From Corynebacterium sp. SCR221107 (GTDB lineage Bacteria > Actinomycetota > Actinomycetes > Mycobacteriales > Mycobacteriaceae), in the NCBI RefSeq assembly GCF_027886475.1, contig NZ_CP115670.1, positions 2,542,001 through 2,606,000 on the forward strand: a DNA stretch of 64,000 bases, read 5' to 3'. The stretch's first letter is position 1, and each line of letters opens with the position of its first letter. Of this stretch, positions 1 through 64,000 are shown in pieces. The translations under genes were made by a program, and so were the position numbers. A model generated the notes under the pieces. That model worked only from the letters and a program-made list of their open reading frames with translations. It had not been told where the DNA came from and did not search any database.

Positions 1-662
1 CAGAGCTCATTGAGCATCTGCTCCATCTCGGCAATCTCGGCCTCCTGATCTTCAATGACCTGCTCAGCCAGAGCGATGGCCTGCGGGTTCTGGCCATCAG
101 TGACCTCATCGCGGGCCATATCGACCGCGCCCTCATGGTGGGCGGTCATCTGCTCAAGGTAGAGCCGGGCAGCCTCGGTGCCCTGGGCGTCCTCGAGGGC
201 TGTCATGTCCTCCTCGCTCATCATTCCACTCATCCCGCCATGGTCCATCTCACCCATATCACCGGTGACCGGATCTTCTTCCCAGGTCTCGAGCATGGTA
301 TTCATCCGGTCGATCTCCGGGCCCTGGGCATCGATAACACCCTGGGCGAACTCGATGACCTCGGCCGGGATATCGTCCTTGGCCAGGAGGATTTCACTCA
401 TCTCCACGGCCTGTTGGTGATGCGGGATCATCATCTGCGCGAACATGATGTCCGCGTCATTGTGCTCGGTGGAGACCTCTCCGGCCGCCCCCGTCTCTGT
501 CTCAGGATCCGTGGTGGCCCCGGTCGTTTCGGTGGTGTCGGGGGCGGACGTAGTGGCGATGGTCGTGGTGTCGGTGTTTTCTCCCTCAGTGTTATCTGCG
601 CAGGCGGACAAAACCAGGGTGGAGGTCAAGGCGAGAGCGGCGATGGTGATGGTGCGCTTCAT
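1..662 (-). CDS. DUF305 lipoprotein, copper-associated (partial, C-terminus outside window)
   Basis: The gene reads leftward from the ATG at 662 and leaves the window without a stop, so about 220 residues are visible. The N-terminus is a lipoprotein signal: MKRT, a hydrophobic stretch and lipobox LVLSAC with Cys21. A Thr/Glu-rich linker follows, then two His/Met motif blocks typical of DUF305 (MIPHHQQAVEM and AHHEGAVDMA) separated by a Met/His-rich stretch (MDHGGMSGMM). DUF305 proteins are often encoded with copper-resistance genes and are thought to bind metal outside the membrane. Here it lies 53 bp downstream of the copper ATPase in the same direction, which fits an extracytoplasmic copper-binding role. 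Family is clear; the exact role is inferred. Confidence 0.88.
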   Translation of the reverse strand, partial: MKRTITIAALALTSTLVLSACADNTEGENTDTTTIATTSAPDTTETTGATTDPETETGAAGEVSTEHNDADIMFAQMMIPHHQQAVEMSEILLAKDDIPAEVIEFAQGVIDAQGPEIDRMNTMLETWEEDPVTGDMGEMDHGGMSGMMSEEDMTALEDAQGTEAARLYLEQMTAHHEGAVDMARDEVTDGQNPQAIALAEQVIEDQEAEIAEMEQMLNEL

Positions 663-715
663 GGGGGTTCCCTTTCGGAGGTTGTGTATGGGGGGAGTCG
701 ATGAAGGATTGAAAG

Positions 716-2977
716 TCAGCGGACGGGGGCTGCAGAGCTCACAGCAGCCTTCTCCTCCTTCCCGTCGGTCGGAGCCAGGTGAGCCGAGTCCAGGTCGATC
801 CGGCGTAGCAGCTGGGCGTTGAGGGCGACGATGATCGTGGACAGGGACATCAAGATGGCGGCGGCCGCCGGGGGAAGCAGCACACCGCTGGGGGCGAGCA
901 CACCGGCGGCCAGGGGAACGGCCACGATGTTGTACCCGGTCGCCCAGACCAGGTTCTGGACCATCTTGCGGTAGCTGGCATGGGAGAGCTCGATCATCGA
1001 CAGCACGGCCCGGGGATCATCACTGGCCAGGACCACCCCGGCGGACTCCATCGCCACATCTGTACCCGCGCCAATCGCAATACCGACCTCGGCTCGGGCC
1101 AGGGCCGGGGCGTCATTGACACCGTCGCCGACCATGGCCACGCTCAGACCGCGCTCCTGCAGCTGGGTGACCTTGGTGTCCTTGTCCTGCGGCAGAACCT
1201 CGGCGAAGACCTCATCGATCCCCAGATCCTTGCCCACTGCCTGGGCGACCTGGGTGGCGTCACCGGTGATCATCGCTACCTTCACCCCGCGGGCCTGCAG
1301 GGCGCGCACCGCCGCGCGGGATTCGGGGCGGATCTTGTCCTCGACGGCCACGGCACCGATGATCTCACCGTCGCGGACGACGTGGAGCACTCCGGCGCCT
1401 CGCTGCGCCCAGGAACCGGTGATGTCGGTGAGCTCACCCGGGATGGTCAGACTGAATTCGCGCAACATGTTCGGCCCACCCACGAGGATTTGGGTGCCAT
1501 CGACAGTGGCCCGGATCCCGCGGCCGGAGGCGGCGGTGAAACCGGTTGCGCGCAGTGGGCGGCGTGAGGCCTCCGGGTGTGCGGCCGCGGCAGCCACGAT
1601 CGCCCGGGCCACGGGATGCTCACTATCGGCCTCAGCGGCGGCGGCCAGGGCCAGCAGCTCACCCTCGGCGATACCCGTGGCCGGAGCCACGCCGGTGACG
1701 GCGTGTGCGCCTTCGGTCAGGGTGCCGGTCTTGTCGAAGAGCACGACGTCGATGGTGCGCATGTGCTCGAGTGCCATGCGGTCCTTGATGAGCACCCCGG
1801 ATTTCGCGGCGCGCTCGGAGGAGATCGCGATGACCAGCGGGATGGCCAGGCCCAGGGCGTGCGGGCAGGCGATGATCAGCACGGTCACGGCGCGGACTAC
1901 CGCATCGTCGGGGCTGCCGATGATGGTCCAGACCACGGCGGTGATCAGGGCCGCGATCAGGGCGAACCAGAACAGGAAGGCTGCGGCTCGATCGGCCAGG
2001 GCCTGGGCCCGGGAGGAGGAGGCCTGGGCATCGGCGACCATGCGCTGGATGCCTGCCAGGGCGGTGTCCCCACCGGTGGCCTCCACCCGGATACGGACGG
2101 TGTTGTCGGTGGCCACGGTGCCGGCCACCACGCGCTCACCGGTATCCCGGTAGACGGGTCGGGATTCACCGGTGATCATGGACTCATCGAATTCGGCCGC
2201 TCCGTCGATGATGGTCCCGTCGGCCGGGACGCGGGCACCGGCTCGGACCAGCACGACATCGTCGACGGCCAGCTCTGAGATCGCTACGGTGCGGGTGGTC
2301 CCGTCGACGACCTTCTCGGCCTCATCGGGCAGGAGCGCTGCCAGCGCGTCAAGCGCGGAGGAGGCTGCACCAAGAGCGCGCATCTCCAGCCAGTGGCCCA
2401 ACAGCATGATGGTCACCAGCAGGGCCAGTTCCCACCAGAAATCTAGGTGGAACCCGCCCAGCCCCAGGGTGGTGACCCAGGAGGCGATAAACGCCACGGT
2501 GATCGCCATGGCGATCAGGAGCATCATGCCCGGTTGGCGGGATTTCAGCTCGGTCATTGCGCCCTTGAGGAAGGGGGTGCCGCCGTAGAGGAAGATGATC
2601 GTGCCCAGGACCGGAGGAATCCAGTAGGCTCCCGGAATCTCCGGAATATTATATCCCAGCAGGTCGGCGAACATCGGGCTGAAGAACACCACCGGAACCG
2701 ACAGGATCAGCGACCACCAGAAGCGGTCCCGGAACATCGCGGCGCTGTGGCCGGCGTGTTCACCGTGACTGTGGACCTGGTGTTCTTCATCGACAGCGGA
2801 ATGCGGATGATCGTGCGGCAGGGCATGGCCGTGGGTGGCGGCATCCGCATGGTGCTCGTGACCGGCATGATCCGGGTGGTGGGTGTGGTCTGTTTCCGGA
2901 GCGGGGTGATCACCGTGGTGGTGGGTGTGGTCTGTTTCCGGAGTGGGGTGATCACCGTGGTGGTGGGGAGTGCTCAT
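716..2977 (-). CDS. copB: Copper-translocating P-type ATPase, CopB-like (P1B-3, CPH motif)
   Basis: This is a 753-residue heavy-metal P1B ATPase that would export copper or silver across the membrane. Visible motifs are TGES near 269, the transmembrane CPH motif at 371-373 (CPH rather than CPC marks the CopB group), the phosphorylation site DKTGT with Asp415, and GDGVNDAPAL near the end. The N-terminus has no CxxC heavy-metal domain but about 75 His/Asp-rich residues that include a tandem 14-residue repeat. I chose the ATG at 2977 because GAAAGGAA lies just upstream; an upstream in-frame start at 2995 has none. It follows the chaperone gene by 50 bp, consistent with one operon. Confidence 0.95.
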   Translation of the reverse strand: MSTPHHHGDHPTPETDHTHHHGDHPAPETDHTHHPDHAGHEHHADAATHGHALPHDHPHSAVDEEHQVHSHGEHAGHSAAMFRDRFWWSLILSVPVVFFSPMFADLLGYNIPEIPGAYWIPPVLGTIIFLYGGTPFLKGAMTELKSRQPGMMLLIAMAITVAFIASWVTTLGLGGFHLDFWWELALLVTIMLLGHWLEMRALGAASSALDALAALLPDEAEKVVDGTTRTVAISELAVDDVVLVRAGARVPADGTIIDGAAEFDESMITGESRPVYRDTGERVVAGTVATDNTVRIRVEATGGDTALAGIQRMVADAQASSSRAQALADRAAAFLFWFALIAALITAVVWTIIGSPDDAVVRAVTVLIIACPHALGLAIPLVIAISSERAAKSGVLIKDRMALEHMRTIDVVLFDKTGTLTEGAHAVTGVAPATGIAEGELLALAAAAEADSEHPVARAIVAAAAAHPEASRRPLRATGFTAASGRGIRATVDGTQILVGGPNMLREFSLTIPGELTDITGSWAQRGAGVLHVVRDGEIIGAVAVEDKIRPESRAAVRALQARGVKVAMITGDATQVAQAVGKDLGIDEVFAEVLPQDKDTKVTQLQERGLSVAMVGDGVNDAPALARAEVGIAIGAGTDVAMESAGVVLASDDPRAVLSMIELSHASYRKMVQNLVWATGYNIVAVPLAAGVLAPSGVLLPPAAAAILMSLSTIIVALNAQLLRRIDLDSAHLAPTDGKEEKAAVSSAAPVR
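2881..2964 (-). repeat. 42-bp tandem repeat (two copies) in the copper ATPase N-terminus
   Basis: Two 42-bp units, 2881-2922 and 2923-2964, differ by a single base (GCGGGG versus GTGGGG). They encode two copies of a 14-residue unit of the form HHHGDHP(T/A)PETDHT. The length is a multiple of three, so copy number can change without breaking the frame. Confidence 0.9.
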
Positions 2978-3027
2978 GAGGTTCCTTTCGCTCAACCCGG
3001 TCGGGGTCGAGATGATGGGTGAATCGA

Positions 3028-3360
3028 TCAGGACAAGACGGTGTAGCCGGTCTCTTCAATTGCCCGGTGGACGGTTTCCAGGGGCACGGAACCCGTGACC
3101 GTGACGATGGAGACCCCACCGGCGATGAGGTCGACCTGGACGTCGTCGACCTGGGGCAGAGCGCTCACCGCCTCGGTGACGTTGCCGGCGCAGTGTTCGC
3201 AGGTCATGCCTGTGACCTGGTAGGTGGTGGGACCTTCAGGTGTTGCGTCGGTTGCCGCGGCCACGGCCGGGGCGGAGACGGTCGCGGACGGTGTAGAGGA
3301 CGCGCAGCATCCACAACCGTCGGAGGCCAGCGGCAGCAAGGAGGAAGTCGGGGTGGTCAT
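3028..3360 (-). CDS. Heavy-metal-binding domain protein (CopZ-like copper chaperone)
   Basis: A 110-residue protein whose C-terminal ~65 residues form an HMA domain: the metal motif GMTCEHCAGNV supplies the two Cys ligands, and the end (AIEETGYTVLS) is typical of the ferredoxin-like fold. The N-terminal part is unusual, with a Cys cluster (DGCGCCASS) followed by an Ala/Thr linker, giving a second possible metal site. I chose the ATG at 3360 because AGGAG lies about 7 bases upstream and because the promoter/operator at 3413-3435 would otherwise lie inside the coding region. It is the first gene downstream of that operator and probably delivers Cu(I) to the ATPase encoded next. Confidence 0.9.
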   Translation of the reverse strand: MTTPTSSLLPLASDGCGCCASSTPSATVSAPAVAAATDATPEGPTTYQVTGMTCEHCAGNVTEAVSALPQVDDVQVDLIAGGVSIVTVTGSVPLETVHRAIEETGYTVLS

Positions 3361-3412
3361 CGGATCGCTCCTGTGGGATCGGGGGATCAGGCGGGGTTTC
3401 CCCTCCCATCGT

Positions 3413-3435
3413 ATACCCCCATGGGGTATTGTCAA
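3413..3435 (-). promoter_or_regulatory. Promoter with CsoR-like copper operator in the -35/-10 spacer
   Basis: The 17-bp palindrome ATACCCCCATGGGGTAT occupies 3413-3429. On the minus strand a perfect TTGACA (3435-3430) directly precedes it, so a bound repressor would sit between the -35 and -10 elements of the chaperone/ATPase promoter. TACCC-n-GGGTA palindromes are typical of CsoR-family copper sensors. No csoR gene lies in this window; the adjacent CopRS pair is the other candidate regulator. Confidence 0.72.
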
Positions 3436-3470
3436 GGGGTTGATACGGATCGCTGCCGAGGTCATCAGAA

Positions 3471-4620
3471 TTATTGTCCCCGGGGAGTGGGGTCACTGAG
3501 CATCAGGGACACGTTTTCCTGGTGCAGGGGAAGACGGATGGTGAAGACCGATCCGGCACCGGGGCCAGGAGAGGTGGCGGTGAGAGTGCCGCCGTGGGCC
3601 TCGATCAATGCCTTGGAGATGGTCAGACCGATACCGGCCCCGCCGTTGTCCCGGCTGCGGGCGGCATCCCCCCCGGTAGAAGCGTTCGAAGATGTGTCCG
3701 AGCTGGCCAGGTGGGATGCCCTCGCCGTCATCGGCGACGTGGATGAGCGCGGTGGACGCTCCCTGTCGGTGGACGCTGATCCGGACCTGCCCGCCGGCCG
3801 GGGTGTGCCGTAGCGCGTTCGACAGGAGATTGCTCATCACCTGGCCGAAGCGTTGCCGGTCCACGAGCACCCGGGCGGTGTCCGTAATGGTCTCGACCTG
3901 TAAATCGACGCCTTTATCAGCATAAGCTTCCCCCGCGGCAGCAGCGGCGGTATGGAGCAGATCCCCGAGCCCTTCCTCCGCCAGGTCCAAATCGATCCGG
4001 TGTTCCTGGGCCCGGGAGACATCGTCGATGTCTTCCATCAACCGGGTCAGGCGGGTGAGTTGGTCAGCCATGATCGTGTGGGTGGCATTATTCCAGTCCA
4101 CGACCCCGTCCTGGAGACCATCGAGGTAGACCGTGAGCACCGATAAGGGGGTGCCCATTTCGTGGGCCAGATCAGAGAGCATCTGGCGGCGGACCTGTTC
4201 GGGGTGTTCCAGCCGGTCGGCCATGGTGTTGAAGGCATGCGCCAGGGTGGTGACCTCGGGGCCTGCTTCTCCGGCGGGCACGCGGATACGGTAGTTGCCG
4301 GCCGTCAGGCTGGTAGCGGCGCGGGTGAGATCCTGCAGGGGGGTGCGCAGGCGACGCGATAACCACAGGCTGGCCAGCAGGGCGCTGATCAAGGCGGTGG
4401 GCAGGGCGACGGCCAGGGTGATCAGGTTGGCGTCCCGGTAGGCCTGCTCGGCATGGAACAGCTCCAGCGAGGGGTCCTCCCGGCCGGTCATCAACATATG
4501 ATCATGGAACAGGGTCGGGCCCACCATCGTGGCCACGGCCGCGGCCACCAGCAGGCTAATCACCACGACCAACACCTGGGCGGCCAGGAAGCGGAAGGTC
4601 AGGCCGGGTCTGTGATTCAT
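3471..4620 (-). pseudogene. copS: Copper sensor histidine kinase CopS, frameshifted in a C7 tract
   Basis: The first frame (stop at 3493) carries two membrane segments (about residues 12-34 and 64-86), a HAMP region, the H-box LAHEMGTPLS, the N-box [11 protein letters not shown] and the G1 box DDGEGI. After FERFYRG the frame becomes meaningless. The correct continuation, with G2 box GAGIGLTI and a normal kinase C-terminus, lies in another frame ending at 3471. The switch falls at a run of seven C near 3668-3674; removing one C restores one ~382-residue kinase. As read, the protein lacks part of the ATP lid. It may be a sequencing error, a real loss, or a reversible slippage site. It overlaps copR by 4 bp, so the two are coupled. 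Confidence 0.85.
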
Positions 4621-5339
4621 GGCTGCCCCACCCGGTAGCCCACGCCACGCACGGTGTCGATAAACCCCCGGCCCCGGGTGTCGGTGCCGAGCTTGCGACG
4701 CAAGTTGCCGATGTGGACATCGACGATGCGTTCATCACCGACCCAGTTGGTGTCCCAGACCTCGGTGACCAGGTCGTGGCGGGTCAGCACCTGGCCGGGG
4801 CGCAGGGCCAGGGCAACCAGCAGCTCGAACTCCGTGCGGGTGAGCTCCACGGTCGTCTCCCCCACCCGCACCTGATGGGCGACGGGGTCAAGGATGAGGT
4901 CACCAACAATCAAGGGGGTGGTCACCTGCGGTGGGGTGGTGCTGGTGCGCGGGCGGCGCAGCACCGCATGCACCCGGGTCACCAGTTCCCGGATGCTAAA
5001 AGGTTTGGTGATGTAGTCATCCGCCCCCAGGGTCAAACCGCTGATCTTGTCGTCCTCGCTGCCACGCGCGGTGAGCATGAGGATGTAGCAGTCCGAGAAG
5101 GTGCGGATCCGTCGGCACACCGCCAGGCCGTCGAGTTCGGGCAGCCCCAGATCCAGCACCACAACATCGGGGGAAAAGCGACGGGCCTCGTCCACGGCCT
5201 GGGTGCCGGTGTGCGCCTGGCGGGTGTCGAAGCCGGCCCGGATGAGGTAGGAGGCCACCATCTGAGCCAGGGGTTGTTCATCATCGACGACCAGCACCCG
5301 CCCCGGGGGCGTGGCGGTGGTCGGTGTGCGGTCAGCCAT
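4617..5339 (-). CDS. copR: Response regulator CopR (OmpR/PhoB family)
   Basis: A 240-residue two-component regulator. The receiver domain (about residues 14-125) shows the acidic pair in VLVVDDE, the phospho-acceptor Asp in VVVLDLGLPE, and the conserved TA and KPF motifs (MLTARG, ITKPFSIREL). The C-terminal winged helix ends in the usual VRGVGYRV. Its stop overlaps the start of copS, as is usual for a cognate pair. Position next to copper export genes supports copper-responsive control of this cluster; the DNA target cannot be read directly. Confidence 0.92.
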   Translation of the reverse strand: MADRTPTTATPPGRVLVVDDEQPLAQMVASYLIRAGFDTRQAHTGTQAVDEARRFSPDVVVLDLGLPELDGLAVCRRIRTFSDCYILMLTARGSEDDKISGLTLGADDYITKPFSIRELVTRVHAVLRRPRTSTTPPQVTTPLIVGDLILDPVAHQVRVGETTVELTRTEFELLVALALRPGQVLTRHDLVTEVWDTNWVGDERIVDVHIGNLRRKLGTDTRGRGFIDTVRGVGYRVGQP

Positions 5340-5368
5340 AGACCCCAGTATCGCTTCGGCCGGGGGTC

Positions 5369-5935
5369 TTATTTCTGGTCACGGATATCCCTTTCTTGAT
5401 GCAGGTGCGCTGGGGGCATGGTGGAGAGCACCTGCCCGAGGGCGTCGATGAGCTCTTCGCGCCACCAGGCCACGTCGTGCCCGCCGTCATATACGCGCAG
5501 GCGCACCGCGGATTCGGGCAGCCCGTGGTCGCACAGGGCTTGTTTGAGGGCCAGCACGTGCGGCACCAACAGGCCTTCGTGCAGGCCGACCGACAGGTGC
5601 ACGCTGGTGCGCGGCCATGGCCCGAGTTTGCCCACGATCCACGGCCTGATCTGCCCGGCAAGGTCGGCAGGGGTGGCTGCGGGGTCGGGGTGCCACCACA
5701 GAGACGGGGAGGAAATGATCAGCTTCCCGATGCGCCCCGGGTGTGCGTTTGCCACAGCTAACCCCGCCAGCCCGCCGAGGCTTTGCCCGGCGAGGATGAG
5801 CTCACCTTCCTGGATGCTGGAGCCGCGTTGCCCGGCGCTGCGGTGGGCGAAGGCAAGCAAAGGAGTGATGATCTCGGCGAGGAGGTCCCGGCGCGGGTCG
5901 AGCAGCTGCTTGCGCTGCTGGCGCTGGTGGTCTCT
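5369..5935 (-). pseudogene. Enterochelin-esterase-like hydrolase, 5'-truncated remnant
   Basis: The visible protein begins inside an alpha/beta hydrolase: the nucleophile elbow LAGQSLGGLAG is followed by LIISSPSLWW and a late VYDGGHDVAWWREEL with the catalytic His. This is the C-terminal half of Fes/IroE-type siderophore esterases. No N-terminal half or plausible start is present. Near 5935 the sequence turns abruptly into a permease reading on the other strand, so the gene has lost its 5' half at a rearrangement junction. The junction is placed by eye to within about 15 bp. Confidence 0.75.
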
Positions 5936-6304
5936 CCCGCGCTCAATGCGCTTGCGCTTGGCGACGATCACGGCGTCGCACTCGGCGTGCGCACCGGTGT
6001 CGTGCGCGCCGCATGCCTTGCGGCAATTACCTTGCTGTGCGGGGCGGCCACCGCCGCGGTGGGCCCGATCATGTTCGTGGGCCTGGCCGTGCCCTATCTT
6101 GCCCGCTCGGTGGTAGGCACCGATCTCAGGGTGGTGCTACCCGCCTGCATGCTCATAGCACCCATATTCTTGCTGCTTACCGACGTCGCAGCCCGGCTGG
6201 TCATCGCCCCCACCGAGATCCAGACCGGCATCGTCGCGGCGCTGATCGGTGGCCCCCTCTTCATCGCCATCGTCGTTCGGAGAAACGTGGAGACCCCCGC
6301 ATGA
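5936..6304 (+). pseudogene. FecCD-type siderophore permease, 5'-truncated remnant
   Basis: Only the last ~120 residues of a FecCD/BtuC-type ABC permease remain: the LNALALG(D/E) loop that contacts the ATPase, the GPIMFVGLAVPYLAR helix-loop and the C-terminal helices ending in GGPLFIAIVV. Complete proteins of this family are ~330 residues, so about two thirds are missing. The open frame continues upstream only as antisense of the esterase remnant. The stop overlaps the ATG of the next permease (ATGA), the normal operon arrangement for paired FecCD subunits. Confidence 0.78.
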
Positions 6305-7215
6305 GCTACGACCACTTCTCTTTCGGCGGCGTGCGCGTGGCCAAGCGCACCGCGCTGGTGGGTACCTGCATGGCGGTGGCGATCACCGCGATCGGCTGGG
6401 TCGCGCTCATGCGCGGGGCATACCCCCTGGGGCCTGGCGACGTGCTGCGCGCGCTCAGCGACATCGGCCTGGGCGACGTCGACCCGCTCGGGGCCTACTT
6501 CGTGGGGCAGCAACGCCTGCCGCGGACGCTGTGCGCGATCGCCGTGGGTGCCCTTTTGGGAATCGCCGGGGCCATCTTCCAGCGCCTTTCCGGCAATCTC
6601 TTAGGCAGCCCGGACATCATCGGGCTTTCCACGGGTGCCGCCAGCGGCGCGGTCATCGCCATCATCGTCTTCTCTGGTTCCCCCGCGGTGGTAGCCCTGG
6701 GGGCGATCGCAGGCGGGCTTGTCGTCGCCTGCTTTATCTACCGGCTTTCACTCCAGGGTGGGAAGTCCAACACCACCCGGCTGGTGTTGGTGGGCATCGG
6801 CACCGCAGCCATCCTGCAGGCGCTCAATACCTTGCTGCTGGTTGGTGCCTCACTCGACGCCGCCCAGACCGCAAGCCAATGGCTGGCCGGAAGCTTTAAT
6901 GCAACCACCTGGACCGATGTCGCCTGGGCGTGCGGCGTGCTCATCCTTGTGACCCCGATAGCGCTATTGCTGGGCCGGCCGCTGGCGGTGCTCATGAGTG
7001 GTGATGACCTCGCCGCGGGCCTCGGCGTCAACGTGGAGCGCCGGCGTGCCGACCTGCTCATCGTAGGGGTCATAGCCACCTGCATCGCCGTTGCGATCGC
7101 AGGCCCCATTTCCTTCGTCGCACTCGCCGCCCCCCAGCTGCCCGTCGGCGTGGTCACCGGAGTCCTCGGCGGCGCCTACCTGGTGTGGCTGCTATCCGGC
7201 GCCCGACGCTTTTAA
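6301..7215 (+). CDS. FecCD-type siderophore ABC permease with internal deletion
   Basis: A 304-residue membrane permease with normal FecCD features: QQRLPRTL, a GLSTGAASGA-type loop, GLGVNVERRR (ATPase contact) and AGPISFVALAAPQL. After APQL the protein jumps directly to PVGVVTGVLGG, which in the family lies ~40 residues further on. The intervening helix region is missing while the frame is kept, and the protein is shorter than the usual ~340 residues. The transporter is therefore probably non-functional, in line with damage to both neighbours. The ATG at 6301 overlaps the preceding stop. Confidence 0.8.
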   Translation: MSYDHFSFGGVRVAKRTALVGTCMAVAITAIGWVALMRGAYPLGPGDVLRALSDIGLGDVDPLGAYFVGQQRLPRTLCAIAVGALLGIAGAIFQRLSGNLLGSPDIIGLSTGAASGAVIAIIVFSGSPAVVALGAIAGGLVVACFIYRLSLQGGKSNTTRLVLVGIGTAAILQALNTLLLVGASLDAAQTASQWLAGSFNATTWTDVAWACGVLILVTPIALLLGRPLAVLMSGDDLAAGLGVNVERRRADLLIVGVIATCIAVAIAGPISFVALAAPQLPVGVVTGVLGGAYLVWLLSGARRF

Positions 7216-7238
7216 CCGTTGACGAAAGGAAGCACGAA

Positions 7239-8044
7239 GTGAACACACAACGAGAACACACCACCGCCCTCGGCGCGCGGAACCTTCATGTGGGTTATGG
7301 CGAACGCGAAATCATCACCGACCTCGATATCGCGCCGCCCACCGGTGAGCTCAGCATCCTCGTCGGCCCTAATGCCTGCGGCAAGTCCACGCTGTTGCGC
7401 GCGCTCGCCCGCGTGCTGCGTTCCCGCGGCGAGGTGTTCCTGCGCGGGCGCGACATCCGCCAGCTCAAGCCCGAGGAGATCGCGCGCGACATGGCGCTGT
7501 TGCCCCAATCCCCCACCGCCCCAGCGGGATTATCGTCCGCGACCTCGTAGGCCGCTGCCGCTATCCGCACCAGGACATCCTGGGGCGCTGGCGAGCCTCC
7601 GATGAGCAGGCGGTCGCCGAGGCTATGGAACGCGCCCATATCAGCGACCTAGCCGACAAGCGCCTCGATGAGCTCTCCGGCGGGCAGCGGCAAAGGGTGT
7701 GGCTGGCGCTGGTTTTGGCACAGCAGACCCCGATCGTCTTGCGCGACGAGCCGACCACCTACCTCGACATCACCCACCAAGTCGAGGTGCTCAATCTCGC
7801 ACGCGACCTGCAGGAATCGGGTGTGACCGTCGTGATGGTCTTGCACGAGCTGACACTGGCGTTTCGCTACGCCACCAACCTTGTTGTCATGCGCGACGGT
7901 GCCGTCGTCGCCGCCGGTGCGGTCACCGATGTGGTCACCGAATCCCTGCTTTCCGACGTCTACCAGCTCGACTGCCAGCTCATCGACAACCCCGAGACGG
8001 GGCGCCCGATCGTGGTGCCGCGCATGGGCGTCGGTAAGCACTAG
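7239..8044 (+). pseudogene. Siderophore ABC transporter ATPase (FecE-like), frameshifted
   Basis: The gene starts at GTG 7239 with GAAAGGA upstream and encodes a FepC/FecE-type ATPase. The P-loop reads GPNACGKST (usually GPNGCGKST). The reading frame breaks after LLPQSPTAP near 7525, where one base appears to be missing; the sense continues in another frame as GIIVRDLVGR, the signature LSGGQRQRVWLA, and a Walker B region VLRDEPTTYLD with Arg where Leu is expected. It ends normally at 8044. A frameshift plus changes at conserved residues point to genuine decay rather than one sequencing error. Confidence 0.85.
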
Positions 8045-8047
8045 GCC

Positions 8048-8872
8048 CTAGCCCCGTTCGGCCTCGAGGTTTTTGAAACCGATGCCGATGGGAACGCCCA
8101 CGTTATCGATGAGGCGCACCCCACCGATTGTGGCCGCGACAAAGAGCCGGCCATCGCCGTGCTCCGGTGCCTCGTCGAGGCCCAGGCTGCGCAGCTCGAC
8201 GTACTCCGGCTTCATGCCCGCAGCCTCAAGAACCTCGACGCAGGTATCGACGATAGCTTGCGGGCCGGACTCCGCCGCATACGCCCCGGCGGTCAACGCC
8301 GCGGACAGCACGAGCGCCTGCTCGCGCGCGGCGGGCTGGACCTGCCCGTTGCGCAGGGAAATCGCCACCCCGTCCGGCATCCGCACGGTGGGCACCGAGT
8401 GCACGGTGACCGGGACGTGCAGGTCAGTGACCATCCGCTGCACTCCCACCAGCAACTCATAATCCTTCTCGCCGAGGACGAGATCGCTCGGGCCCGCAAT
8501 GTGTAACAAGGTGAGGATCTGGGTGGCGGCCACCGACAGCGCTGCCGGATCCTCCATCCCATGATCGGCGAGGGTGACCGTGGTGCGCAGCCCCTTCGGC
8601 CACAAGCTCTCACGCTCGTAGCGGAAGACGGCGTCGACGCGCTCCTCGCGCAGCGCTTCATAATCGGCCGGGGTTGCGTCGTAAAGCGAAACGATGACCA
8701 CCGCGCCCGGAATCCGCCGCGCCGCGCGGATCAACGCGCGATGGCCTGCATGAACCCCGCGGGACAGTGGAACCAGCACCACCGGCTTGCCCTGCTTGCG
8801 AAACGCCCGGGAGAACATCGCGATCTGATCCGGGCTCTCGAAAACGCGCGCGCTGCCAAACTCAAAGGCCAC
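8048..8872 (-). CDS. panC: Pantothenate synthetase
   Basis: PanC joins pantoate and beta-alanine using ATP, the last step of vitamin B5 synthesis. The 274-residue protein has the HxGH nucleotide motif (GVHAGHRALI), LVLGEKDYELLVGVQRMV and the VRMPDGVAISLRN region, slightly divergent from the common form. I chose the GTG at 8872 because AAAGAGGAACC lies upstream and the homologous N-terminus begins there; a much longer open frame to 9052 overlaps the previous gene. It follows the DUF2520 gene by 43 bp and is the last gene of the leftward cluster. Confidence 0.9.
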   Translation of the reverse strand: MAFEFGSARVFESPDQIAMFSRAFRKQGKPVVLVPLSRGVHAGHRALIRAARRIPGAVVIVSLYDATPADYEALREERVDAVFRYERESLWPKGLRTTVTLADHGMEDPAALSVAATQILTLLHIAGPSDLVLGEKDYELLVGVQRMVTDLHVPVTVHSVPTVRMPDGVAISLRNGQVQPAAREQALVLSAALTAGAYAAESGPQAIVDTCVEVLEAAGMKPEYVELRSLGLDEAPEHGDGRLFVAATIGGVRLIDNVGVPIGIGFKNLEAERG

Positions 8873-8915
8873 AGATTGGTTCCTCTTTCTTTCTTGTCCT
8901 TTTTCTAGCTTGCTT

Positions 8916-9626
8916 CTAGTCTTCTTCGTCAAGGGCCGGTTCCTGCCCGTGCTCGAGTGCCCACCACTCCACGTCATGCGCGCGATAGGCCTGCGCGGTG
9001 CGGCGGGCCAGGTGACAGAAGGTCTCCCGATCCGCCGGATCCGCGATCGCATTCACGCTGTGTTCCAGCGTTGCCACATCGACCAAAGACGAAGAGCCCG
9101 CTGCGGTGTCCATGATGAACTGCTGCAGCTCCTGTGGCACCCCGGCGGACTCGAGAAGCTCGAAGCCAATGATCTCGATCTGATTGCGAAATGCGGCAAA
9201 GGCCATGCCCGCGACAAATTCTTTGAGGTGCTCCGGCGCGACCGGGATGACCCGAAGGCCGCACTCCCCGAGCAAAACGTTGCCGACGACCTCAGCCGCC
9301 GGATCATCACCGGTGATCGACCACGCATCATCCGCCGCGTTGAGCGCAACAAAGGTGCTCACCTGCGCAACCTCGTGCAGCGGATCGAAGGCCTCCAAAC
9401 CGTAGCGCGGGCAGGTGTGCCCGATGACCTGCTTATCGCGCACGAAAGGAACGATCGCGTCGATCGCTTGGGGCAGCTCGTCCGCGCTGGTACCGATCAG
9501 CACGATGCCCGCGCCGGCGACCTGGGATGGGTCACTGACCTGCAGGATCGTGTGCCCGACCTCCTCAAGGCGAGAATCGAACTCGATGTGTCCAATGACC
9601 GCGATGACAAGGCGAGGAGGGTTCAC
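8916..9626 (-). CDS. Rossmann-like / DUF2520 domain protein
   Basis: A 236-residue protein starting at GTG 9626 (AAGGAAAC upstream). The N-terminal half resembles a nucleotide-binding Rossmann domain (LVIAVIGHIEFDS), though the usual GxGxxG is not intact. The C-terminal half is the helical DUF2520 region of the 6-phosphogluconate-dehydrogenase-like fold (VVGNVLLGECGLRVIPV, AFRNQIEIIGFELLESAGV). The acidic C-terminus ends in LDEED. It lies between DUF6779 and panC; linkage to panC suggests a pathway role but the substrate is unknown. Confidence 0.78.
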   Translation of the reverse strand: MNPPRLVIAVIGHIEFDSRLEEVGHTILQVSDPSQVAGAGIVLIGTSADELPQAIDAIVPFVRDKQVIGHTCPRYGLEAFDPLHEVAQVSTFVALNAADDAWSITGDDPAAEVVGNVLLGECGLRVIPVAPEHLKEFVAGMAFAAFRNQIEIIGFELLESAGVPQELQQFIMDTAAGSSSLVDVATLEHSVNAIADPADRETFCHLARRTAQAYRAHDVEWWALEHGQEPALDEED

Positions 9627-9630
9627 AGCT

Positions 9631-10635
9631 TTATGTTTCCTTTTGGTTTCGCTTGAGCAGGTCTGCGACAGACACCGCGCTGGAGTGCTCGTCCCGACGC
9701 CGGCGCCCCCTCGAGACAGGGGCCTGTTCGGCTGGTGGCTCATCCACAGTCTCTTTCGCCACCTCTGCAGCGGTGGTGTCAGCCACACTCGACGTGTTCT
9801 CGGCCTCTTCCGGTTTGCGTCGCTTGCCACCAATATACGGCGAGTTCTTCGCCGCCGCAGCGGCAAGCTGCGACACCGACAGCTTCCCCTCGCCCGCGCG
9901 GTGCTCAGCCTGGGTAGCCTCCTCCTGAGCTGCGGGATCCTGCTTCACCTGTGTGACCACGGCAAACTCGGCCGTAATCGGCTTATCTGCCTTGTCTGCT
10001 TTTTCTGCCCTGTCTTGCTTGGCTGGCTTGTCTTGCTTGCCGACGCCCACCGGCTCATCAGCGCCAACGGTCACCTTGGAAATCACGGCCGTTTCTTCCG
10101 GAGAAGGGCTCGGAGCCGGCTGGGGCTGCGCCTGCGGTTTGAACACCGGTTGCTGTACCTGCTCAGCCGCGGTCTCGATCTCCATGATCCGTCGTGCCTG
10201 TGCGCGCAGCATACCCGGCTCCACCAGCGATTGGCCGGTTAGATACTCCAGTTGCTCACGCAACTCCTCGAGCTGCCGGCGAATAGCCTTGAGGGTTTCT
10301 TCCTCACTGGAGCGAATCTTGTGTTCCAGTTCGACCTGCATTGTTGCTTTATCCGCCTCGAAGCGCTGATTCGCCTCCTCCAGACGAGCCTGCCCCAGCT
10401 CTATTTCCGAGGCCAGTTGGGCTTGCGAGGCCACGGCCTGCGCGCGGTAACGGCTGACCAAAAACATGCCAAGAATAGCCGCCCACAGGGCAGCGAGCAG
10501 GGCAAGCTTCAGCGCGCCGACGCTGCCGGTAAACAGCATGACGATGCTTGCGACCAGAGCGAGAATAACGAGAACAATAAGAAGCTTCTGTCCCCGCTCA
10601 GTTGAGCTATCGTTTCGCTGATTTTCGGCACTCAT
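9631..10635 (-). CDS. DUF6779-type membrane protein with coiled coil
   Basis: A 334-residue protein with two adjacent membrane helices (about residues 17-37 and 43-62), then a long Glu/Arg/Gln-rich coiled coil (about 65-150; EELREQLEYL), a Pro/Lys/Asp-rich disordered tail and a basic patch SRGRRRRDEHSS near the end. No catalytic motif is visible. The layout matches the actinobacterial DUF6779 family, usually found in this folate/panC neighbourhood. Function unknown; the shape suggests a membrane-anchored scaffold. Confidence 0.75.
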   Translation of the reverse strand: MSAENQRNDSSTERGQKLLIVLVILALVASIVMLFTGSVGALKLALLAALWAAILGMFLVSRYRAQAVASQAQLASEIELGQARLEEANQRFEADKATMQVELEHKIRSSEEETLKAIRRQLEELREQLEYLTGQSLVEPGMLRAQARRIMEIETAAEQVQQPVFKPQAQPQPAPSPSPEETAVISKVTVGADEPVGVGKQDKPAKQDRAEKADKADKPITAEFAVVTQVKQDPAAQEEATQAEHRAGEGKLSVSQLAAAAAKNSPYIGGKRRKPEEAENTSSVADTTAAEVAKETVDEPPAEQAPVSRGRRRRDEHSSAVSVADLLKRNQKET

Positions 10636-10815
10636 GGGTACAAACCTACCTCACGACCATGGGCATGGGGCATCGAGCCACGAAGCTTTTGCTGAGTTCG
10701 TGCTCCTCCCTAAGGTGCAGCGGGAAGGAACTGAACCCAGCATTGGCCGTGACGTCGGCGCTGTCCACCGAATTTTTCTTTTCGTACATTATTGTGAACA
10801 ATTCCAGATAAACCG

Positions 10816-10844
10816 TTGACGAAGGGTTTTGACGCTTTTAATAT
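10816..10844 (+). promoter_or_regulatory. Promoter for a leaderless HNH endonuclease mRNA
   Basis: TTGACG (10816-10821), a 17-bp spacer and TAATAT (10839-10844) form a near-consensus housekeeping promoter. The ATG at 10852 lies 7 bases after the -10 box, where transcription should begin. No Shine-Dalgarno sequence precedes that ATG, so translation is probably leaderless. Confidence 0.75.
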
Positions 10845-10851
10845 CGCACAT

Positions 10852-12309
10852 ATGAGCGAATTTGACCTCAGTCAAGAACAGGGCGAAGGCCCGCCACCAC
10901 CGAGGATTGGCCAGCTAATGGATGAGCTTGCGGGCGCCGAATTCAGCGAGAACGTGCCCGAAAAGGCAGTGCGCAAGCTGCAAGACTGGGCCCAGCGTTT
11001 GCACGCCTTCACCGACGACATCGTGCCCACCTTCTTTCACGAAGACGTCTCTCTCGGCCTTCTCGATGACATGGCCGAGCTGGTGGGCAAACTCAATTGC
11101 CTCACCGACCGCATACGGTTAGGCTTCATCCGCGCAGCCAACCGCCTCTGCGAGGGCAGGTCAGGGGCACAGAGCAGGCGGCGTTTCGCCGCACGGCTCA
11201 TGATCCCCATCGGACGATACAACTATTACGCCAATGTGGAGGCCCGCGCACTCATCCACACCAGCGACGGCACAATAGTCAATGGGCTCGTCCAACGCCT
11301 GTTCGCCGACGCGCGAATAGGCCAGGCAGCGCTGGAAGCCATCAGCGAGACCCTTCACCGCATACCCGGAAACAAGCGCGAGATCGCGAAAGAAATCGAG
11401 GAAAAGCTCTGCGAGCTCGCTCTCGCCGGCTCTGGGGAAAATCTGCGCACCGCTGGCATCGCCCTGTTGCAACAGCACGGCATCGGCGCCAGCGAGCAGG
11501 AACAACGGGAGAAGGTTCACCTACGGATTTCCAAGCAGACCGCCGACCTCATGGCAAGCCTTCACGGCAAGCTACCCTCGAGCACCATCGCCTTACTCAA
11601 TCGCCTTTTCCATGACTACGCAGGCCCAGGCGACCTCCTCGAAGATAAAGCCAACGACGAACGCAGCGCCGACCAGCGCCGCATCGATGCCCTCGAACGC
11701 GCGCTGGAGGTTGCCCTAGAAAAAGACCTGCGGCCCACGAGACCCGGCTGCGCCAGCGTCGTGGCCACTGTCACCCTGCAGCAGCTGTGCGAATTTAACG
11801 GGGTTGCGTTAACTGATGTCGGGACGGCAATCACGATAGATGACCTGCTCAAGTTGGGTGCTTCCAGGCACTGGTATCTAGCCATCCTCGACCACGAAAA
11901 CGGCAACCTCCTCCATGTTTCGCGCACGAAACGCACCGCAGACTTGGCCATGTACCTAGGACTGTTGGCATCCCAGGGCGGTGACCAAACCCCGGGCTCG
12001 AATCTTCCCGCTGCCGCCTGCGAGATCCACCACGTGCGCTCTTTCGCCAACGGCGGGGAAACCGTGCCCAACAACCTCATGTTCCTTAGTCCCCACACTC
12101 ATCGGTTAGTCGACGATAACCGCGAGGACCGCGATTGCTATTGGACGGTGGAGGCAGGCGACCACACCGTGGCCGTGCGCAGGCCGCAATACCTCGATCC
12201 CCTGCGACAGGTCAGCCACAACTTCAATCCGGCCCTGTGGTTGACTCCGGGCCTGCGCCTCAAGCACGGCGTGCACCTGGATCCGCTGCGCCCGCAGTGG
12301 GTGGCTTAA
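10852..12309 (+). CDS. HNH endonuclease domain protein (DUF222-like)
   Basis: A 485-residue protein with a helical DUF222-like N-terminal region and an HNH nuclease signature near the C-terminus (CEIHHVRSFANGGETVPNNL ... LSPHTHRLVDD). Such proteins are common, often multicopy, in mycobacteria and corynebacteria and resemble the 13E12 repeat family. I chose the ATG at 10852 over TTG 10816 because TTGACG at 10816 is a good -35 element with a matching -10. The gene opposes its neighbours and splits a leftward cluster (DUF3180 from DUF6779), which suggests insertion. Its stop is 8 bp from the convergent DUF3180 stop. Confidence 0.88.
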   Translation: MSEFDLSQEQGEGPPPPRIGQLMDELAGAEFSENVPEKAVRKLQDWAQRLHAFTDDIVPTFFHEDVSLGLLDDMAELVGKLNCLTDRIRLGFIRAANRLCEGRSGAQSRRRFAARLMIPIGRYNYYANVEARALIHTSDGTIVNGLVQRLFADARIGQAALEAISETLHRIPGNKREIAKEIEEKLCELALAGSGENLRTAGIALLQQHGIGASEQEQREKVHLRISKQTADLMASLHGKLPSSTIALLNRLFHDYAGPGDLLEDKANDERSADQRRIDALERALEVALEKDLRPTRPGCASVVATVTLQQLCEFNGVALTDVGTAITIDDLLKLGASRHWYLAILDHENGNLLHVSRTKRTADLAMYLGLLASQGGDQTPGSNLPAAACEIHHVRSFANGGETVPNNLMFLSPHTHRLVDDNREDRDCYWTVEAGDHTVAVRRPQYLDPLRQVSHNFNPALWLTPGLRLKHGVHLDPLRPQWVA

Positions 12310-12316
12310 GCAATAC

Positions 12317-12781
12317 TTAGGCGGGTTCCCCGTCGGTCGGTGGGGGGACTGAACAATTGCGCTCGAGGAAGGCACCGCCTACAGACATGGCGATCCCACC
12401 CAAGGCTGCGGCGATGACCACCGGGGCTTCGTCGGCAGCTGCTGCAAGCTGCTTGTATTGCATGAGCACGTATATACCCATGCCCGTGTAGACGCCGCCA
12501 AAGATGGCACCGGTCCAGGCCGAGGCTTTTCCGATGACCAGAAACATCGCGGCGGACAGCGGGTTGAGTTGGGAGCGATCGAGGCCGATCTTGTTTTCCT
12601 CGATGCGGGACTTGATCCGGATCCCCAAGATGAGGCACAAAACGGCCATGACCCACAAAGTGATGGCCACAGATACTGGGACCGCACTGAGGAGGCCAAA
12701 GTAGCTTGAGACCACGATTAGGCTGGCTGCGGCGCAAAAGCCCCAGGTGCCGATCAGGGAGGCGATGGATGTGGTCTTCAT
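12317..12781 (-). CDS. DUF3180 membrane protein
   Basis: A 154-residue protein with four predicted membrane segments (about residues 8-28, 32-52, 84-106, 117-135) and a short polar tail. It starts at ATG 12781, overlapping the end of folK (stop codon 12787-12789) only by close spacing, in the same direction. DUF3180 proteins follow folK in many actinobacteria. No catalytic residues are recognised; the function is unknown. Confidence 0.85.
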   Translation of the reverse strand: MKTTSIASLIGTWGFCAAASLIVVSSYFGLLSAVPVSVAITLWVMAVLCLILGIRIKSRIEENKIGLDRSQLNPLSAAMFLVIGKASAWTGAIFGGVYTGMGIYVLMQYKQLAAAADEAPVVIAAALGGIAMSVGGAFLERNCSVPPPTDGEPA

Positions 12782-12786
12782 GCCTG

Positions 12787-13278
12787 CTACTCTACGTCGG
12801 CAAGCCTCACTCCGTCGACATCCTCTCTGGGAAGGCGGGCAATGAGGTCTGCGACTTGGCGATGTCCGAGCATCGCCTCGGGGTCTGCCTCCAGCCACGG
12901 GATCAGCACAAAGGCACGCGCATGCGCCCACGGGTGCGGCAGGATGAGCTCCGGATGGTCTGACTTGAGCATCTCACCGTCCTCGTAGGCGGTGATGATA
13001 TCAACATCGAGTGTGCGCGGACCCCAGTGTACGGTGCGCTTGCGTTCGGCGCGTTGCTCCAGCTCCTGGCAGCGACGCAGCAGCTTCATCGGGGTGGTAT
13101 CCACCTCGACGATGATGGTCGCATTGAGGAACTCCTCTTGGTCGGACACACCCCACGGAGGGGTGGAATAGACCCGAGAGCTTGCCACCAGCTCGTCCCT
13201 GAACTCCTCGAAGGCCGTCATGATGAGACCATATCGATCGTTCATGTTAGAACCAATGGACAAAACCGCTCTGAGCAT
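12787..13278 (-). CDS. folK: 6-hydroxymethyl-7,8-dihydropterin pyrophosphokinase
   Basis: FolK transfers pyrophosphate from ATP to hydroxymethyl-dihydropterin in folate synthesis. The 163-residue protein has the N-terminal LSIGSNMNDR, the pterin-binding VYSTPPWGVSDQEEFLNA and the family signature GPRTLDVDI, and ends with the usual HPWAHARAFVLIPW segment. It starts 2 bases after the folB stop, so it is part of the tightly packed folE-folP-folB-folK operon. Confidence 0.95.
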   Translation of the reverse strand: MLRAVLSIGSNMNDRYGLIMTAFEEFRDELVASSRVYSTPPWGVSDQEEFLNATIIVEVDTTPMKLLRRCQELEQRAERKRTVHWGPRTLDVDIITAYEDGEMLKSDHPELILPHPWAHARAFVLIPWLEADPEAMLGHRQVADLIARLPREDVDGVRLADVE

Positions 13279-13280
13279 AC

Positions 13281-13652
13281 TTAAATCTTTCCTCGCGAAC
13301 GCCGCGCAACCACGGCAACATCTTCGAAAGTCAACGGTATCGGCGCACTCGGCTTATGCACGGTGACCTCAACCGCGAACAACTGGGAATAGGCCGCCAT
13401 CACCTTGTCGGCTATCTCGGCTGCAACCTTTTCTATCAGATCAAAGGGGGGACCCGTAATCACTTCGTGGGCAATTGTGGCAAGCTCCGCATAGTTTATG
13501 GTCTCGTTCAAATCATCACTTTTGGCGGCGGGGCCCAGGTCCAGCCAACACGTGATGTCGACGATGAAGTCCTGCCCCTCACGCTTTTCGAAGTCGAAGA
13601 CACCGTGGTGCCCACGCGCTTTGAGCCCCTTGAGTTCGATGCGATCAGCCAT
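13281..13652 (-). CDS. folB: Dihydroneopterin aldolase
   Basis: FolB splits dihydroneopterin to hydroxymethyl-dihydropterin and glycolaldehyde. The 123-residue protein shows [21 protein letters not shown] (split here at residues 7-27) and the catalytic-Lys region VTVHKPSAP. Two adjacent ATGs (13655, 13652) exist; 13652 gives better spacing from the AGGGGG ribosome site. Its start lies inside the last bases of folP, implying coupling. Confidence 0.94.
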
Positions 13653-13660
13653 CATTCCCC

Positions 13661-14533
13661 CTACTTTCCACAATTCCAGCGTGCAGCCACGTCGACCGCA
13701 TCGCGGGAGGTAGCAACGTTGTGCACGCGCACGCACCACGCGCCCTGGGCCGCAGAAATTGCGGTCACGGCGGCGGTAGCGGGGTCGGCGGCTACGGCCG
13801 GGTTAGCGTCGGCAAGCAAGCCGCGTTCGGTGCGGATCGCCGCAAGGAAACGCTTGCGCGATGCCCCCACCAGGACCGGAAAATCGCCCTTAACGAACTC
13901 CGGCAACATTTTCAACAAAGCCCAGTTATCCTCCGCGGACTTGGCAAAGCCTAACCCCGGGTCGAGGGTAATGCGCCCCGGGGATACCCCCGCCGCCAGC
14001 GCCTGATCGACCAGCTGCGCCAGCCGGTCGCGCACATCCGCCACCACATCACCGCCATGATCGGCGTGGCCAGCCGCGTCACCGAAGCGAACGGTCTTCC
14101 AGTGCATGAGGCACACGGCCTTGTCGGTCTCGGCCATCACGCGGAACATGTCCGGATCGGCCAAACCGCCGGAAACATCATTGATAAGGGCAACCCCCGC
14201 CTCCGCCGCCGCGGCGGCAACGCTGGCGCGCATGGTATCCACCGACGTCGGAATGCCCAGCTCATGCAGCGCCGCGATGACGGGAACGACCCGGTTCTTC
14301 TCCACCTCGGCATCGACGCGGGTGGCGCCCGGCCGGGTGGACTCGCCTCCGACATCAATGATGTCGGCCCCCTCGGCAACAAGTTGGCGGGCGTGCTCGA
14401 TGGCTTTCGCCGGATCGAGATATCGCCCGCCGTCGGAGAAAGAATCCTCCGTCACATTGACAATGCCCATGACCAGGGTTCGGCCGGGCAAGGTGGTCTC
14501 AATTCCAAGGACGGGATCGCGCATGCAAGACAT
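13661..14533 (-). CDS. folP: Dihydropteroate synthase
   Basis: FolP condenses hydroxymethyl-dihydropterin pyrophosphate with p-aminobenzoate and is the sulfonamide target. The 290-residue protein carries [31 protein letters not shown], the INDVSGG strand, [14 protein letters not shown] and GASRKRF, all normal for an active enzyme. An internal ATG three codons downstream is an alternative start. It follows folE by 23 bp. One copy of the dispersed 11-mer lies inside it (13808). Confidence 0.95.
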
Positions 14534-14556
14534 GTTACCCGCCCGTTTTGTGCCCC

Positions 14557-15132
14557 CTAACTACGGATCAAGGCCAGCGCCTCCGCACGGGAAGCGGCAT
14601 TGCGCTGGAAGCCACCGCGCACGGCCGAGGTGGTGGTGACCGCCCCCGGCTTTCGAATACCGCGCATGGCCATGCACAGGTGCTCGCACTCGATGACCAC
14701 GATGACCGACTGTGCCTGCAGCTTATCCACCAACGCGTCGGCCACCTGAGAGGTCAGGCGCTCCTGGACCTGCGGGCGCTTGGCATAAAGGTCGACCAGC
14801 CGGGCGAGCTTGCTTAACCCCGTGACCTTACCGGAGTCCCCTGGGATATAGCCGATGTGGGCCTTGCCGAAAAACGGCACGAGGTGGTGCTCGCAGGTGG
14901 AATAGATCGGGATGTCTCGCACGAGGACCAGCTCGCGGTGGTCCTCGTTGAAGACCTTTGACAGCACTTCCTTCGGGTCGGTGTGCAGTCCCGCGAAGCA
15001 CTCCTCGTAGGCGCGCGCCACTCGGGCCGGGGTTTCCTTCAGCCCCTCGCGGTCGGGGTCCTCCCCCACTGCGATGAGCAGCTCCCGCACGGCAGCTTCT
15101 GCACGTGCGCGGTCAAAGGTTCCGGTGGCCAT
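14557..15132 (-). CDS. folE: GTP cyclohydrolase I
   Basis: FolE converts GTP to dihydroneopterin triphosphate, the entry step of folate synthesis. The 191-residue protein has the zinc and active-site motifs CEHHLVPF and [11 protein letters not shown] and the HIGYIPG strand. Its ATG at 15132 directly abuts the ftsH stop, so it is expressed from the ftsH transcript or coupled to it. Confidence 0.96.
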
Positions 15133-17682
15133 CTACGCCTCATCTTTCTTGTTAGCTTCCGCATCGGTGCCGTCGTCGCCTGCGGCATCGGCGATCTTGC
15201 GAATGACTTGGGTGTCATCGCTTTCCCACTGGCTTGGTTGGCGGTGGCGCCCGGCCGGTTCCTCCGGCGATTGTGCCTGGATCTGCACGGTGGGCTGGGA
15301 CTGATTGTCCCCGTCAGTCTCATCCTTTGGCTCATCGTTCCAGGTGTGCTCGGTGCGCTCATTTTCCGGCAGGCAGAAACCAATTTCCTCCTGCGGTGCG
15401 GCCGGGGTCTCAGGCTGGGCGGGCTCAGCAGGCGCTGCGGGTGTGCCGGCGCCGTAGGCTTTCAGACCTGGGTGCGGCTTCGGAACGAAGGAGCCCTCGG
15501 AACCTTCGGACTGGGTGTTGTTCGATGGCGGCCAGCCCGGCGCCGACCATCCCGCCGGCGGCGGGGTGCCCGCGTAGCGGTTGGAAGGATCCGGGGCCGG
15601 CGGCATCTGCTGCGGCGGGGTGAGACCTGGGGCAGCCTGATTATCAGGTTGGGCGGGCGCGCCGCCCCGGGCGGCGAGTTCTGCCTCGCGCTTGGCGCGG
15701 GCGGCCTTGGAGGCCTCAAGCAGGCTAAACGGCTTCGGTGGTTCCTCGCCGCGCTCGAGGGCCAGCTCGGTCGGGGTCTTGACCGGCTCGCGCCCGGCCT
15801 GGCGCGGGAAGCGGGAGTCTTCACCGGGGAAGACCTCTCCGACCTCGCGCGGAGTAATGCCTTCGAACAGCGCCTCCAGGTCTGGGCGGCGCAGGGTTTC
15901 CTTTTCCAGCAGCTTCTCGGCCAGCTTATCGAGATAGTCGCGGTGCTCGGCGAGGATGTTGTAGGCATCCTCGTGGGCCTTGTCCATGAGGTACTTCATC
16001 TGCTCGTCGATCTTCGCCGCTGTGGCCGGCGAGTATTCGAGAGTCCCCTGGCTGCCACGGCCGGAGAAAGGGTCGCCTTGCTCATCGCCGTACTTGACCA
16101 GGCCGAGGCTTGGGCTCATGCCGTACTCGGTGAGCATGGCCTTAGCCGTCTTGGTTGCCATCTCGATATCGGCAGACGCGCCGGTGGTGGGCTCGCCGAA
16201 GACGAGTTCCTCGGCGGCGCGCCCACCCATGGCGAACACGAGGCGCGCGTACAGCTCGTCGCGGTTGTACATTCCCTTATCGTCCTCGCCAGCGGTCATG
16301 GCGTGGCCACCCGTGCGCCCGCGGGCCAGGATGGTGACCTTATAGACGCGGTCGATGTTCTTTAGCGCCCATGCGGCAAGCGTGTGTCCACCCTCGTGAT
16401 AGGCGGTGACCTTCTTTTCCTTCTCGGAGATGACCTTCGACGAGCGGCGCGGACCGCCGATGACGCGGTCGGTGGCCTCTTCGAGGGCGTCGGCGGTGAT
16501 CACGTTGCCGCCGATGCGGGCGGTCAGCAGCGCAGCCTCGTTGAGGACGTTGGCCAGGTCGGCGCCGGACATGCCGGCGGTGCGTCGCGCGAGCGCCTTG
16601 AGGTCGGCGTCCTTGGCCAATGGTTTGCCCTTGGCGTGGACCTCGAGGATCTGCTCGCGGCCCTTGAGGTCGGGGTTGCCCACCGGGATCTGGCGGTCGA
16701 AGCGACCCGGGCGCAGCAGCGCGGGGTCGAGGATGTCGGGGCGGTTGGTGGCGGCCATGAGGATGACGCCCTCGCGGTCGCCGAAGCCGTCCATCTCCAC
16801 CAGGAGCTGGTTGAGGGTCTGCTCGCGCTCGTCGTGACCGCCGCCCATGCCGGAGCCGCGCTGGCGGCCGACGGCGTCGATCTCGTCGACGAAGATGATG
16901 CAGGGGCTGTGCTCGCGGGCCTGCTTGAACAGGTCTCGGACGCGGGAGGCGCCCACGCCGACGAACATCTCGACGAAGTCGGAGCCGGAGATGGAGTAGA
17001 ACGGCACACCGGCCTCACCGGCCACGGCGCGCGCCAGCAGGGTCTTACCCGTGCCGGGCGGGCCGTAGAGCAAAACGCCGCGCGGGATCTTCGCGCCGAG
17101 TTCCTCGTAGCGGGTCGGATCCTGGAGGAAGTCTTTGATCTCGTGGAGCTCGTCGACGGCCTCGTCGGCACCTGCCACGTCGGCGAAGGTGTTGGTAGGC
17201 ATGTCCTTGGTCAGCTCCTTGGCCCGCGAGCCGCCGAAGCCGAACATGCCCATGCCGCCGCCTTGCATGCGGGAGAAGACGAACATGAAGATGCCGAAGA
17301 CGATGAGCATCGGCAGGATGTAGCCGAGCATCGACATCAGGAAGGAATCCTGGGTGACCTTCGTCGTGTACTTCTCGGTCTCGGAGGCCTGGACCTTGGC
17401 GAAAACGTCCGCGGCGGACCTGGCCGGGTACTTGGCCATGATCTCGGTGACGTTGTCTTGGCCATCGTCGCTGATCGGCTCCTTGAGCTTAAGACGCAGG
17501 CGCTGCTCGCGGTCATCGATTTGAGCTTCCGCCACGTTGTTCTGTTCCAGCTGCGTGATGGCGACGCTGGTGTCTACGTCCTTGTAGCCCCGCGCGTCGT
17601 TGCCAAACAGCGTCAACAGATATAAAGCGATGAGCGCTATCGCCGCGATCGCTCCGATCTGGAGTGTCTTCTTGTTCTTCAT
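15133..17682 (-). CDS. ftsH: ATP-dependent zinc metalloprotease FtsH
   Basis: FtsH is a membrane-anchored AAA+ protease for membrane-protein quality control. The 849-residue protein has two N-terminal membrane segments (about 8-26 and 113-135), Walker A GPPGTGKT near 206-213, Walker [12 protein letters not shown], the second region of homology with [11 protein letters not shown], and the zinc motif HEGGH at 429-433 (HExxH; most FtsH have HEAGH). The last ~230 residues are a Pro/Ala/Gln/Glu-rich extension, longer than in E. coli but usual in corynebacteria. It heads the ftsH-fol operon. Confidence 0.96.
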
Positions 17683-18088
17683 TCAGCCTTCATTCGTCCT
17701 TCGCCCACGGCCGTTCACGGTTGAACCGGCGTGAACTGGTGTGAAGTGGTCGTCAAACAGTCGTCAAACAATAGCCTAACGCCCGCTGGGGGCGTTTCGT
17801 TCCCCGGCGGGCGTAAAGAATCATACTAAAGATTTATAGTCCCCGTTCCCAACCCTCGCGCGCTGCCGTTGCTCCCCACGGTTTCGGCATCTCGGTAGTG
17901 AGATGTGAGCAATGCGCGGCCGAGGCCGCTTACCCGTGTTCCCAGTGCCAGCGCGTGCTCAATGGTGATGACCTCGCGCTAAGGTGGCCTTATGGGGCAT
18001 GATGAACGCTTCGCCCGCGTCCGTGGGCTTGATGCCCGCCAACCAGGGGCGCACGTGGTGCGCGCTACCGACGTTACCTTTTTCGTAC
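17683..18088. other. Intergenic region upstream of ftsH
   Basis: About 400 bp without a convincing gene. It holds a hairpin at about 17781-17812 (GCCCGC..GGGG / CCCC.GCGGGC) and short direct repeats near 17730-17770 (GTGAACTGGT, GTCGTCAAAC). A 37-codon frame at 17991, preceded by TAAGGT, is antisense to the end of the DIP1984 gene and is not called. The ftsH promoter must lie here but no clear -35/-10 pair stands out. Confidence 0.5.
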
Positions 18089-18544
18089 TTATTGCAGCTC
18101 GGTGAGCCAGTTGAGCCGCTGGATTCGCGTGTCGAGCAGCCGGTATTGTTTGCTGGCTTCATCGGCCTTGGCGCGCAACTGCGCGACCGGAAGCGTGGTC
18201 ACGTACCGAATCTCGTTGCGGGTGTAGCGATCCCTGCGGGCGGAGCTGGAGTCCGCAAGCTGCGTGTAGAAGCGCCGCTTGAGCAGCGCGGAGTCGCGCT
18301 GGGCGATGGCGTCGGTCAGCGTACGTTGCTCATCGAATGCCGTAGCCAGATTGGTGGCGTTGATCCGGCGGATGAGGCTTTCGATGTGCCCGAACAACGC
18401 CTCGGCCTCGGCGAGCAGCTCCTCGGGGTTTTCCTCCGGGGTGTCGCCTTCCTGGACGCGGGATACCGCGGCGAGGCGTTCGGTGAGCTTCTTGAGCCTA
18501 TTTTGCGCCTCGGCCCGCTCGGCGAGCGCTTCAGCCAGCAGCAT
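18089..18544 (-). CDS. DIP1984 family protein
   Basis: A 151-residue, largely helical, charged protein (LLAEALAERAEAQNRLKKL, NATNLATAFDEQRTLTDAIAQRD). The sequence matches the small family named after C. diphtheriae DIP1984. No enzymatic motif, signal peptide or membrane segment is visible. It lies 24 bp after hpt in the same direction. Function unknown. Confidence 0.78.
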   Translation of the reverse strand: MLLAEALAERAEAQNRLKKLTERLAAVSRVQEGDTPEENPEELLAEAEALFGHIESLIRRINATNLATAFDEQRTLTDAIAQRDSALLKRRFYTQLADSSSARRDRYTRNEIRYVTTLPVAQLRAKADEASKQYRLLDTRIQRLNWLTELQ

Positions 18545-18568
18545 TGTTTCTCCTTGGGATGCTAGGGC

Positions 18569-19156
18569 CTACTTCTCGGCGTAGACCTCGGGGTTGAGCG
18601 TTCCCACATACGGCAGGTCGCGGTAACGCTCGGCGTAGTCGAGCCCGTAGCCGATGACGAACTCGTTGGGGATGTCGAAGCCGATGTCGAGCAGATCCAC
18701 CTTGGCGGTGACGGCCTCCGGCTTGCGCAGCAAGGTGATGACCTCGAGCGAGCGGGGGCCGCGGCCTTTGAGGTTGCGGATGAGCCAGGACAGGGTAAGC
18801 CCGGAGTCGATGATGTCTTCGACGATGAGCACGTCGCGCCCGGCGATGTCGCGGTCCAGATCCTTCAGGATGCGTACCACGCCGGAGGAGGAGGTGGAGT
18901 TGCCATAGGAGCTTACCGCCATGAATTCGGACTGGCTGGGGATGCTGAGCGCACGAGCGAAGTCGGTGATGAAAAAGACTGCGCCTTTGAGCACGCACAC
19001 CAAGATGAGGTCTTCCTCGGCATCCTTGTACTTCTCGGAGACCAGGTCCGCGAGTTCTTGGATGCGGGTACGAAGCTGTTCCTCAGAAATGAGGATGGAC
19101 TCGACGTCGCTGCCGTAGCGGTTAGCTGGGACATCAAAGTCTTTGGTTGCGTGCAT
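18569..19156 (-). CDS. hpt: Hypoxanthine phosphoribosyltransferase
   Basis: Hpt salvages hypoxanthine/guanine to IMP/GMP. The 195-residue protein has the PRPP-binding motif [14 protein letters not shown], the [11 protein letters not shown] loop and the purine-binding [18 protein letters not shown] end. I chose the ATG at 19156 (GAGAAAGG upstream), which overlaps the tilS stop by one base (TAATG), implying translational coupling. The tilS-hpt pair is widely conserved. Confidence 0.95.
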
Positions 19157-20100
19157 TAGTGTTGTGCCTTTCTCCTTGCGATAACGCAAAGTTTGCCATC
19201 TTTGCGCACTATCTCCAACCTTTCGCGGGAATTTCCGCCGACCGCGACGCCACCTTGTCCGTGCCAGTCGCTGATGAGGGCTTCAATCGATTGCAGAATC
19301 GTGGCGTTGACCGCCGTGCCGTGCGCACGCAAAAACGTTAGCACTACCCGTCGCCGTATGGCGGGGTCTTGCTTTTTTAGCTTTCCGACGTCGACACTCT
19401 CGCCCTCACATACCTCGCGATAGGCCTGGTCCGCCAGCCTATCGAGCAAGGCGCGGTCCTCGGCCACAAGCTGCCCCGCCCGTGCAAGCCCCGGCACCGG
19501 ATCGAAGCCCGCGTAGGCGGCAATCTGCGGGAAGACCTCCCTGCGCAGCGCGACTCGAAGAAAGCTCGTGTCCTCGTTCATGGGGTCATCCCAATATGTA
19601 AGGCCTAGCTCGTGGCAGGCCGCCCGGGTATCGGCGCGCCGCAGGCCAAGGAAGGGGCGTGTGATCTCCCCCTTCTTAACCATCGCCGAGGCTTGCCCGC
19701 GCAGCGCGGACATGACGAGGGTCTCCGCCTGGTCGTCGGCAGTGTGTGCCACCCACAGCGGGCGGCGATCCTGCGTGGCGAGAGCCTGCAACGCCTCATA
19801 GCGCGCGGCACGCGCCTGGGCCTCGAGGTTGCCCGGCGCGACGGTGACCCGCACCACCTTTGCCCCCGCCCCGAGCGCTGTTGCCTGTTCGGCCGCACGC
19901 GCGGCCACCTCGGCGGAATCCTCTTGGAGGCCATGATCGACAATCACCGCGAGGACGTCCTTGCCCTCGGCTCTGGCCGCGGCCACGAGCGCGAGCGAGT
20001 CCGCGCCCCCGGACAGCCCGATGAGCGGGTTCGGGTCTGCAACCGCGCGCACGAAGCGTCGGCAAGCAAGAAAATGCGGGCAGTGAGCGGGCCAGAACAT
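19156..20100 (-). CDS. tilS: tRNA(Ile)-lysidine synthetase
   Basis: TilS modifies C34 of the AUA-reading tRNA-Ile with lysine. The 314-residue protein has the ATP-pyrophosphatase P-loop [10 protein letters not shown] (residues 29-38) and the [12 protein letters not shown] motif; the C-terminal half ([15 protein letters not shown]) fits the short actinobacterial form. It starts directly after the dacB stop and overlaps hpt by one base. Confidence 0.94.
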
Positions 20101-21348
20101 CTAGGACTCGCGAATTGCCGAGGCGAAGGCGTCCAGGGCCGCGCGCGCGGATTCGATATCCGAGCCGTTGGAGATGAGGCCAAACGCATAGACATGCCCC
20201 TGGCTATTGGGCACGATGCCCGCGAGCGCGGAGGTGCCGGTGAGCGTGCCGGTCTTCGCACGCACCCAGCCGCGTCCGGACAAGTCTGCGTAACGATCCT
20301 CGAGCGTGCCCGTGGCGCCGGCAACGGGCAGCGCGCCCAGCAGCGGGCGCAGCTCCAGCTCCGTGACCGATGCCCTCATCAACTGCGCCAGCAGCGCCGG
20401 GGTGACCACGTTGTGGGTGCTCAACCCCGAGGTGTCCTCGATAGAGGTGTTGGTCAGGTCGAATCCCGCGTCCGTCAACACCTGCATGGTGACCTCGGCC
20501 GGTGTCGCCGGGTCGATCTCGCGACCGATCGCCTCGGCCATGACGTTATCTGAATCCTCCAGCATCATCCGAAGCCGTTCTTCCAGGGTCGGCGACTGCG
20601 TGCTGGCCACCTCCTGCCCGTCAGAGGAACTGGTGTATCCGAAGGTCTGGGTCCCCAGCCGCTGCGCGAGGGCTTGGGCAACATCCAACGCCGGAGTGTG
20701 GCTGCGCGGAACATCGCCGGTGGTATCGCCGATCCGGGCACCGTAGAGCATGATCGGTTCCATCGGGGCGATGTACCCGCCTTCGATATCGGCGGCATCC
20801 CAGCCGTCGGCGAAGGCGGGGGCGGTCCAGGCGCTGGTATCCACGAGCACCTGGGTGACCTCGGGAACGTTCTCGCGGATCTGAGCAGCGAGGTCATCGA
20901 GGCGCTCGCTGGTCAGCCACACGTCACCGGCAGCCTTGATGGTCACGGTGGTCCCGTCGGCGACGACGGTGGTGGTGATCCGATCCTGGGCGCCAAGTAC
21001 CTTCAGCGCCGTGACCGCGGTCAAAAGCTTGGTCGCGCTCGCCGGGCGCAGGGCCACGGTGGGGCTGGATTCGAAGACCACCTCGCCTGTGTCCGCATCG
21101 ATGACCTGGGCACCGAACTGAGCCAGCGCCGGGTTGGCGGCCGCGGCCTGCAGGCTTTCGCGCAGGGTGGCATTGTCTTGGGGTACGTGCTGGTCAACGA
21201 GGCCAATGGTGTGTTGCGGCCCGGCGACGCTCAAGGGCGGGTCAACCTCCACGCCGAATCGCTGCGTGGCCACGACGGCACCGGTTACTGTTGCTACTAC
21301 GGCGACGGTCGTAACCCCCGTCGCTACCCACCACTTTGCACGTTTCAT
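20101..21348 (-). CDS. dacB: D-alanyl-D-alanine carboxypeptidase/endopeptidase (DacB, PBP4 family)
   Basis: A 415-residue exported class C penicillin-binding protein that trims peptidoglycan. An N-terminal membrane anchor (about 8-28) is followed by the active-site S104-A-T-K107, the SDN motif (MLEDSDNVMAEA) and the KTGT motif (VRAKTGTLTGTSALAG). I chose the ATG at 21348 rather than the longer frame to 21420 because the signal segment begins there. TAGGCT ends 7 bases before this ATG and GTGGGG lies between, so leaderless or weak-SD initiation are both possible. It is divergent from ppa. Confidence 0.92.
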   Translation of the reverse strand: MKRAKWWVATGVTTVAVVATVTGAVVATQRFGVEVDPPLSVAGPQHTIGLVDQHVPQDNATLRESLQAAAANPALAQFGAQVIDADTGEVVFESSPTVALRPASATKLLTAVTALKVLGAQDRITTTVVADGTTVTIKAAGDVWLTSERLDDLAAQIRENVPEVTQVLVDTSAWTAPAFADGWDAADIEGGYIAPMEPIMLYGARIGDTTGDVPRSHTPALDVAQALAQRLGTQTFGYTSSSDGQEVASTQSPTLEERLRMMLEDSDNVMAEAIGREIDPATPAEVTMQVLTDAGFDLTNTSIEDTSGLSTHNVVTPALLAQLMRASVTELELRPLLGALPVAGATGTLEDRYADLSGRGWVRAKTGTLTGTSALAGIVPNSQGHVYAFGLISNGSDIESARAALDAFASAIRES

Positions 21349-21434
21349 CCCCACTAGCCTAACGCGCGGGCGTGAGCGGGTAGGATATTGACAGTTCTTC
21401 CGTCGAATGTTTTGACACAAGGAGTAAATCCCTC

Positions 21435-21911
21435 ATGAGCATTGAAGTCACCATCGAGATCCCCAAGGGTTCGCGCAACAAGTACGAGGTCGACCACGAG
21501 ACCGGCAAGGTCTACCTCGACCGCTACCTGTTCACCCCGATGGCTTACCCTCTGGACTACGGCTTCATCGACCACACCCTCGGCGAGGACGGCGACCCGC
21601 TCGACGCGCTGGTCATCCTCCCTGAGCCAGTCTTCCCGGGTGTGGTGGTCAAGGCTCGCCCGCTCGGCGTGTTCAAGATGACCGACGAGGCCGGCGGCGA
21701 CGACAAGCTGCTGTGCGTCATCGACGACGTGCGCTGGAACCACCTCAACGACATCGACGACGTCTCCTCCTTCCTCAAGGACGAGATCGAGCACTTCTTC
21801 GTCCACTACAAGGACTTGGAGCCGAACAAGGAAGTCACCGGCTCCGGCTGGGGCGACAAGGCCGAGGCCGAAAAGATCCTCGCCGAGGCCATCGAGCGCC
21901 ACAAGGCCTAA
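21435..21911 (+). CDS. ppa: Inorganic pyrophosphatase
   Basis: A soluble family I pyrophosphatase of 158 residues hydrolysing PPi. Visible motifs are [15 protein letters not shown] and the metal-binding signature DGDPLDALV, plus [19 protein letters not shown]. The start has AAGGAG upstream. A strong terminator follows at 21920. Confidence 0.97.
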
Positions 21912-21919
21912 TGCTTCAT

Positions 21920-21962
21920 AAAACCCCGCCTTCGCAGTGCAGCACTGTGAAGGCGGGGTTTT
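21920..21962 (+). terminator. Rho-independent terminator of ppa
   Basis: Nearly perfect hairpin: AAAACCCCGCCTTC.CAGTGC pairs with GCACTG.GAAGGCGGGG, followed by TTTT. Confidence 0.9.
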
Positions 21963-21988
21963 GACGTTTGTGCGCTCGCCCACGCCCT

Positions 21989-22098
21989 GCTTCAGATTTG
22001 CGGTCGAAAGGAAACAGTAGAACGGAGTACCAAAAATACCCGGGGGGTATAAAATTCGGGTCTTTTCGACCATGCCTATTCGACCGCAAACCTGAAGC
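21989..22098 (-). repeat. Palindromic repeat element, copy 1
   Basis: A ~110-bp element with terminal inverted repeats (GCTTCAGATTTGCGGTCGAA at the left; TTCGACCGCAAACCTGAAGC at the right) and a central palindrome ATACCCGGGGGGTAT. Relative to copies at 31249-31363 and 57415-57528 it is inverted. It ends 58 bp before the DUF559 gene. There is no coding capacity; the structure is MITE-like. Confidence 0.85.
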
Positions 22099-22156
22099 AC
22101 CGACGACCCCGGCCCTTTTCCCCTATCCTGAACCCAAAAAAGCGGATAGGACAGTC

Positions 22157-23155
22157 ATGAGGATCCCGAAACTCGCACCACACCTGATTCAGGACCCAAA
22201 CACCAAACGCATCTACCCTTCACGCACGAATTGGGTCCAAGAGTATGGGCTCAAGGAGCTTCGTAAGATTCCTTCTTACGACCCCCTCTGGCAAGGGCTC
22301 GCTCACGGCCACTGGCAGAAGATCACGCCCGAAATGGCAATAGAAACCGAAAGGTATGCCAGCCTCCCGCCATGGGAAAAAGCCCGCGCGGTGGCAGCAG
22401 CAACCGCTTTATCACTCGATCGCAGCGCAGTCTGCGGGCTCAGCGCTGCCCGGTTGTGGAACTTGTGGACACCTTCTTCTCATGACGAAAAGGTCGAGGT
22501 CAATATGCTGGGAGGAACGAAGCCGCCGGGCAATAAACAGCGAAAGGCACACCTTGAGTACCGCAGCGCGATGCTGCATCCAGACGAGCTTCTGGTCGTT
22601 GATGGCGCCCGAGTCACTGGCCTATCCCGCACGCTCTATGACCTTATCCGTTTCCATAGCCCCGAAACCGCGGTCGTGGCGCTGGATTCATTCCGAGCCG
22701 CCTCTCCCACAGCAACACCAGACAACATTGCGAATTGGATCCTTGAGAATCGCAGTCAAAGAAACCGGAAACGCTTCGAGCGTGTCCTTTCTCTATCGAC
22801 ATCCAAGAGTGAAAGCCCCCTAGAGTCGAAGGCGAGATTTAGGCTGCTGAATGCAAAGATAAGCGGGCTTGAGCATCTCGAATTCCAACGCGAGCTGATT
22901 GCCGGAGCACAACTCATCCGCCCCGACTTCCTCCTTAATGGGTGGCTCATCGTGGAGGTTGACGACCGAACCAAGTATGAAAGCAATGCCGAGGAGAGCA
23001 TCAGACAGGAAAGGGAGCGTGAGATGAGGCTGCGCCACGAAGGCTACCAAGTCCTGCGTATCCATAGAGAGGACATCGACAACGGGAGTTTCCTCGCCCT
23101 CATCACCCGCGAGCTTAACGGGCAAACATCCCGAAAACCAGCCCGACCAGCATAA
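22157..23155 (+). CDS. DUF559 (Vsr-like nuclease fold) domain protein, AbiEi-antitoxin-like layout
   Basis: A 332-residue cytoplasmic protein starting at ATG 22157 (AGGACAG upstream). The N-terminal and middle parts resemble AbiEi-type proteins that are often annotated as antitoxins. The C-terminus is a restriction-endonuclease-like DUF559 domain: RPDFLLNGWLIVEVDD, then a conserved Glu/Arg-rich helix (EESIRQEREREMRLRHEGY) and VLRIHREDI. No AbiEii toxin gene is adjacent. The last 41 bp overlap, tail to tail, the end of the next leftward gene. Confidence 0.75.
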   Translation: MRIPKLAPHLIQDPNTKRIYPSRTNWVQEYGLKELRKIPSYDPLWQGLAHGHWQKITPEMAIETERYASLPPWEKARAVAAATALSLDRSAVCGLSAARLWNLWTPSSHDEKVEVNMLGGTKPPGNKQRKAHLEYRSAMLHPDELLVVDGARVTGLSRTLYDLIRFHSPETAVVALDSFRAASPTATPDNIANWILENRSQRNRKRFERVLSLSTSKSESPLESKARFRLLNAKISGLEHLEFQRELIAGAQLIRPDFLLNGWLIVEVDDRTKYESNAEESIRQEREREMRLRHEGYQVLRIHREDIDNGSFLALITRELNGQTSRKPARPA

Positions 23156-23474
23156 ACCATACGCCGAGAGCCGCGGTGACGATGAGGGCGGGCTCGCCGC
23201 GGGCAATGATGAGGCCGATAACGGCTACGATGATGGCGCCGCCGCCGATGTAGCGCAGCAGCTTCGGCAGCAGTCCGGCGCGGATGCGCAACGCCCAGCA
23301 GATTGTGCACAATAGCGCCAGCGGCGCGGCCAGGCCCGCGATGGTTATCAGTGGCGCGGCGACCGCCATCGCCAGGCCGGCGGCATAAAAACCCGCCGCG
23401 ATGGCACCGGTGACGGCGACGACGAGCCAGAGTCGCCAGGCGATCTGTCCGGTCAGGGCGGCGGTGGTTTTCAT
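23115..23474 (-). CDS. Small four-helix membrane protein, unknown function
   Basis: A 119-residue protein with four predicted hydrophobic helices (about 14-32, 34-60, 76-92, 97-117), starting at ATG 23474. No family is recognised. It is 20 bp downstream of the broken tannase-like gene in the same direction. Its 3' end overlaps the convergent DUF559 gene. Confidence 0.65.
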   Translation of the reverse strand: MKTTAALTGQIAWRLWLVVAVTGAIAAGFYAAGLAMAVAAPLITIAGLAAPLALLCTICWALRIRAGLLPKLLRYIGGGAIIVAVIGLIIARGEPALIVTAALGVWFMLVGLVFGMFAR

Positions 23475-23493
23475 GCCCTCTACAGTATCCGAC

Positions 23494-25242
23494 CTATCCG
23501 TTGACCCAGGCGATGAAGTTGGTGGTGCCGTCGCCTTCCAGCCCAGCCATGGTGTGACCCTGGCCCCAGATGGTGGCAAAGTCCACGTCGATGCCCTTTT
23601 GTTGCAGCGCGAGCGCGAGATTGAGCTCGACGGTGGTGGCGGTGTCGCCCTGCTTAATGCCGGTGCGGATGCGTCAGGCGGGCGCGACCGTGGAGGTGTC
23701 ATAGTCAGGGAAGGTCGAGTTGAGGAAGTACATGGGGTTGTACATGTCCTGGCGGGTGAGCACGTCCACGCCTTGGGCGTCGGTGGTCTCGAAGTCGGAA
23801 GTATATGCCGAGGCACCCAGGTCCTCGGTGAAGTCAGAGTAGGAGGTGTAGTCGGCCTTTTCCAACACGTCGCGGGAGGGTTCGGAAAAGTGCAGCAGCG
23901 AATCGGCGCCGATGCCGAGGACTGTGTTCTCGGTCTGGTTGCGGCTAGTGCCGTCGAGGGCGCCGACGTCCTTGGTGGCGCTCTTCTAGCTGTCGATGAA
24001 GCCGCGGAGGTTGTCCACGCGGGCGGTGTTGGTGGCGGCGTCGTAGATGGCCCAGGTTTCGTTCTCGTTGAGCTTGGCGACGTATTCCTCCACCGTTTGA
24101 TAGGTGGTGGTGTCCTGTTGCGCACCCATGCCCATGCCGCCACCCATGCCGCCACTCATCCCGGCCGGCGGCTCGCCGGTAGGCATCTCACCTTCTGACA
24201 TCCCGCCTGCCGCTCCGGTAGCACCCGTCATGCCGAGGCCGGTGCCCATGCCGGCCATCTGGACGTTCGACGGCGTCTAGGGGAAGGTCGTGACCTTGAG
24301 GAAGTCGTTGAGCGAGTCCTCGATGACGGAGAGGATCTTGTCGTAGTAGGTGCCAGCCAGATAGGCGCCCCCGCCGGATTGTTTCAGGGTCAGGCGAGTG
24401 GAACCGTCGGAAAGCCCCAGCCCGTTGAGGTAGTCGCCGTAAGCGTTGGCGAGGTCGAGGCTATAGGCGCGCGTCCAGGTGCCCTCGGCTCGGGTACCGG
24501 TGGAGGCGAACTGGCCCATCTGCCATTCGTAGGCGAGGTTGGCGGCGTCGGAGGTGTCCATGACCGCGCCGATGGCCGATAGGTAGGCGTTGTAGAGCTC
24601 GGAGTCGCCGGAGGCGCCCATGATGGCGGTCTGCGCGCCGCCGCCGGAGTGGCCGAAGCAGTAGAAGCGTCCCTCGTCGATGGGCAGGGCGTCGGCGTTA
24701 AAGCGCAGGAAGCGCACCGCCGCCTTGAGGTCGGTGACTCCCCAGGGGGCGTTGCCCAGGTAGCTGTCGGTCATGGAGTCTTTGCCGCGTACCCCGGCGT
24801 GGGCATAGACCAGGCCCGCCTCGATGTAGGAGGAGACGGTGTCTCAGCTGTATTCGCTCATCGGCTTTTGCGAGGCGTAGCCGGGGGTGTTGACCGGCAG
24901 CACCACCGCGGCCTTGCCCTTTGGGCTAAGGGAGAACGTGCCGTCGCCGTTGTCGGTGGCGGTGACCAGGGAGCCGGGGACGACGATCGCAAGCGTCTCA
25001 TAGTCGGGGGCTTGCGGGTGCAGGCAGTAGCTTTGGCCGATCAGGTAGTAGGCATCGTTGTCGGCATCGTGGCGCTAGGCCGCCTGGTCTAACTTCAATT
25101 CGTCGTAGTTGGCGCCGGTTGCGCTTGAGCTTGTGCTTGCCGACGAGCCTCTGTTCGATGAGCTACAGGCGGCCAGTGTGCCGGCGCCCACCACGACGGC
25201 GGAGCCGAGCAGGAAGCTGCGACGGGTAAGACGTGCGTTCAT
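23494..25242 (-). pseudogene. Tannase/feruloyl-esterase-like alpha/beta hydrolase lipoprotein with five in-frame stops
   Basis: One uninterrupted frame of ~582 codons runs from ATG 25242 (AAAGGA upstream) to TAG 23494 and is broken only by nonsense codons: TAG 25075, TGA 24844, TAG 24277, TAG 23986, TGA 23674. There is no frameshift. The N-terminus is a Tat-type lipoprotein signal (TRRSFLLG ... LAAC). The nucleophile motif is CFGHSGGGAQTAIMGASGDS and a late GQGHTMAG could supply the His. The layout resembles subtype-B tannases. A Gly/Met-rich insert lies near 24100-24240. Presumed inactive unless stops are read through. Confidence 0.82.
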
Positions 25243-25351
25243 GTCTGATCCTTTCCGATTGTGTTGTATTGCCAGTAACACACGCCCTTTTTGCGTTTCA
25301 GCCTGTACAAATCGGATTGACAGCCAATCGGTAGGTTGTTTCGAAGCTACT

Positions 25352-25660
25352 ATGAAGTCCATGAAGGAAGTACTTGTCTCTGAGGTGCCGGAAAACGCAC
25401 AACTTATTGATGTCCGCGAAGTCGATGAGTTCGCCGAGGTCCATGCCGCGGGCGCGGTCAACATCCCCCTGTCGGAGTTCGTCGCCCGCGTCGGCGAGAT
25501 CGACGACGCGGGCGAGGTCTACGTCATTTGCCTCTCCGGCGGCCGCAGCGCGCAGGCCTGCCAATACCTCGCCGCCCGCGAGGTGGACGCAATCAACGTC
25601 GCAGGGGGCACGCAGGCCTGGGTTGCAGCAGGTCTTCCCACCGAAAGCGCCGAAAGCTAA
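25352..25660 (+). CDS. Rhodanese-like domain protein
   Basis: A 102-residue single-domain rhodanese. It has the N-terminal QLIDVREVDEFAEVHAAGAVNIPL motif (residues 17-40) and the active-site loop ICLSGGRSAQA with Cys60, so sulfur transfer is plausible. ATG 25352 is chosen; a second ATG three codons on is possible. The genes on either side are broken, so its partner is unknown. Confidence 0.9.
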   Translation: MKSMKEVLVSEVPENAQLIDVREVDEFAEVHAAGAVNIPLSEFVARVGEIDDAGEVYVICLSGGRSAQACQYLAAREVDAINVAGGTQAWVAAGLPTESAES

Positions 25661-25665
25661 GACCC

Positions 25666-26676
25666 ATGACACGGGCTGCTGTAAGAAAGGCGGTTGCCGC
25701 GTTGGCAATGGCCAGCGCGTGTGCAGGGTTGATGGCCGCCCGGGCGCAGGCGGTGCAATTTGTTCCGAACACGGATCCGGGCGGGTTCTACAGCACCATC
25801 CCAGAACCAGGTAAGGCGGCACCGGGCACCGTGCTGCCTACCCAGGTTAAATCTCTCGGGCTTGCGGATCAGCTGGTGTCGGTGACGTATTTCTCCTATG
25901 CGTCCACCCACCCGCGGGAAAGATGGTGCCGGTTTCCGCCGTGGCATTAGTGCCGAACACCCCGTGGACGGGGCCGGGCACGCGCCCGGTGGCGTTGCTG
26001 GCCCCGGGCACGATTGGCGCCTCCGATGCGTGCGCCCCCTCCAAGCTTGTGGCCTACGGCTTGGAGTGTGAGCAGTCCGCCATCATCGGCCTCTTGCAGC
26101 GCGGCTTCATCGTGGCCATGACCGACTACCAAGGCCTAGGAACCCCCGGCGCGCACACCTATATGAACCGCGAGGCCCAAGGTGCTGCGGTGTTGGACAT
26201 GGGTCGGGCGGTGCCAAACCTAGGAATCGCGGAGGTCAACGCGGAGACCCGCTACGTGCTGTGGGGATACTCCCAGGGCGGCGGGGCATCGGCCGCAGCC
26301 GCGGAGATGCAGGCGGGCTATGCACCCGATGTCAATGTGGTAGCCGGCTATGCCGGCGGCATCCCGGTCGACACGATGCTGACCGCCCAGGCGCTCGAGG
26401 GCACACCGATGATCGGGTTCTTGGGCTACGCCATCCACGGCATGCAAGAAACCGACCCGGATCTCTACCGCGATGTCCTGGGCCACCAATGATGACATCA
26501 TCCCCATCGAGCTGGCCCGGCAGATGGTGACCAACTGGCGCGGCCTAGGCGCCAGGGTGGACTACTGGGAGGATCCGGTGCCCAATTTTGGCCGCATGGG
26601 GCCGCATGTCTACACGTTGGAGAACGCCTTCCCCCAGGCGATGAATTGGGTTATGGGTGAGTTGGCGGCACGCTAG
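25666..26676 (+). pseudogene. Secreted lipase (corynebacterial LIP family), frameshifted and internally deleted
   Basis: The gene starts at ATG 25666 with a signal peptide (ARAQAVQF). It loses frame near 25915-25925; sense continues in another frame as KMVPVSAVALVPN through the nucleophile motif WGYSQGGGASAAA. Near 26485 a second break follows YRDVLGH: sense resumes in a third frame as TNDDIIPIELARQMV, and ~80 residues usual in secreted lipases between these points are missing. The C-terminus ends normally at 26676. Two lesions of different kinds make this a clear pseudogene. Confidence 0.85.
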
Positions 26677-26710
26677 TGCGGCGTGACAACGTCGGAAAGC
26701 AAAAAAGTAA

Positions 26711-26730
26711 CCACCCCACAACGGTGGGGG
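26711..26730. other. Small hairpin upstream of the MarR gene
   Basis: CCCCAC (26714-26719) and GTGGGG (26724-26729) form a 6-bp stem with a 4-base loop. It lies about 40 bp upstream of the MarR start. No T-run follows on the plus strand; a T-rich run follows on the minus strand. It may be a weak terminator or an operator. Confidence 0.4.
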
Positions 26731-26770
26731 AAACCAATCAATCATGAGGTTATGGCTTAGGGTATAGGCC

Positions 26771-27256
26771 ATGACCTCTGCTTTATTTCCGGCCGATCTA
26801 CTCGAATCCCCCGTATTCCAACTGGAGCGGCTGCGGCGACGCACCCGTGAGGAGGTGGAGGCCGCACTTGCGACGCGCGGGCTGAATGTGCGCGAGTACT
26901 GGGTGCTGACCTGCCTGTCGAGCGCCCAGGCCTCCAGCCAGTCGGCGCTGTGCGACATGCTCTCGATCGACGCCTCGGACATGGTTCGGCTCATCGACGG
27001 GCTCGAGAACCGGCAGTGGGCCAAGCGCGAGCGCGACCCGCAGGATCGTCGGAGGCAGATTGTTTCCTCCACCAAGAAGGGGCGCGCGAACCAGAAGAGC
27101 CTGCGCGCCATCGTCGCCGAGGCCGAGGCGCGGGCGCTGACCGATTCCTCCGCCAAGCAGCTCAAACACCTGCGCAAGCTCACCGAGCAGATGCTGGGGG
27201 TCAACCAGCCGCTCAACCAGTTCAGCGAAACCCAAGCCGATCAAGCCCCAGCATAA
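26771..27256 (+). CDS. MarR family transcriptional regulator
   Basis: A 161-residue winged-helix regulator: SSQSALCDMLSIDASDMVRLIDGLE is the recognition helix region (residues 56-80), followed by the wing RDPQDRRRQIVSSTKKG. TAGGGT ends 7 bases before the ATG and no Shine-Dalgarno sequence is visible, so it may be leaderless. It precedes the Pls/PosA synthetase by 16 bp in the same direction and probably regulates it. Confidence 0.9.
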   Translation: MTSALFPADLLESPVFQLERLRRRTREEVEAALATRGLNVREYWVLTCLSSAQASSQSALCDMLSIDASDMVRLIDGLENRQWAKRERDPQDRRRQIVSSTKKGRANQKSLRAIVAEAEARALTDSSAKQLKHLRKLTEQMLGVNQPLNQFSETQADQAPA

Positions 27257-27272
27257 GGACGCCTCGCCCCTC

Positions 27273-30200
27273 ATGAGTCTTAACTCCTACCCCTCCCAGT
27301 TCCTCGCCGGAAACAAGGCGCCGCAGCCGCGCACACTGCTAGACATCCTGCTGGCCACCGCACGCAACCACCCCGAGGCCGCCGCCATCGACGACGGCAC
27401 CATCATCACCTACGCCGAGCTCATCGAAGAGGTCACCGCGCTGGCCCACTTCCTGCACACCCAGGGCATCAAGCGCGGCGACCGCATCGGCATCCGGATG
27501 CCCTCCGGGCACAAGGAGCTCTACATCGCCATCCTGGCCACCCTCGCCGCGGGCTGCGCATACGTGCCCGTGGACGCCGATGACCCGGACGAGCGCGCGG
27601 AGATGGTCTTCGGCGAGGCCGGGATCAACGGGCTCTTCGACGCCGACGGCTTCCACATGATCCGCACCACCCCCGGCGGGGATACCCGCGCCCCACGCCT
27701 GGACAACTACGCATGGATCATCTTTACCTCCGGCTCCACCGGCAAGCCCAAGGGCGTCGCGGTCACCCACCGCAACGCCGCGGCCTTCGTCGACGCCGAA
27801 GCCCAGATGTTCTTAAGTGACTCCCCCGGCGGGCCACTGGGCCCCGACGACCGCGTGCTCGCCGGGCTGTCTGTGGCCTTCGACGCCTCCTGCGAGGAGA
27901 TGTGGCTGGCCTGGGCGCACGGCGCCTGCCTGGTGCCCGCCCCACGCTCGCTGGTGCGCTCCGGCATGGACCTAGGCCCCTGGCTCATTCGCCGCGACAT
28001 CACGGTGGTCTCCACCGTGCCCACGCTGGCGGGCATGTGGCCGGCCGAGGCCTTGGACAATATCCGCCTGCTCATCGTCGGCGGCGAGGCCTGCTCGGCG
28101 GAGCTGGTGGAAAAGCTCTCGACCCCGGAGCGCGAGGTGTGGAACACCTACGGCCCCACGGAGGCCACCGTGGTTGCCTGCGGTACCCAGCTCCACCCCG
28201 GCAAGGAGGTCTCGATCGGCCTGCCGCTGGCGGGATGGGACCTGGTGGTCGTGGACGCCGAGGGCAACCCGGTGGGCATCGGCGAGGTCGGCGAGCTCAT
28301 CATCGGCGGCGTGGGCCTTGCCCGCTACCTGGACCCGGACAAGGATAAGGAAAAGTACGCGCCGCTGCGCTCGGTGGGCTGGGCGCGCGCCTATCGCTCC
28401 GGCGACCACGTGCGCCTGGAGGAGGACGGCCTCTACTTCGTCGGCCGCATCGACGATCAGGTCAAGATCGGCGGACGACGCATCGAGCTCGGCGAGGTCG
28501 ACGCGAACCTCGCCGCCCTGCCGAATGTGCGCCAATCCACCGTGGTGGTCCAGGAGGTCGCGGGGCAGAAGGTGCTGGTCGGCTACGTGTCCTTGGAGGA
28601 TGCGGGCATCGAGTTCAATCAGGAGCTCGCCCACCGCCGCCTGGCCGAGACCATGCCGGCGGCGCTGGTTCCGCGCATCTGCGTGATGGAGGACCTGCCC
28701 GTCACCACCTCCGGCAAGGTGGACAAGAAGGCCCTGCCGTGGCCGCTGCCGGGAACGGAGGCCAACACCGAAGGCCTGGACCCGGTGGAGTCGTGGCTGG
28801 CCGGGCTGTGGGTTAAGGTGCTGGGCACCTCCGTCGACGGCGCGGACGCGGACTTTTTCACCTTGGGCGGCAGCTCGCTGGCCGCGGCCACCCTGGTGGG
28901 GCGCATCCGCCACCGGGTGCCCACCGTGGCCGTGCGTGACCTCTATGACCACCCGCGCCTGGGCGCCTTAGCCGAGCGCGTCCGCACCATCGCCGCCGAC
29001 ACCGGCATTGACCTTGACTTCGCCGACACCTCCGTTTCGCTTGCCGACGCCAAGGTGTCCGCCTCCTCCCCCACACCCGCTCGTCGGGTGCGCCCCGTCG
29101 GTGTCGGCACGCGCCTTACGCAGGGACTCATCCAGATCCCCATCATGACCCTGCAGGCCACCAACTGGCTGGCGATCCTGCTGCTCATCAACAATACTGC
29201 GGCAACCGCGGGCGTCACCTGGGCCCGCCACTATAACTGGTGGCTGGTGGTCGCCATGCTGGTGGTGTTTTCCACCCCGCTGGGCCGGCTGCCGCTGGGC
29301 GGCTACGGCGCCCGCCTGCTCACAGCCGGTATTACCCCCGGCACCTACCCGCGCGGCGGGGCCACCCACCTGCGCATCTGGGCCGCCGAGCGGCTGGCGG
29401 ATGCCTCCGGCTCCCGGGCGATCAGCGGCGCGACGTGGGTTAACTACTATGCCCGCGCGCTCGGGGTGAATATCGGGCGCGGCGTGGACCTGCACTCCTT
29501 GCCGCCGGTGACTGGGCTGCTCACCTTGGGCAAGCACTGCTCCATCGAACCGGAGGTGGACCTTTGCGGCTACTGGGTCGACGGCGACACCCTGCGGGTG
29601 GGTTCGATCACCGTGGGCAATAATGCCCGCGTGGGCGCGCGCAGCACACTCATGCCGGGCACGGTCATCGGGGCGGACGCCCACATAGAGGCCGGGTCGA
29701 CCGTCACCGGCGATAAGCCCGTGAAGGCGGGCGCGCGCTGGTCGGGCTCGCCCGCGCACAAGGTGGGTCGCTCCAAGCACCGCTTCCCTAGCGAGCACCC
29801 GGCGAGGCGCTCGCGCTGGGTGCCCATCTATGGGGCATCCTCCATCCTGCTGGCGCTGCTGCCGCTGGGCGCCCTCGCCCTCGGTGCCGCATTCATGGTG
29901 GCGCTGACCCATCGCCTCGGCGGTAATCCATTCTTAGGCCTGGTGGCCACCGCCCCACTCGGCGCGCTGGTGGCCTTCGCCTGCTACATGGTGCTCATCT
30001 GGATCCTGGTTCGCCTGTTGTCCATCGGCCTACAACCGGGCGTGAATCCGGTGCGCTCGGCGGCGGGCTGGCGAATCTGGCTCATCGAGCGCCTCATGGA
30101 CGACGCCCGCACGCAGCTGTTCCCGCTCTATGCCTCGCAGCTCACCCCGCTGTGGCTGCGCAGCCTGGGCGCGCGCATCGGCAAGGACGTGGAAGTTTCC

Positions 30201-31199
30201 ACCGCGGTGATGGTGCCGAAGCTGGTAGAAATCCGCGACGGCGCTTTCCTCGCCGACGACACCCTCATCGGCGGCTATGAGCTCGGCGGCGGCTGGATGC
30301 TGTCGGGGGAAACCCGCATCGGGAAGCGCTCGTTTGTGGGCAATTCCGGCATCGCGGGCCCGGACCGCAAGCTGGGCAAGAATTCGCTGGTGGCCGTGTT
30401 ATCCTCCACGCCGAAGAAGGCGAAGGCGGGCAGCAACTGGTGGGGCTCGCCCCCGGAGCGCATGCGAAGGGTGGAGGTCACCGCCGGCGAGGGCGAGCAG
30501 CGCACCTACAACCCCGGCTTCAAGCTCAAGGCGCTGCGCGGTGCGGTGGAGACCCTGCGTCTGTTGGCGCCGATGACCTCGGCTGCCCTGGCCACCGTCT
30601 TCCTTTCGGGGCTGCAGTGGCTGCTGCTAAACCACGGGTTGGCTGTGGCTTGGCTGCTCGGCGGTCTGCTGCTCATGGCGCTCGGCGTGGTGGCGATGGT
30701 GATAACGGTGGTGGTCAAGTGGGTGTGCGTCGGCAAGCATAGAAAGGCCGATCACCCCTTGTGGAGCTGGTTCGTGTGGCTTAATGAGCTCCAGGACGCC
30801 TTCGTGGAATCGGTGGCCGCGCCCTGGTTCCTCCTGCCGAATCTGGGCACTGGTTCGCTAAACATGGGCCTGCGTGCTTTGGGCGCGCGCATCGGCCGCG
30901 GGGCGTGGATCGAGTCCTATTGGTTCCCGGAGACCGACCTGTGCCGCATCGGTGCAGGTGCCACCGTCGGCCCGGGCTGTGTGGTGCAGACCCACCTGTT
31001 CCAGGACCGCGTGATGAGCCTGGATACTGTCACGCTTGCCGACGGCGCCACCCTCGCCGCACATTCCGTCGCCTTGCCCGCCGCGTTCATCGGCGACGGC
31101 GCCATCGTGGGCCCGGGTTCGCTGGTCATGCGCGGCGACCAGGTGCCCGCCGGTACCCGCTGGCAGGGCAACCCGATCGAGCCCTGGGGCAAGAAGTAG
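27273..31199 (+). CDS. Pls/PosA-family poly-amino-acid synthetase (single-module membrane NRPS)
   Basis: A 1308-residue protein with the layout of epsilon-poly-L-lysine synthetase (Pls, ~1319 residues). An adenylation domain (about 15-500) has IIFTSGSTGKPKG, NTYGPTEAT, YRSGDH, DDQVKIGGRRIELGE and the A10 Lys in TTSGKVDKKALPWP. A carrier domain has DADFFTLGGSSLAA with the phosphopantetheine Ser near 533. Then three tandem C-terminal domains with left-handed beta-helix hexapeptides alternate with three pairs of membrane helices (about 615-660, 855-910, 1105-1150). The family makes isopeptide-linked homopolymers of basic amino acids. The substrate cannot be read safely; FDASCEEMW suggests an acidic pocket. 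Confidence 0.9.
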   Translation: MSLNSYPSQFLAGNKAPQPRTLLDILLATARNHPEAAAIDDGTIITYAELIEEVTALAHFLHTQGIKRGDRIGIRMPSGHKELYIAILATLAAGCAYVPVDADDPDERAEMVFGEAGINGLFDADGFHMIRTTPGGDTRAPRLDNYAWIIFTSGSTGKPKGVAVTHRNAAAFVDAEAQMFLSDSPGGPLGPDDRVLAGLSVAFDASCEEMWLAWAHGACLVPAPRSLVRSGMDLGPWLIRRDITVVSTVPTLAGMWPAEALDNIRLLIVGGEACSAELVEKLSTPEREVWNTYGPTEATVVACGTQLHPGKEVSIGLPLAGWDLVVVDAEGNPVGIGEVGELIIGGVGLARYLDPDKDKEKYAPLRSVGWARAYRSGDHVRLEEDGLYFVGRIDDQVKIGGRRIELGEVDANLAALPNVRQSTVVVQEVAGQKVLVGYVSLEDAGIEFNQELAHRRLAETMPAALVPRICVMEDLPVTTSGKVDKKALPWPLPGTEANTEGLDPVESWLAGLWVKVLGTSVDGADADFFTLGGSSLAAATLVGRIRHRVPTVAVRDLYDHPRLGALAERVRTIAADTGIDLDFADTSVSLADAKVSASSPTPARRVRPVGVGTRLTQGLIQIPIMTLQATNWLAILLLINNTAATAGVTWARHYNWWLVVAMLVVFSTPLGRLPLGGYGARLLTAGITPGTYPRGGATHLRIWAAERLADASGSRAISGATWVNYYARALGVNIGRGVDLHSLPPVTGLLTLGKHCSIEPEVDLCGYWVDGDTLRVGSITVGNNARVGARSTLMPGTVIGADAHIEAGSTVTGDKPVKAGARWSGSPAHKVGRSKHRFPSEHPARRSRWVPIYGASSILLALLPLGALALGAAFMVALTHRLGGNPFLGLVATAPLGALVAFACYMVLIWILVRLLSIGLQPGVNPVRSAAGWRIWLIERLMDDARTQLFPLYASQLTPLWLRSLGARIGKDVEVSTAVMVPKLVEIRDGAFLADDTLIGGYELGGGWMLSGETRIGKRSFVGNSGIAGPDRKLGKNSLVAVLSSTPKKAKAGSNWWGSPPERMRRVEVTAGEGEQRTYNPGFKLKALRGAVETLRLLAPMTSAALATVFLSGLQWLLLNHGLAVAWLLGGLLLMALGVVAMVITVVVKWVCVGKHRKADHPLWSWFVWLNELQDAFVESVAAPWFLLPNLGTGSLNMGLRALGARIGRGAWIESYWFPETDLCRIGAGATVGPGCVVQTHLFQDRVMSLDTVTLADGATLAAHSVALPAAFIGDGAIVGPGSLVMRGDQVPAGTRWQGNPIEPWGKK

Positions 31200-31248
31200 A
31201 CGGATCGCCTTCCCGCACGAGGCTGTCCGTGAAGGGCCTCCTCGGCCG

Positions 31249-31363
31249 GGGCTTCAAGTTTGCGGTCGACAAGACTCGGTCGAAAAGACCCTGTTTTTAT
31301 ACCCCCCCTGGGTATTTTTGGCACTCCGTTCGACGGTTTCCATTCGACCGCAAATGTGAAGCC
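31249..31363 (+). repeat. Palindromic repeat element, copy 2
   Basis: A 115-bp element: left end GGCTTCAAGTTTGCGGTCGA, right end TCGACCGCAAATGTGAAGCC (two mismatches as an inverted repeat), central palindrome ATACCCCCCCTGGGTAT. It is in the same orientation as copy 3 and inverted relative to copy 1. It lies between the convergent ends of the synthetase gene and ppk2. Confidence 0.87.
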
Positions 31364-31411
31364 CTACCGCGTCGATGCCGGTCAACAAGACGAGGGCCGT
31401 CCCCACACACA

Positions 31412-31440
31412 GAAAAAGCGGCCCGCACTCACGGACCGCT
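31412..31440 (-). terminator. Rho-independent terminator of ppk2
   Basis: On the minus strand AGCGGTCCG pairs with CGGGCCGCT (one mismatch) and is followed by TTTTT. Confidence 0.82.
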
Positions 31441-31495
31441 AAAGTCTTTCGCGCCAGACAGCTGACCCTCTGCCGCAAAAGCTTGCTTATGTGCG

Positions 31496-32392
31496 CTAGT
31501 CGCCGATCTGGTCGCGCCCACGCATGACGATGAGCGGATCGGGCTCGCCGACCACCTCGTGGTCTTTGTTCGTGTACTCAAACTTCGACAGGATGTAGCG
31601 CATGGCGTTGATGCGGGCGCGCTTCTTGTCATTCGAGCGGATGGTGATCCACGGGGACTCGTCGGTATCCGTGTAGCGGAACTGCTCCTCCTTGGCGCGG
31701 GTGTAGTCATCCCAGCGATCCAGGGAGGCCAGGTCCATCGGCGAGAGCTTCCACTGGCGCACTGGATCCACCTGGCGGATGGCGAAGCGGGTGCGCTGCT
31801 CCTTTTGGGAGACGGAGAACCAGAACTTGGTCAGCGAAATCCCCGAGCCCAGGATCATGTTCTCCAGCATGGGCACCTCGCGCAGGAACTCGGCGTGCTG
31901 GGACTCGGTGCAAAAGCCCATGACGCGCTCCACACCGGAACGGTTGTACCAGGAGCGGTCGAAGAAGACGATCTCGCCGGCACACGGGAAGTGCTGAATG
32001 TAGCGCTGGAAGTACCACGAGGTGGACTCGCGCGGGGATGGCTTCTCCAATGCCACGATGCGCGCTCCACGGGGGTTGAGGTGCTCATTGAAACGCTTAA
32101 TCGACCCACCCTTGCCGGCGGCGTCGCGGCCTTCGAAGAGGATGATGTGGCGCTGGCCGGTGTCCTTGGTCCAGTTCTGCCACTTCAGCAGCTCGATCTG
32201 CAGGGCGCGCTTCGTCTTTTCGTACTCTGCGCGCGTCATGCGCTCTTCGTAGGGGTAATCCTCGCGCCACGTATCGATAGGGGTTCCATCGGGTGCGAGG
32301 AGGATCGGGTCATCCTCATCTGAATCGTCGACGATGTAGCCTTCGGTTGCTGCGAGGTCGATGACGGGGAGGTCGTTATCAGAGTCAGCCAT
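31496..32392 (-). CDS. ppk2: Polyphosphate kinase 2
   Basis: A 298-residue PPK2-family kinase that transfers phosphate between polyphosphate and nucleotides. It has the Walker A FEGRDAAGKGG (residues 86-96), Walker B IVFFDRSWYNR with Asp145 and the lid RQVDPVRQWKLSPMD. The acidic first ~40 residues are typical of the long single-domain form. In C. glutamicum a PPK2 gene sits at the same place beside porA-porH-groEL2. Confidence 0.94.
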   Translation of the reverse strand: MADSDNDLPVIDLAATEGYIVDDSDEDDPILLAPDGTPIDTWREDYPYEERMTRAEYEKTKRALQIELLKWQNWTKDTGQRHIILFEGRDAAGKGGSIKRFNEHLNPRGARIVALEKPSPRESTSWYFQRYIQHFPCAGEIVFFDRSWYNRSGVERVMGFCTESQHAEFLREVPMLENMILGSGISLTKFWFSVSQKEQRTRFAIRQVDPVRQWKLSPMDLASLDRWDDYTRAKEEQFRYTDTDESPWITIRSNDKKRARINAMRYILSKFEYTNKDHEVVGEPDPLIVMRGRDQIGD

Positions 32393-32519
32393 GCCTTGAT
32401 TTTAGCGCCCAGCGCCAGCCAATGTTGGCTATCAATACCCCCGCTTGTGCCAGCTCACAACTTTTTCACGGTCTTCCTGTTGTTTGCTTTCCGACGCCCC
32501 CAGCTCCCCCGAACGCACC

Positions 32520-32546
32520 AAACCCCGGTCCAAAGACCGGGGTTTT
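32520..32546 (-). terminator. Terminator downstream of porA
   Basis: Perfect hairpin AAACCCCGGTC / GACCGGGGTTT with a 4-base loop (CAAA). It lies 28 bp after the porA stop on the minus strand and could act in both directions. Confidence 0.82.
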
Positions 32547-32573
32547 AGTGAAGCTGATCTATCAGCGCTTGAA

Positions 32574-32684
32574 TTAAGCGAAGATGTTGATCAGGTCAGC
32601 GATAGCGCCAGCAGCCTTTGCGAAAGGCTCAAGCAGGGTGAAGATGTTTTCCAGGCCGGAGGAAAGAGAAACGACGGTGTTCAT
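32574..32684 (-). CDS. porA: PorA-like cell-wall channel peptide
   Basis: A 36-residue peptide starting at ATG 32684 with AAAGGAG upstream and ending at TAA 32574. It begins MNTVVSLSSGLENIF and ends KAAGAIADLINIFA: an amphipathic helix without a signal peptide. PorA of C. glutamicum (45 residues) likewise has no signal and ends with an AGAVADLIGLL-like segment. With PorH it forms the main mycomembrane channel; both are O-mycoloylated on Ser. Ser6, Ser8 and Ser9 are candidates. Gene order groEL2-porH-porA-ppk2 supports the call. Confidence 0.85.
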   Translation of the reverse strand: MNTVVSLSSGLENIFTLLEPFAKAAGAIADLINIFA

Positions 32685-32749
32685 ATGAAAACTCCTTTAA
32701 AAGATTGACATTAGGCTTGGCTCCCAACTTGGGAGAAGCCACCGGTTAA

Positions 32750-32896
32750 TTACTTGGCAGCAGAAGACAGCTCGGTGACCAGGCCAGGCAGATCCTTGAG
32801 CTTGCCGAGAGCCTCGGCGACGCCGGTCAGTTCCTTGAGAGCCAAGACGGCGGTCTTGAAGTTGGAGAGCTGATCTGCGATGTAAGAGAGGTCCAT
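32750..32896 (-). CDS. porH: PorH-like cell-wall channel peptide
   Basis: A 48-residue peptide starting at ATG 32896 (AGAGGAG upstream). It begins MDLSYIADQLSNF, close to the MDLSLL start of C. glutamicum PorH, and is a single amphipathic helix ending ELSSAAK. PorH needs PorA for channel formation; in C. glutamicum a Ser near the C-terminus is mycoloylated, and Ser44/Ser45 are the equivalents here. It is 65 bp upstream of porA on the same strand. Confidence 0.85.
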   Translation of the reverse strand: MDLSYIADQLSNFKTAVLALKELTGVAEALGKLKDLPGLVTELSSAAK

Positions 32897-33409
32897 GAGT
32901 TTTCTCCTCTTGTGGGGCCAGCAGGTGCTGGCGTGGGTTTCCAGTTTGCTGACACCCTTGGAGGGCGTCACCTCTGTAAGTGTGCCACATATTCTCAAAG
33001 TTTCAAGTGAACCGAGAAAAAACTCGACTTGAGATTCTATGAAGCGATAGAGAAATTTCACAAAACTACAACGGTGGCGAAAAACGGCTTCAACCTTGGA
33101 AAATGGCAGAATCCTCGCCTTAGCTAAAGCTCCTCGTAGACGCGAGTTTATAAAAATGTGACCATTTTTGTAACGACCTCGTGCGCCTCGCCGATTATGC
33201 AAATCTGCGAAAAGTTGCTCACACGACAGGTGAAAAATCCCCGCAAAATCACCCCATTTCGGGGGCTATGCTGGGGACTGATCGAGCGAAGAATAGGGAG
33301 CAGACTCTAAGCCATCACCTGCCCTTCCGGCGCGCAACACACGGCCTAATCCCCAAGATTTTTCATTAGGACACACCCGGCCTTCGGCCATGAACGACCA
33401 AACAGACCA
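32897..33409. other. Intergenic region between groEL2 terminator and porH
   Basis: About 510 AT-richer bases holding the porHA promoter and 5' leader. A 7-bp inverted repeat AAAAATG-TGAC-CATTTTT lies at 33152-33169. The short open frames here lack ribosome sites and recognisable products, so none is called. No -35/-10 pair could be fixed. Confidence 0.5.
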
Positions 33410-33453
33410 CAACGCCCCCTGAGGGCGCGTAAGGCGCCGCCCAGGGGGCGTTG
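33410..33453 (-). terminator. Terminator of groEL2
   Basis: Long hairpin with perfect 11-bp outer arms CAACGCCCCCT / AGGGGGCGTTG and an inner GGCGC-rich stem; the T-run on the minus strand is weak. Confidence 0.75.
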
Positions 33454-33489
33454 AGGAGTCTGTATATATAAGACGGTGAGCGTTCAGGC

Positions 33490-35175
<1,686 letters not shown>

Positions 35176-35298
35176 TCAGTGCCATATAAGCGCCCGCGAC
35201 GGCACGGAAGGTCGAGTGTGAACACTTCCTCACTTATATGAACAGCCAATGGGACCAACGCCCCGCAAGAGGTGTTTGTTCCCTTTTTCTGTTTTCGC

Positions 35299-35325
35299 TT
35301 AGCACTCAAAGCTAGCGAGTGCTAA
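35299..35325. promoter_or_regulatory. CIRCE element (HrcA operator) upstream of groEL2
   Basis: Perfect TTAGCACTC (35299-35307), a 9-bp spacer and GAGTGCTAA (35317-35325). It lies 169 bp upstream of the groEL2 start and about 100 bp upstream of the divergent M20 peptidase gene. Confidence 0.95.
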
Positions 35326-35428
35326 CACTGTTTTTAGCAGTCACTACCGCCGAGTGCAAGATATTTCGCCGAGGGCGGACACGGTGGGCGTCGGCAAGCA
35401 TATGCAAGTCGAACTAGGATCGGTAACT

Positions 35429-36790
35429 ATGACTACAACAGATACCGGCACCATCCGCGCCCACATCGAAGGCGACCGCGAGGGGATCTGGAACGACCTC
35501 TCCCAGATCACCTCGTACAACTCCGTGCACTCCGTCCCCGAATGCGCCAGCGACCACGCCGCCGCCTGCGCCTGGGTGGTCGAGAACATGAAGAAGGTGG
35601 GCCTGGAGGTTACCGAATACCCTTATGAGGGCGGGGCCACTACCGTCATCGGCGCCAAGCCCGCCGTCGGGGATGCGCCCACCGTCTTGCTGTACTCGCA
35701 CTACGACGTCGTGCCCGCAGGCGACCCGGCCGCTTGGACCGCCGACCCCTTTACCCTCACTGAGCGCGACGGGCGCTGGTACGCCCGCGGCGCCGCCGAC
35801 TGCAAGGGCAACCTGGTCATGCACTTTGCCACCCTGCGCGCGCTCAACGCGCTTGGCGGCACCGACCTGGGCATCAAGTTCCTCGTCGAGGGCTCCGAGG
35901 AGCAAGGCGGCGCGGAGCTCTCGCAACTTATCGCCACCCGCCCGGAGCTTTTCGACACCGATGTCATACTCATCGCCGACTCCGGCAACGCCGCCGTGGG
36001 CGAGCCGACGCTGACCACCACCCTGCGCGGCGGCGCCCAACTGACCGTTACCATCGACACCCTTCAGGCCGCCGTACACTCGGGTTCCTTCGGCGGCGCC
36101 GCCCCGGATGCCGTGGCAGCACTTGTGCGCCTGTTGGACACCCTGCGCGATGAGCACGGCCGCACTGTGATCGACGGCGTGGACACCACCACCAAGTGGC
36201 CCGGCACCGGCTACGACCGCGACACCTTCCGCAAGGACGCGGGCCTGCTCGAGGGCACGCAGATCATGGGCACCGAGGACGACGACCCGGCCGACATGGT
36301 CTGGGCGCGCCCGGCCGTGTCCATCACCGGTTTTAGCTCGACCCCGGTGGACAAGGCCGTCAACGCCGTGCCCGCCACCGCCTCCGCACGTCTGAACCTG
36401 CGCGTTCCCCCGGGACAGGACGCGGCCACTGTCGCCGAGGCGCTGAAGGCACACCTTGAAAACCGCGTGCCGTGGGGCGCCCACATCACGGTCGATGTCG
36501 AAGACATCAACCAGCCGTTTAGCGCCACCACCACCGGCCCGGCCATCACCTCTTTCGCCTCCTACCTGCGCGAGGCCTATGGCAACAAGGAGCTCACCAT
36601 CATCGGCTCCGGCGGCTCAATCCCGCTGTGCGCCGAGCTTTTGGAGGCCGTCCCCGGCGCCGAGCTGGCCCTGTTCGGCGTAGAAGAGCCGCAGTCCACC
36701 ATCCACTCCCCCGACGAGTCCGTCGACCCCAGCGAGATCATCGACATCGCCGTCGCCGAGACCGCTTTCCTGTTGAACTACGCCCGTTAA
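35429..36790 (+). CDS. M20 family dipeptidase/metallopeptidase
   Basis: A 453-residue zinc peptidase. Metal ligands are visible in LLYSHYDVVPAGD, GAADCKGN and VEGSEEQGG (catalytic Glu pair), with the late His in STIHSPDESV. It fits the cytosolic dipeptidase/carnosinase-like branch. I chose ATG 35429; AGGAT lies ~8 bases upstream, and TAGGAT could instead be a -10 box, so a leaderless start is possible. An open frame upstream to 35354 crosses the dispersed 11-mer. Confidence 0.9.
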   Translation: MTTTDTGTIRAHIEGDREGIWNDLSQITSYNSVHSVPECASDHAAACAWVVENMKKVGLEVTEYPYEGGATTVIGAKPAVGDAPTVLLYSHYDVVPAGDPAAWTADPFTLTERDGRWYARGAADCKGNLVMHFATLRALNALGGTDLGIKFLVEGSEEQGGAELSQLIATRPELFDTDVILIADSGNAAVGEPTLTTTLRGGAQLTVTIDTLQAAVHSGSFGGAAPDAVAALVRLLDTLRDEHGRTVIDGVDTTTKWPGTGYDRDTFRKDAGLLEGTQIMGTEDDDPADMVWARPAVSITGFSSTPVDKAVNAVPATASARLNLRVPPGQDAATVAEALKAHLENRVPWGAHITVDVEDINQPFSATTTGPAITSFASYLREAYGNKELTIIGSGGSIPLCAELLEAVPGAELALFGVEEPQSTIHSPDESVDPSEIIDIAVAETAFLLNYAR

Positions 36791-36804
36791 GCCATCCCCG
36801 CACC

Positions 36805-36836
36805 AACCCGCAGCCATGCTTGGTTGCGGGTTTTTT
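36805..36836 (+). terminator. Terminator of the M20 peptidase gene
   Basis: AACCCGCAGCCA pairs with TGGTTGCGGGTT (one mismatch), followed by a T6 run. The dispersed 11-mer starts directly in the T-run (36836). Confidence 0.85.
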
Positions 36837-37095
36837 GCTTTCCGACGATCACCGCCCCGCGCCTGCATGAAAATGACCCACCCCTGCGGTGACCCAGCAT
36901 CCATCGTCCCCCTCGAATCCCAGTAACACTCTCACGTCAGATGTGTTAACAACACTGCAAGCACGCAAACCCCCATACCCGGTAAGTGAGCATTCAACGA
37001 AAATTAAGAACCTCGGCTCTCAAAATGCCCCCTATGCTGGCGCAATCCCCCTTCAACGAGCCTTAAGTCCCCCTTCTCACACAAGGAGTCTCACC
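36837..37095. other. Promoter region of the secreted-protein gene
   Basis: About 260 bp with one dispersed-motif copy at its left end (36836-36846), a GTTAAC palindrome near 36947 and a possible -10 (TATGCT) near 37034. No gene is seen. Confidence 0.4.
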
Positions 37096-37536
37096 ATGAA
37101 GCGATTTGTCTCCGCCATCGCCGCCACCGCGGTGGCAACCGCCGGCATCATCGCCGCCCCGGCAGCCGGTGCAGCGACCGTCGCGTACGCAGGAAACCAA
37201 AAGTGTTCGATCCAAACCACGGTTGAAGAATGGCGTGAACTTTGCTGGTCAGCAAACCACATCTACGAAATTAGTCGCTCGGATCCAGAAACTTTCACCC
37301 TCGCAAAAGCAACCGATCGCAAGCAGGAGCTGGAGCTCTATATCCAGGAGACCATCTCCGACCCGCAAACCTCGGCAGAAATCTACCGCTCCAATATGCT
37401 CCACGATGTCGTAGACGCCTACAGCCCCTGCATCGCCCTCATCAACAAGGCTGGCGCGACCCCGCTTCCGGGTACGCCTACCCCTGGAACCACTACCCAG
37501 CCAGCACCGAACCAGCCACAGGCCCCCCTCCGATAG
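37096..37536 (+). CDS. Small secreted protein, unknown function
   Basis: A 146-residue exported protein starting at ATG 37096 (AAGGAG upstream) with a Sec signal peptide (KRFVSAIAATAVATAGIIAAP, cleavage near AGA-A). The mature part has three Cys (KCSIQ, ELCWS, SPCIA), a charged helical middle, and a Pro/Thr/Gln-rich tail. Size and helical character recall corynebacterial cell-wall proteins such as PorB/PorC, but I see no convincing motif match. Function not assigned. Confidence 0.75.
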   Translation: MKRFVSAIAATAVATAGIIAAPAAGAATVAYAGNQKCSIQTTVEEWRELCWSANHIYEISRSDPETFTLAKATDRKQELELYIQETISDPQTSAEIYRSNMLHDVVDAYSPCIALINKAGATPLPGTPTPGTTTQPAPNQPQAPLR

Positions 37537-37563
37537 CTCCATCAGCTCCGCGGACAGCTCCTC

Positions 37564-37599
37564 CGCAGCCAGGATGCCATTGATGGCATCCTGGCTGCG
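37564..37599. repeat. Perfect 16-bp inverted repeat (hairpin)
   Basis: Arms CGCAGCCAGGATGCCA (37564-37579) and its exact complement (37584-37599) around a TTGA loop, 27 bp after the stop of the secreted-protein gene. No T-run follows; a separate terminator is at 37695. Confidence 0.85.
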
Positions 37600-37694
37600 C
37601 TGACCCCGCTGGTTAAGCAGATGGCCGTCATCAGTGAAGCATTTCGCTAAATAGCCTTGCTCCGCCGACCATGTCGGAGAGCCGCTAATTATTA

Positions 37695-37722
37695 GGCAAA
37701 GCCCGCCCCGTGCGGGCTTTTT
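37695..37722 (+). terminator. Rho-independent terminator
   Basis: GGCAAAGCCCGC pairs with GCGGGCTTTTTGCC; the run of T is part of the right arm. It ends the transcript of the secreted-protein gene. Confidence 0.87.
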
Positions 37723-37800
37723 GCCTTGCCCACTACACACAAGGTAAGAAGATCATCCTTCCTGGCGCCGAAATTGACCCCTGGGGCGGGCACCGTAGGC

Positions 37801-37811
37801 GTCGGAAAGCA
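37801..37811 (+). repeat. Dispersed 11-mer CGTCGG(C/A/T)AAGC, representative intergenic copy
   Basis: One of 21 copies. Starts of the GTCGG core on the plus strand: 8030, 12796, 13808, 20058, 26691, 30729, 35390, 37801, 50362, 56083, 60236. Lower coordinate of the minus-strand copies: 10034, 25134, 29039, 31034, 32485, 36836, 47105, 48893, 51874, 56948. All copies have C before the core, and 15 also end in A. The A form is mainly intergenic, the C form mainly in coding sequence. Confidence 0.9.
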
Positions 37812-37981
37812 AGGAAATAGGGGCAAAGGCTACCCCTGCGCGGTTGCGGCGGTGCGGGAGGGGTGCATGGCGTGGTTTTCGCATGTCAACAACTGGCATG
37901 ACCACATAAATGCAGGTAATGGCAGTTGTGGTACGTCCATAATGGTTTTTACCCCCGGTTGTCAACTTCCATGCGGGGTAT

Positions 37982-38010
37982 TTGCGCGCATGTGTGACGG
38001 TTATTACTAT
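37982..38010 (+). promoter_or_regulatory. Putative promoter of a leader transcript
   Basis: TTGCGC (37982-37987), a 17-bp spacer and TACTAT (38005-38010). Transcription should begin near 38018, which is the GTG of the leader frame below. Confidence 0.5.
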
Positions 38011-38017
38011 TCGGGTT

Positions 38018-38116
38018 GTGACTTACACCATTGAACTCTCCAAGCGGGCGCTAGTGCTCGGTAGCGCGGCCAGCGTAGACCGAGTGCTTTGGGCTACGTA
38101 CCCGTTTGTGGGATAG
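38018..38116 (+). CDS. Putative leaderless leader peptide (attenuator) upstream of the LeuA-domain gene
   Basis: A 32-codon frame, GTG 38018 to TAG 38114, whose start is 7 bases after a -10 box. It contains Leu-Val-Leu encoded CTA-GTG-CTC; CTA is a rare codon in this GC-rich genome. CTCGGT and ACCGAG inside it can pair, competing with local stems (CGCTA/TAGCG, CGTAG/CTACG). A strong hairpin (GACT.ACTCCCC / GGGGAGT.AGTC) follows at about 38118-38146. This resembles amino-acid attenuation leaders, but no textbook terminator with a T-run was found. Confidence 0.4.
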   Translation: MTYTIELSKRALVLGSAASVDRVLWATYPFVG

Positions 38117-38303
38117 GGACTGACTCCCCACATTCGGGGAGTAGTCGTTAGAACCCAAAACTAGAGAGTCGGTCCACCTTAACCGAATTGATCCCCGCCG
38201 GACTTTCACACCTTTGAAAGCATCCCCGCGACCCGGATCTTTTTAAGCTCCACCCCTTGAAAAGCTTTTTTCAGGCCACACATTCACTTTAGGGACCGAA
38301 TCA

Positions 38304-38891
38304 ATGTCTACTCCAGTCTTTTCCGATACCCGCACCACCTTCGGCAACACCAAGACCTCAACGTTTACCACCTTCATCCACAGCCCGCGCCCACAGGAGA
38401 CGGACTTCTTCACAGACCCGGCAGGGTCGAACACCCGCATCTTCGCCGAGGATCCCTTCCGCGCCCGCTTCGGGCACCGCCTGCCACGCGGGCTGCGCGA
38501 GGAGGCCAAGGGCATGCAATGGCGCACCTTCCTCGCCACCTACGCACCGGCATCGGACATGCGCATGCAGTTCACCCACATCGAGAAGCTGCGCGGTGCA
38601 CACCAGCGCTACTGCGCGGAAATCACCGAGACCATCAACGGCCACCGCGTCACCCGCGCCCGCGAGGTCATCGCATCCGGACCGGTCCAGGCCTGCTCCA
38701 ATATCTTGGGCGATCTGGGACGCCGCGTTGAAATCCACAGCTTCCACCAGTTTGAGATCTTCGAAGCCACCGTCACCTTCGTCTACGCAGGAAACAACAA
38801 GGATCGTCACTGGGCCATGGGCTTCGGCGGCACCCGCGAGCAGTCCGCCTGCGCCGCCATGACAGCAGCAGCCGAGATGATCTACGGATAG
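38304..38891 (+). CDS. Stand-alone LeuA allosteric (dimerisation) domain-like protein
   Basis: A 195-residue protein starting at ATG 38304 (AGGGA upstream). From about residue 105 it resembles the regulatory domain of 2-isopropylmalate synthase: a beta-alpha unit with SGPVQACSNILGDLG, a second with EATVTFVYAGN and HWAMGFGGTREQSACAAMTAAAEM. The catalytic TIM barrel is absent, and the first ~100 residues match nothing I recognise. It may bind leucine or a related ligand and act as a sensor. Similar short proteins exist in other corynebacteria and mycobacteria. Domain assignment is moderate, role unknown. Confidence 0.65.
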   Translation: MSTPVFSDTRTTFGNTKTSTFTTFIHSPRPQETDFFTDPAGSNTRIFAEDPFRARFGHRLPRGLREEAKGMQWRTFLATYAPASDMRMQFTHIEKLRGAHQRYCAEITETINGHRVTRAREVIASGPVQACSNILGDLGRRVEIHSFHQFEIFEATVTFVYAGNNKDRHWAMGFGGTREQSACAAMTAAAEMIYG

Positions 38892-39284
38892 TTTTTTCAT
38901 CGCACGCAATCAAAAAAATTCTGGGCCCGGCCGGCGATCGGCTGGACCCGTCGCGTGTGTGAGGGTGGGTTTTATACAGCGCAGCAAACTCAGCGACGGG
39001 CATGAGCGAACGCTGTTCGTGGTCCGCGTTCGCAGGCGGGCACACCCGAAGCGCCCACCTGCCTGCGCGATTTCCGCTACACTGTCGGTTGTGTGAGTCG
39101 CGCCACGGGCAGGGATTCTTCCGCGCTGCAGCAGTGCAGTACTGGGGTTTTTCTGTTCAATGCGCGGTGTGACAAATTGAGCACTGCCCGGGCAGGGCGT
39201 AGTGATTTCTTTGTGGCTTCGACGAATGGTGCGCCTTACCACCACCATTGTTCGCATGCTCAAAGATAAGGAGCCTACGACCCC
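38892..39284. other. Intergenic region upstream of the Mrp operon
   Basis: About 390 bp. A GC-rich hairpin-prone stretch follows the upstream stop (38925-38945), and CTGCAGCAGTGCAG-like short palindromes occur near 39125. The Mrp promoter presumably lies near 39165-39240 but cannot be fixed. No gene is seen. Confidence 0.45.
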
Positions 39285-42200
39285 TTGCTCTTGCTCTTGC
39301 TTGCCCTCGCCGGTGCCTCCCTCATCGCCCCCTTCCTCATCCGCGCCCTCGGGCCACGTGCCTTCGGAATCATCGCGCTTGCGCCCCTGGCCGGATTCAT
39401 CTGGGTGTTAACTCACTACGCCCGCGGAACCTTCGCGGGTGGTGGCGCCCTGCACGCCAACTATGGCTGGCTGAGCAGCGCGCACCTCGATATCACCCTG
39501 CGGATGGACTCCCTCGCCGCGCTGTTTAGCCTCATCATCCTGGGCATAGGCACCCTCGTACTCATCTACTGCTGGGGCTACTTCGACGCCGCCCCGCGGC
39601 GCCTGCGCTACTTCTCGGCGCAGCTGACCGGCTTCGCCGCCGCCATGTACGGGCTGGTGATCTCCGACAACCTGCTGCTGCTCTACGTGTTCTGGGAAAT
39701 CACCTCCATCTTGTCCTTCCTGCTGGTGGGCTACTACGGCGAACGCGCCTCCTCCCGCCTGTCCGCCGAACGCGCGCTCATGGTCACCACCCTCGGCGGG
39801 TTGGCGATGCTCGTGGGCATCATCGTACTGGGGCACCAAACCGATGTGTGGACGCTCAGCGGCCTGGCAGACTACGGCCTTGAGGGAACCCACCACATCA
39901 CCTACGCCATCGTCCTTATTCTGGCCGGTGCCTTGTCCAAGTCCGCCATCGCGCCCGCGCACTTCTGGCTGCCCGGCGCGATGGCCGCCCCGACGCCGGT
40001 ATCGGCCTACCTCCACTCGGCCGCGATGGTCAAGGCCGGCATCTACCTGGTCGCCCGCATGTCCCCGGACTTCAACTTCACCCCGGTCTGGCACCTGGTG
40101 ATCTTGACCCTGGGTACGATCACGATGGTCATGGCCGGTTGGATGTCGCTGCGGCAAAAGGACCTCAAGCTGGTCTTGGCCTATGGCACCGTGAGCCAAT
40201 TGGGTTTTATCGTGTGCGTGGTGGGGATCGGATCCCGGGAGGCGCTCATGGCGGGTTTGGCGCTGACGTTCGCGCACTCGATGTTCAAGGCGGCGCTGTT
40301 TATGGTGGTCGGCGCCATCGACCACACCACCGGCACCCGCGACTGCCGGGAGCTGTCCGGCCTGGGGCGCAGGTCCCCGCTGCTGTTCGGGGTGGCTGTG
40401 GTGGCGGCGGCCTCGATGGCGGGCATCCCGCCGCTGTTTGGCTTCATTGCCAAGGAGGCCGTGTTTGAGGAGGTCTTGCACGAGCCGCTTCTGACGGGTA
40501 TGCCCGGCAAGATGCTTCTGACGGGCATGATCGTGGGCTCGGTGATGACGATGGCCTATTCGCTGCACTTCCTGCACGGGGCCTTCGCCACCAAGCCGGG
40601 GACCCACTCCTCCGGCGGCGGGACCTCTCCCGCGGTGGCGAACATGCACGCGATGCGCGCCCCGCTGTGGGTTCCGGCGCTGCTGTTGGCGTTGAGCTCC
40701 TTGGTCTTTGGCCTGTATCCGGCGGGCCTGGACTTTGTTATCGGCACCCACCTGGACTCGGTGTTTCCCGGAGAGAAGGCCACTCACCTGGCCTTGTGGC
40801 ATGGTTTCGGCGCGCCGTTGGCTATCAGCGCGTTCATCATCGTAGCGGGCTTGGTGATCTTCTGGCAGCGGGCCGTGGTGGCCAAGGCCTATTTCCAGGA
40901 GCCCGCCCTGGGCAATGCGTCGGCCGCCTATGATGCGGTCATCAGCTTCCTGCGCCATCTCTCGCTGAAGCTGACCGCCTCCACGCAGCGCGGCTCGTTG
41001 ATGCTGAACCTGGCCACGATCTTCGTGGTTTTGGTGATCACCCCGACCACCTTGCTGTTTTTGGGTGCGCGCACCGATGTGCGCATGCAGCTGTGGAACA
41101 ACCCGCTGGAGGGGGTGACGGCGGGCATCATCGTGGTGACGGCGATCGCCGCAGCGATCACCCACAACCGCCTGTCAGGCCTGCTGATGGTGGGGGCCAC
41201 CGGTTTTGCGGTTTCCTTCATCTTCGCCACTTACGGGGCACCCGACCTGGCGCTGACCCAGCTTCTGGTGGAAACCATCACCGTGGTGGTGTTCATGTTG
41301 GTGCTGCGCAAGATGCCGCCGGACACGGTGTGGCGGGCAGGGCCTAAGGCCACCCGCGCGCGGGCGTGGCTGTCGATCGCGGTGGGCGTGGCCGTGGTGG
41401 TGTTTATGGTGTTTGCCCAAAACGCGCGCACCACACAGCCGGTGTCTGTCTGGATGTCGGATCTGGCCTACGAGATCAGTCACGGCGCCAATACCGTCAA
41501 CGTGTTGCTGGTGGACATCCGTGCCTGGGATACCTTGGGCGAGATCTCCGTGCTGGTCATCGCGGCGATCGGCATTGCCTCGCTGATCTACCGCAACCGC
41601 AGCTTCGACCGCGGCTCGCGCCGACCTACCCTGCGGGTGGCGGGCAGGCGCTGGTTGGCCGTGGCTTCCTCGGCGGAAAAGCAGCGCAACCGCAGCCTGC
41701 TCGTCGACGTTTCCACCCGCGTGCTGTTTCCCTCCATGATCGTCATCTCGTTCTATTTCTTCTTCGCAGGCCACAACGCCCCCGGTGGCGGCTTCGCCGG
41801 CGGGCTGGTGGCCTCATTGGCGATCACGTTGCGCTACCTGGCGGGCGGGCGTGAGGAGCTGGAGGAGGCCTTCCCCGTGGATGCCTCCCGCGTGTTGGGC
41901 ACTGGCCTTTTGTTGTCCGTTGCTACCGCCTTGGCGCCGGTGTTGATGGGTCTGCCGGTATTGACCAGCCTGTACTACCCGCTCATGATGCCGGTCATCG
42001 GCAAGGTTTCCTTGTCGTCGGTGTTGCTTTTCGACGCCGGCGTCTACCTCATCGTCCTCGGGCTGACCATCAGGATCTTGGACACCCTGGGTGGCCAGCT
42101 CGATCAGGACGAGCAGATGCGCAAGCAGCGCGCCCGCGATCGCGCGCGCCGGCTGCGCAAGAACGCAGAAAGGCTCAAGGCCGAGAATGCGGCCCGGATG

Positions 42201-42314
42201 GAAGCGGCGCGGGGTGCGTCGTTAAGCACTCCAGCTACCGCGCAGGCCACGAGCACGAAGGAGACACAGGAAAGACACGTACACAACGAACAGCAAGGAG
42301 GAAGGACGCGATGA
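39285..42314 (+). CDS. mnhA: Na+/H+ antiporter subunit A (MnhA/MrpA with fused MnhB domain)
   Basis: A 1009-residue polytopic protein, the main proton-translocating subunit of the Mrp cation/proton antiporter. The first ~480 residues are related to complex I NuoL (conserved KSAIAPAHFWLPGAM, YLHSAAMVKAGIYL, HSMFKAALFMVVGAIDH). The end from about residue 810 is an MnhB domain (FFFAGHNAPGGGFAGGL), so A and B are fused as in other actinobacteria. Translation probably starts at TTG 39285, about 9 bases after AAGGAG. It overlaps mnhC by 4 bp. Confidence 0.95.
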   Translation: MLLLLLALAGASLIAPFLIRALGPRAFGIIALAPLAGFIWVLTHYARGTFAGGGALHANYGWLSSAHLDITLRMDSLAALFSLIILGIGTLVLIYCWGYFDAAPRRLRYFSAQLTGFAAAMYGLVISDNLLLLYVFWEITSILSFLLVGYYGERASSRLSAERALMVTTLGGLAMLVGIIVLGHQTDVWTLSGLADYGLEGTHHITYAIVLILAGALSKSAIAPAHFWLPGAMAAPTPVSAYLHSAAMVKAGIYLVARMSPDFNFTPVWHLVILTLGTITMVMAGWMSLRQKDLKLVLAYGTVSQLGFIVCVVGIGSREALMAGLALTFAHSMFKAALFMVVGAIDHTTGTRDCRELSGLGRRSPLLFGVAVVAAASMAGIPPLFGFIAKEAVFEEVLHEPLLTGMPGKMLLTGMIVGSVMTMAYSLHFLHGAFATKPGTHSSGGGTSPAVANMHAMRAPLWVPALLLALSSLVFGLYPAGLDFVIGTHLDSVFPGEKATHLALWHGFGAPLAISAFIIVAGLVIFWQRAVVAKAYFQEPALGNASAAYDAVISFLRHLSLKLTASTQRGSLMLNLATIFVVLVITPTTLLFLGARTDVRMQLWNNPLEGVTAGIIVVTAIAAAITHNRLSGLLMVGATGFAVSFIFATYGAPDLALTQLLVETITVVVFMLVLRKMPPDTVWRAGPKATRARAWLSIAVGVAVVVFMVFAQNARTTQPVSVWMSDLAYEISHGANTVNVLLVDIRAWDTLGEISVLVIAAIGIASLIYRNRSFDRGSRRPTLRVAGRRWLAVASSAEKQRNRSLLVDVSTRVLFPSMIVISFYFFFAGHNAPGGGFAGGLVASLAITLRYLAGGREELEEAFPVDASRVLGTGLLLSVATALAPVLMGLPVLTSLYYPLMMPVIGKVSLSSVLLFDAGVYLIVLGLTIRILDTLGGQLDQDEQMRKQRARDRARRLRKNAERLKAENAARMEAARGASLSTPATAQATSTKETQERHVHNEQQGGRTR

Positions 42315-42802
42315 TTGCCAATCTTTCCCTTCTCATCGCCGCCGGCGTGCTCATCGCCGCGGGAGTGTACCTCGTGCTTGATCGCGCGATGACCAAGATG
42401 GTCCTCGGCCTGCTGCTTCTGGGCAACGGGATGAACCTCCTGCTGCTGCAGGCAGGCGGCGACCCCGGCTCCCCGCCGATCAAGGGCCGCGAGAGCTCAC
42501 TTTTCGGCGATCAGATCGCCGACCCGCTGGCCCAGGGCATGATCCTTACCGCCATCGTCATCTCCATGGCAATGACCGCGTTCATCCTGGCGCTGGCCTA
42601 TCGCCAGTACCGTTACCGCACCGAGGACGTCATCGAGGATGACTCCGAGGACGCAGCGGTGGCCGCGCGCCCGCGCCTGGCCTCGGCCGCCCCCGACCAC
42701 GATGCCTCCGATGACCCGGAGACGGGCAAGGTCACCGACGCCGGCGACGGCTTCGGCCCGCACTCATTCGAGCAACCAGTCAAGGAGGACACCAGTGACT
42801 AA
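42311..42802 (+). CDS. mnhC: Na+/H+ antiporter subunit C (MnhC/MrpC, NuoK-like)
   Basis: A 163-residue protein with three membrane helices and the NuoK-type motif LLLLGNGMNLLLLQAGG and DPLAQGMILTAIVI. The last ~60 residues are an acidic cytoplasmic tail, longer than usual for the family. It overlaps mnhA by 4 bp and mnhD by 8 bp. Confidence 0.94.
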   Translation: MIANLSLLIAAGVLIAAGVYLVLDRAMTKMVLGLLLLGNGMNLLLLQAGGDPGSPPIKGRESSLFGDQIADPLAQGMILTAIVISMAMTAFILALAYRQYRYRTEDVIEDDSEDAAVAARPRLASAAPDHDASDDPETGKVTDAGDGFGPHSFEQPVKEDTSD

Positions 42803-44600
42803 TACCGGCGACCTCTACACCATGCTCGTATCCTGGCTGCCTACGATGGTTCCGCTGCCGATCATCCTGCCCGCCCTCGGCGCGGCCGCTGCGCTGGTGG
42901 CCTACAAGCGCCCCAGCCTGCAGCGGATCGTCACCATCGGGGTGCTGTTCGTGCAGATCATCTTGTCGATCACCCTCGTCTTATTGGTCGATCAGGAAGG
43001 CATCCAGACCCTCCAGGTCGGCGGCTGGGACGCCCCGGTGGGTATCACCCTGGTGGCCGACCGTTTGTCCACCCTCATGCTGGCCGTGAGCTCGCTCGTG
43101 CTGTTTTGCGTCATGTGGTACGCCATCGGCCAGGGCCTGCGCGACGGCGACGAGGACGACCCGGTGTCCGTGTTCTTGCCCACCTACCTGCTTTTGTCGA
43201 TGGGCATTAACGTTTCCTTCCTCTCCGGCGACCTGTTCAACCTCTACGTCGGCTTCGAGATCTTCCTCGTGGCCTCCTACGTGCTGCTGACCCTGTCCGC
43301 CTCCGAGGCCCGGGTGCGCGCGGGCGTGTCCTATGTGATGGTCTCCATGATCTCCTCCATGGTGTTCGTGCTCGCGCTCGCGCTCATCTACGCCTCGGTG
43401 GGCACCTTGAACATGGCGCACATCTCCCAGCGCATGGCCGACGTGCCCGCGGGCACCCAGGCCATGATCTTCGCCGTACTCTTGGTCGCCTTCGGCATCA
43501 AGGCCGCGGTCTTCCCGCTCGATAGCTGGCTGCCGGACTCCTACCCCACCGCCCCCTCGCTGGTCACCGCGGTGTTCGCGGGCCTTTTGACCAAGGTGGG
43601 CGTGTACTCCATCATCCGGATGCGCACCGTCGTGTTCACCGACGGCTCCCTCGATACCCTGCTCATGTGGGTGGCGCTGGCAACCATGCTGGTGGGCATC
43701 TTGGGCGCGATGGCACAAAATGACATCAAGCGTCTGCTCAGCTTCACCCTCGTCAGCCACATCGGCTACATGATCTTAGGCGTGGCCCTAGGCACCGCCC
43801 AGGGACTGTCGGGGGCCATCTTCTACGCCATCCACCACATCCTGGTCCAGACCGCCCTGTTCCTGGTGGTCGGACTCATCGAACGCCAGGCTGGCTCCTC
43901 CTCCCTGCGCCGGCTGGGCTCGCTGGCCAAGTCCTTCCCGCTGCTCGGCGTGCTCTACATGTTCCCGGCCATGAACCTAGGCGGCATCCCACCGTTTTCC
44001 GGTTTCCTGGGCAAGGTCATCGTGCTCGAGGCCGCCGCCGAGCAGGGCGGGACGCTGTCCTGGCTGCTCATCGGCGGTGCGGTGATCACCTCCCTGCTGA
44101 CGCTGTACACGATGGTCGTGGTGTGGTCGAAGGCCTTCTGGCGCGACCGCGCGGATGCGCCCGAGGGCAATACCGCCATCGTGCGCCCCACCGTGTTATC
44201 CGATGTCACGGAGGAGACGACCATCGCCGAGCGTGCCGACGTCGGCCGCCCGCCCGCGGGCATGGTCGCCGCCACCTCCGTGCTGGTGGCTTGTTCCCTG
44301 GGGCTGACGGTAGTCGCAGGCCCCGTCAGCGCCGTGACCACCAGGGCGGCCAACTCCGTCCAGGACACCAGCACCTACCAGGACGCGGTGCTCGGCTCGG
44401 GGCGCTATGGCGACGACCTCGACCCCACCCGCACGCTCGACCAGGAGTCCAACGCGGAAGTGTCCGACTCCCTGCCGGGCCGCAACCTCCAAGACGCCGC
44501 GAGCACAACGACCACCCCGACGTCGGCACGCACGATTGAAACCGACAGCGCTACCGGCACGGACGACACTGACGCAGGCACCAAGGAGGAAAGCGAATGA
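42795..44600 (+). CDS. mnhD: Na+/H+ antiporter subunit D (MnhD/MrpD, NuoN-like)
   Basis: A 601-residue antiporter-like subunit starting at GTG 42795 with AAGGAGG upstream, inside the last codons of mnhC. It shows the conserved helices LYVGFEIFLVASYVLLTL, GIKAAVFPLDSWLPDSYPTAPS and SHIGYMILGVALG. The last ~90 residues are a Thr/Asp-rich extension with no match. It overlaps mnhE by 4 bp. Confidence 0.94.
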   Translation: MTNTGDLYTMLVSWLPTMVPLPIILPALGAAAALVAYKRPSLQRIVTIGVLFVQIILSITLVLLVDQEGIQTLQVGGWDAPVGITLVADRLSTLMLAVSSLVLFCVMWYAIGQGLRDGDEDDPVSVFLPTYLLLSMGINVSFLSGDLFNLYVGFEIFLVASYVLLTLSASEARVRAGVSYVMVSMISSMVFVLALALIYASVGTLNMAHISQRMADVPAGTQAMIFAVLLVAFGIKAAVFPLDSWLPDSYPTAPSLVTAVFAGLLTKVGVYSIIRMRTVVFTDGSLDTLLMWVALATMLVGILGAMAQNDIKRLLSFTLVSHIGYMILGVALGTAQGLSGAIFYAIHHILVQTALFLVVGLIERQAGSSSLRRLGSLAKSFPLLGVLYMFPAMNLGGIPPFSGFLGKVIVLEAAAEQGGTLSWLLIGGAVITSLLTLYTMVVVWSKAFWRDRADAPEGNTAIVRPTVLSDVTEETTIAERADVGRPPAGMVAATSVLVACSLGLTVVAGPVSAVTTRAANSVQDTSTYQDAVLGSGRYGDDLDPTRTLDQESNAEVSDSLPGRNLQDAASTTTTPTSARTIETDSATGTDDTDAGTKEESE

Positions 44601-45109
44601 GCGGACTCAAGAGGCGCTTTCGCCCCTACTTCACCGCGTGGGCGGTCGTTATGTGGGTGGCGCTGCAGGGCGAACTCAGCGTGGGCAACGTGCTCGCCGG
44701 GCTCATCGTCGGTCTGGGTGTCTCCCTGCTGCTGCCGCTGCCGGCGATCCCCAGCGGCAATATCTGCATCCACCCCGGGCCACTCATGGTGCTCCTGTGG
44801 TACTGGCTGCTCGGGCTTATCCACGGCGCCTTCGCGGTGGCCTGGATCTCCCTGCGCCCGGCCGCCCCACCGACCACCGCCATCATCACCGTGCCGATGC
44901 GCGTGGAATCCGAACTCATCCTCGCCTTCGGCACCACCTTGTATAACCTGCAGCCCGGCGGCACGGTGACCGACATCGACGTGGGCAACCGCGAATGGAC
45001 CGTGCACCTGCTCAAGGCCGAATCCCAATCGGAGATCGACCAGGCCCGGGCAGCGGTCGCCATGCTGGAGAAAAGACTCATCGCCGCCTTCGAAAGGGGA
45101 GCCCAGTGA
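44597..45109 (+). CDS. mnhE: Na+/H+ antiporter subunit E (MnhE/MrpE)
   Basis: A 170-residue Mrp subunit with an N-terminal membrane hairpin and the soluble domain typical of MnhE (TTLYNLQPGGTVTDID, WTVHLL). ATGA overlap with mnhD upstream and GTGA overlap with mnhF downstream. Confidence 0.92.
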   Translation: MSGLKRRFRPYFTAWAVVMWVALQGELSVGNVLAGLIVGLGVSLLLPLPAIPSGNICIHPGPLMVLLWYWLLGLIHGAFAVAWISLRPAAPPTTAIITVPMRVESELILAFGTTLYNLQPGGTVTDIDVGNREWTVHLLKAESQSEIDQARAAVAMLEKRLIAAFERGAQ

Positions 45110-45381
45110 ACCCAGAGGTCTATAACACCGTCCTCCTGGTCATCGCCTGCGTCTTCGCGGTGTCCTTCATCCTTACCAACTACCGCATCCTCGCCGGACC
45201 GAACTCCATCGACCGCTTGCTGGGCATGGACGGGCTCTCGGCGATGATCCAATGCGCGCTGGCCACCTATATCTGCTGGACGCTGGATACCTCCGTGTCC
45301 TACGCCATGCTGGTCGTGGCGATGCTGGGATTCATCTCCACCGTCTCGGTGGCGCGCTTTAGGAAGCGAGACGATGCCTGA
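45106..45381 (+). CDS. mnhF: Na+/H+ antiporter subunit F (MnhF/MrpF)
   Basis: A 91-residue protein of three membrane helices with the MnhF motif RILAGPNSIDRLLGMD. It starts at GTG 45106, overlapping mnhE by 4 bp, and its TGA overlaps the mnhG ATG. Confidence 0.93.
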   Translation: MNPEVYNTVLLVIACVFAVSFILTNYRILAGPNSIDRLLGMDGLSAMIQCALATYICWTLDTSVSYAMLVVAMLGFISTVSVARFRKRDDA

Positions 45382-45752
45382 TGCTCACCGACGTCTTATC
45401 CCTCATCTTCATCGGGCTCGGCGCCCTCTTCGTGCTCTCGGCCTCCATCGGGCTGGTGCGCTTCAAGGACTCCCTTTCGCGCGTCCACGCCATCACCAAG
45501 CCGCAGACGGTGGGTCTCATCCTCACCGTCATCGGCGCCATCATCCGGGTGATCGGCTCGCCCGACTTCAACATCGCCCACCGCGGCGACCTCGGCATCC
45601 TCGTGCTGCTCGTTTTGTTCGCGCTGATGACCGGGCCCGTCACCGGCCAGCGCGTCGGCCGTGTCAGCCGCCGCGAGGGGCTCTACGGCCCGCCGGATCA
45701 CCTCAGCGTCAACGAGGCACCGGCCCAGCGCGCCGTCAAGCGCAAGCGCTAG
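45381..45752 (+). CDS. mnhG: Na+/H+ antiporter subunit G (MnhG/MrpG)
   Basis: A 123-residue protein, the last Mrp gene. It has the typical GLVRFKDSLSRVHAITKPQTVG motif (residues 24-45) and three membrane helices, ending in a basic tail. With the A+B fusion, C, D, E and F, it completes a full seven-subunit-equivalent antiporter for Na+ and alkaline-pH tolerance. Confidence 0.93.
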   Translation: MLTDVLSLIFIGLGALFVLSASIGLVRFKDSLSRVHAITKPQTVGLILTVIGAIIRVIGSPDFNIAHRGDLGILVLLVLFALMTGPVTGQRVGRVSRREGLYGPPDHLSVNEAPAQRAVKRKR

Positions 45753-45884
45753 GCAGCGCGGGCAGTGCTTGCTCGTGCTTGCTTGAGCTTGCACGTGCTC
45801 GCTTAGGTTCGGCGTTGGGGGTGCGGGGGCACGGCGGTGCGCACGCTTCCCGCGCCCCGGCCCCCACGGTGGCGGCTAAGCCCC

Positions 45885-45890
45885 TAAGAT
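45885..45890 (+). promoter_or_regulatory. -10 element of a leaderless GT87 mRNA
   Basis: TAAGAT is followed after 7 bases by GTG 45898, and no Shine-Dalgarno sequence is present. This favours GTG 45898 over the in-frame ATG 45889, which overlaps the -10 element. Confidence 0.55.
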
Positions 45891-45897
45891 GGCCACC

Positions 45898-47184
45898 GTG
45901 CGTACTTGCCGAAGCCTGCCCACCTTGTTAATCATCGCCTGGCTATTCGCGGCCCTCGTCCTCGTCAAGGAATTCAGCCTCGATGCCTCCCAGCGCGTCT
46001 TCCAGCCCGAGCCGGTCGACCTCCAGGTCTACCGGCTGGCCGGGCAGCACCTGGCCGAGGGCGGGCAGTTGTACGCCGGCGACTTCATCCCCGGGCTGCC
46101 CTTTACCTACCCGCCGTTCGCCGGGGCCTTCTTCGAGCTTTTCACGTCCGTACCGAGCCAGGCTGCGACCTGGTTGTGGCAGGTGCTCAATTTCCTCGCC
46201 CTGGTGTGGGTGATCGCGGCCACCATGCACACCACGCTGCGGGCCAGCATGGGCACCTGGGCACTGGCGGTGGGCCTGGCCGTTGCCTCATTCGGACTCG
46301 ATTCCATTCACGGCAGCTTCTATTTCGGTCAGATCAACGTGGTGCTCATGGCGTTGGTGGCGCTGGATTTCTTGCCCCGGCGCACCTTCGGCGGGGTGGG
46401 CGTGGGGCTTGCCGCCGGCATGAAGCTCACACCTGCGTTTTTCATCGTGGTCTTTCTCGCCCAGGGCCGCTACCTCGCCGCCGCCGTCGCTGTGGTGACC
46501 TTCCTCATCACGGTGGGCATCGGCTTTGCCACCATCCCGGATGCGGGGCAGTTTTGGACCCAGGCGATCTCCGATTCCTCGCGGGTGGGCACCCACGATA
46601 ATCCCGGCGCGCAGTCGCTGTTGTCGGTGCTCACACGGGTTTTCGAGCAGCCCAGCCAGCTGGTGTGGCTGCTGGCCGTGGCCGTGACGGTGGCCTTGGT
46701 GTGGTCGGCTGCGCGCGCAGCCCGGCGCAATCACAGCCCCGGGTGGGCGCTGGGGCTAGGTGGCATAGGTGCGTGCCTGGTCTCGCCTTTTACGTGGTTC
46801 CACCATTGGGTGTGGCTGGTGCCGGTGCTGGTGTCCTTGCTGCTTAGCCTCGATGGGCTGGGCAACGCGGTGCTGGGGCGTGCGGGGACCGGGGTGGTAT
46901 CGGGCACGGCATTATCCCCGCTTGCGCGCGGGTTGTCTCAGCTGGTGGGGCTTTTGGCCCTTGGGGTGTGCGCGGTGGTGGCGTTGCCGCAGGTGACCGC
47001 GGCGCTATCCCCCGACTGGAGTTTCTTCGCGCATGCGCAGACCCCCACCGACCCACGCAACGCGCTGTTCGTCGGCGTCGGCGTGGTGCTGTTGGTCGGC
47101 TATGTGCTTGCCGACGTCGCCCGCGCCGCACTTCGCCGCGGTACGCAGGCGGCCGCAGCCTCCGCCGTGGCCGGGGCCGTGTGA
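45898..47184 (+). CDS. GT87-family (DUF2029) polyprenol-phosphate glycosyltransferase
   Basis: A 428-residue polytopic membrane glycosyltransferase of the GT-C type. An acidic motif in the first loop (PEPVDLQVYRLAGQHLAEGG) and FTYPPFAGAFF, GQINVVLMALV and FTWFHHWVWLVPV match mycobacterial/corynebacterial DUF2029 enzymes, which use polyprenyl-phosphomannose to build lipomannan/lipoarabinomannan or related glycans. The acceptor cannot be told from sequence. It converges with the next gene, 4 bp apart. Confidence 0.85.
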   Translation: MRTCRSLPTLLIIAWLFAALVLVKEFSLDASQRVFQPEPVDLQVYRLAGQHLAEGGQLYAGDFIPGLPFTYPPFAGAFFELFTSVPSQAATWLWQVLNFLALVWVIAATMHTTLRASMGTWALAVGLAVASFGLDSIHGSFYFGQINVVLMALVALDFLPRRTFGGVGVGLAAGMKLTPAFFIVVFLAQGRYLAAAVAVVTFLITVGIGFATIPDAGQFWTQAISDSSRVGTHDNPGAQSLLSVLTRVFEQPSQLVWLLAVAVTVALVWSAARAARRNHSPGWALGLGGIGACLVSPFTWFHHWVWLVPVLVSLLLSLDGLGNAVLGRAGTGVVSGTALSPLARGLSQLVGLLALGVCAVVALPQVTAALSPDWSFFAHAQTPTDPRNALFVGVGVVLLVGYVLADVARAALRRGTQAAAASAVAGAV

Positions 47185-47188
47185 GTTT

Positions 47189-48313
47189 TTAAGGCAGCAG
47201 CTCATCCATTTCCTGGCAGGTGGCATCCACCGCATCCTCCCAGGAGCCGGTCTCGCGATAGATCGAGCGCTGGCGCTGATAGCCCGCGCCGCGGGCGATG
47301 ATCTCGTTGACGCGCGCCAGCTCTTTCTCGCAGCCGAATTCGGCCGCCAGCGGCGCAAGCTTGTCCAGCCAGTCCTTGAGATCCTCGGTGACCAGGCGCT
47401 CATCGGTGGCGCGGGAGGTAATGACGATGGCCTCGAGGCCGTAGCGAGCCGCGCGCCACTTATTTTCGGCCACGTGCCAGTCCTGCAGGGTAGGCAGGGG
47501 CTCGCCCGCATCGATCATGCGGTCGAAGTACACCACGAGCAGGTGTGTCAGCGCCACGATGGCCGAGAGCTCGCGAAGGTTGCTGGTGGCATCGGAGACG
47601 CGCACCTCGATGGTGCCCCACTTGCCGGCGGGGCGGATATCGAAGTGCATGCTGCCGGTGTGGTTGATGACCCCTGAGATGTCCTGGTCGCGCATGTAGG
47701 ACTCCCACTGCTGCCAGTTGTCAAACTGGTAGGGCAGGCCTGCGGTGGGAAGCTGCTGGTAGAGCATGGTGCGGTTGGAGGCATAGCCGGTGTCGATGCC
47801 GTCCCAGCCCGGCGAGGAGGCCGACAGCGCCAACAGGTGCGGATACATGGTCAGCATCGCGTTGATGATCGGCCAGACCCGGTCCTTGTCGGAGACGCCG
47901 ACGTGGACGTGGATGCCCCAGATGAGCATCTGGTTGCCCCAGTACTGGGTGCGCTCGATGATCTCCTTGTAGTGTCCCTTCTCGCTGACCGGCTGGGTGC
48001 GGAAATCGGAGAAGGGGTGCGAGCCGGAGGCCCACAGGCGCAGGCCCTTTTCCTCCACGACGGGGCGCAGCGCGTCGATGCAGGTCTCAAGGTAGGCGGT
48101 TGCCTCGCCGGCGTTGTGGCACACGGGGGTCACCAGCTCGATCGTGTTGGCCAGGAACTCCCGCTCGAAGTGCAGGTCGGGGTGGGTGGTTGCCACCTCG
48201 GAAAGGACCTCCCCCGCGCGCGGGACGAGGTCCCTGGTCTGCGGGTCGATGAGCGCGATTTCCCACTCCACTCCCACGGTGGGGTTGGCGGATGCGTTAA
48301 ACGGCTGGGTCAT
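47189..48313 (-). CDS. Glutamate-cysteine ligase-like carboxylate-amine ligase (YbdK/GCS2 family)
   Basis: A 374-residue enzyme of the GCS2 family, which joins an amino acid amine to a gamma-carboxylate using ATP. Typical motifs are [40 protein letters not shown] and [14 protein letters not shown] chose ATG 48313, which has AAAGGTGG just upstream, over GTG 48322. Members are annotated as weak glutamate-cysteine ligases; the true product in corynebacteria is not certain. Confidence 0.88.
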
Positions 48314-48550
48314 GGGGACCACCTTTGGGTGCGGGACGAACGGGCGTTATGAACCGACAAAACCAGTGATGAGCATAACCCCGAGCCGCATGTCAGTGGC
48401 CTTGAGCTATACCCTCAAAAGAGAACTTTAGGCCACCCGCTCAGCATCGAACGAGAGGCCGTGGGCAAAACCCTCGACGAGTGCGCAATTAAATTCAGCG
48501 CGTATCGAATGTGCGTGGCGCGGCCGACACCTGTGCGATGCCGATCCTGC

Positions 48551-49204
48551 CTAGTTGACGGTGGTTTCGGTCGCCAGGACCAGCACGAGGGAGTTCGGCG
48601 AATCGGTGCCCGCGGGCAGGTCGTCCGGGCGGACAGCGGCAACGCCACCGACGCGGTCGGCCAGTTCACGGGCGGCCTGCTCGGCGGCGGCGTTGCCCGC
48701 CGGGAAGTACACGGTGTTTTCCGGGACCACGTCGTCGGCGTAGTTGCCGACCTCGCCCGGGGTGAACCCCTTCGCCTTGAGCTGGTCTGCCACATCGGCC
48801 GCCAAACCTTGGACGGTGGAGTTATTGAGCACGTGGACGGTGGTGTAGTCGCTGGCCTGGCCGGCGGTGGCGTTCGGGGCGGCCGCAGCCGGGCTTGCCG
48901 ACGCCGCCGCGCCGTCAGTGCTTCCTGCCGAAGCGGCCGCGGCGCTAGGCGCTGTGGCCGGGGCTGATGCACTGCCCGTAGCCTGCTGCCCGGCGGCCGG
49001 GGTGGCTGCGGCCGGGGTATTGGTGGCGTTGACGGTCACGTCCTGGGCGTTGTCATCACGAGTCATGGAGTAGGCACCCCATGCGGCCAGCAACAAGGCG
49101 ACGGCGATTAAGATCATCGCCATCCCGCGCAGGGGCAGACCCTGAGCCTGGTCCGGAGTCTGTTCAGGATTTTGGTCAGTCACATCAGTCACACTGGTTA
49201 TCAT
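48551..49204 (-). CDS. LytR C-terminal domain membrane protein
   Basis: About 217 residues: a short cytoplasmic N-terminus, one membrane helix (about 27-46), a long Ala/Ser/Thr/Pro-rich linker, and a C-terminal LytR_C domain (TTVHVLNNSTVQGLAADVADQL ... NTVYFPAGNAAAEQAARELAD). Such proteins act in cell-wall assembly, often as partners of LCP ligases. Start uncertain: ATG 49204 overlaps TATGAT, a good -10 box that ends 7 bases before GTG 49192, so leaderless initiation at 49192 is quite possible. Confidence 0.82.
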   Translation of the reverse strand: MITSVTDVTDQNPEQTPDQAQGLPLRGMAMILIAVALLLAAWGAYSMTRDDNAQDVTVNATNTPAAATPAAGQQATGSASAPATAPSAAAASAGSTDGAAASASPAAAAPNATAGQASDYTTVHVLNNSTVQGLAADVADQLKAKGFTPGEVGNYADDVVPENTVYFPAGNAAAEQAARELADRVGGVAAVRPDDLPAGTDSPNSLVLVLATETTVN

Positions 49205-49299
49205 AGTGGGTCGCCGCCATGGTTTCGCGCTGCGCCACCTCAAGCATCCCATTGTCTTTTTGTTTAGGGCGCGCACGCTTTACCCAGCGCAATGTAGCG

Positions 49300-49581
49300 T
49301 TACGAGTCCACGCCCCGGTTTTCCCGCGAATCTCGCAACCTGCGCAACCTGGCCGTGAGGTGGGGAAATTGCTCCATCGCCATCGGGTCATCGATGGCCT
49401 TGTTGAGCTTTTGATAATAACGAATCGGCGAGATTCCCAATTCGGCGCGGATGAGGTCTTCCTTCGCACCGAGCGCACGCGGGGCGTGCTTCTCGAATCG
49501 CAGCAACTGCAGCGCGCTAAGCCGGTCTTCCACAGCGGAGGCCAGCTCCGAGCTGTCATCAAGGTGGCGGGCATCGGTCAT
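49300..49581 (-). CDS. DUF3263 domain protein
   Basis: A 93-residue basic, helical protein with the family pattern LRFEKHAPRALGAKEDLIRAELGISPIRYYQKLN (residues 27-60), which resembles a helix-turn-helix. It is a short actinobacterial family of unknown function, usually near def and a LytR_C gene, as here. Confidence 0.85.
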   Translation of the reverse strand: MTDARHLDDSSELASAVEDRLSALQLLRFEKHAPRALGAKEDLIRAELGISPIRYYQKLNKAIDDPMAMEQFPHLTARLRRLRDSRENRGVDS

Positions 49582-49662
49582 GGCTTTCAGCTTAGAGCAC
49601 CGCCCAGCCCAACCCTGGTCGCTTGTCGTCGCCTACGGCCTCCCGAGCGCACCACCTTTAAT

Positions 49663-49973
49663 TCAGGCGATGACACCAAAGACGCAGAGCCTAGGAATCG
49701 ATGCAGGCAGCCCCGTCTGCCGACGTAGCTCATCTAAGGCGGTGACCCACTCCCAGTCCTCGGCCAGATGCCGGGGCAGCGGGGCAGGTGGTGTCCCGTT
49801 GGTTTTCCGGCGGTCACCCCGATGACCCCGGAGTCGTAGATCGGGTGGATGTGCAGCGTCTTTTGGGAAATCAGTGTGGTGGCGGTGACGGCCCCGATGA
49901 CGGGAATCTCGCGCAGCACGGCCTCGGGCGGCAGGGGTGCGATGCGCTGATGATCGGACGGGCCCTTTCTCAC
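49663..49973 (-). pseudogene. DUF6308-like protein, remnant
   Basis: Two frames together give the end of a DUF6308-type protein: APLPPEAVLREIPVIGAVTATTLISQK with HIHPIYDSGV in one, and AEDWEWVTALDELRRQTGLP with PRLCVFGVIA in the other. A frameshift separates them near 49780-49795. The N-terminal half is missing; an in-frame stop and an inverted repeat (49978-50008) lie directly upstream. Family match is from memory of the domain and is moderate. Confidence 0.6.
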
Positions 49974-49977
49974 TACT

Positions 49978-50008
49978 GGGTGAGGTCAATGCACCATCGA
50001 CCTCACCC
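49978..50008. repeat. 10-bp perfect inverted repeat
   Basis: GGGTGAGGTC and GACCTCACCC flank an 11-bp spacer, exactly where the DUF6308 remnant loses its N-terminal half. It could mark a deletion junction or an old element end. Confidence 0.7.
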
Positions 50009-50383
50009 GGCCAGAAGTAGAGCGCGCATTCTTCGTATCAACGGGCAAGCAGTTCGCTTAGCTGTGTGGCGCTGGTGTAGCAGCTGACGCATTGCCTGCG
50101 ATGGGACGGAAAATGCTAGGCAGGCTCGCTGCCACGATGTCTTTCATCCCACAGTGTGGCTTACCGACGAATCTGCAGTAGGTCGCCCCAGCGATTACGG
50201 GAGGTGCCGACGAAAGACGAGCCCTGGCTGCCTCAGCGAGCGGCATCATAGCGGCGCCAAACTCATCGCCTTTGCGCCGCTCGCGTTCGTGTGAGGCGGG
50301 AATAGACACGCTCATGCGCACCGCTGTCGTGCCTATTCTGTTTAAGTCGGGCACCGTGGTCGTCGGAAAGCAAGCGCGGTGCT
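50009..50383. other. Intergenic region upstream of def
   Basis: About 375 bp with no supported gene; open frames on both strands lack family matches and ribosome sites. It contains one dispersed 11-mer (50362-50372). It may include unrecognisable remains of the DUF6308 gene. Confidence 0.45.
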
Positions 50384-50389
50384 TACACT
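50384..50389 (+). promoter_or_regulatory. -10 element of a leaderless def mRNA
   Basis: TACACT lies 6 bases before the ATG at 50396, with no Shine-Dalgarno sequence between. Transcription would start at or next to the start codon. Confidence 0.6.
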
Positions 50390-50395
50390 GTCATT

Positions 50396-51043
50396 ATGAC
50401 CGTTCGTCCCATCGTCATTTACGGCGACCCAGTACTGCACAATCCCACCGAACCCGTCACCGAGCCGGTTTCCGAGCTGCGCGAGCTCATCGACGACATG
50501 TACGAGACCATGGACGTCGCCAACGGCGTGGGCCTAGCCGCCAACCAGGTCGGCGTGAATAAGCGCCTGTTCGTGTTCAGTTGCCCCGATGTCGAGGGCC
50601 CGAACGGCGAGCCGCTGCCCGAAGACCAGCAGGTCATCCGCCGCGGCTGCGTCATCAACCCGGTGCTGGAAACCTCCGAGATCCCAGAGACCATGCCCCG
50701 CGTCGACGGCTCCGACGAGGAAGGCTGCCTGTCCCTGCCCGGCCTGGGCTTTCCCACCTCCCGCGCCGACTGGGCGCGCGTTGTCGGCCTCGACGAAAAC
50801 GGCAACGAGGTCTCCGTGGAGGGCTACGGCTTCTTCGCCCGCTGCCTGCAGCACGAGGTCGGCCATCTGGACGGCTTCGTCTACGCCGACGTGCTCCAGG
50901 GTCGCTGGAAGCGCGCCGCCAAGAAGGCCGTGCGCCGCAACGGCTGGACCGAGGCCGGGTTGACCTGGCTGCCGGGTGTGGATCCGGATCCCTTCGGCCA
51001 CGACGAGGTCGAGTCTGCCGGCGAGCACCCGCAGGAAAGTTAA
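50396..51043 (+). CDS. def: Peptide deformylase
   Basis: Def removes the formyl group from nascent proteins. The 215-residue protein has all three motifs: GVGLAANQ (residues 44-51), EEGCLSLPG with metal-ligand Cys111, and QHEVGHLDG with H153-E154 and H157. The C-terminal ~30 residues are a basic then acidic extension seen in other corynebacteria. Its stop overlaps the next ATG (TAATG). Confidence 0.95.
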
Positions 51044-52056
51044 TGGAACAACACCCCGCCTCTCCCCGGTCGCGCATCTTTCGCTCCGATGATGTCCACC
51101 CCGGCGAGCGGGTGGTCATCCGCCGCGTGATCGACGGCCAGCACTCCGATGTCATCGGCCACGTCGTCGACCTCAACGAAAAGGAGCTGGTGGTGCGCCC
51201 GCAGGCCGTCGGCGGCTTCCCCTCCGCGCTGGCCGAGGTCCGGATCCCACGCGCTCAGGTCTACGTGGTCAAAAAGCTCAGCCCGCGGCGGGTGCGTAAC
51301 TCGGAGATCCGCGACATCGAACTCGCCTATTCGGAGGCCTTCCCCGGCATCGAGCACACCTGGGCCAGCGATGGCCAGTGGCTGCTGCGCGCCGGCGATG
51401 GCATTACGGAGCGTTCCAATTCGGCCGCGCCGCTGGGCCGCTCGGCGGTGTTTACGCCGGTGCCGGTGGCCGAGATTAAGGCGTTCTACGCCCGCCACAA
51501 GCTGCCGCCGAGGGTGCTCATCCCGGAGCGCATCGGCAAGCAGGCCGAGCAGCTAGCCAAGGATCACGGCTGGGAGCTGGGCCCGGAGATCATCGTGATG
51601 ACCCGCGAGCTCACCGACTTGCCCACACCCGATGAGCGCGCGGAGTTTCGCATCGATGAGCAGCCGGATCGCGCCTGGCTCGGCCTCTATCACTTCCGCG
51701 GCAAACCGCTGCCGGAGCACGCGCTGAACCTGCTTCGCGAGCGCATCAATGGCCAGATGGGCTTCGGCCGCCTGGTCGATGAGACAGGCGAGACCATCGC
51801 AATTACCCGCGGCACGATTACCTCCGCAGGCAGCAGGCAGTATTTGGGGTATTCCGCGGTCGAGGTTGCGCACGCTTTCCGACGCCAAGGTTACGGGACC
51901 CAATTAGGCATCCACATGTTGTCCTGGGGCGCTGCCTGCGGTGCGACCACCGCGTATCTCCAGGTCATCGCCAGTAATTCCGCTGGCATCGGCCTCTATG
52001 AGAAGCTGGGCTTTATCGAGCACCATCGGCACCGCTACGCAACGATCACCACCTAG
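51043..52056 (+). CDS. N-acetylglutamate synthase, CG3035 family
   Basis: A 337-residue GNAT acetyltransferase. The acetyl-CoA loop is FRRQGYGTQLG near residue 285, and the end EKLGFIEHHRHRYA is typical of GNAT. An N-terminal SH3-like region (HVVDLNEKELVVRPQ) precedes it. C. glutamicum Cg3035, shown to be an N-acetylglutamate synthase for arginine synthesis, has this size and also follows def. Coupled to def through TAATG overlap. Confidence 0.86.
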   Translation: MEQHPASPRSRIFRSDDVHPGERVVIRRVIDGQHSDVIGHVVDLNEKELVVRPQAVGGFPSALAEVRIPRAQVYVVKKLSPRRVRNSEIRDIELAYSEAFPGIEHTWASDGQWLLRAGDGITERSNSAAPLGRSAVFTPVPVAEIKAFYARHKLPPRVLIPERIGKQAEQLAKDHGWELGPEIIVMTRELTDLPTPDERAEFRIDEQPDRAWLGLYHFRGKPLPEHALNLLRERINGQMGFGRLVDETGETIAITRGTITSAGSRQYLGYSAVEVAHAFRRQGYGTQLGIHMLSWGAACGATTAYLQVIASNSAGIGLYEKLGFIEHHRHRYATITT

Positions 52057-52118
52057 CGTCCGCGCGGGGGTGCCAGCGATGCCGAGATGAATGGGCCATG
52101 AAAGGTAATCTGTAACGC

Positions 52119-52910
52119 ATGCGCATTGTGAACTGGAACGTCAATTCGATCAGAACTCGCGTCGAACGCGTCGAAGCATTTCTTACGCGCCACGATGTTG
52201 ACGTGCTTGCGGTACAGGAAACGAAGTGCCGCGATGACCAGTTTCCCTTTGCCACTTTTGAGAAATTGGGCTATGAGGTCGCCCACTTCGGCCTCAACCA
52301 GTGGAACGGCGTGGCCATCATCTCCCGCGTCGGAATCGAGGATGTTGCCACATCCTTCCCAGGTCAGCCCGGTTTCAATAAGGATCCCGACGCGGACCAA
52401 GCCATCGAGGCGCGCGCCTTGGGCGCTACCTGCGGCGGGGTGCGCATATGGAGCCTGTACGTGCCCAACGGGCGCGAGATCGCCGATCCGCACTACGACT
52501 ACAAGCTGCGCTGGCTCTACTCCCTCGCCCGTTATGTGGAGGTCACCGCGGAACACAACGTCGACCCGGCGATGGTGTTGCTGGGGGATTTCAACATCGC
52601 GCCGCGCGACGAGCACGTGTGGGACATCCGCGCCTTCGATGGCGCCACCCACGTCACCGAACCAGAACGTCAGGCATTCGAGGCCTTGCTTGACGCAGGC
52701 CTTCGCGTGACCAGTCCCTTCGAAGGATTCTCCTACTGGGACTACAAGGCCGCTCGCTTCCAACGCGGCCAGGGCATGCTCATCGATTTCCAGCTTTCCC
52801 GCGGGCTGGAGGCCAAAGAAGGCTTCATCGACGTCGAGGAGCGCGCCGGCAAGGGCGCTTCTGACCATGCGCCAGTGATCGTGGACTACCTATCACCAGA
52901 AAAGGCCTAG
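52119..52910 (+). CDS. xth: Exodeoxyribonuclease III (AP endonuclease)
   Basis: A 263-residue DNA repair nuclease of the XthA family. Motifs: IVNWNVNSIRTR at the start, LAVQETKC with the metal Glu, LLGDFNIAPRDEHVWD, and the terminal SDHAPVIVDY. It is followed by cls with 5 bp between them. Confidence 0.94.
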   Translation: MRIVNWNVNSIRTRVERVEAFLTRHDVDVLAVQETKCRDDQFPFATFEKLGYEVAHFGLNQWNGVAIISRVGIEDVATSFPGQPGFNKDPDADQAIEARALGATCGGVRIWSLYVPNGREIADPHYDYKLRWLYSLARYVEVTAEHNVDPAMVLLGDFNIAPRDEHVWDIRAFDGATHVTEPERQAFEALLDAGLRVTSPFEGFSYWDYKAARFQRGQGMLIDFQLSRGLEAKEGFIDVEERAGKGASDHAPVIVDYLSPEKA

Positions 52911-52915
52911 AGATC

Positions 52916-54412
52916 TTGTCGTTTACTTGGAGCCTCGACCTCAGCACGTGGCAGACGATCGGCCTGATTGTCGATTACACGGTCAAGATCATCGCCATCG
53001 GTTTCGTACCCGAAGGCCGTCGCCCCAGCTCCTCGACCGCTTGGCTCCTGGCGATCTTGTTGCTTCCCTTCTTAGGACTTCCCCTGTTCTTGCTCATGGG
53101 CAGCCCTTATATCAATCGTCGCCGCCACGCCATCCAGCAAGAGGCCAATTCCGCCATCACCGACGTCCAGGCGATCGAGCCGGACTTTCCGCCCGGCACC
53201 ATCTCCAACCCGGAGATCGCCTCACTCATCAAGCTCAACCGCAAGCTGACGGGCATGCCCGCAGTTTCCGCCACCAGTCACGGCGTCTACACCGATTACC
53301 GGGAAACCATCCGGCAAATGGTCCGCGCCGTCGACGAGGCCACCCGATACGTGCATGCTGAGATCTACATCGTAGCTTGGGACCCAACCACGGAGATCTT
53401 TTTCCGCGCGATGGAGCGGGCAGTCAAGCGCGGCGTGGAGGTTCGCCTCCTGTTTGACCAGGTGGGAAGCTGGAAGTACCCGGGCTACCTCAAGCTGGGC
53501 AAGCGGCTGGACGCGATCGGCGTGAAATGGGAGCTCATGCTGCCGCTGCAGCCGCTGCGCTGGCGCTTCCGACGCCCCGATCTGCGCAATCACCGCAAGA
53601 TGCTCATCATCGACGGCGAGCGCGGCTTTCTAGGCTCCCAGAACCTCATCGACTCCAGCTACCTGAAAAAGGGCAATCAGAAGGTGGGGCGCGAATGGGT
53701 CGACCTCATGGTCGAGCTCACCGGCCCAGTGGTCTCCTCCATGAACATGGTTTTTGCCGTGGACTGGTATCTGGAATCCGACGAGCTGCTGCCGATTGAT
53801 GAGGACATCTTGGGCCCCACGATGCCTGATACCCACGACACCTCCGCCAACATCGTCCAGTTGGTTCCCTCCGGTCCTGGTTATAGCACCGAGCCGAACT
53901 TGAGGATGTTTAATTCGATCATCCACCACGCCAAAAAACGCCTGGTGATGTGCTCCCCGTACTTCATCCCGGACGAGTCCATGCTCGAGGCCGTCACGAG
54001 TGCCTGCTATCGCGGGGTTGAGGTGGAGCTCTACGTCTCCGAGCAGGGGGATCAGTTCATGGTCCACCACGCCCAATCCTCCTACTATCAAGCACTGCTG
54101 GAGGCAGGCGTGCGCATCTTTATGTACCCCAAGCCGTCCGTGCTGCACTCCAAGTACATGCTCGCCGACCCGGAGGCCGGCCACGCCGCCGTGGGCGTCG
54201 TGGGCTCTTCCAATATGGACATGCGCAGCTTCGGCCTCAACTACGAGGTGTCCCTCATGATCACCCGCGGAAACCTCATTCGCCAGCTCTCGGAGGTCAC
54301 CGACACCTACCGCGCCTGCTCCATCGAACTGACCTTGGAGGAGTGGAACAAGCGCGGATACGCCCGCCGCTATATCGACAATGTCATGCGCCTTACCTCG
54401 GCGCTGCAATAG
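52916..54412 (+). CDS. cls: Cardiolipin synthase
   Basis: A 498-residue membrane phospholipase-D-type enzyme. Two N-terminal membrane helices (about 12-30 and 42-62) precede two HKD motifs: NHRKMLIIDGERGFLGSQN and LHSKYMLADPEAG..GSSNMDMRS. It starts at TTG 52916, 5 bp after xth. The usual role is condensing phosphatidylglycerol into cardiolipin. Confidence 0.93.
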   Translation: MSFTWSLDLSTWQTIGLIVDYTVKIIAIGFVPEGRRPSSSTAWLLAILLLPFLGLPLFLLMGSPYINRRRHAIQQEANSAITDVQAIEPDFPPGTISNPEIASLIKLNRKLTGMPAVSATSHGVYTDYRETIRQMVRAVDEATRYVHAEIYIVAWDPTTEIFFRAMERAVKRGVEVRLLFDQVGSWKYPGYLKLGKRLDAIGVKWELMLPLQPLRWRFRRPDLRNHRKMLIIDGERGFLGSQNLIDSSYLKKGNQKVGREWVDLMVELTGPVVSSMNMVFAVDWYLESDELLPIDEDILGPTMPDTHDTSANIVQLVPSGPGYSTEPNLRMFNSIIHHAKKRLVMCSPYFIPDESMLEAVTSACYRGVEVELYVSEQGDQFMVHHAQSSYYQALLEAGVRIFMYPKPSVLHSKYMLADPEAGHAAVGVVGSSNMDMRSFGLNYEVSLMITRGNLIRQLSEVTDTYRACSIELTLEEWNKRGYARRYIDNVMRLTSALQ

Positions 54413-54420
54413 CTGACGTG

Positions 54421-54488
54421 AAAAAGCGGGTGCGCCACCTGCCGGGGCGCATTCATAGATGCACCCCAGTCGCACGGCGCTCCCGCTT
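54421..54488 (-). terminator. Terminator of the MFS transporter gene
   Basis: On the minus strand AAGCGGGAGCGCC pairs with GGCGCACCCGCTT (one mismatch), enclosing a smaller hairpin, and is followed by TTTTT. It also separates the convergent cls gene. Confidence 0.8.
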
Positions 54489-54505
54489 GGCTTAACAACC
54501 GCGTG

Positions 54506-55708
54506 TTAACGCGTGGATTTCAAAGCGACGACGAGTCCTACTGCGGCGATGACGAAGGCGACAATCATGCACACGGACATCGATACGGCATGGTTGGCGT
54601 CGATGCCTACCAGCGGGGATACGATGGCTGCCAGCAAGAACTGCGTAAAGCCCAGCACGGCAGAACCAGCGCCGGCGCGCTCGCGCACCAGCCCGGTGGC
54701 CAGCGCCGTGGCGTTGCCCATCACCATCGGCATCGGTGCCACCACGAGGAATAATGCCGGAAGCACCAGCCACGGCGTCAGCGCGAACTGTGCCGCAAGA
54801 GCCAAAAGCACCACGGCCACACCGATGACCACGATGGCCACCTTGATGATCTGCTCAGGGGTGTGACGATCCATGAGACGGTTGTTGACCGCACCCATGG
54901 CCATCATGCCCAAGGCGTTGACCGCGAAGATGACCGAATACATGGTGGGGCTAAAACCCAGCTGCTGCTGGATGACGAATGGGGAGGCGGAGATGTAGCT
55001 AAACATCACCGCAAAGATGAAGGAGAAGGCGATGCCGTAGCCCACGAAACCGCGGTTTTTCAGCACGAACGGGTAGCCACGCAGCGTGTTGGAAAAGGAT
55101 GCTCCCTCGCGAAGGTGCTTCGGGTGCGACTCCTTGACCTGGAAGACGGCCACCAGAAGCTGCAGGGCGCAGATGCCGCTGAGCACCCAGAAGATGCCGC
55201 GCCAGCCGATCGGCTCGACCAACAGCGCACCGAGCACCGGCGCCAGCACCGGGGCGATGCCTTGGATAATCATCATGAGGGTAAAGGCCTTCGCCGCGGC
55301 CACGCCCTTGGCTAGGTCCGGGATGACGGTCCTGGCCAGCACCACGCACGCACCCGAGCCCAGACCTTGAACGAGGCGGGCTGCAATCAGGATGCCAATC
55401 GACGGGGTCATCGCGCACACGATAGAGGCCGCCAAGGCCAGCACGGCGCCGCCGATCATAAGGCCGCGGCGCCCCAGGGAATCGGAGAGGCCGCCGATGA
55501 CCAACTGGCCGATGGCCATGCCCACCATGAATCCAGACAAGGTCAGCTGCACCATCGTCGCGGTGGTGCTGAGGTCATCGACGACCCGTGGCAGCGCCGC
55601 GAGGTACATGTCGGTGGCAAACGGCCCCGATGCCGACAACAGGGCAAGGCCTGTCAGCAGAGCCGGGGTGAGCTTTTGCGGCTGGTAATTGGTCTCGTTA
55701 ATGGCCAT
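54506..55708 (-). CDS. MFS drug transporter, Bcr/CflA family
   Basis: A 400-residue, 12-helix efflux pump. It has LSASGPFATDMYLAALP, the loop 2-3 motif GGLSDSLGRRGLM and GLGSGACVVLARTVIPDL, all usual in the Bcr/CflA drug-resistance branch. I chose ATG 55708, where the homologous N-terminus begins; the longer frame to 55882 runs through the large inverted repeat at 55845-55884, which may be its operator. Confidence 0.9.
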   Translation of the reverse strand: MAINETNYQPQKLTPALLTGLALLSASGPFATDMYLAALPRVVDDLSTTATMVQLTLSGFMVGMAIGQLVIGGLSDSLGRRGLMIGGAVLALAASIVCAMTPSIGILIAARLVQGLGSGACVVLARTVIPDLAKGVAAAKAFTLMMIIQGIAPVLAPVLGALLVEPIGWRGIFWVLSGICALQLLVAVFQVKESHPKHLREGASFSNTLRGYPFVLKNRGFVGYGIAFSFIFAVMFSYISASPFVIQQQLGFSPTMYSVIFAVNALGMMAMGAVNNRLMDRHTPEQIIKVAIVVIGVAVVLLALAAQFALTPWLVLPALFLVVAPMPMVMGNATALATGLVRERAGAGSAVLGFTQFLLAAIVSPLVGIDANHAVSMSVCMIVAFVIAAVGLVVALKSTR

Positions 55709-55844
55709 CAGTGATGTTCGACCGCTTTCTGGTATCGGATTACCGGGGTTAGTGCCAGCGCATTGCCTGGCCACGGCGCGTGTGGCGCCATCGGTTGCGG
55801 CGCCGACAAGGGATTGTACTCCCCCACTTTGTTGATCAATCCAT

Positions 55845-55884
55845 GATTGTTTTCTAGCGTTTCCACAAACGCTAGAAAACAATC
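55845..55884. promoter_or_regulatory. Perfect 18-bp inverted repeat upstream of the MFS transporter
   Basis: GATTGTTTTCTAGCGTTT (55845-55862), loop CCAC, then its exact complement (55867-55884). It lies 137 bp upstream of the MFS start and 252 bp upstream of nptA in a divergent intergenic region. TTAATATA next to it (about 55887-55894) could be a -10 region. A large operator or an mRNA hairpin are both possible. Confidence 0.75.
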
Positions 55885-55894
55885 CCTTAATATA

Positions 55895-56135
55895 CGGCGC
55901 ACGCCTTAGCCTTCGCTAACCTAAGCCACACCCGTAAGCGTTACTGTCTAGCGGGTTTGGCAGTGGATACGGGAAATTTCTTCACGCTTGAGCGCTGGGA
56001 TAAGTTTGAATCAATAGGCAATCGCTTTTCCAACCCCGCCGACACACGGCAGCCGTGCCCGGTTCCTACGGCCGCGGTGGACGTCGGAAAGCATGCTCAC
56101 TCAAGGGCAATTCGGGCAGAAAGGAGCAGGTATTC
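55895..56135. other. Intergenic region upstream of nptA
   Basis: About 240 bp that probably contain the nptA promoter. One dispersed 11-mer copy lies at 56083-56093. No gene is seen. Confidence 0.4.
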
Positions 56136-57359
56136 ATGTCGTATTCGACGTCGCGGACCGAGGCTCTTGACCCCCATGCCCCCGAGCAATCCGCGGATAT
56201 CATCCACGGTGAGCACGGCGATGTCATCGACATCGACCCGGCCGAGCTCAAAGGCCAGGTTGCATGGACCCGGCAAGGCGCGGCCGCCAACTGGGTGGCC
56301 ATCCTAGCCATGTTCGTCTGCATGGCCTTCGGCCTGCATTTCGTCGTCGACTCCCTGGCCACGCTTTTTCCTGCCGTCCAGGCCTTCATTAACACCAGCG
56401 AGATGTCCTCCTTCAAGGCGCTGGCCGCCGGCATGCTGGCCACCACCTTGCTGCAGTCGTCCTCCGCGGTCACCGTGGGCTTGGTCTACAGCACCGCGAT
56501 GGGGCTGATTTCCCCGCAGGAGTCGATCCCGGCGGTGTTCGGCGCGAACATCGCCACCACCTTCACCCCGATGATCTTGGCCTTGTGGATCAGTGGCCGC
56601 CACAAGCGCCGCCATTCCCGCCGCGCCTACCAGGTGGTTTTTACCCATGTGTGGTTCAACATTTTGGGCGTTGCAAGCCTCCTGCCCATCGAGCTGCTAT
56701 TTCATCCGTTGTCAAAGATCGCCTCCCGGCTGGTTCAACCAGTCAACGCCTTTGTTGCCTCCGAGCAGATTCTCCAGACGCTTTCCGTCCATTACTGGGG
56801 CCAACAGCTGACCATGAACTCCGGGTTAATGTGGGTGGAATTGATCGGCGGGTGCGTGCTCACCGTAGTTGCAATGAAGGCATTGCAGGAGCGCTTCCAT
56901 GCCCTCGTTCGCGGCACCGGCTTCCCCATCCTTGCGCGCAGCGGTGGGCTTTCCGACGTCGCTGGCCTCACGTTGGGCGTCGGCGCCACGATGGCCACCG
57001 GCTTTTCCTCAGCCACCGTCACCGCCACCGCCACCGCCCGAGCCACCGGCTCGCTGTATCGCCCGGCGGTCATGCCGATAGTCATGGGCGCCAACATCGG
57101 CACCACCCTCACCGGCATCTTGGTGGCGCTGGGCATTGACGATCAAACAGGCGCGCTAGCCCTGCACGTGGCCCTGGTGCACCTGCTGTTCAACCTCACC
57201 GGCACCCTTCTTGTGCTGCTGTTGCCCTTCCTGCGCCACTTCATCGCCTGGCTTGCCGATCACTGCGCTGCCTCATTTTCCCGCCACCCCATCATGGGCA
57301 TCGCGCTCATGTTGCTCATCGCCTGGGTGCTCCCATACCTCATTATCCGGTTTGCTTAG
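56136..57359 (+). CDS. nptA: Na+/phosphate cotransporter family protein (NptA-like)
   Basis: A 407-residue membrane protein of the Na/Pi-cotransporter (PF02690) type. The first repeat has LLQSSSAVTVGLVYSTAMG. The second repeat has TGFSSATVTATATA, where the usual Gln-Ser-Ser is replaced by Phe-Ser-Ser. GANIATTFTP and GANIGTTLTG are the paired conserved loops. It starts at ATG 56136 with AAAGGAG upstream. The first ~45 residues are an acidic cytoplasmic tail. Confidence 0.9.
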   Translation: MSYSTSRTEALDPHAPEQSADIIHGEHGDVIDIDPAELKGQVAWTRQGAAANWVAILAMFVCMAFGLHFVVDSLATLFPAVQAFINTSEMSSFKALAAGMLATTLLQSSSAVTVGLVYSTAMGLISPQESIPAVFGANIATTFTPMILALWISGRHKRRHSRRAYQVVFTHVWFNILGVASLLPIELLFHPLSKIASRLVQPVNAFVASEQILQTLSVHYWGQQLTMNSGLMWVELIGGCVLTVVAMKALQERFHALVRGTGFPILARSGGLSDVAGLTLGVGATMATGFSSATVTATATARATGSLYRPAVMPIVMGANIGTTLTGILVALGIDDQTGALALHVALVHLLFNLTGTLLVLLLPFLRHFIAWLADHCAASFSRHPIMGIALMLLIAWVLPYLIIRFA

Positions 57360-57414
57360 GCAGATCCAGTGTGGGCTTCACGTGCCCGCGTTCCCACGTG
57401 CCCACCTCCCTAAG

Positions 57415-57528
57415 GGCTTCACATTTGCGGTCGAATAGGCGTGGTCGAATAGGCCCGGATTTTATACCCCCTCAGGGTATTTTTGGACGCCTTTTCGACG
57501 GTTTCCTTTCGACCGCAAATGTGAAGCC
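57415..57528 (+). repeat. Palindromic repeat element, copy 3
   Basis: A 114-bp element with perfect 21-bp terminal inverted repeats (GGCTTCACATTTGCGGTCGA at the left) and a central palindrome ATACCCCCTCAGGGTAT. GGTCGAATAGGC occurs twice in the left half. It sits between the convergent ends of nptA and the ABC permease gene. Confidence 0.9.
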
Positions 57529-57555
57529 TCCGCGGCCAGGCCAAAGCCATCCATG

Positions 57556-57596
57556 AAAAAGAGGGTGCCGAAGCCAAAAAGCTTGGGCACCCTCTC
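57556..57596 (-). terminator. Terminator of the ABC transporter operon
   Basis: On the minus strand GAGGGTGCC pairs with GGCACCCTC, followed by TTTTTC. It lies 29 bp after the permease stop. Confidence 0.87.
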
Positions 57597-57624
57597 GATT
57601 GTCGGGGTGGGATGGTGGACCCGG

Positions 57625-58395
57625 CTAGGCGTCGCGCTTTGCCAGCAACACCTGGCCGATCGCATAGAGGGCTACGACCCAGGCCGCGAAGTACCAGCCG
57701 GAACCATTGACCCCCCAGGAGGCATCGTCAATGGGGCTATTTAAGATGAATGCGTTCATGTTGGTAAACGGGCCGTACTTTTGGACGTACTCGCCCACCT
57801 TCGGGATCAGCGAGCCCACACCCTCCAGGGTGGTCATCCATATCAGCACCAACGCCATCGCACCTGCGGTCTGCCGCACGATGAAGGCGATACCCTGGGC
57901 GAAGACGGTGAGCAGGAAGCTGACCAGGGGATATACCCACATGATGCGCAACGCGATATCGTCATTCCACACGTCTAGGGTCTTAGATTGTTCCGGGGTG
58001 GCCACCATCTTGGCCAGGTAGAAGCACACGATGACGGTCACAAACGTCAAGGCGGCGGACAGCAGCCCGTAAAGCGCCAACTTGGCCGCCGCCACCACGT
58101 GGCGGTTCGGGGTGGCCATGAAGGTGACCGACTGATACTTGTGGCGATATTCCGCGGTCACCACCATGATCGCCTGAATAGCCACCACAATGATGGAAAT
58201 GCCGGCCACGCCCGAGACCACGTTCGAGGCCGAGAGCACGCTATAGCCCATGAAGGACTGTTCCACGTTCTTGCCGGCGAAAAACGCCAGCAGCAAGCCG
58301 AAGAACACGATCAGCGCGCTGGTCCACCACAAGGCCTTGGTGGTGTAGAGCTTGGTCCACTCCGCGCGAAGGGTATTGAAAAACACGATGAACAC
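57625..58395 (-). CDS. ABC-2 type transporter permease
   Basis: A 256-residue membrane protein with six predicted helices; it begins FNTLRAEWTKLYTTKALWW, a common start in actinobacterial ABC-2 permeases, and has EYRHKYQSVTFMATPNR in a loop. It follows the ATPase gene by 20 bp. Substrate unknown; such pairs often export antibiotics or lipids. Confidence 0.88.
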   Translation of the reverse strand: MFIVFFNTLRAEWTKLYTTKALWWTSALIVFFGLLLAFFAGKNVEQSFMGYSVLSASNVVSGVAGISIIVVAIQAIMVVTAEYRHKYQSVTFMATPNRHVVAAAKLALYGLLSAALTFVTVIVCFYLAKMVATPEQSKTLDVWNDDIALRIMWVYPLVSFLLTVFAQGIAFIVRQTAGAMALVLIWMTTLEGVGSLIPKVGEYVQKYGPFTNMNAFILNSPIDDASWGVNGSGWYFAAWVVALYAIGQVLLAKRDA

Positions 58396-58415
58396 CTAAT
58401 CCTTAAACTATTCTT

Positions 58416-59357
58416 CTAACCTGCGCGGTGGGCACCAGGGGCAACGGTGGATTGATACTGGACTGCGTCCCCGGTCAGCCGCATGAAGGCCTCCTCCAGG
58501 GAGGCGTGGCGCTGTTCGAGAAGGGCGAGCTTGATTCCCTTGTCGAAGGCAATCGCGCCGATCTCGTCGGAAGTACGCTCCATCACCGTAAGGGTAGGGC
58601 GCTGTTCCTCGTCGACGCCGATGGCCGACTCGATCCCGCTGGCCTGCAAAGCGGCGTGGAGCCCCTCGAGGTTGTCGGCGCGCACCACCACGGAGGTGCT
58701 GGCGTGCTCGCGGATGAAGTCGTAGGTGGAGGCGTGAGCCACCAGCTTGCCGCGGCCGATGACCACCAGTTCGTCGGCGGTCTGTGCCATCTCGGAAAGC
58801 AGGTGGGAGCTGACCAGCACGGTGCGGCCCTGCTGGGCAAGCGAGCGCAGGAACTCGCGCACCCAGCGAATGCCCTCCGGGTCAAGGCCGTTGACCGGCT
58901 CGTCGAGGATGAGCACCTCCGGATCCCCCATCAAGGCGGCCGCCAGGCCGAGGCGCTGGCCCATACCGAGGGAGAAACCGCCCGCCTTCTTCGAGGCAAC
59001 ACTAGTCAGACCCACGAGTTCTAAGACCTCGTCGACACGGGTGGTGGGAATACCGTTGGTCTGAGCGATCCATTTCAGGTGATTGGCCGCCGAGCGGTTG
59101 GGGTGGACCGCCTTGGCATCGAGCAGCGCGCCGACGGTGCGCAGCGGGTTCTTCAGCTTGCGGTAGGCGGTGCCGCCGATGGTGGCGGTGCCCGCTGTGG
59201 GATTATCGAGGCCGACGATCATGCGCATGGTGGTGGACTTCCCGGCCCCGTTGGGTCCTAAGAATCCTGTGACCACTCCGGGTTTGACGTCAAAGGTGAT
59301 GTCATCCACGGCGCGCACGGCACCGTATTGTTTTGTCAATCCACGCACTTCAATCAT
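58416..59357 (-). CDS. ABC transporter ATP-binding protein
   Basis: A 313-residue ATPase of the drug/bacteriocin export type: Walker A GPNGAGKST, signature FSLGMGQRLGLA (LSGGQ variant), Walker B VLILDEPVNGLDPEG and the switch His in VLVSSHLLSE. The C-terminal ~90 residues form the DUF4162-like extension. It is the first gene of a two-gene operon with the permease. Confidence 0.92.
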   Translation of the reverse strand: MIEVRGLTKQYGAVRAVDDITFDVKPGVVTGFLGPNGAGKSTTMRMIVGLDNPTAGTATIGGTAYRKLKNPLRTVGALLDAKAVHPNRSAANHLKWIAQTNGIPTTRVDEVLELVGLTSVASKKAGGFSLGMGQRLGLAAALMGDPEVLILDEPVNGLDPEGIRWVREFLRSLAQQGRTVLVSSHLLSEMAQTADELVVIGRGKLVAHASTYDFIREHASTSVVVRADNLEGLHAALQASGIESAIGVDEEQRPTLTVMERTSDEIGAIAFDKGIKLALLEQRHASLEEAFMRLTGDAVQYQSTVAPGAHRAG

Positions 59358-59409
59358 GCCAACCAGTGTGACATATTTTCGCCCCTGGTGCCTTGGAGAG
59401 CCGGGTTCC

Positions 59410-59937
59410 TTAATTGAGGTAGTCGAGCAACAGCTGTTTGACCTTAGGCCACGAGGCCGCGAACGCCGGCATGAGCTTCAACTGCGCCACCTCGTCTAAG
59501 GCGACCCAGCGCAGCTCGTGGGACTCCTCGTTGGGATGGGTTTCCAACTGATGCGGTGCGCGTGCGAAAACGGTGGTGTAGGTCCACTGCCCGGCAAGCT
59601 CCGGGCGGTCGGGATCGGCCGGAAACGGGCCCGCCGTGACCGCTTGCCCCAAGACTTCATAGGAGTCGGGGTAAATTTCAGTCTCTTCTGCGACCTCGCG
59701 CCCGGCGGCCTGGCGGGCATCCTCGCTCGCCTCCCGCGCACCACCGGGCAGCGCCCAGGTGTCCCCGTGCGAGGTCCACGCGGCGCGGTGCTGCATGAGG
59801 ATCGTCCAGGAATCGCCAGCCCGGGCCACGAGGGCGAGTCCGGCGGCGCCGTGGCGTCCCCACATGCGGGTACCGCCGGGCCCTGCCGCCCACCCCTCGC
59901 CGTGGCTAGCCGAGTGAAGACTTTCGATTCCAGACAT
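59410..59937 (-). CDS. Nudix hydrolase
   Basis: A 175-residue Nudix protein; the box is GGAREASEDARQAAGREVAEET (residues 65-86) with the expected REVAEE core. The start at ATG 59937 has AAAGG upstream; an internal ATG ~24 codons later would also keep the domain. Substrate unknown, probably a nucleoside diphosphate derivative. It is divergent from glnX. Confidence 0.88.
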   Translation of the reverse strand: MSGIESLHSASHGEGWAAGPGGTRMWGRHGAAGLALVARAGDSWTILMQHRAAWTSHGDTWALPGGAREASEDARQAAGREVAEETEIYPDSYEVLGQAVTAGPFPADPDRPELAGQWTYTTVFARAPHQLETHPNEESHELRWVALDEVAQLKLMPAFAASWPKVKQLLLDYLN

Positions 59938-60031
59938 ACCTTTAGCATAAGCTGCCCACGACAAAGCCACCGCGATATGCTTGGTGAGAACCTATTAACG
60001 CACCTTTTAATTCAGCCAAGGCTATAAATAC

Positions 60032-61609
60032 ATGCCCGAGATGCCTGCAATACCCGATATCCCCGAGGATGCGGAGGACGTGGAGTACGGTCAGCGCGTT
60101 TCCCGCGAGGACCGCAATAGCTTCAGCCCCGGTGTGGGCACGCCCACCGGGGACTTCATCCTGCACACCTTGAGCCCGGTGCGTGCGGTGCCCACCAATG
60201 CCGAAGACAATTGGATGGATCGCATCTCGGAACGTCGGCAAGCAAGACGCAACTTCTGGCAAGAGCTCTGGCACGACTCCATCACCATGCCGGTGGAGTG
60301 GGCGCTGCGCTTCGGCCGCTTCCTGCGCACCACCCCGGGGCGGATGACGCTGATGGTCGTAGTGGTCTCCATGGCCGTCATCGCCGCAGGAATCTCCATG
60401 TCACAGACCTCCGCGCAACGCCGCGCGGACCTAGAGACCTTGATGAATAACACGGAGCCGGTGAGCTTTACCGCCCACCGCCTCTATACCTCCTTGTCGC
60501 TGGCGGACACCACGGCGACGGTGGGGTTTGTGCGCTCGTCGGTGCAGTCGGAATACACCCGCACCCGCTACAGCCTGGCCTACCAGGATGCCGCCGCGGC
60601 GGCCGCCGAGACTGCCTCGGGTATCTCCACCGACAACGAGCACGCCCTCGCGCTTATCACCAAGATCAATAAGCTGCTGCCCACCTACACCGGCCTAGTG
60701 GAGACCGCCTGGGCGAATAACCGCCAGGACAACCCCGTGGGCGTGGCCTACCTGTCCGAGGCCAACGCGCTCATGCGCAACGAGATCCTGCCCGCGGCCA
60801 ACGAACTGTATTCGATGATGTCGCGGGAGGTGGTCACCAGCCAGCGCTCGCTGACCACCCCGCTGTGGATCCCGTTGTCGGGCATGTTTGCCGCGCTGGG
60901 CTTTTTGGTGCTGGCGCAGTTGTGGCTGGCGCAGGTCACCCACCGCCGCCTCAATCGGGGATTTTTGACCGCCACCATCCTCATGGCTTTCATCACCACC
61001 TGGGTCACCACCGCCAATGCGATCACCTGGCGCACCGGCTCGCAGGCCTACGAGGAAGCCTCCGCGCCGCTGGAGATGCTGACCAATGCGAGGATCCAGG
61101 CGCAGCAGGCGCGTACCGATGAAACGCTCGCCTTGGTTCGTCGTGAAGCAGACGATGCGGGCACGTTCACAACGGCGGCCAACGCAGTCGACGACGCCCT
61201 CGATGCCTTCGACGCCTCCTTTTTGGCCGACACGGGTGAAAACCCGCAGCAGCTGGCCAACGCGCGGCTGGCACTGGAGCAATGGCGCTCAAGCCACATG
61301 CAACTGGTGGAAACGCTCAATAACGGAGACTATGACACCGCGCTGACGTTGACGCTCGGCGAGGGGCAAGGGATCGACTCCGCCGGGGTTGGCACCACGC
61401 AAGCAGGTGAGAGTTCAGCGACCGCCTACGCGAAGATGGATGATGAGCTCGCCAGCATGGTCGGTGATACCCGCTCCACCCTGCGCGCGTATATCGACAA
61501 GGGCGCCAACGCCTCCCGGTTTGTGTCCATGGTGATGCTCATCTTGTCCTTCCTCTCCGTGATTTCTATGTGGGTAGGCATCCGCCCCAGGCTGCAGGAG
61601 TACCTCTAA
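60032..61609 (+). CDS. glnX: GlnX-like membrane protein
   Basis: A 525-residue protein with an N-terminal cytoplasmic region, one helix near 98-118, a large extracytoplasmic domain, two close helices (about 275-298 and 306-328), a second extracytoplasmic domain and a last helix near 500-518. In corynebacteria and mycobacteria GlnX passes the signal of external amino acids from lipoprotein GlnH to kinase PknG. Gene order glnX-glnH-pknG matches. The stop overlaps the glnH start (TAATG). A TATAAA box lies 3 bases before the ATG. Confidence 0.88.
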   Translation: MPEMPAIPDIPEDAEDVEYGQRVSREDRNSFSPGVGTPTGDFILHTLSPVRAVPTNAEDNWMDRISERRQARRNFWQELWHDSITMPVEWALRFGRFLRTTPGRMTLMVVVVSMAVIAAGISMSQTSAQRRADLETLMNNTEPVSFTAHRLYTSLSLADTTATVGFVRSSVQSEYTRTRYSLAYQDAAAAAAETASGISTDNEHALALITKINKLLPTYTGLVETAWANNRQDNPVGVAYLSEANALMRNEILPAANELYSMMSREVVTSQRSLTTPLWIPLSGMFAALGFLVLAQLWLAQVTHRRLNRGFLTATILMAFITTWVTTANAITWRTGSQAYEEASAPLEMLTNARIQAQQARTDETLALVRREADDAGTFTTAANAVDDALDAFDASFLADTGENPQQLANARLALEQWRSSHMQLVETLNNGDYDTALTLTLGEGQGIDSAGVGTTQAGESSATAYAKMDDELASMVGDTRSTLRAYIDKGANASRFVSMVMLILSFLSVISMWVGIRPRLQEYL

Positions 61610-62640
61610 TGAGCACCAGACACTCTTTTCACCGGTATGTTTCGCCAGCAGGCCTTATGCGTGTAGCTTGCTTGACGACGGCCACCGCGCTGCTTCTGAC
61701 AAGCTGTGCCGAGCCCGAACCGGCCGCACCGGAACCGGCCCAGGAAACGCAGGCCTACCTGCCGCTTCCGGACGGCTCCAGCATTGAGAAGGCCGGCTCG
61801 GTTGCACCCGAGGAGGTCATCACCACCGGGCTTTTGGGATCGCTGCGCCCCGACGAGCGCACCCCGGAAGAACGCGTGCCCGAGATCGTGGCCAGGGGAA
61901 GGCTCATCGTCGGCATCGACCAGTCTCAGTACCTGCTTAGCTTCCGCGAGCCCTCCACCGGGGCGATCAAGGGCTTCGAGGTAGACATCGCCCGGCAGAT
62001 CGCCAGGGACATCTTCGGCGACCCCAACAAGGTGGAGTTCCGCTTCGTCGACAGCAGCAACTGGCTCAAATCCATCGAGGACGAGAAGATTGACCTCGCC
62101 ATCCGCGGCATCTCCATCACCCGCGACCGCCAAGACCAGGTGTTCTTCTCCGCCTCCTACCTCACCGGGCAAACCCGCATGCTCGTGGAGAAAAATACCG
62201 GCATCGACTCCATCGACGACTTGGCGGGCGGCACGGCCTGTGTTACCTCCGGCTCCACCGGGCAGCAGCGCACCCGCGCCCGCGCCCCGGAGACCGATCT
62301 CCTCGTGGCTAACTCCGCCGCCGACTGCCTCGTGGCGCTGCAACAAGGCCAGGTGCAAGCGATCATCTCCGACGACACCATCTTGTCCGGCATGGTCGCC
62401 CAAGACCCCTTCACCGAGATTGTCGGCGATCCCCTGGGCACGGAAAGCTACGGCATCGCCATCGCCAAGCCCGGCACCCGGCACGATACCGACGGGCTGA
62501 TCCGGCAGGTCAACTCCACGCTAGAAAGGCTCACGTCCGACCGCACCTGGGCCGGGCTCTACCTCAACTGGTTCGGCCCCTACCTGCCCCTGCAGCAACC
62601 GCCGGCAGCCGCGTACCGTGAGGAGCAAGCACCTCACTAA
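61609..62640 (+). CDS. glnH: Glutamate-binding lipoprotein GlnH (sensor, SBP family)
   Basis: A 343-residue lipoprotein with signal and lipobox LLTSC (Cys33), followed by a family 3 solute-binding domain: GRLIVGIDQSQYLLSFREP, GFEVDIARQIARDIFG, IRGISITRDRQDQVFFS and GTACVTSGSTG. No transporter genes accompany it; it is coupled to glnX and pknG, so it acts as a sensor rather than for uptake, as known for C. glutamicum. Confidence 0.92.
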   Translation: MSTRHSFHRYVSPAGLMRVACLTTATALLLTSCAEPEPAAPEPAQETQAYLPLPDGSSIEKAGSVAPEEVITTGLLGSLRPDERTPEERVPEIVARGRLIVGIDQSQYLLSFREPSTGAIKGFEVDIARQIARDIFGDPNKVEFRFVDSSNWLKSIEDEKIDLAIRGISITRDRQDQVFFSASYLTGQTRMLVEKNTGIDSIDDLAGGTACVTSGSTGQQRTRARAPETDLLVANSAADCLVALQQGQVQAIISDDTILSGMVAQDPFTEIVGDPLGTESYGIAIAKPGTRHDTDGLIRQVNSTLERLTSDRTWAGLYLNWFGPYLPLQQPPAAAYREEQAPH

Positions 62641-62715
62641 CGCAAGCACCTACCCTCGTGGGCACGCTGACCCACACGGGGGATCGCACACAGACACCAC
62701 ACCAAGGAGGACACC

Positions 62716-64000
62716 ATGGCCGACAAGCTGCCAGACCCCGACCACCCGGACGGCAACCCCGGCACCCAGGCTGTCTTCTATGACCCCTTCGCCGACGAAG
62801 GCGACGAGGATCAGGCCCCCACCGACCCCAGCCTGCGCGCGCTCCTGCACAACCTCGAGCACCTGCGCTACGACGCGCCAGCCACCGCCCCAAGCATGTT
62901 CTCCGACGGCAGCGTGCGCACCGACACCTCCATGCTGGTGCCCACCAACGTCGGCGGAACCGAATCCCAGGCCACCGGCGCCGTCATGTTCGACCCCTTC
63001 GCCGACGATGACGATGATGACTTCCTCGAGATCGACGTCCCCCTCCCGAGAGATGCGGCCACCCACACTCCCACCCCAGAGGAGGTAGGAAACCGCGCCC
63101 GCGAGCAAGCGCTATCCACCTTCCGCTCCCGTCGCGGCACCACCCGCAAGTCCCGCGCGGTGGCCAACGGCATGGTCATGCTGCCGTTTATCCCGCTCAT
63201 CCCGGAAGACCTCGCCCTGCGCGACCCGTCCAAGGAGCCCCCCGGGGTGGAAGAACCCGCCCTTCATCCCGGGGATGTGGTCGCCGACCAATACGAGATC
63301 GCGGGCGTGATCGCCCACGGCGGCATGGGCTGGATCTACCTGGCCAACGACCGCAACGTCTCCGGCCGCAGGGTCGTGCTCAAAGGCATGATGAGCAACT
63401 CCCAGGGCTACGGCGCCGCCATCGCCGAGCGCGAGTTCCTCGCCGACATCACCCACCCGGGCATCGTGAAAAGCTACAACTTCATCGACGACGAGCGCGT
63501 CTCGGGCGGGCTCATCGTCATGGAGTACGCCCCCGGCCCTTCGCTGCGGGATCTGAAGATGCAGCAGCCCGGTGGCGTGTTCTCCATCGACATCGCCATC
63601 GGCTACATCCTCGAGGTGCTGCCCGCGCTGGAGTACCTCCACGCCCGCGGGGTGGTCTACAACGACCTCAAGCCGGACAACATCATCGCCACCGAGGACC
63701 AGGTCAAGCTCATCGACCTCGGCGCGGTCTCCGGCATCGACGCCTACGGTTATATTTTTGGCACCAAAGGCTTCCAGGCCCCGGAGGTAGCCACGAAGGG
63801 CCCGAGCGTGGCCAGCGACATCTACACCATTGGACGCACCCTGGCCGCGCTGACGGTGAACCTGCCGGTGACCGACGGCGTCTATGACCTGGGCCTTCCA
63901 GGACCCGAGGCCGAGCCGCTGTTTTCCCAGTATCTGTCCTTCTACCGCCTGCTCAAGCGCGCCACCGACCCGGACCCGGCGCGCCGGTTTAGCTCCGTGC
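62716..64000 (+). CDS. pknG: Serine/threonine protein kinase PknG (partial, 3' end outside window)
   Basis: The first 428 residues of PknG from ATG 62716 (AAGGAGG upstream). The N-terminal ~185 residues have no Cys, so the rubredoxin-like domain of mycobacterial PknG is absent. Two copies of a TxAVxxDPFAD motif (Thr17 and Thr87) are likely autophosphorylation sites that dock the FHA protein OdhI. The kinase domain has AHGGMGWIYLA, Lys223, YNDLKPDN with Asp317 (no RD arginine) and DLG with Asp334. It phosphorylates OdhI, relieving inhibition of 2-oxoglutarate dehydrogenase. The C-terminal TPR part lies beyond the window. Confidence 0.95.
   Translation, partial: MADKLPDPDHPDGNPGTQAVFYDPFADEGDEDQAPTDPSLRALLHNLEHLRYDAPATAPSMFSDGSVRTDTSMLVPTNVGGTESQATGAVMFDPFADDDDDDFLEIDVPLPRDAATHTPTPEEVGNRAREQALSTFRSRRGTTRKSRAVANGMVMLPFIPLIPEDLALRDPSKEPPGVEEPALHPGDVVADQYEIAGVIAHGGMGWIYLANDRNVSGRRVVLKGMMSNSQGYGAAIAEREFLADITHPGIVKSYNFIDDERVSGGLIVMEYAPGPSLRDLKMQQPGGVFSIDIAIGYILEVLPALEYLHARGVVYNDLKPDNIIATEDQVKLIDLGAVSGIDAYGYIFGTKGFQAPEVATKGPSVASDIYTIGRTLAALTVNLPVTDGVYDLGLPGPEAEPLFSQYLSFYRLLKRATDPDPARRFSSV

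Follow-up and report, generated by a model that had tools for sequence, protein, structure and literature searches.

What is the role of an 11-nucleotide word, CGTCGGHAAGC, which recurs on both strands throughout the 64,000-nucleotide stretch of Corynebacterium DNA analysed here (the window)? The initial annotation, made from the sequence alone, listed 21 copies, all of which were found within two bases of the places given. Together with five overlooked copies, the true count is 26 exact copies in the window, 12 of them on the plus and 14 on the minus strand (A form: 11; C form: 12; T form: 3; Table 1), compared to a chance expectation of 0.21 (100 dinucleotide shuffles; largest shuffle: 2). 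Two of the overlooked copies (6175 and 7948, both minus) lie before 8 kb, where none had been thought to occur, while the apparent gap between 38 and 47 kb is indeed empty of the CGTCGG form, but is ordinary by spacing and holds a CGTCGAAAAGC copy at 42026. A likeness to DNA uptake sequences had also been proposed, and this is the reading that survived testing. The word displays computable marks of such a sequence, namely high copy number, confinement to the genus among the sampled members of the order, conservation at the DNA level, strand neutrality, rare neighbours, dialects and a site-by-site dialect difference. As such, we consider CGTCGRHAAGC to be a DNA uptake sequence of Corynebacterium with a probability of roughly 0.78.

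Table 1. Copies of the word and its sister form in the window, with gene context according to a crude codon-usage caller.
Copy	Position	Strand	Context	Remark
CGTCGGTAAGC	6175..6185	-	in called gene, antisense	overlooked initially
CGTCGGAAAGC	7948..7958	-	in called gene, antisense	overlooked initially
CGTCGGTAAGC	8029..8039	+	end of called gene, sense	
CGTCGGCAAGC	10035..10045	-	in called gene, sense	
CGTCGGCAAGC	12795..12805	+	in called gene, antisense	
CGTCGGCAAGC	13807..13817	+	in called gene, antisense	
CGTCGGAAAGC	19380..19390	-	in called gene, sense	overlooked initially
CGTCGGCAAGC	20057..20067	+	intergenic	
CGTCGGAAAGC	24405..24415	+	in called gene, antisense	overlooked initially
CGTCGGCAAGC	25135..25145	-	intergenic by crude caller	
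CGTCGGAAAGC	26690..26700	+	intergenic	
CGTCGGCAAGC	29039..29049	-	in called gene, antisense	
CGTCGGCAAGC	30728..30738	+	in called gene, sense	
CGTCGGCAAGC	31034..31044	-	in called gene, antisense	
CGTCGGAAAGC	32486..32496	-	intergenic	
CGTCGGCAAGC	35389..35399	+	intergenic by crude caller	
CGTCGGAAAGC	36837..36847	-	intergenic	
CGTCGGAAAGC	37800..37810	+	intergenic	
CGTCGAAAAGC	42026..42036	-	in called gene, antisense	sister form (position 6 = A)
CGTCGGCAAGC	47106..47116	-	in called gene, antisense	
CGTCGGCAAGC	48893..48903	-	in called gene, sense	
CGTCGGTAAGC	50159..50169	-	intergenic	overlooked initially
CGTCGGAAAGC	50361..50371	+	intergenic	
CGTCGGAAAGC	51874..51884	-	in called gene, antisense	
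CGTCGGAAAGC	56082..56092	+	intergenic	
CGTCGGAAAGC	56948..56958	-	in called gene, antisense	
CGTCGGCAAGC	60233..60243	+	in called gene, sense	

The 3.04 Mb source genome (labelled G000 in the genus set) harbors 942 copies of CGTCGGHAAGC, mostly as CGTCGGMAAGC (461/481 by strand; reversed control: 20), and 1,158 copies, or about 380 per Mb, when the sister form CGTCGAHAAGC is added. A 464 kb sample of this genome contains 155 copies, with 1.7 to 4.8 expected under Markov models of orders 2 to 5. The genome-wide count suggested as a check by the initial annotation thus lies far above a Markov expectation, and explanation by a single gene family also failed. The 150 gaps between copies in this sample average 2.8 kb and are distributed near-exponentially (CV: 1.03), no more evenly than random, with four gaps over 10 kb observed and 4.1 expected. 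Copies of the full word in the G000 sample number 163 versus 1 to 19 one-base neighbours per position, position 6 being the tolerant exception with 66 neighbour copies. At intergenic copies the word is embedded in a longer site of about 25 bp, approximately GGnCCkGTRRR-CGTCGGMAAGC-AAR.

Among 201 Corynebacterium genomes, 139 carry CGTCGRHAAGC (CG dialect; 68 to 1,458 copies; median: 622), 13 carry the dialect CATCGRHAAGC (CA) and 49 carry neither, the last class having at most 42 CG copies. CA genomes aside, the sole genome between 42 and 150 CG copies is the intermediate G129 (68 copies). Both dialects are found in G143 (739 CA and 171 CG copies), while G073 and G200 are weak CA cases (131 and 128 CA copies, respectively) and G084, with 90 CA copies, was placed in the neither class. 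Outside the genus, the word is near background in the 149 genomes sampled from 55 further genera of this order. In nine of the 49 word-less genomes (G014, G030, G062, G132, G133, G147, G152, G162 and G180), k-mer scans made de novo on 60-200 kb of each revealed no clear related word. Single-position variants are sparse in the scanned genomes, the top one, CG[ACG]CGG[ACT]AAGC, occurring 9 times per 100 kb in G014 and 8 in G133, and 3.5 times in G000.

The dialects follow phylogeny, since a TadA tree covering 60 genomes out of the 201 requires six Fitch changes, compared to a mean of 17.7 and a minimum of 13 in 500 shuffles. The G004 group, which has the CG dialect, keeps a surplus of 62-91 CA copies, whereas the remaining 132 CG genomes have a median of 23, with four of them reaching 62. 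A CA clade excluding the G004 group was rejected (delta logL: 240.5 against; 16 genomes, with replicates too few for a reliable AU test), and the trees are most simply read as a change from CA to CG in this group.

This change can be followed at homologous sites of G004 (CG) and G006 (CA). The eight constrained core bases are kept in 21/28 aligned words versus 22.7% of background windows, and 19 of these 21 sites carry the other dialect, so that opposite-dialect words occupy identical places with homologous flanks. As G/A change at position 2 is also common in non-motif CGTCG words (83 changed, 105 kept), the switch was compared with this ratio rather than with zero (19:2 versus 83:105; Fisher p: 4e-5). 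Sites also turn over, with 15/48 aligned CA words of G006 lacking an intact core in G004. The alternative that survives these data best, itself unlikely, is that the word is bound by a protein acting along the whole chromosome (a nucleoid, condensation or repair factor), with single sites under selection. Hundreds of copies per genome, the extended site and the core kept above background are all compatible with such a protein, but a quarter of the genus sample (49/201) lacks the word, sites are lost as described, and selection site by site would require hundreds of sites to change base together. We furthermore know of no corynebacterial chromosome-wide factor of this kind. The nucleoid-protein site entertained by the initial annotation is less likely than the uptake sequence it also proposed.

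A second alternative is a polar signal of the Chi or KOPS kind, to be recognised by a translocase or by an AdnAB-type nuclease acting on DNA ends. In its favour are the high copy number and non-palindromic nature of the word. This alternative is very improbable because the strands are balanced, with CGG-form totals of 13,506 and 13,401 over the 139 CG genomes, and no replichore bias is observed in 464 kb of G000 (72 leading by GC skew, 83 lagging). The earlier dismissal of a strand-biased segregation signal is upheld by these totals, which also disfavour a polar version of the recombination hotspot suggested at the same time. PDDEXK_1 nuclease domains (AdnAB-type, counted at the domain level) are present in 201/201 genomes, word-less ones included, which again speaks against such a reader. 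Being universal, these domains are uninformative on word presence.

The conserved entity is the DNA word and not a peptide, as had been surmised from the window. Leucine is encoded by CTT in 12.6% of cases overall in the G000 sample (crude calls), but in 39/49 cases in (G)L-A-D(G) and 28/33 in (G)L-S-D(G) contexts, or 80-85%, while without one flanking G the CTT share is only 7 to 44%. Of the 155 copies in the 464 kb sample, 66 are intergenic, whereas intergenic sequence accounts for 22% of the sample, an enrichment of about twofold. In-gene copies favour a single antisense frame (65/89), where several frames had been reported initially. Both intergenic enrichment and a preferred frame and strand are described for known uptake sequences (PMC2346458, in part). 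All intergenic shares are rough, because the gene caller, based on codon usage and with a coding fraction of about 0.78, is a crude one. With this caller, the A form, described as mostly intergenic (6 of 8), is so for 6/11 copies in the window and for 33/66 in the sample. The C form, of which 11 of 12 copies had initially been placed inside genes, has an intergenic share of 3/12 in the window and 31/82 in the sample, and the T form is intergenic in 1/3 and 2/7 cases, respectively. It is scarcely credible that the word is a by-product of codon usage, of a common peptide (Leu-Ala-Asp or Leu-Ser-Asp) or of CpG mutation with CG/CA drift. The single antisense frame and the frequent change of CGTCG to CATCG elsewhere agree with such an origin, but it is contradicted by the CTT contexts, by the copies outside called genes with their extended site, by the lack of excess in the sampled other genera, and by the second CpG (positions 4-5), which is constant in the kept cores of both dialects. 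The change most simply read from the trees, CA to CG, moreover runs opposite to CpG decay. Just as implausible is a dispersed mobile repeat (REP/MITE-like) or shared gene family, since similarity does extend around the intergenic copies but fades some 12 bases before the word and 3-4 bases after it. The word, not being palindromic, shows no inverted-repeat or unit structure with definite ends, and its copies are randomly spaced over both strands and occupy various genes, with other-dialect words at the same place between homologous flanks.

Genes for comEA and comEC, which the initial annotation proposed should be sought, are present in G000 and the relatives examined, as is a tad cluster. The machinery survey comprised ComEC, ComEA, the Tad ATPase and the Tad minor pilin TIGR03816. 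ComEC is found in 200/201 genus genomes, with ComEA at 20/20 ComEC loci examined, while the Tad ATPase (TIGR03819) exceeds the cut-off in 192/201 and TIGR03816 has a match in 200/201, over the cut-off in 193. Since ComEC, the Tad ATPase and the minor pilin are almost universal, no tested machinery gene explains the 49 word-less genomes, and machinery presence was rejected as the cause of word presence. The two do not track each other across the 201 genomes, and such tracking is no defining feature in the cited families; the link between word and uptake machinery is thus a putative one. When Flp, TadE-like, Rv3654c-like and ComEA proteins from species of the two dialects were aligned, no residues obviously specific to one dialect were seen. 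Long ComEC open frames (at least 640 aa) occur in 15/30 word-less versus 12/120 other genomes (Fisher p: 4e-6), an association which, based on 150 listed of the 201 genomes, on open frame rather than gene length and uncorrected for phylogeny, is a lead only. Counted by eye, 29/49 word-less and 8/152 word-bearing genomes have either no TIGR03819 match or a best one weaker than 1e-126; several of the latter eight are fragmented assemblies. Searches against genome contigs confirmed no relative with a single ComEC protein query, and with a TadA alignment gave one Corynebacterium locus among the 80 kept.

We infer uptake, its link to the pilus and a receptor from these genomes as follows. Word-bearing fragments would be favoured by a DNA receptor on the cell surface, for which a minor subunit of the Tad (Flp) pilus is the most plausible candidate, and the pilus would draw them through the envelope. 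ComEA and ComEC would then pass one strand inside, where homologous recombination would replace the resident allele. Since good copies would let a fragment enter more often, the word would build up on both strands wherever coding permits, through molecular drive, and a changed receptor preference would rewrite copies in place, giving rise to dialects. A limited literature search found no Corynebacterium uptake or transformation, nor any report of the word. With somewhat less assurance than for the uptake function itself, we suggest that this probably represents a third, independently evolved uptake sequence system, with no precedent in the Actinomycetota or anywhere else beyond the Neisseriaceae and Pasteurellaceae, probably read by the Tad pilus, in which the dialect changed more than once with hundreds of sites rewritten in place, and which about a quarter of the sampled species lack.

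Corynebacterium is of importance in industry, on the skin and in the clinic. If the uptake reading is true, it points to widespread unrecognised natural transformation in the genus, and laboratory or industrial strains now regarded as hard to modify may prove transformable with donor DNA that carries the appropriate dialect. Furthermore, the sister pair of the G004 and G006 groups would allow a one-base dialect change to be tied to a receptor change.

Several known systems invite comparison. HIP1 of cyanobacteria is likewise a very abundant, lineage-wide short word, but is palindromic, unlike that of Corynebacterium. Chi and KOPS are overrepresented short non-palindromic words oriented along replichores, whereas the Corynebacterium word has no orientation bias relative to replication or origin-terminus polarity. 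According to part of a recent account (PMC12616744, 2025), the use of genomic words to recognise self DNA is known from only two families, both proteobacterial; a third case, in the Actinomycetota, would mean that a preference for self DNA in uptake arose on more than one occasion. Micrococcus luteus, also an actinobacterium with comEA, comEC and tad genes, needs these for transformation (PMC4322843, in part), and the terms 'uptake sequence' and 'sequence-specific' are absent from the main text of that paper. The DUS of the Neisseriaceae, whose receptor is ComP, comprises eight phylogeny-following dialects, mostly one or a few bases apart around a constant core (PMC3630211, in part). The Corynebacterium word resembles it in high copy number and in phylogeny-following dialects of this kind, and differs in its unrelated sequence, its host phylum and the presence of a tad cluster and ComEA/ComEC in the host. 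The USS of the Pasteurellaceae has a core of about 9 nt within a longer, weaker site, two dialects and a density of roughly 200-800 per Mb (PMC12616744, in part), and shows one preferred orientation in reading frames with no general orientation bias in the genome (PMC2346458, in part). The Corynebacterium word, although unrelated to it in sequence, shares with the USS as so described the core within a longer site, the two dialects, a similar density, the orientation preference in reading frames and the lack of such a preference over the genome as a whole.

The word CGTCGGHAAGC is present in 26 exact copies in the window, against an expectation of 0.21. Each of the 21 places listed in the initial annotation is real, and five further copies had been overlooked; copies also lie in the first 8 kb, which had been described as empty, and the gap reported between 38 and 47 kb is nothing unusual, being what is expected of randomly spaced sites. 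The 8-mers with the strongest excess in the window include GATGAGCA/TGCTCATC (26 copies; 2.8 expected, order 2) and GTCGATGA (25 copies; 3.7 expected). Across the whole single-contig genome of Corynebacterium sp. SCR221107 (3,043,024 bases) there are 942 copies, 461 forward and 481 reverse, against 20 for the reversed control, in which the pattern is read backwards; a sister form, in which position 6 is A, contributes 216 more. For a 464 kb sample of this genome, Markov models of orders 2 to 5 predict 1.7 to 4.8 copies, and 155 are present. One-base neighbours are scarce: full words number 163, and each position yields 1 to 19 neighbours, the exception being position 6 (66).

In this genome the GC skew lies above zero in the blocks at 200, 800 and 1,400 kb, and below zero in that at 2,000 kb and in the window. 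With strands assigned on this basis, 72 copies in the sample belong to the leading strand and 83 to the lagging one, and the CGG-form totals in 139 Corynebacterium genomes are 13,506 and 13,401; this lack of strand or replichore polarity argues against Chi-like and segregation words. A shared peptide is not the cause. According to a crude gene caller, 65 of the 89 in-gene copies in the sample are antisense in a single frame, where the gene reads xxG-CTT-GCC/TCC-GAC-Gxx (Leu-Ala/Ser-Asp). Of all leucine codons, 12.6% are CTT. The share is 7-44% in Leu-Ala/Ser-Asp contexts where a flanking G is missing (the 44% being 4/9), and where both flanking Gs complete the word it reaches 39/49 for Leu-Ala-Asp and 28/33 for Leu-Ser-Asp. 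The word is therefore maintained at the level of DNA. The 66 intergenic copies, as delimited by the same crude caller, sit in a longer site, with approximately GGnCCkGTRRR 5′ of the core and AAR 3′.

The count of CGTCGRHAAGC, which combines both forms, is two-state across 201 Corynebacterium genomes. In 139 the range is 68 to 1,458 copies, with a median of 622. A further 49 carry at most 42, and at most 50 of the form CATCGRHAAGC, except for one genome (G084) with 90 of the latter. In the remaining 13 genomes this CA form takes the place of the CG form, with 519-817 copies in eleven and 131 and 128 in the other two. Among the 139 CG genomes, 115 have more copies with A at position 6 than with G; in eight, SCR221107 among them, the G form is more than twice as frequent as the A form. 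The combined pattern CRTCGRHAAGC is near background in 149 genomes from 55 other genera of the same order, where, on reading the table by eye, the highest ratios to the reversed control are approximately 3.4 (65 vs 19, G224) and 154 vs 46 (G281), and the highest count is 183, with a control of 137 (G204). The corresponding values in SCR221107 are 1,211 and 47.

The two dialects differ at homologous sites. An alignment of 200 kb each from a CG species (G004) and a CA species (G006) spans 119 kb with an identity of 80%. At 21 of 28 aligned G004 words (background windows, 22.7%), G006 keeps the eight constrained core bases, and at 19 of these 21 sites it has A at position 2. At non-motif CGTCG sites of G004 whose remainder is kept, G006 shows CATCG 83 times and CGTCG 105 times, a split that differs from the 19:2 at the words (Fisher p 4e-5); the change is frequent outside the motif too, yet far from complete there. 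In the reverse direction, of the 33 CA words of G006 whose core is kept, 30 show G in G004, against 84 G and 343 A at non-motif CATCG sites; at the other 15 of the 48 CA words, G004 lacks an intact core. The pattern CGTCG[CT]HAAGC is also raised in G004 (L331-L340), with 13.5 copies per 100 kb where 13 other sampled genomes have 0-3.5, and position 6 may be freer in its group.

Trees were built from TadA (60 genus genomes and four outgroups) and from seven concatenated Tad/Com proteins (16 genomes; modest support of 69-76 at some inner nodes), and both place the G004 group, which has the CG dialect, among the CA genomes. Requiring the CA genomes to form a single clade that excludes this group costs 240 log-likelihood units, with the AU replicates flagged as too few. 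Leftover CA copies number 62-91 in this group, while the other 132 CG genomes have a median of 23 and four reach 62. The simplest history is a change from CG to CA and later back to CG in the G004 group; two independent changes from CG to CA are a possible alternative.

The genome of SCR221107 contains an actinobacterial tad cluster, in which Ssd (TIGR03815), TadA (TIGR03819) and the TIGR03816 pilin exceed their cut-offs. The TadE-like protein, at 37.8 bits, falls slightly below the NF041390 cut-off of 40; TadB-, TadC-like and Flp-like proteins were assigned by position and reading, and no NCBIfam model matched the Flp-like protein. Both comEA (TIGR00426) and comEC (TIGR00360) are present, the latter encoding a short form of 468 amino acids. 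ComEC open frames span approximately 450 to 810 amino acids across the genus, and among the genomes listed those of at least 640 are commoner without the word (15/30) than with it (12/120). According to PMC4322843, transformation of Micrococcus luteus requires tad and com genes, a combination described there as common in actinobacteria.

Among the genomes without the word, other repeats were observed (table below). A CRISPR-like array, presumably type I-E-like, is found in G180, palindromic unit clusters in G133, and short repeats, probably a repetitive coding region, in G062.

Coordinates of the window, comEC and other repeats
Feature	Location	Positions	Details
Window	SCR221107, NZ_CP115670.1	2,542,001-2,606,000	
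ComEC frame	SCR221107, L152	10646-12052	
CRISPR-like array	G180:C17, L170 (joined L168-L170)	~53,791-57,023	~53 repeats, 61-base period, unit includes CCCGCGTGAGCGGGG
Palindromic clusters (examples)	G133, L132-L134 (joined L131-L135)	38,269-39,044; 72,166-72,818	units ~125 bases apart, palindrome like CCCAAGCGATGCACGTGCATCGCTTGGG
Short repeats	G062:C13, L164 (joined L163-L167)	~24,724-25,240	multiples of 12 bases (CCGGAGCCCAC...)

Those marks of an uptake sequence that can be computed are present, apart from co-occurrence with the machinery and an identified receptor. Across the 201 genomes its presence does not follow that of the Tad/Com machinery; these families are near-universal in the genus, nevertheless 49 genomes are without the word, and the families therefore cannot account for its absence, which is the chief weakness of the uptake reading. 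Alignments of Flp, TadE-like, Rv3654c-like and ComEA proteins from CG and CA species showed no clear residue differences tied to dialect, and no receptor emerged. Either receptor specificity or the competent state has been lost in the 49 genomes, or the word has another reader. The strongest rival to the uptake reading is a protein that binds throughout the chromosome. It would require simultaneous selection at hundreds of sites for each change of dialect, and a quarter of the species sampled would have to do without its site. We suggest that molecular drive from word-preferring DNA uptake is the most likely mechanism: the Tad pilus and ComEC would take up word-bearing DNA preferentially, and the word would accumulate as a consequence.

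No account of the word in Corynebacterium appeared among the matches listed from the open literature, where one match brings up natural competence only for Streptococcus and another only in the title of a cited work; the matches listed for the literal 11-mers included no title on repeats or Corynebacterium. Eight dialects are described for the Neisseriaceae in PMC3630211. According to PMC2346458, known uptake sequences show a favoured orientation within reading frames and no general orientation bias in the genome, and the Corynebacterium word resembles them in being frame-oriented within genes and unoriented genome-wide.
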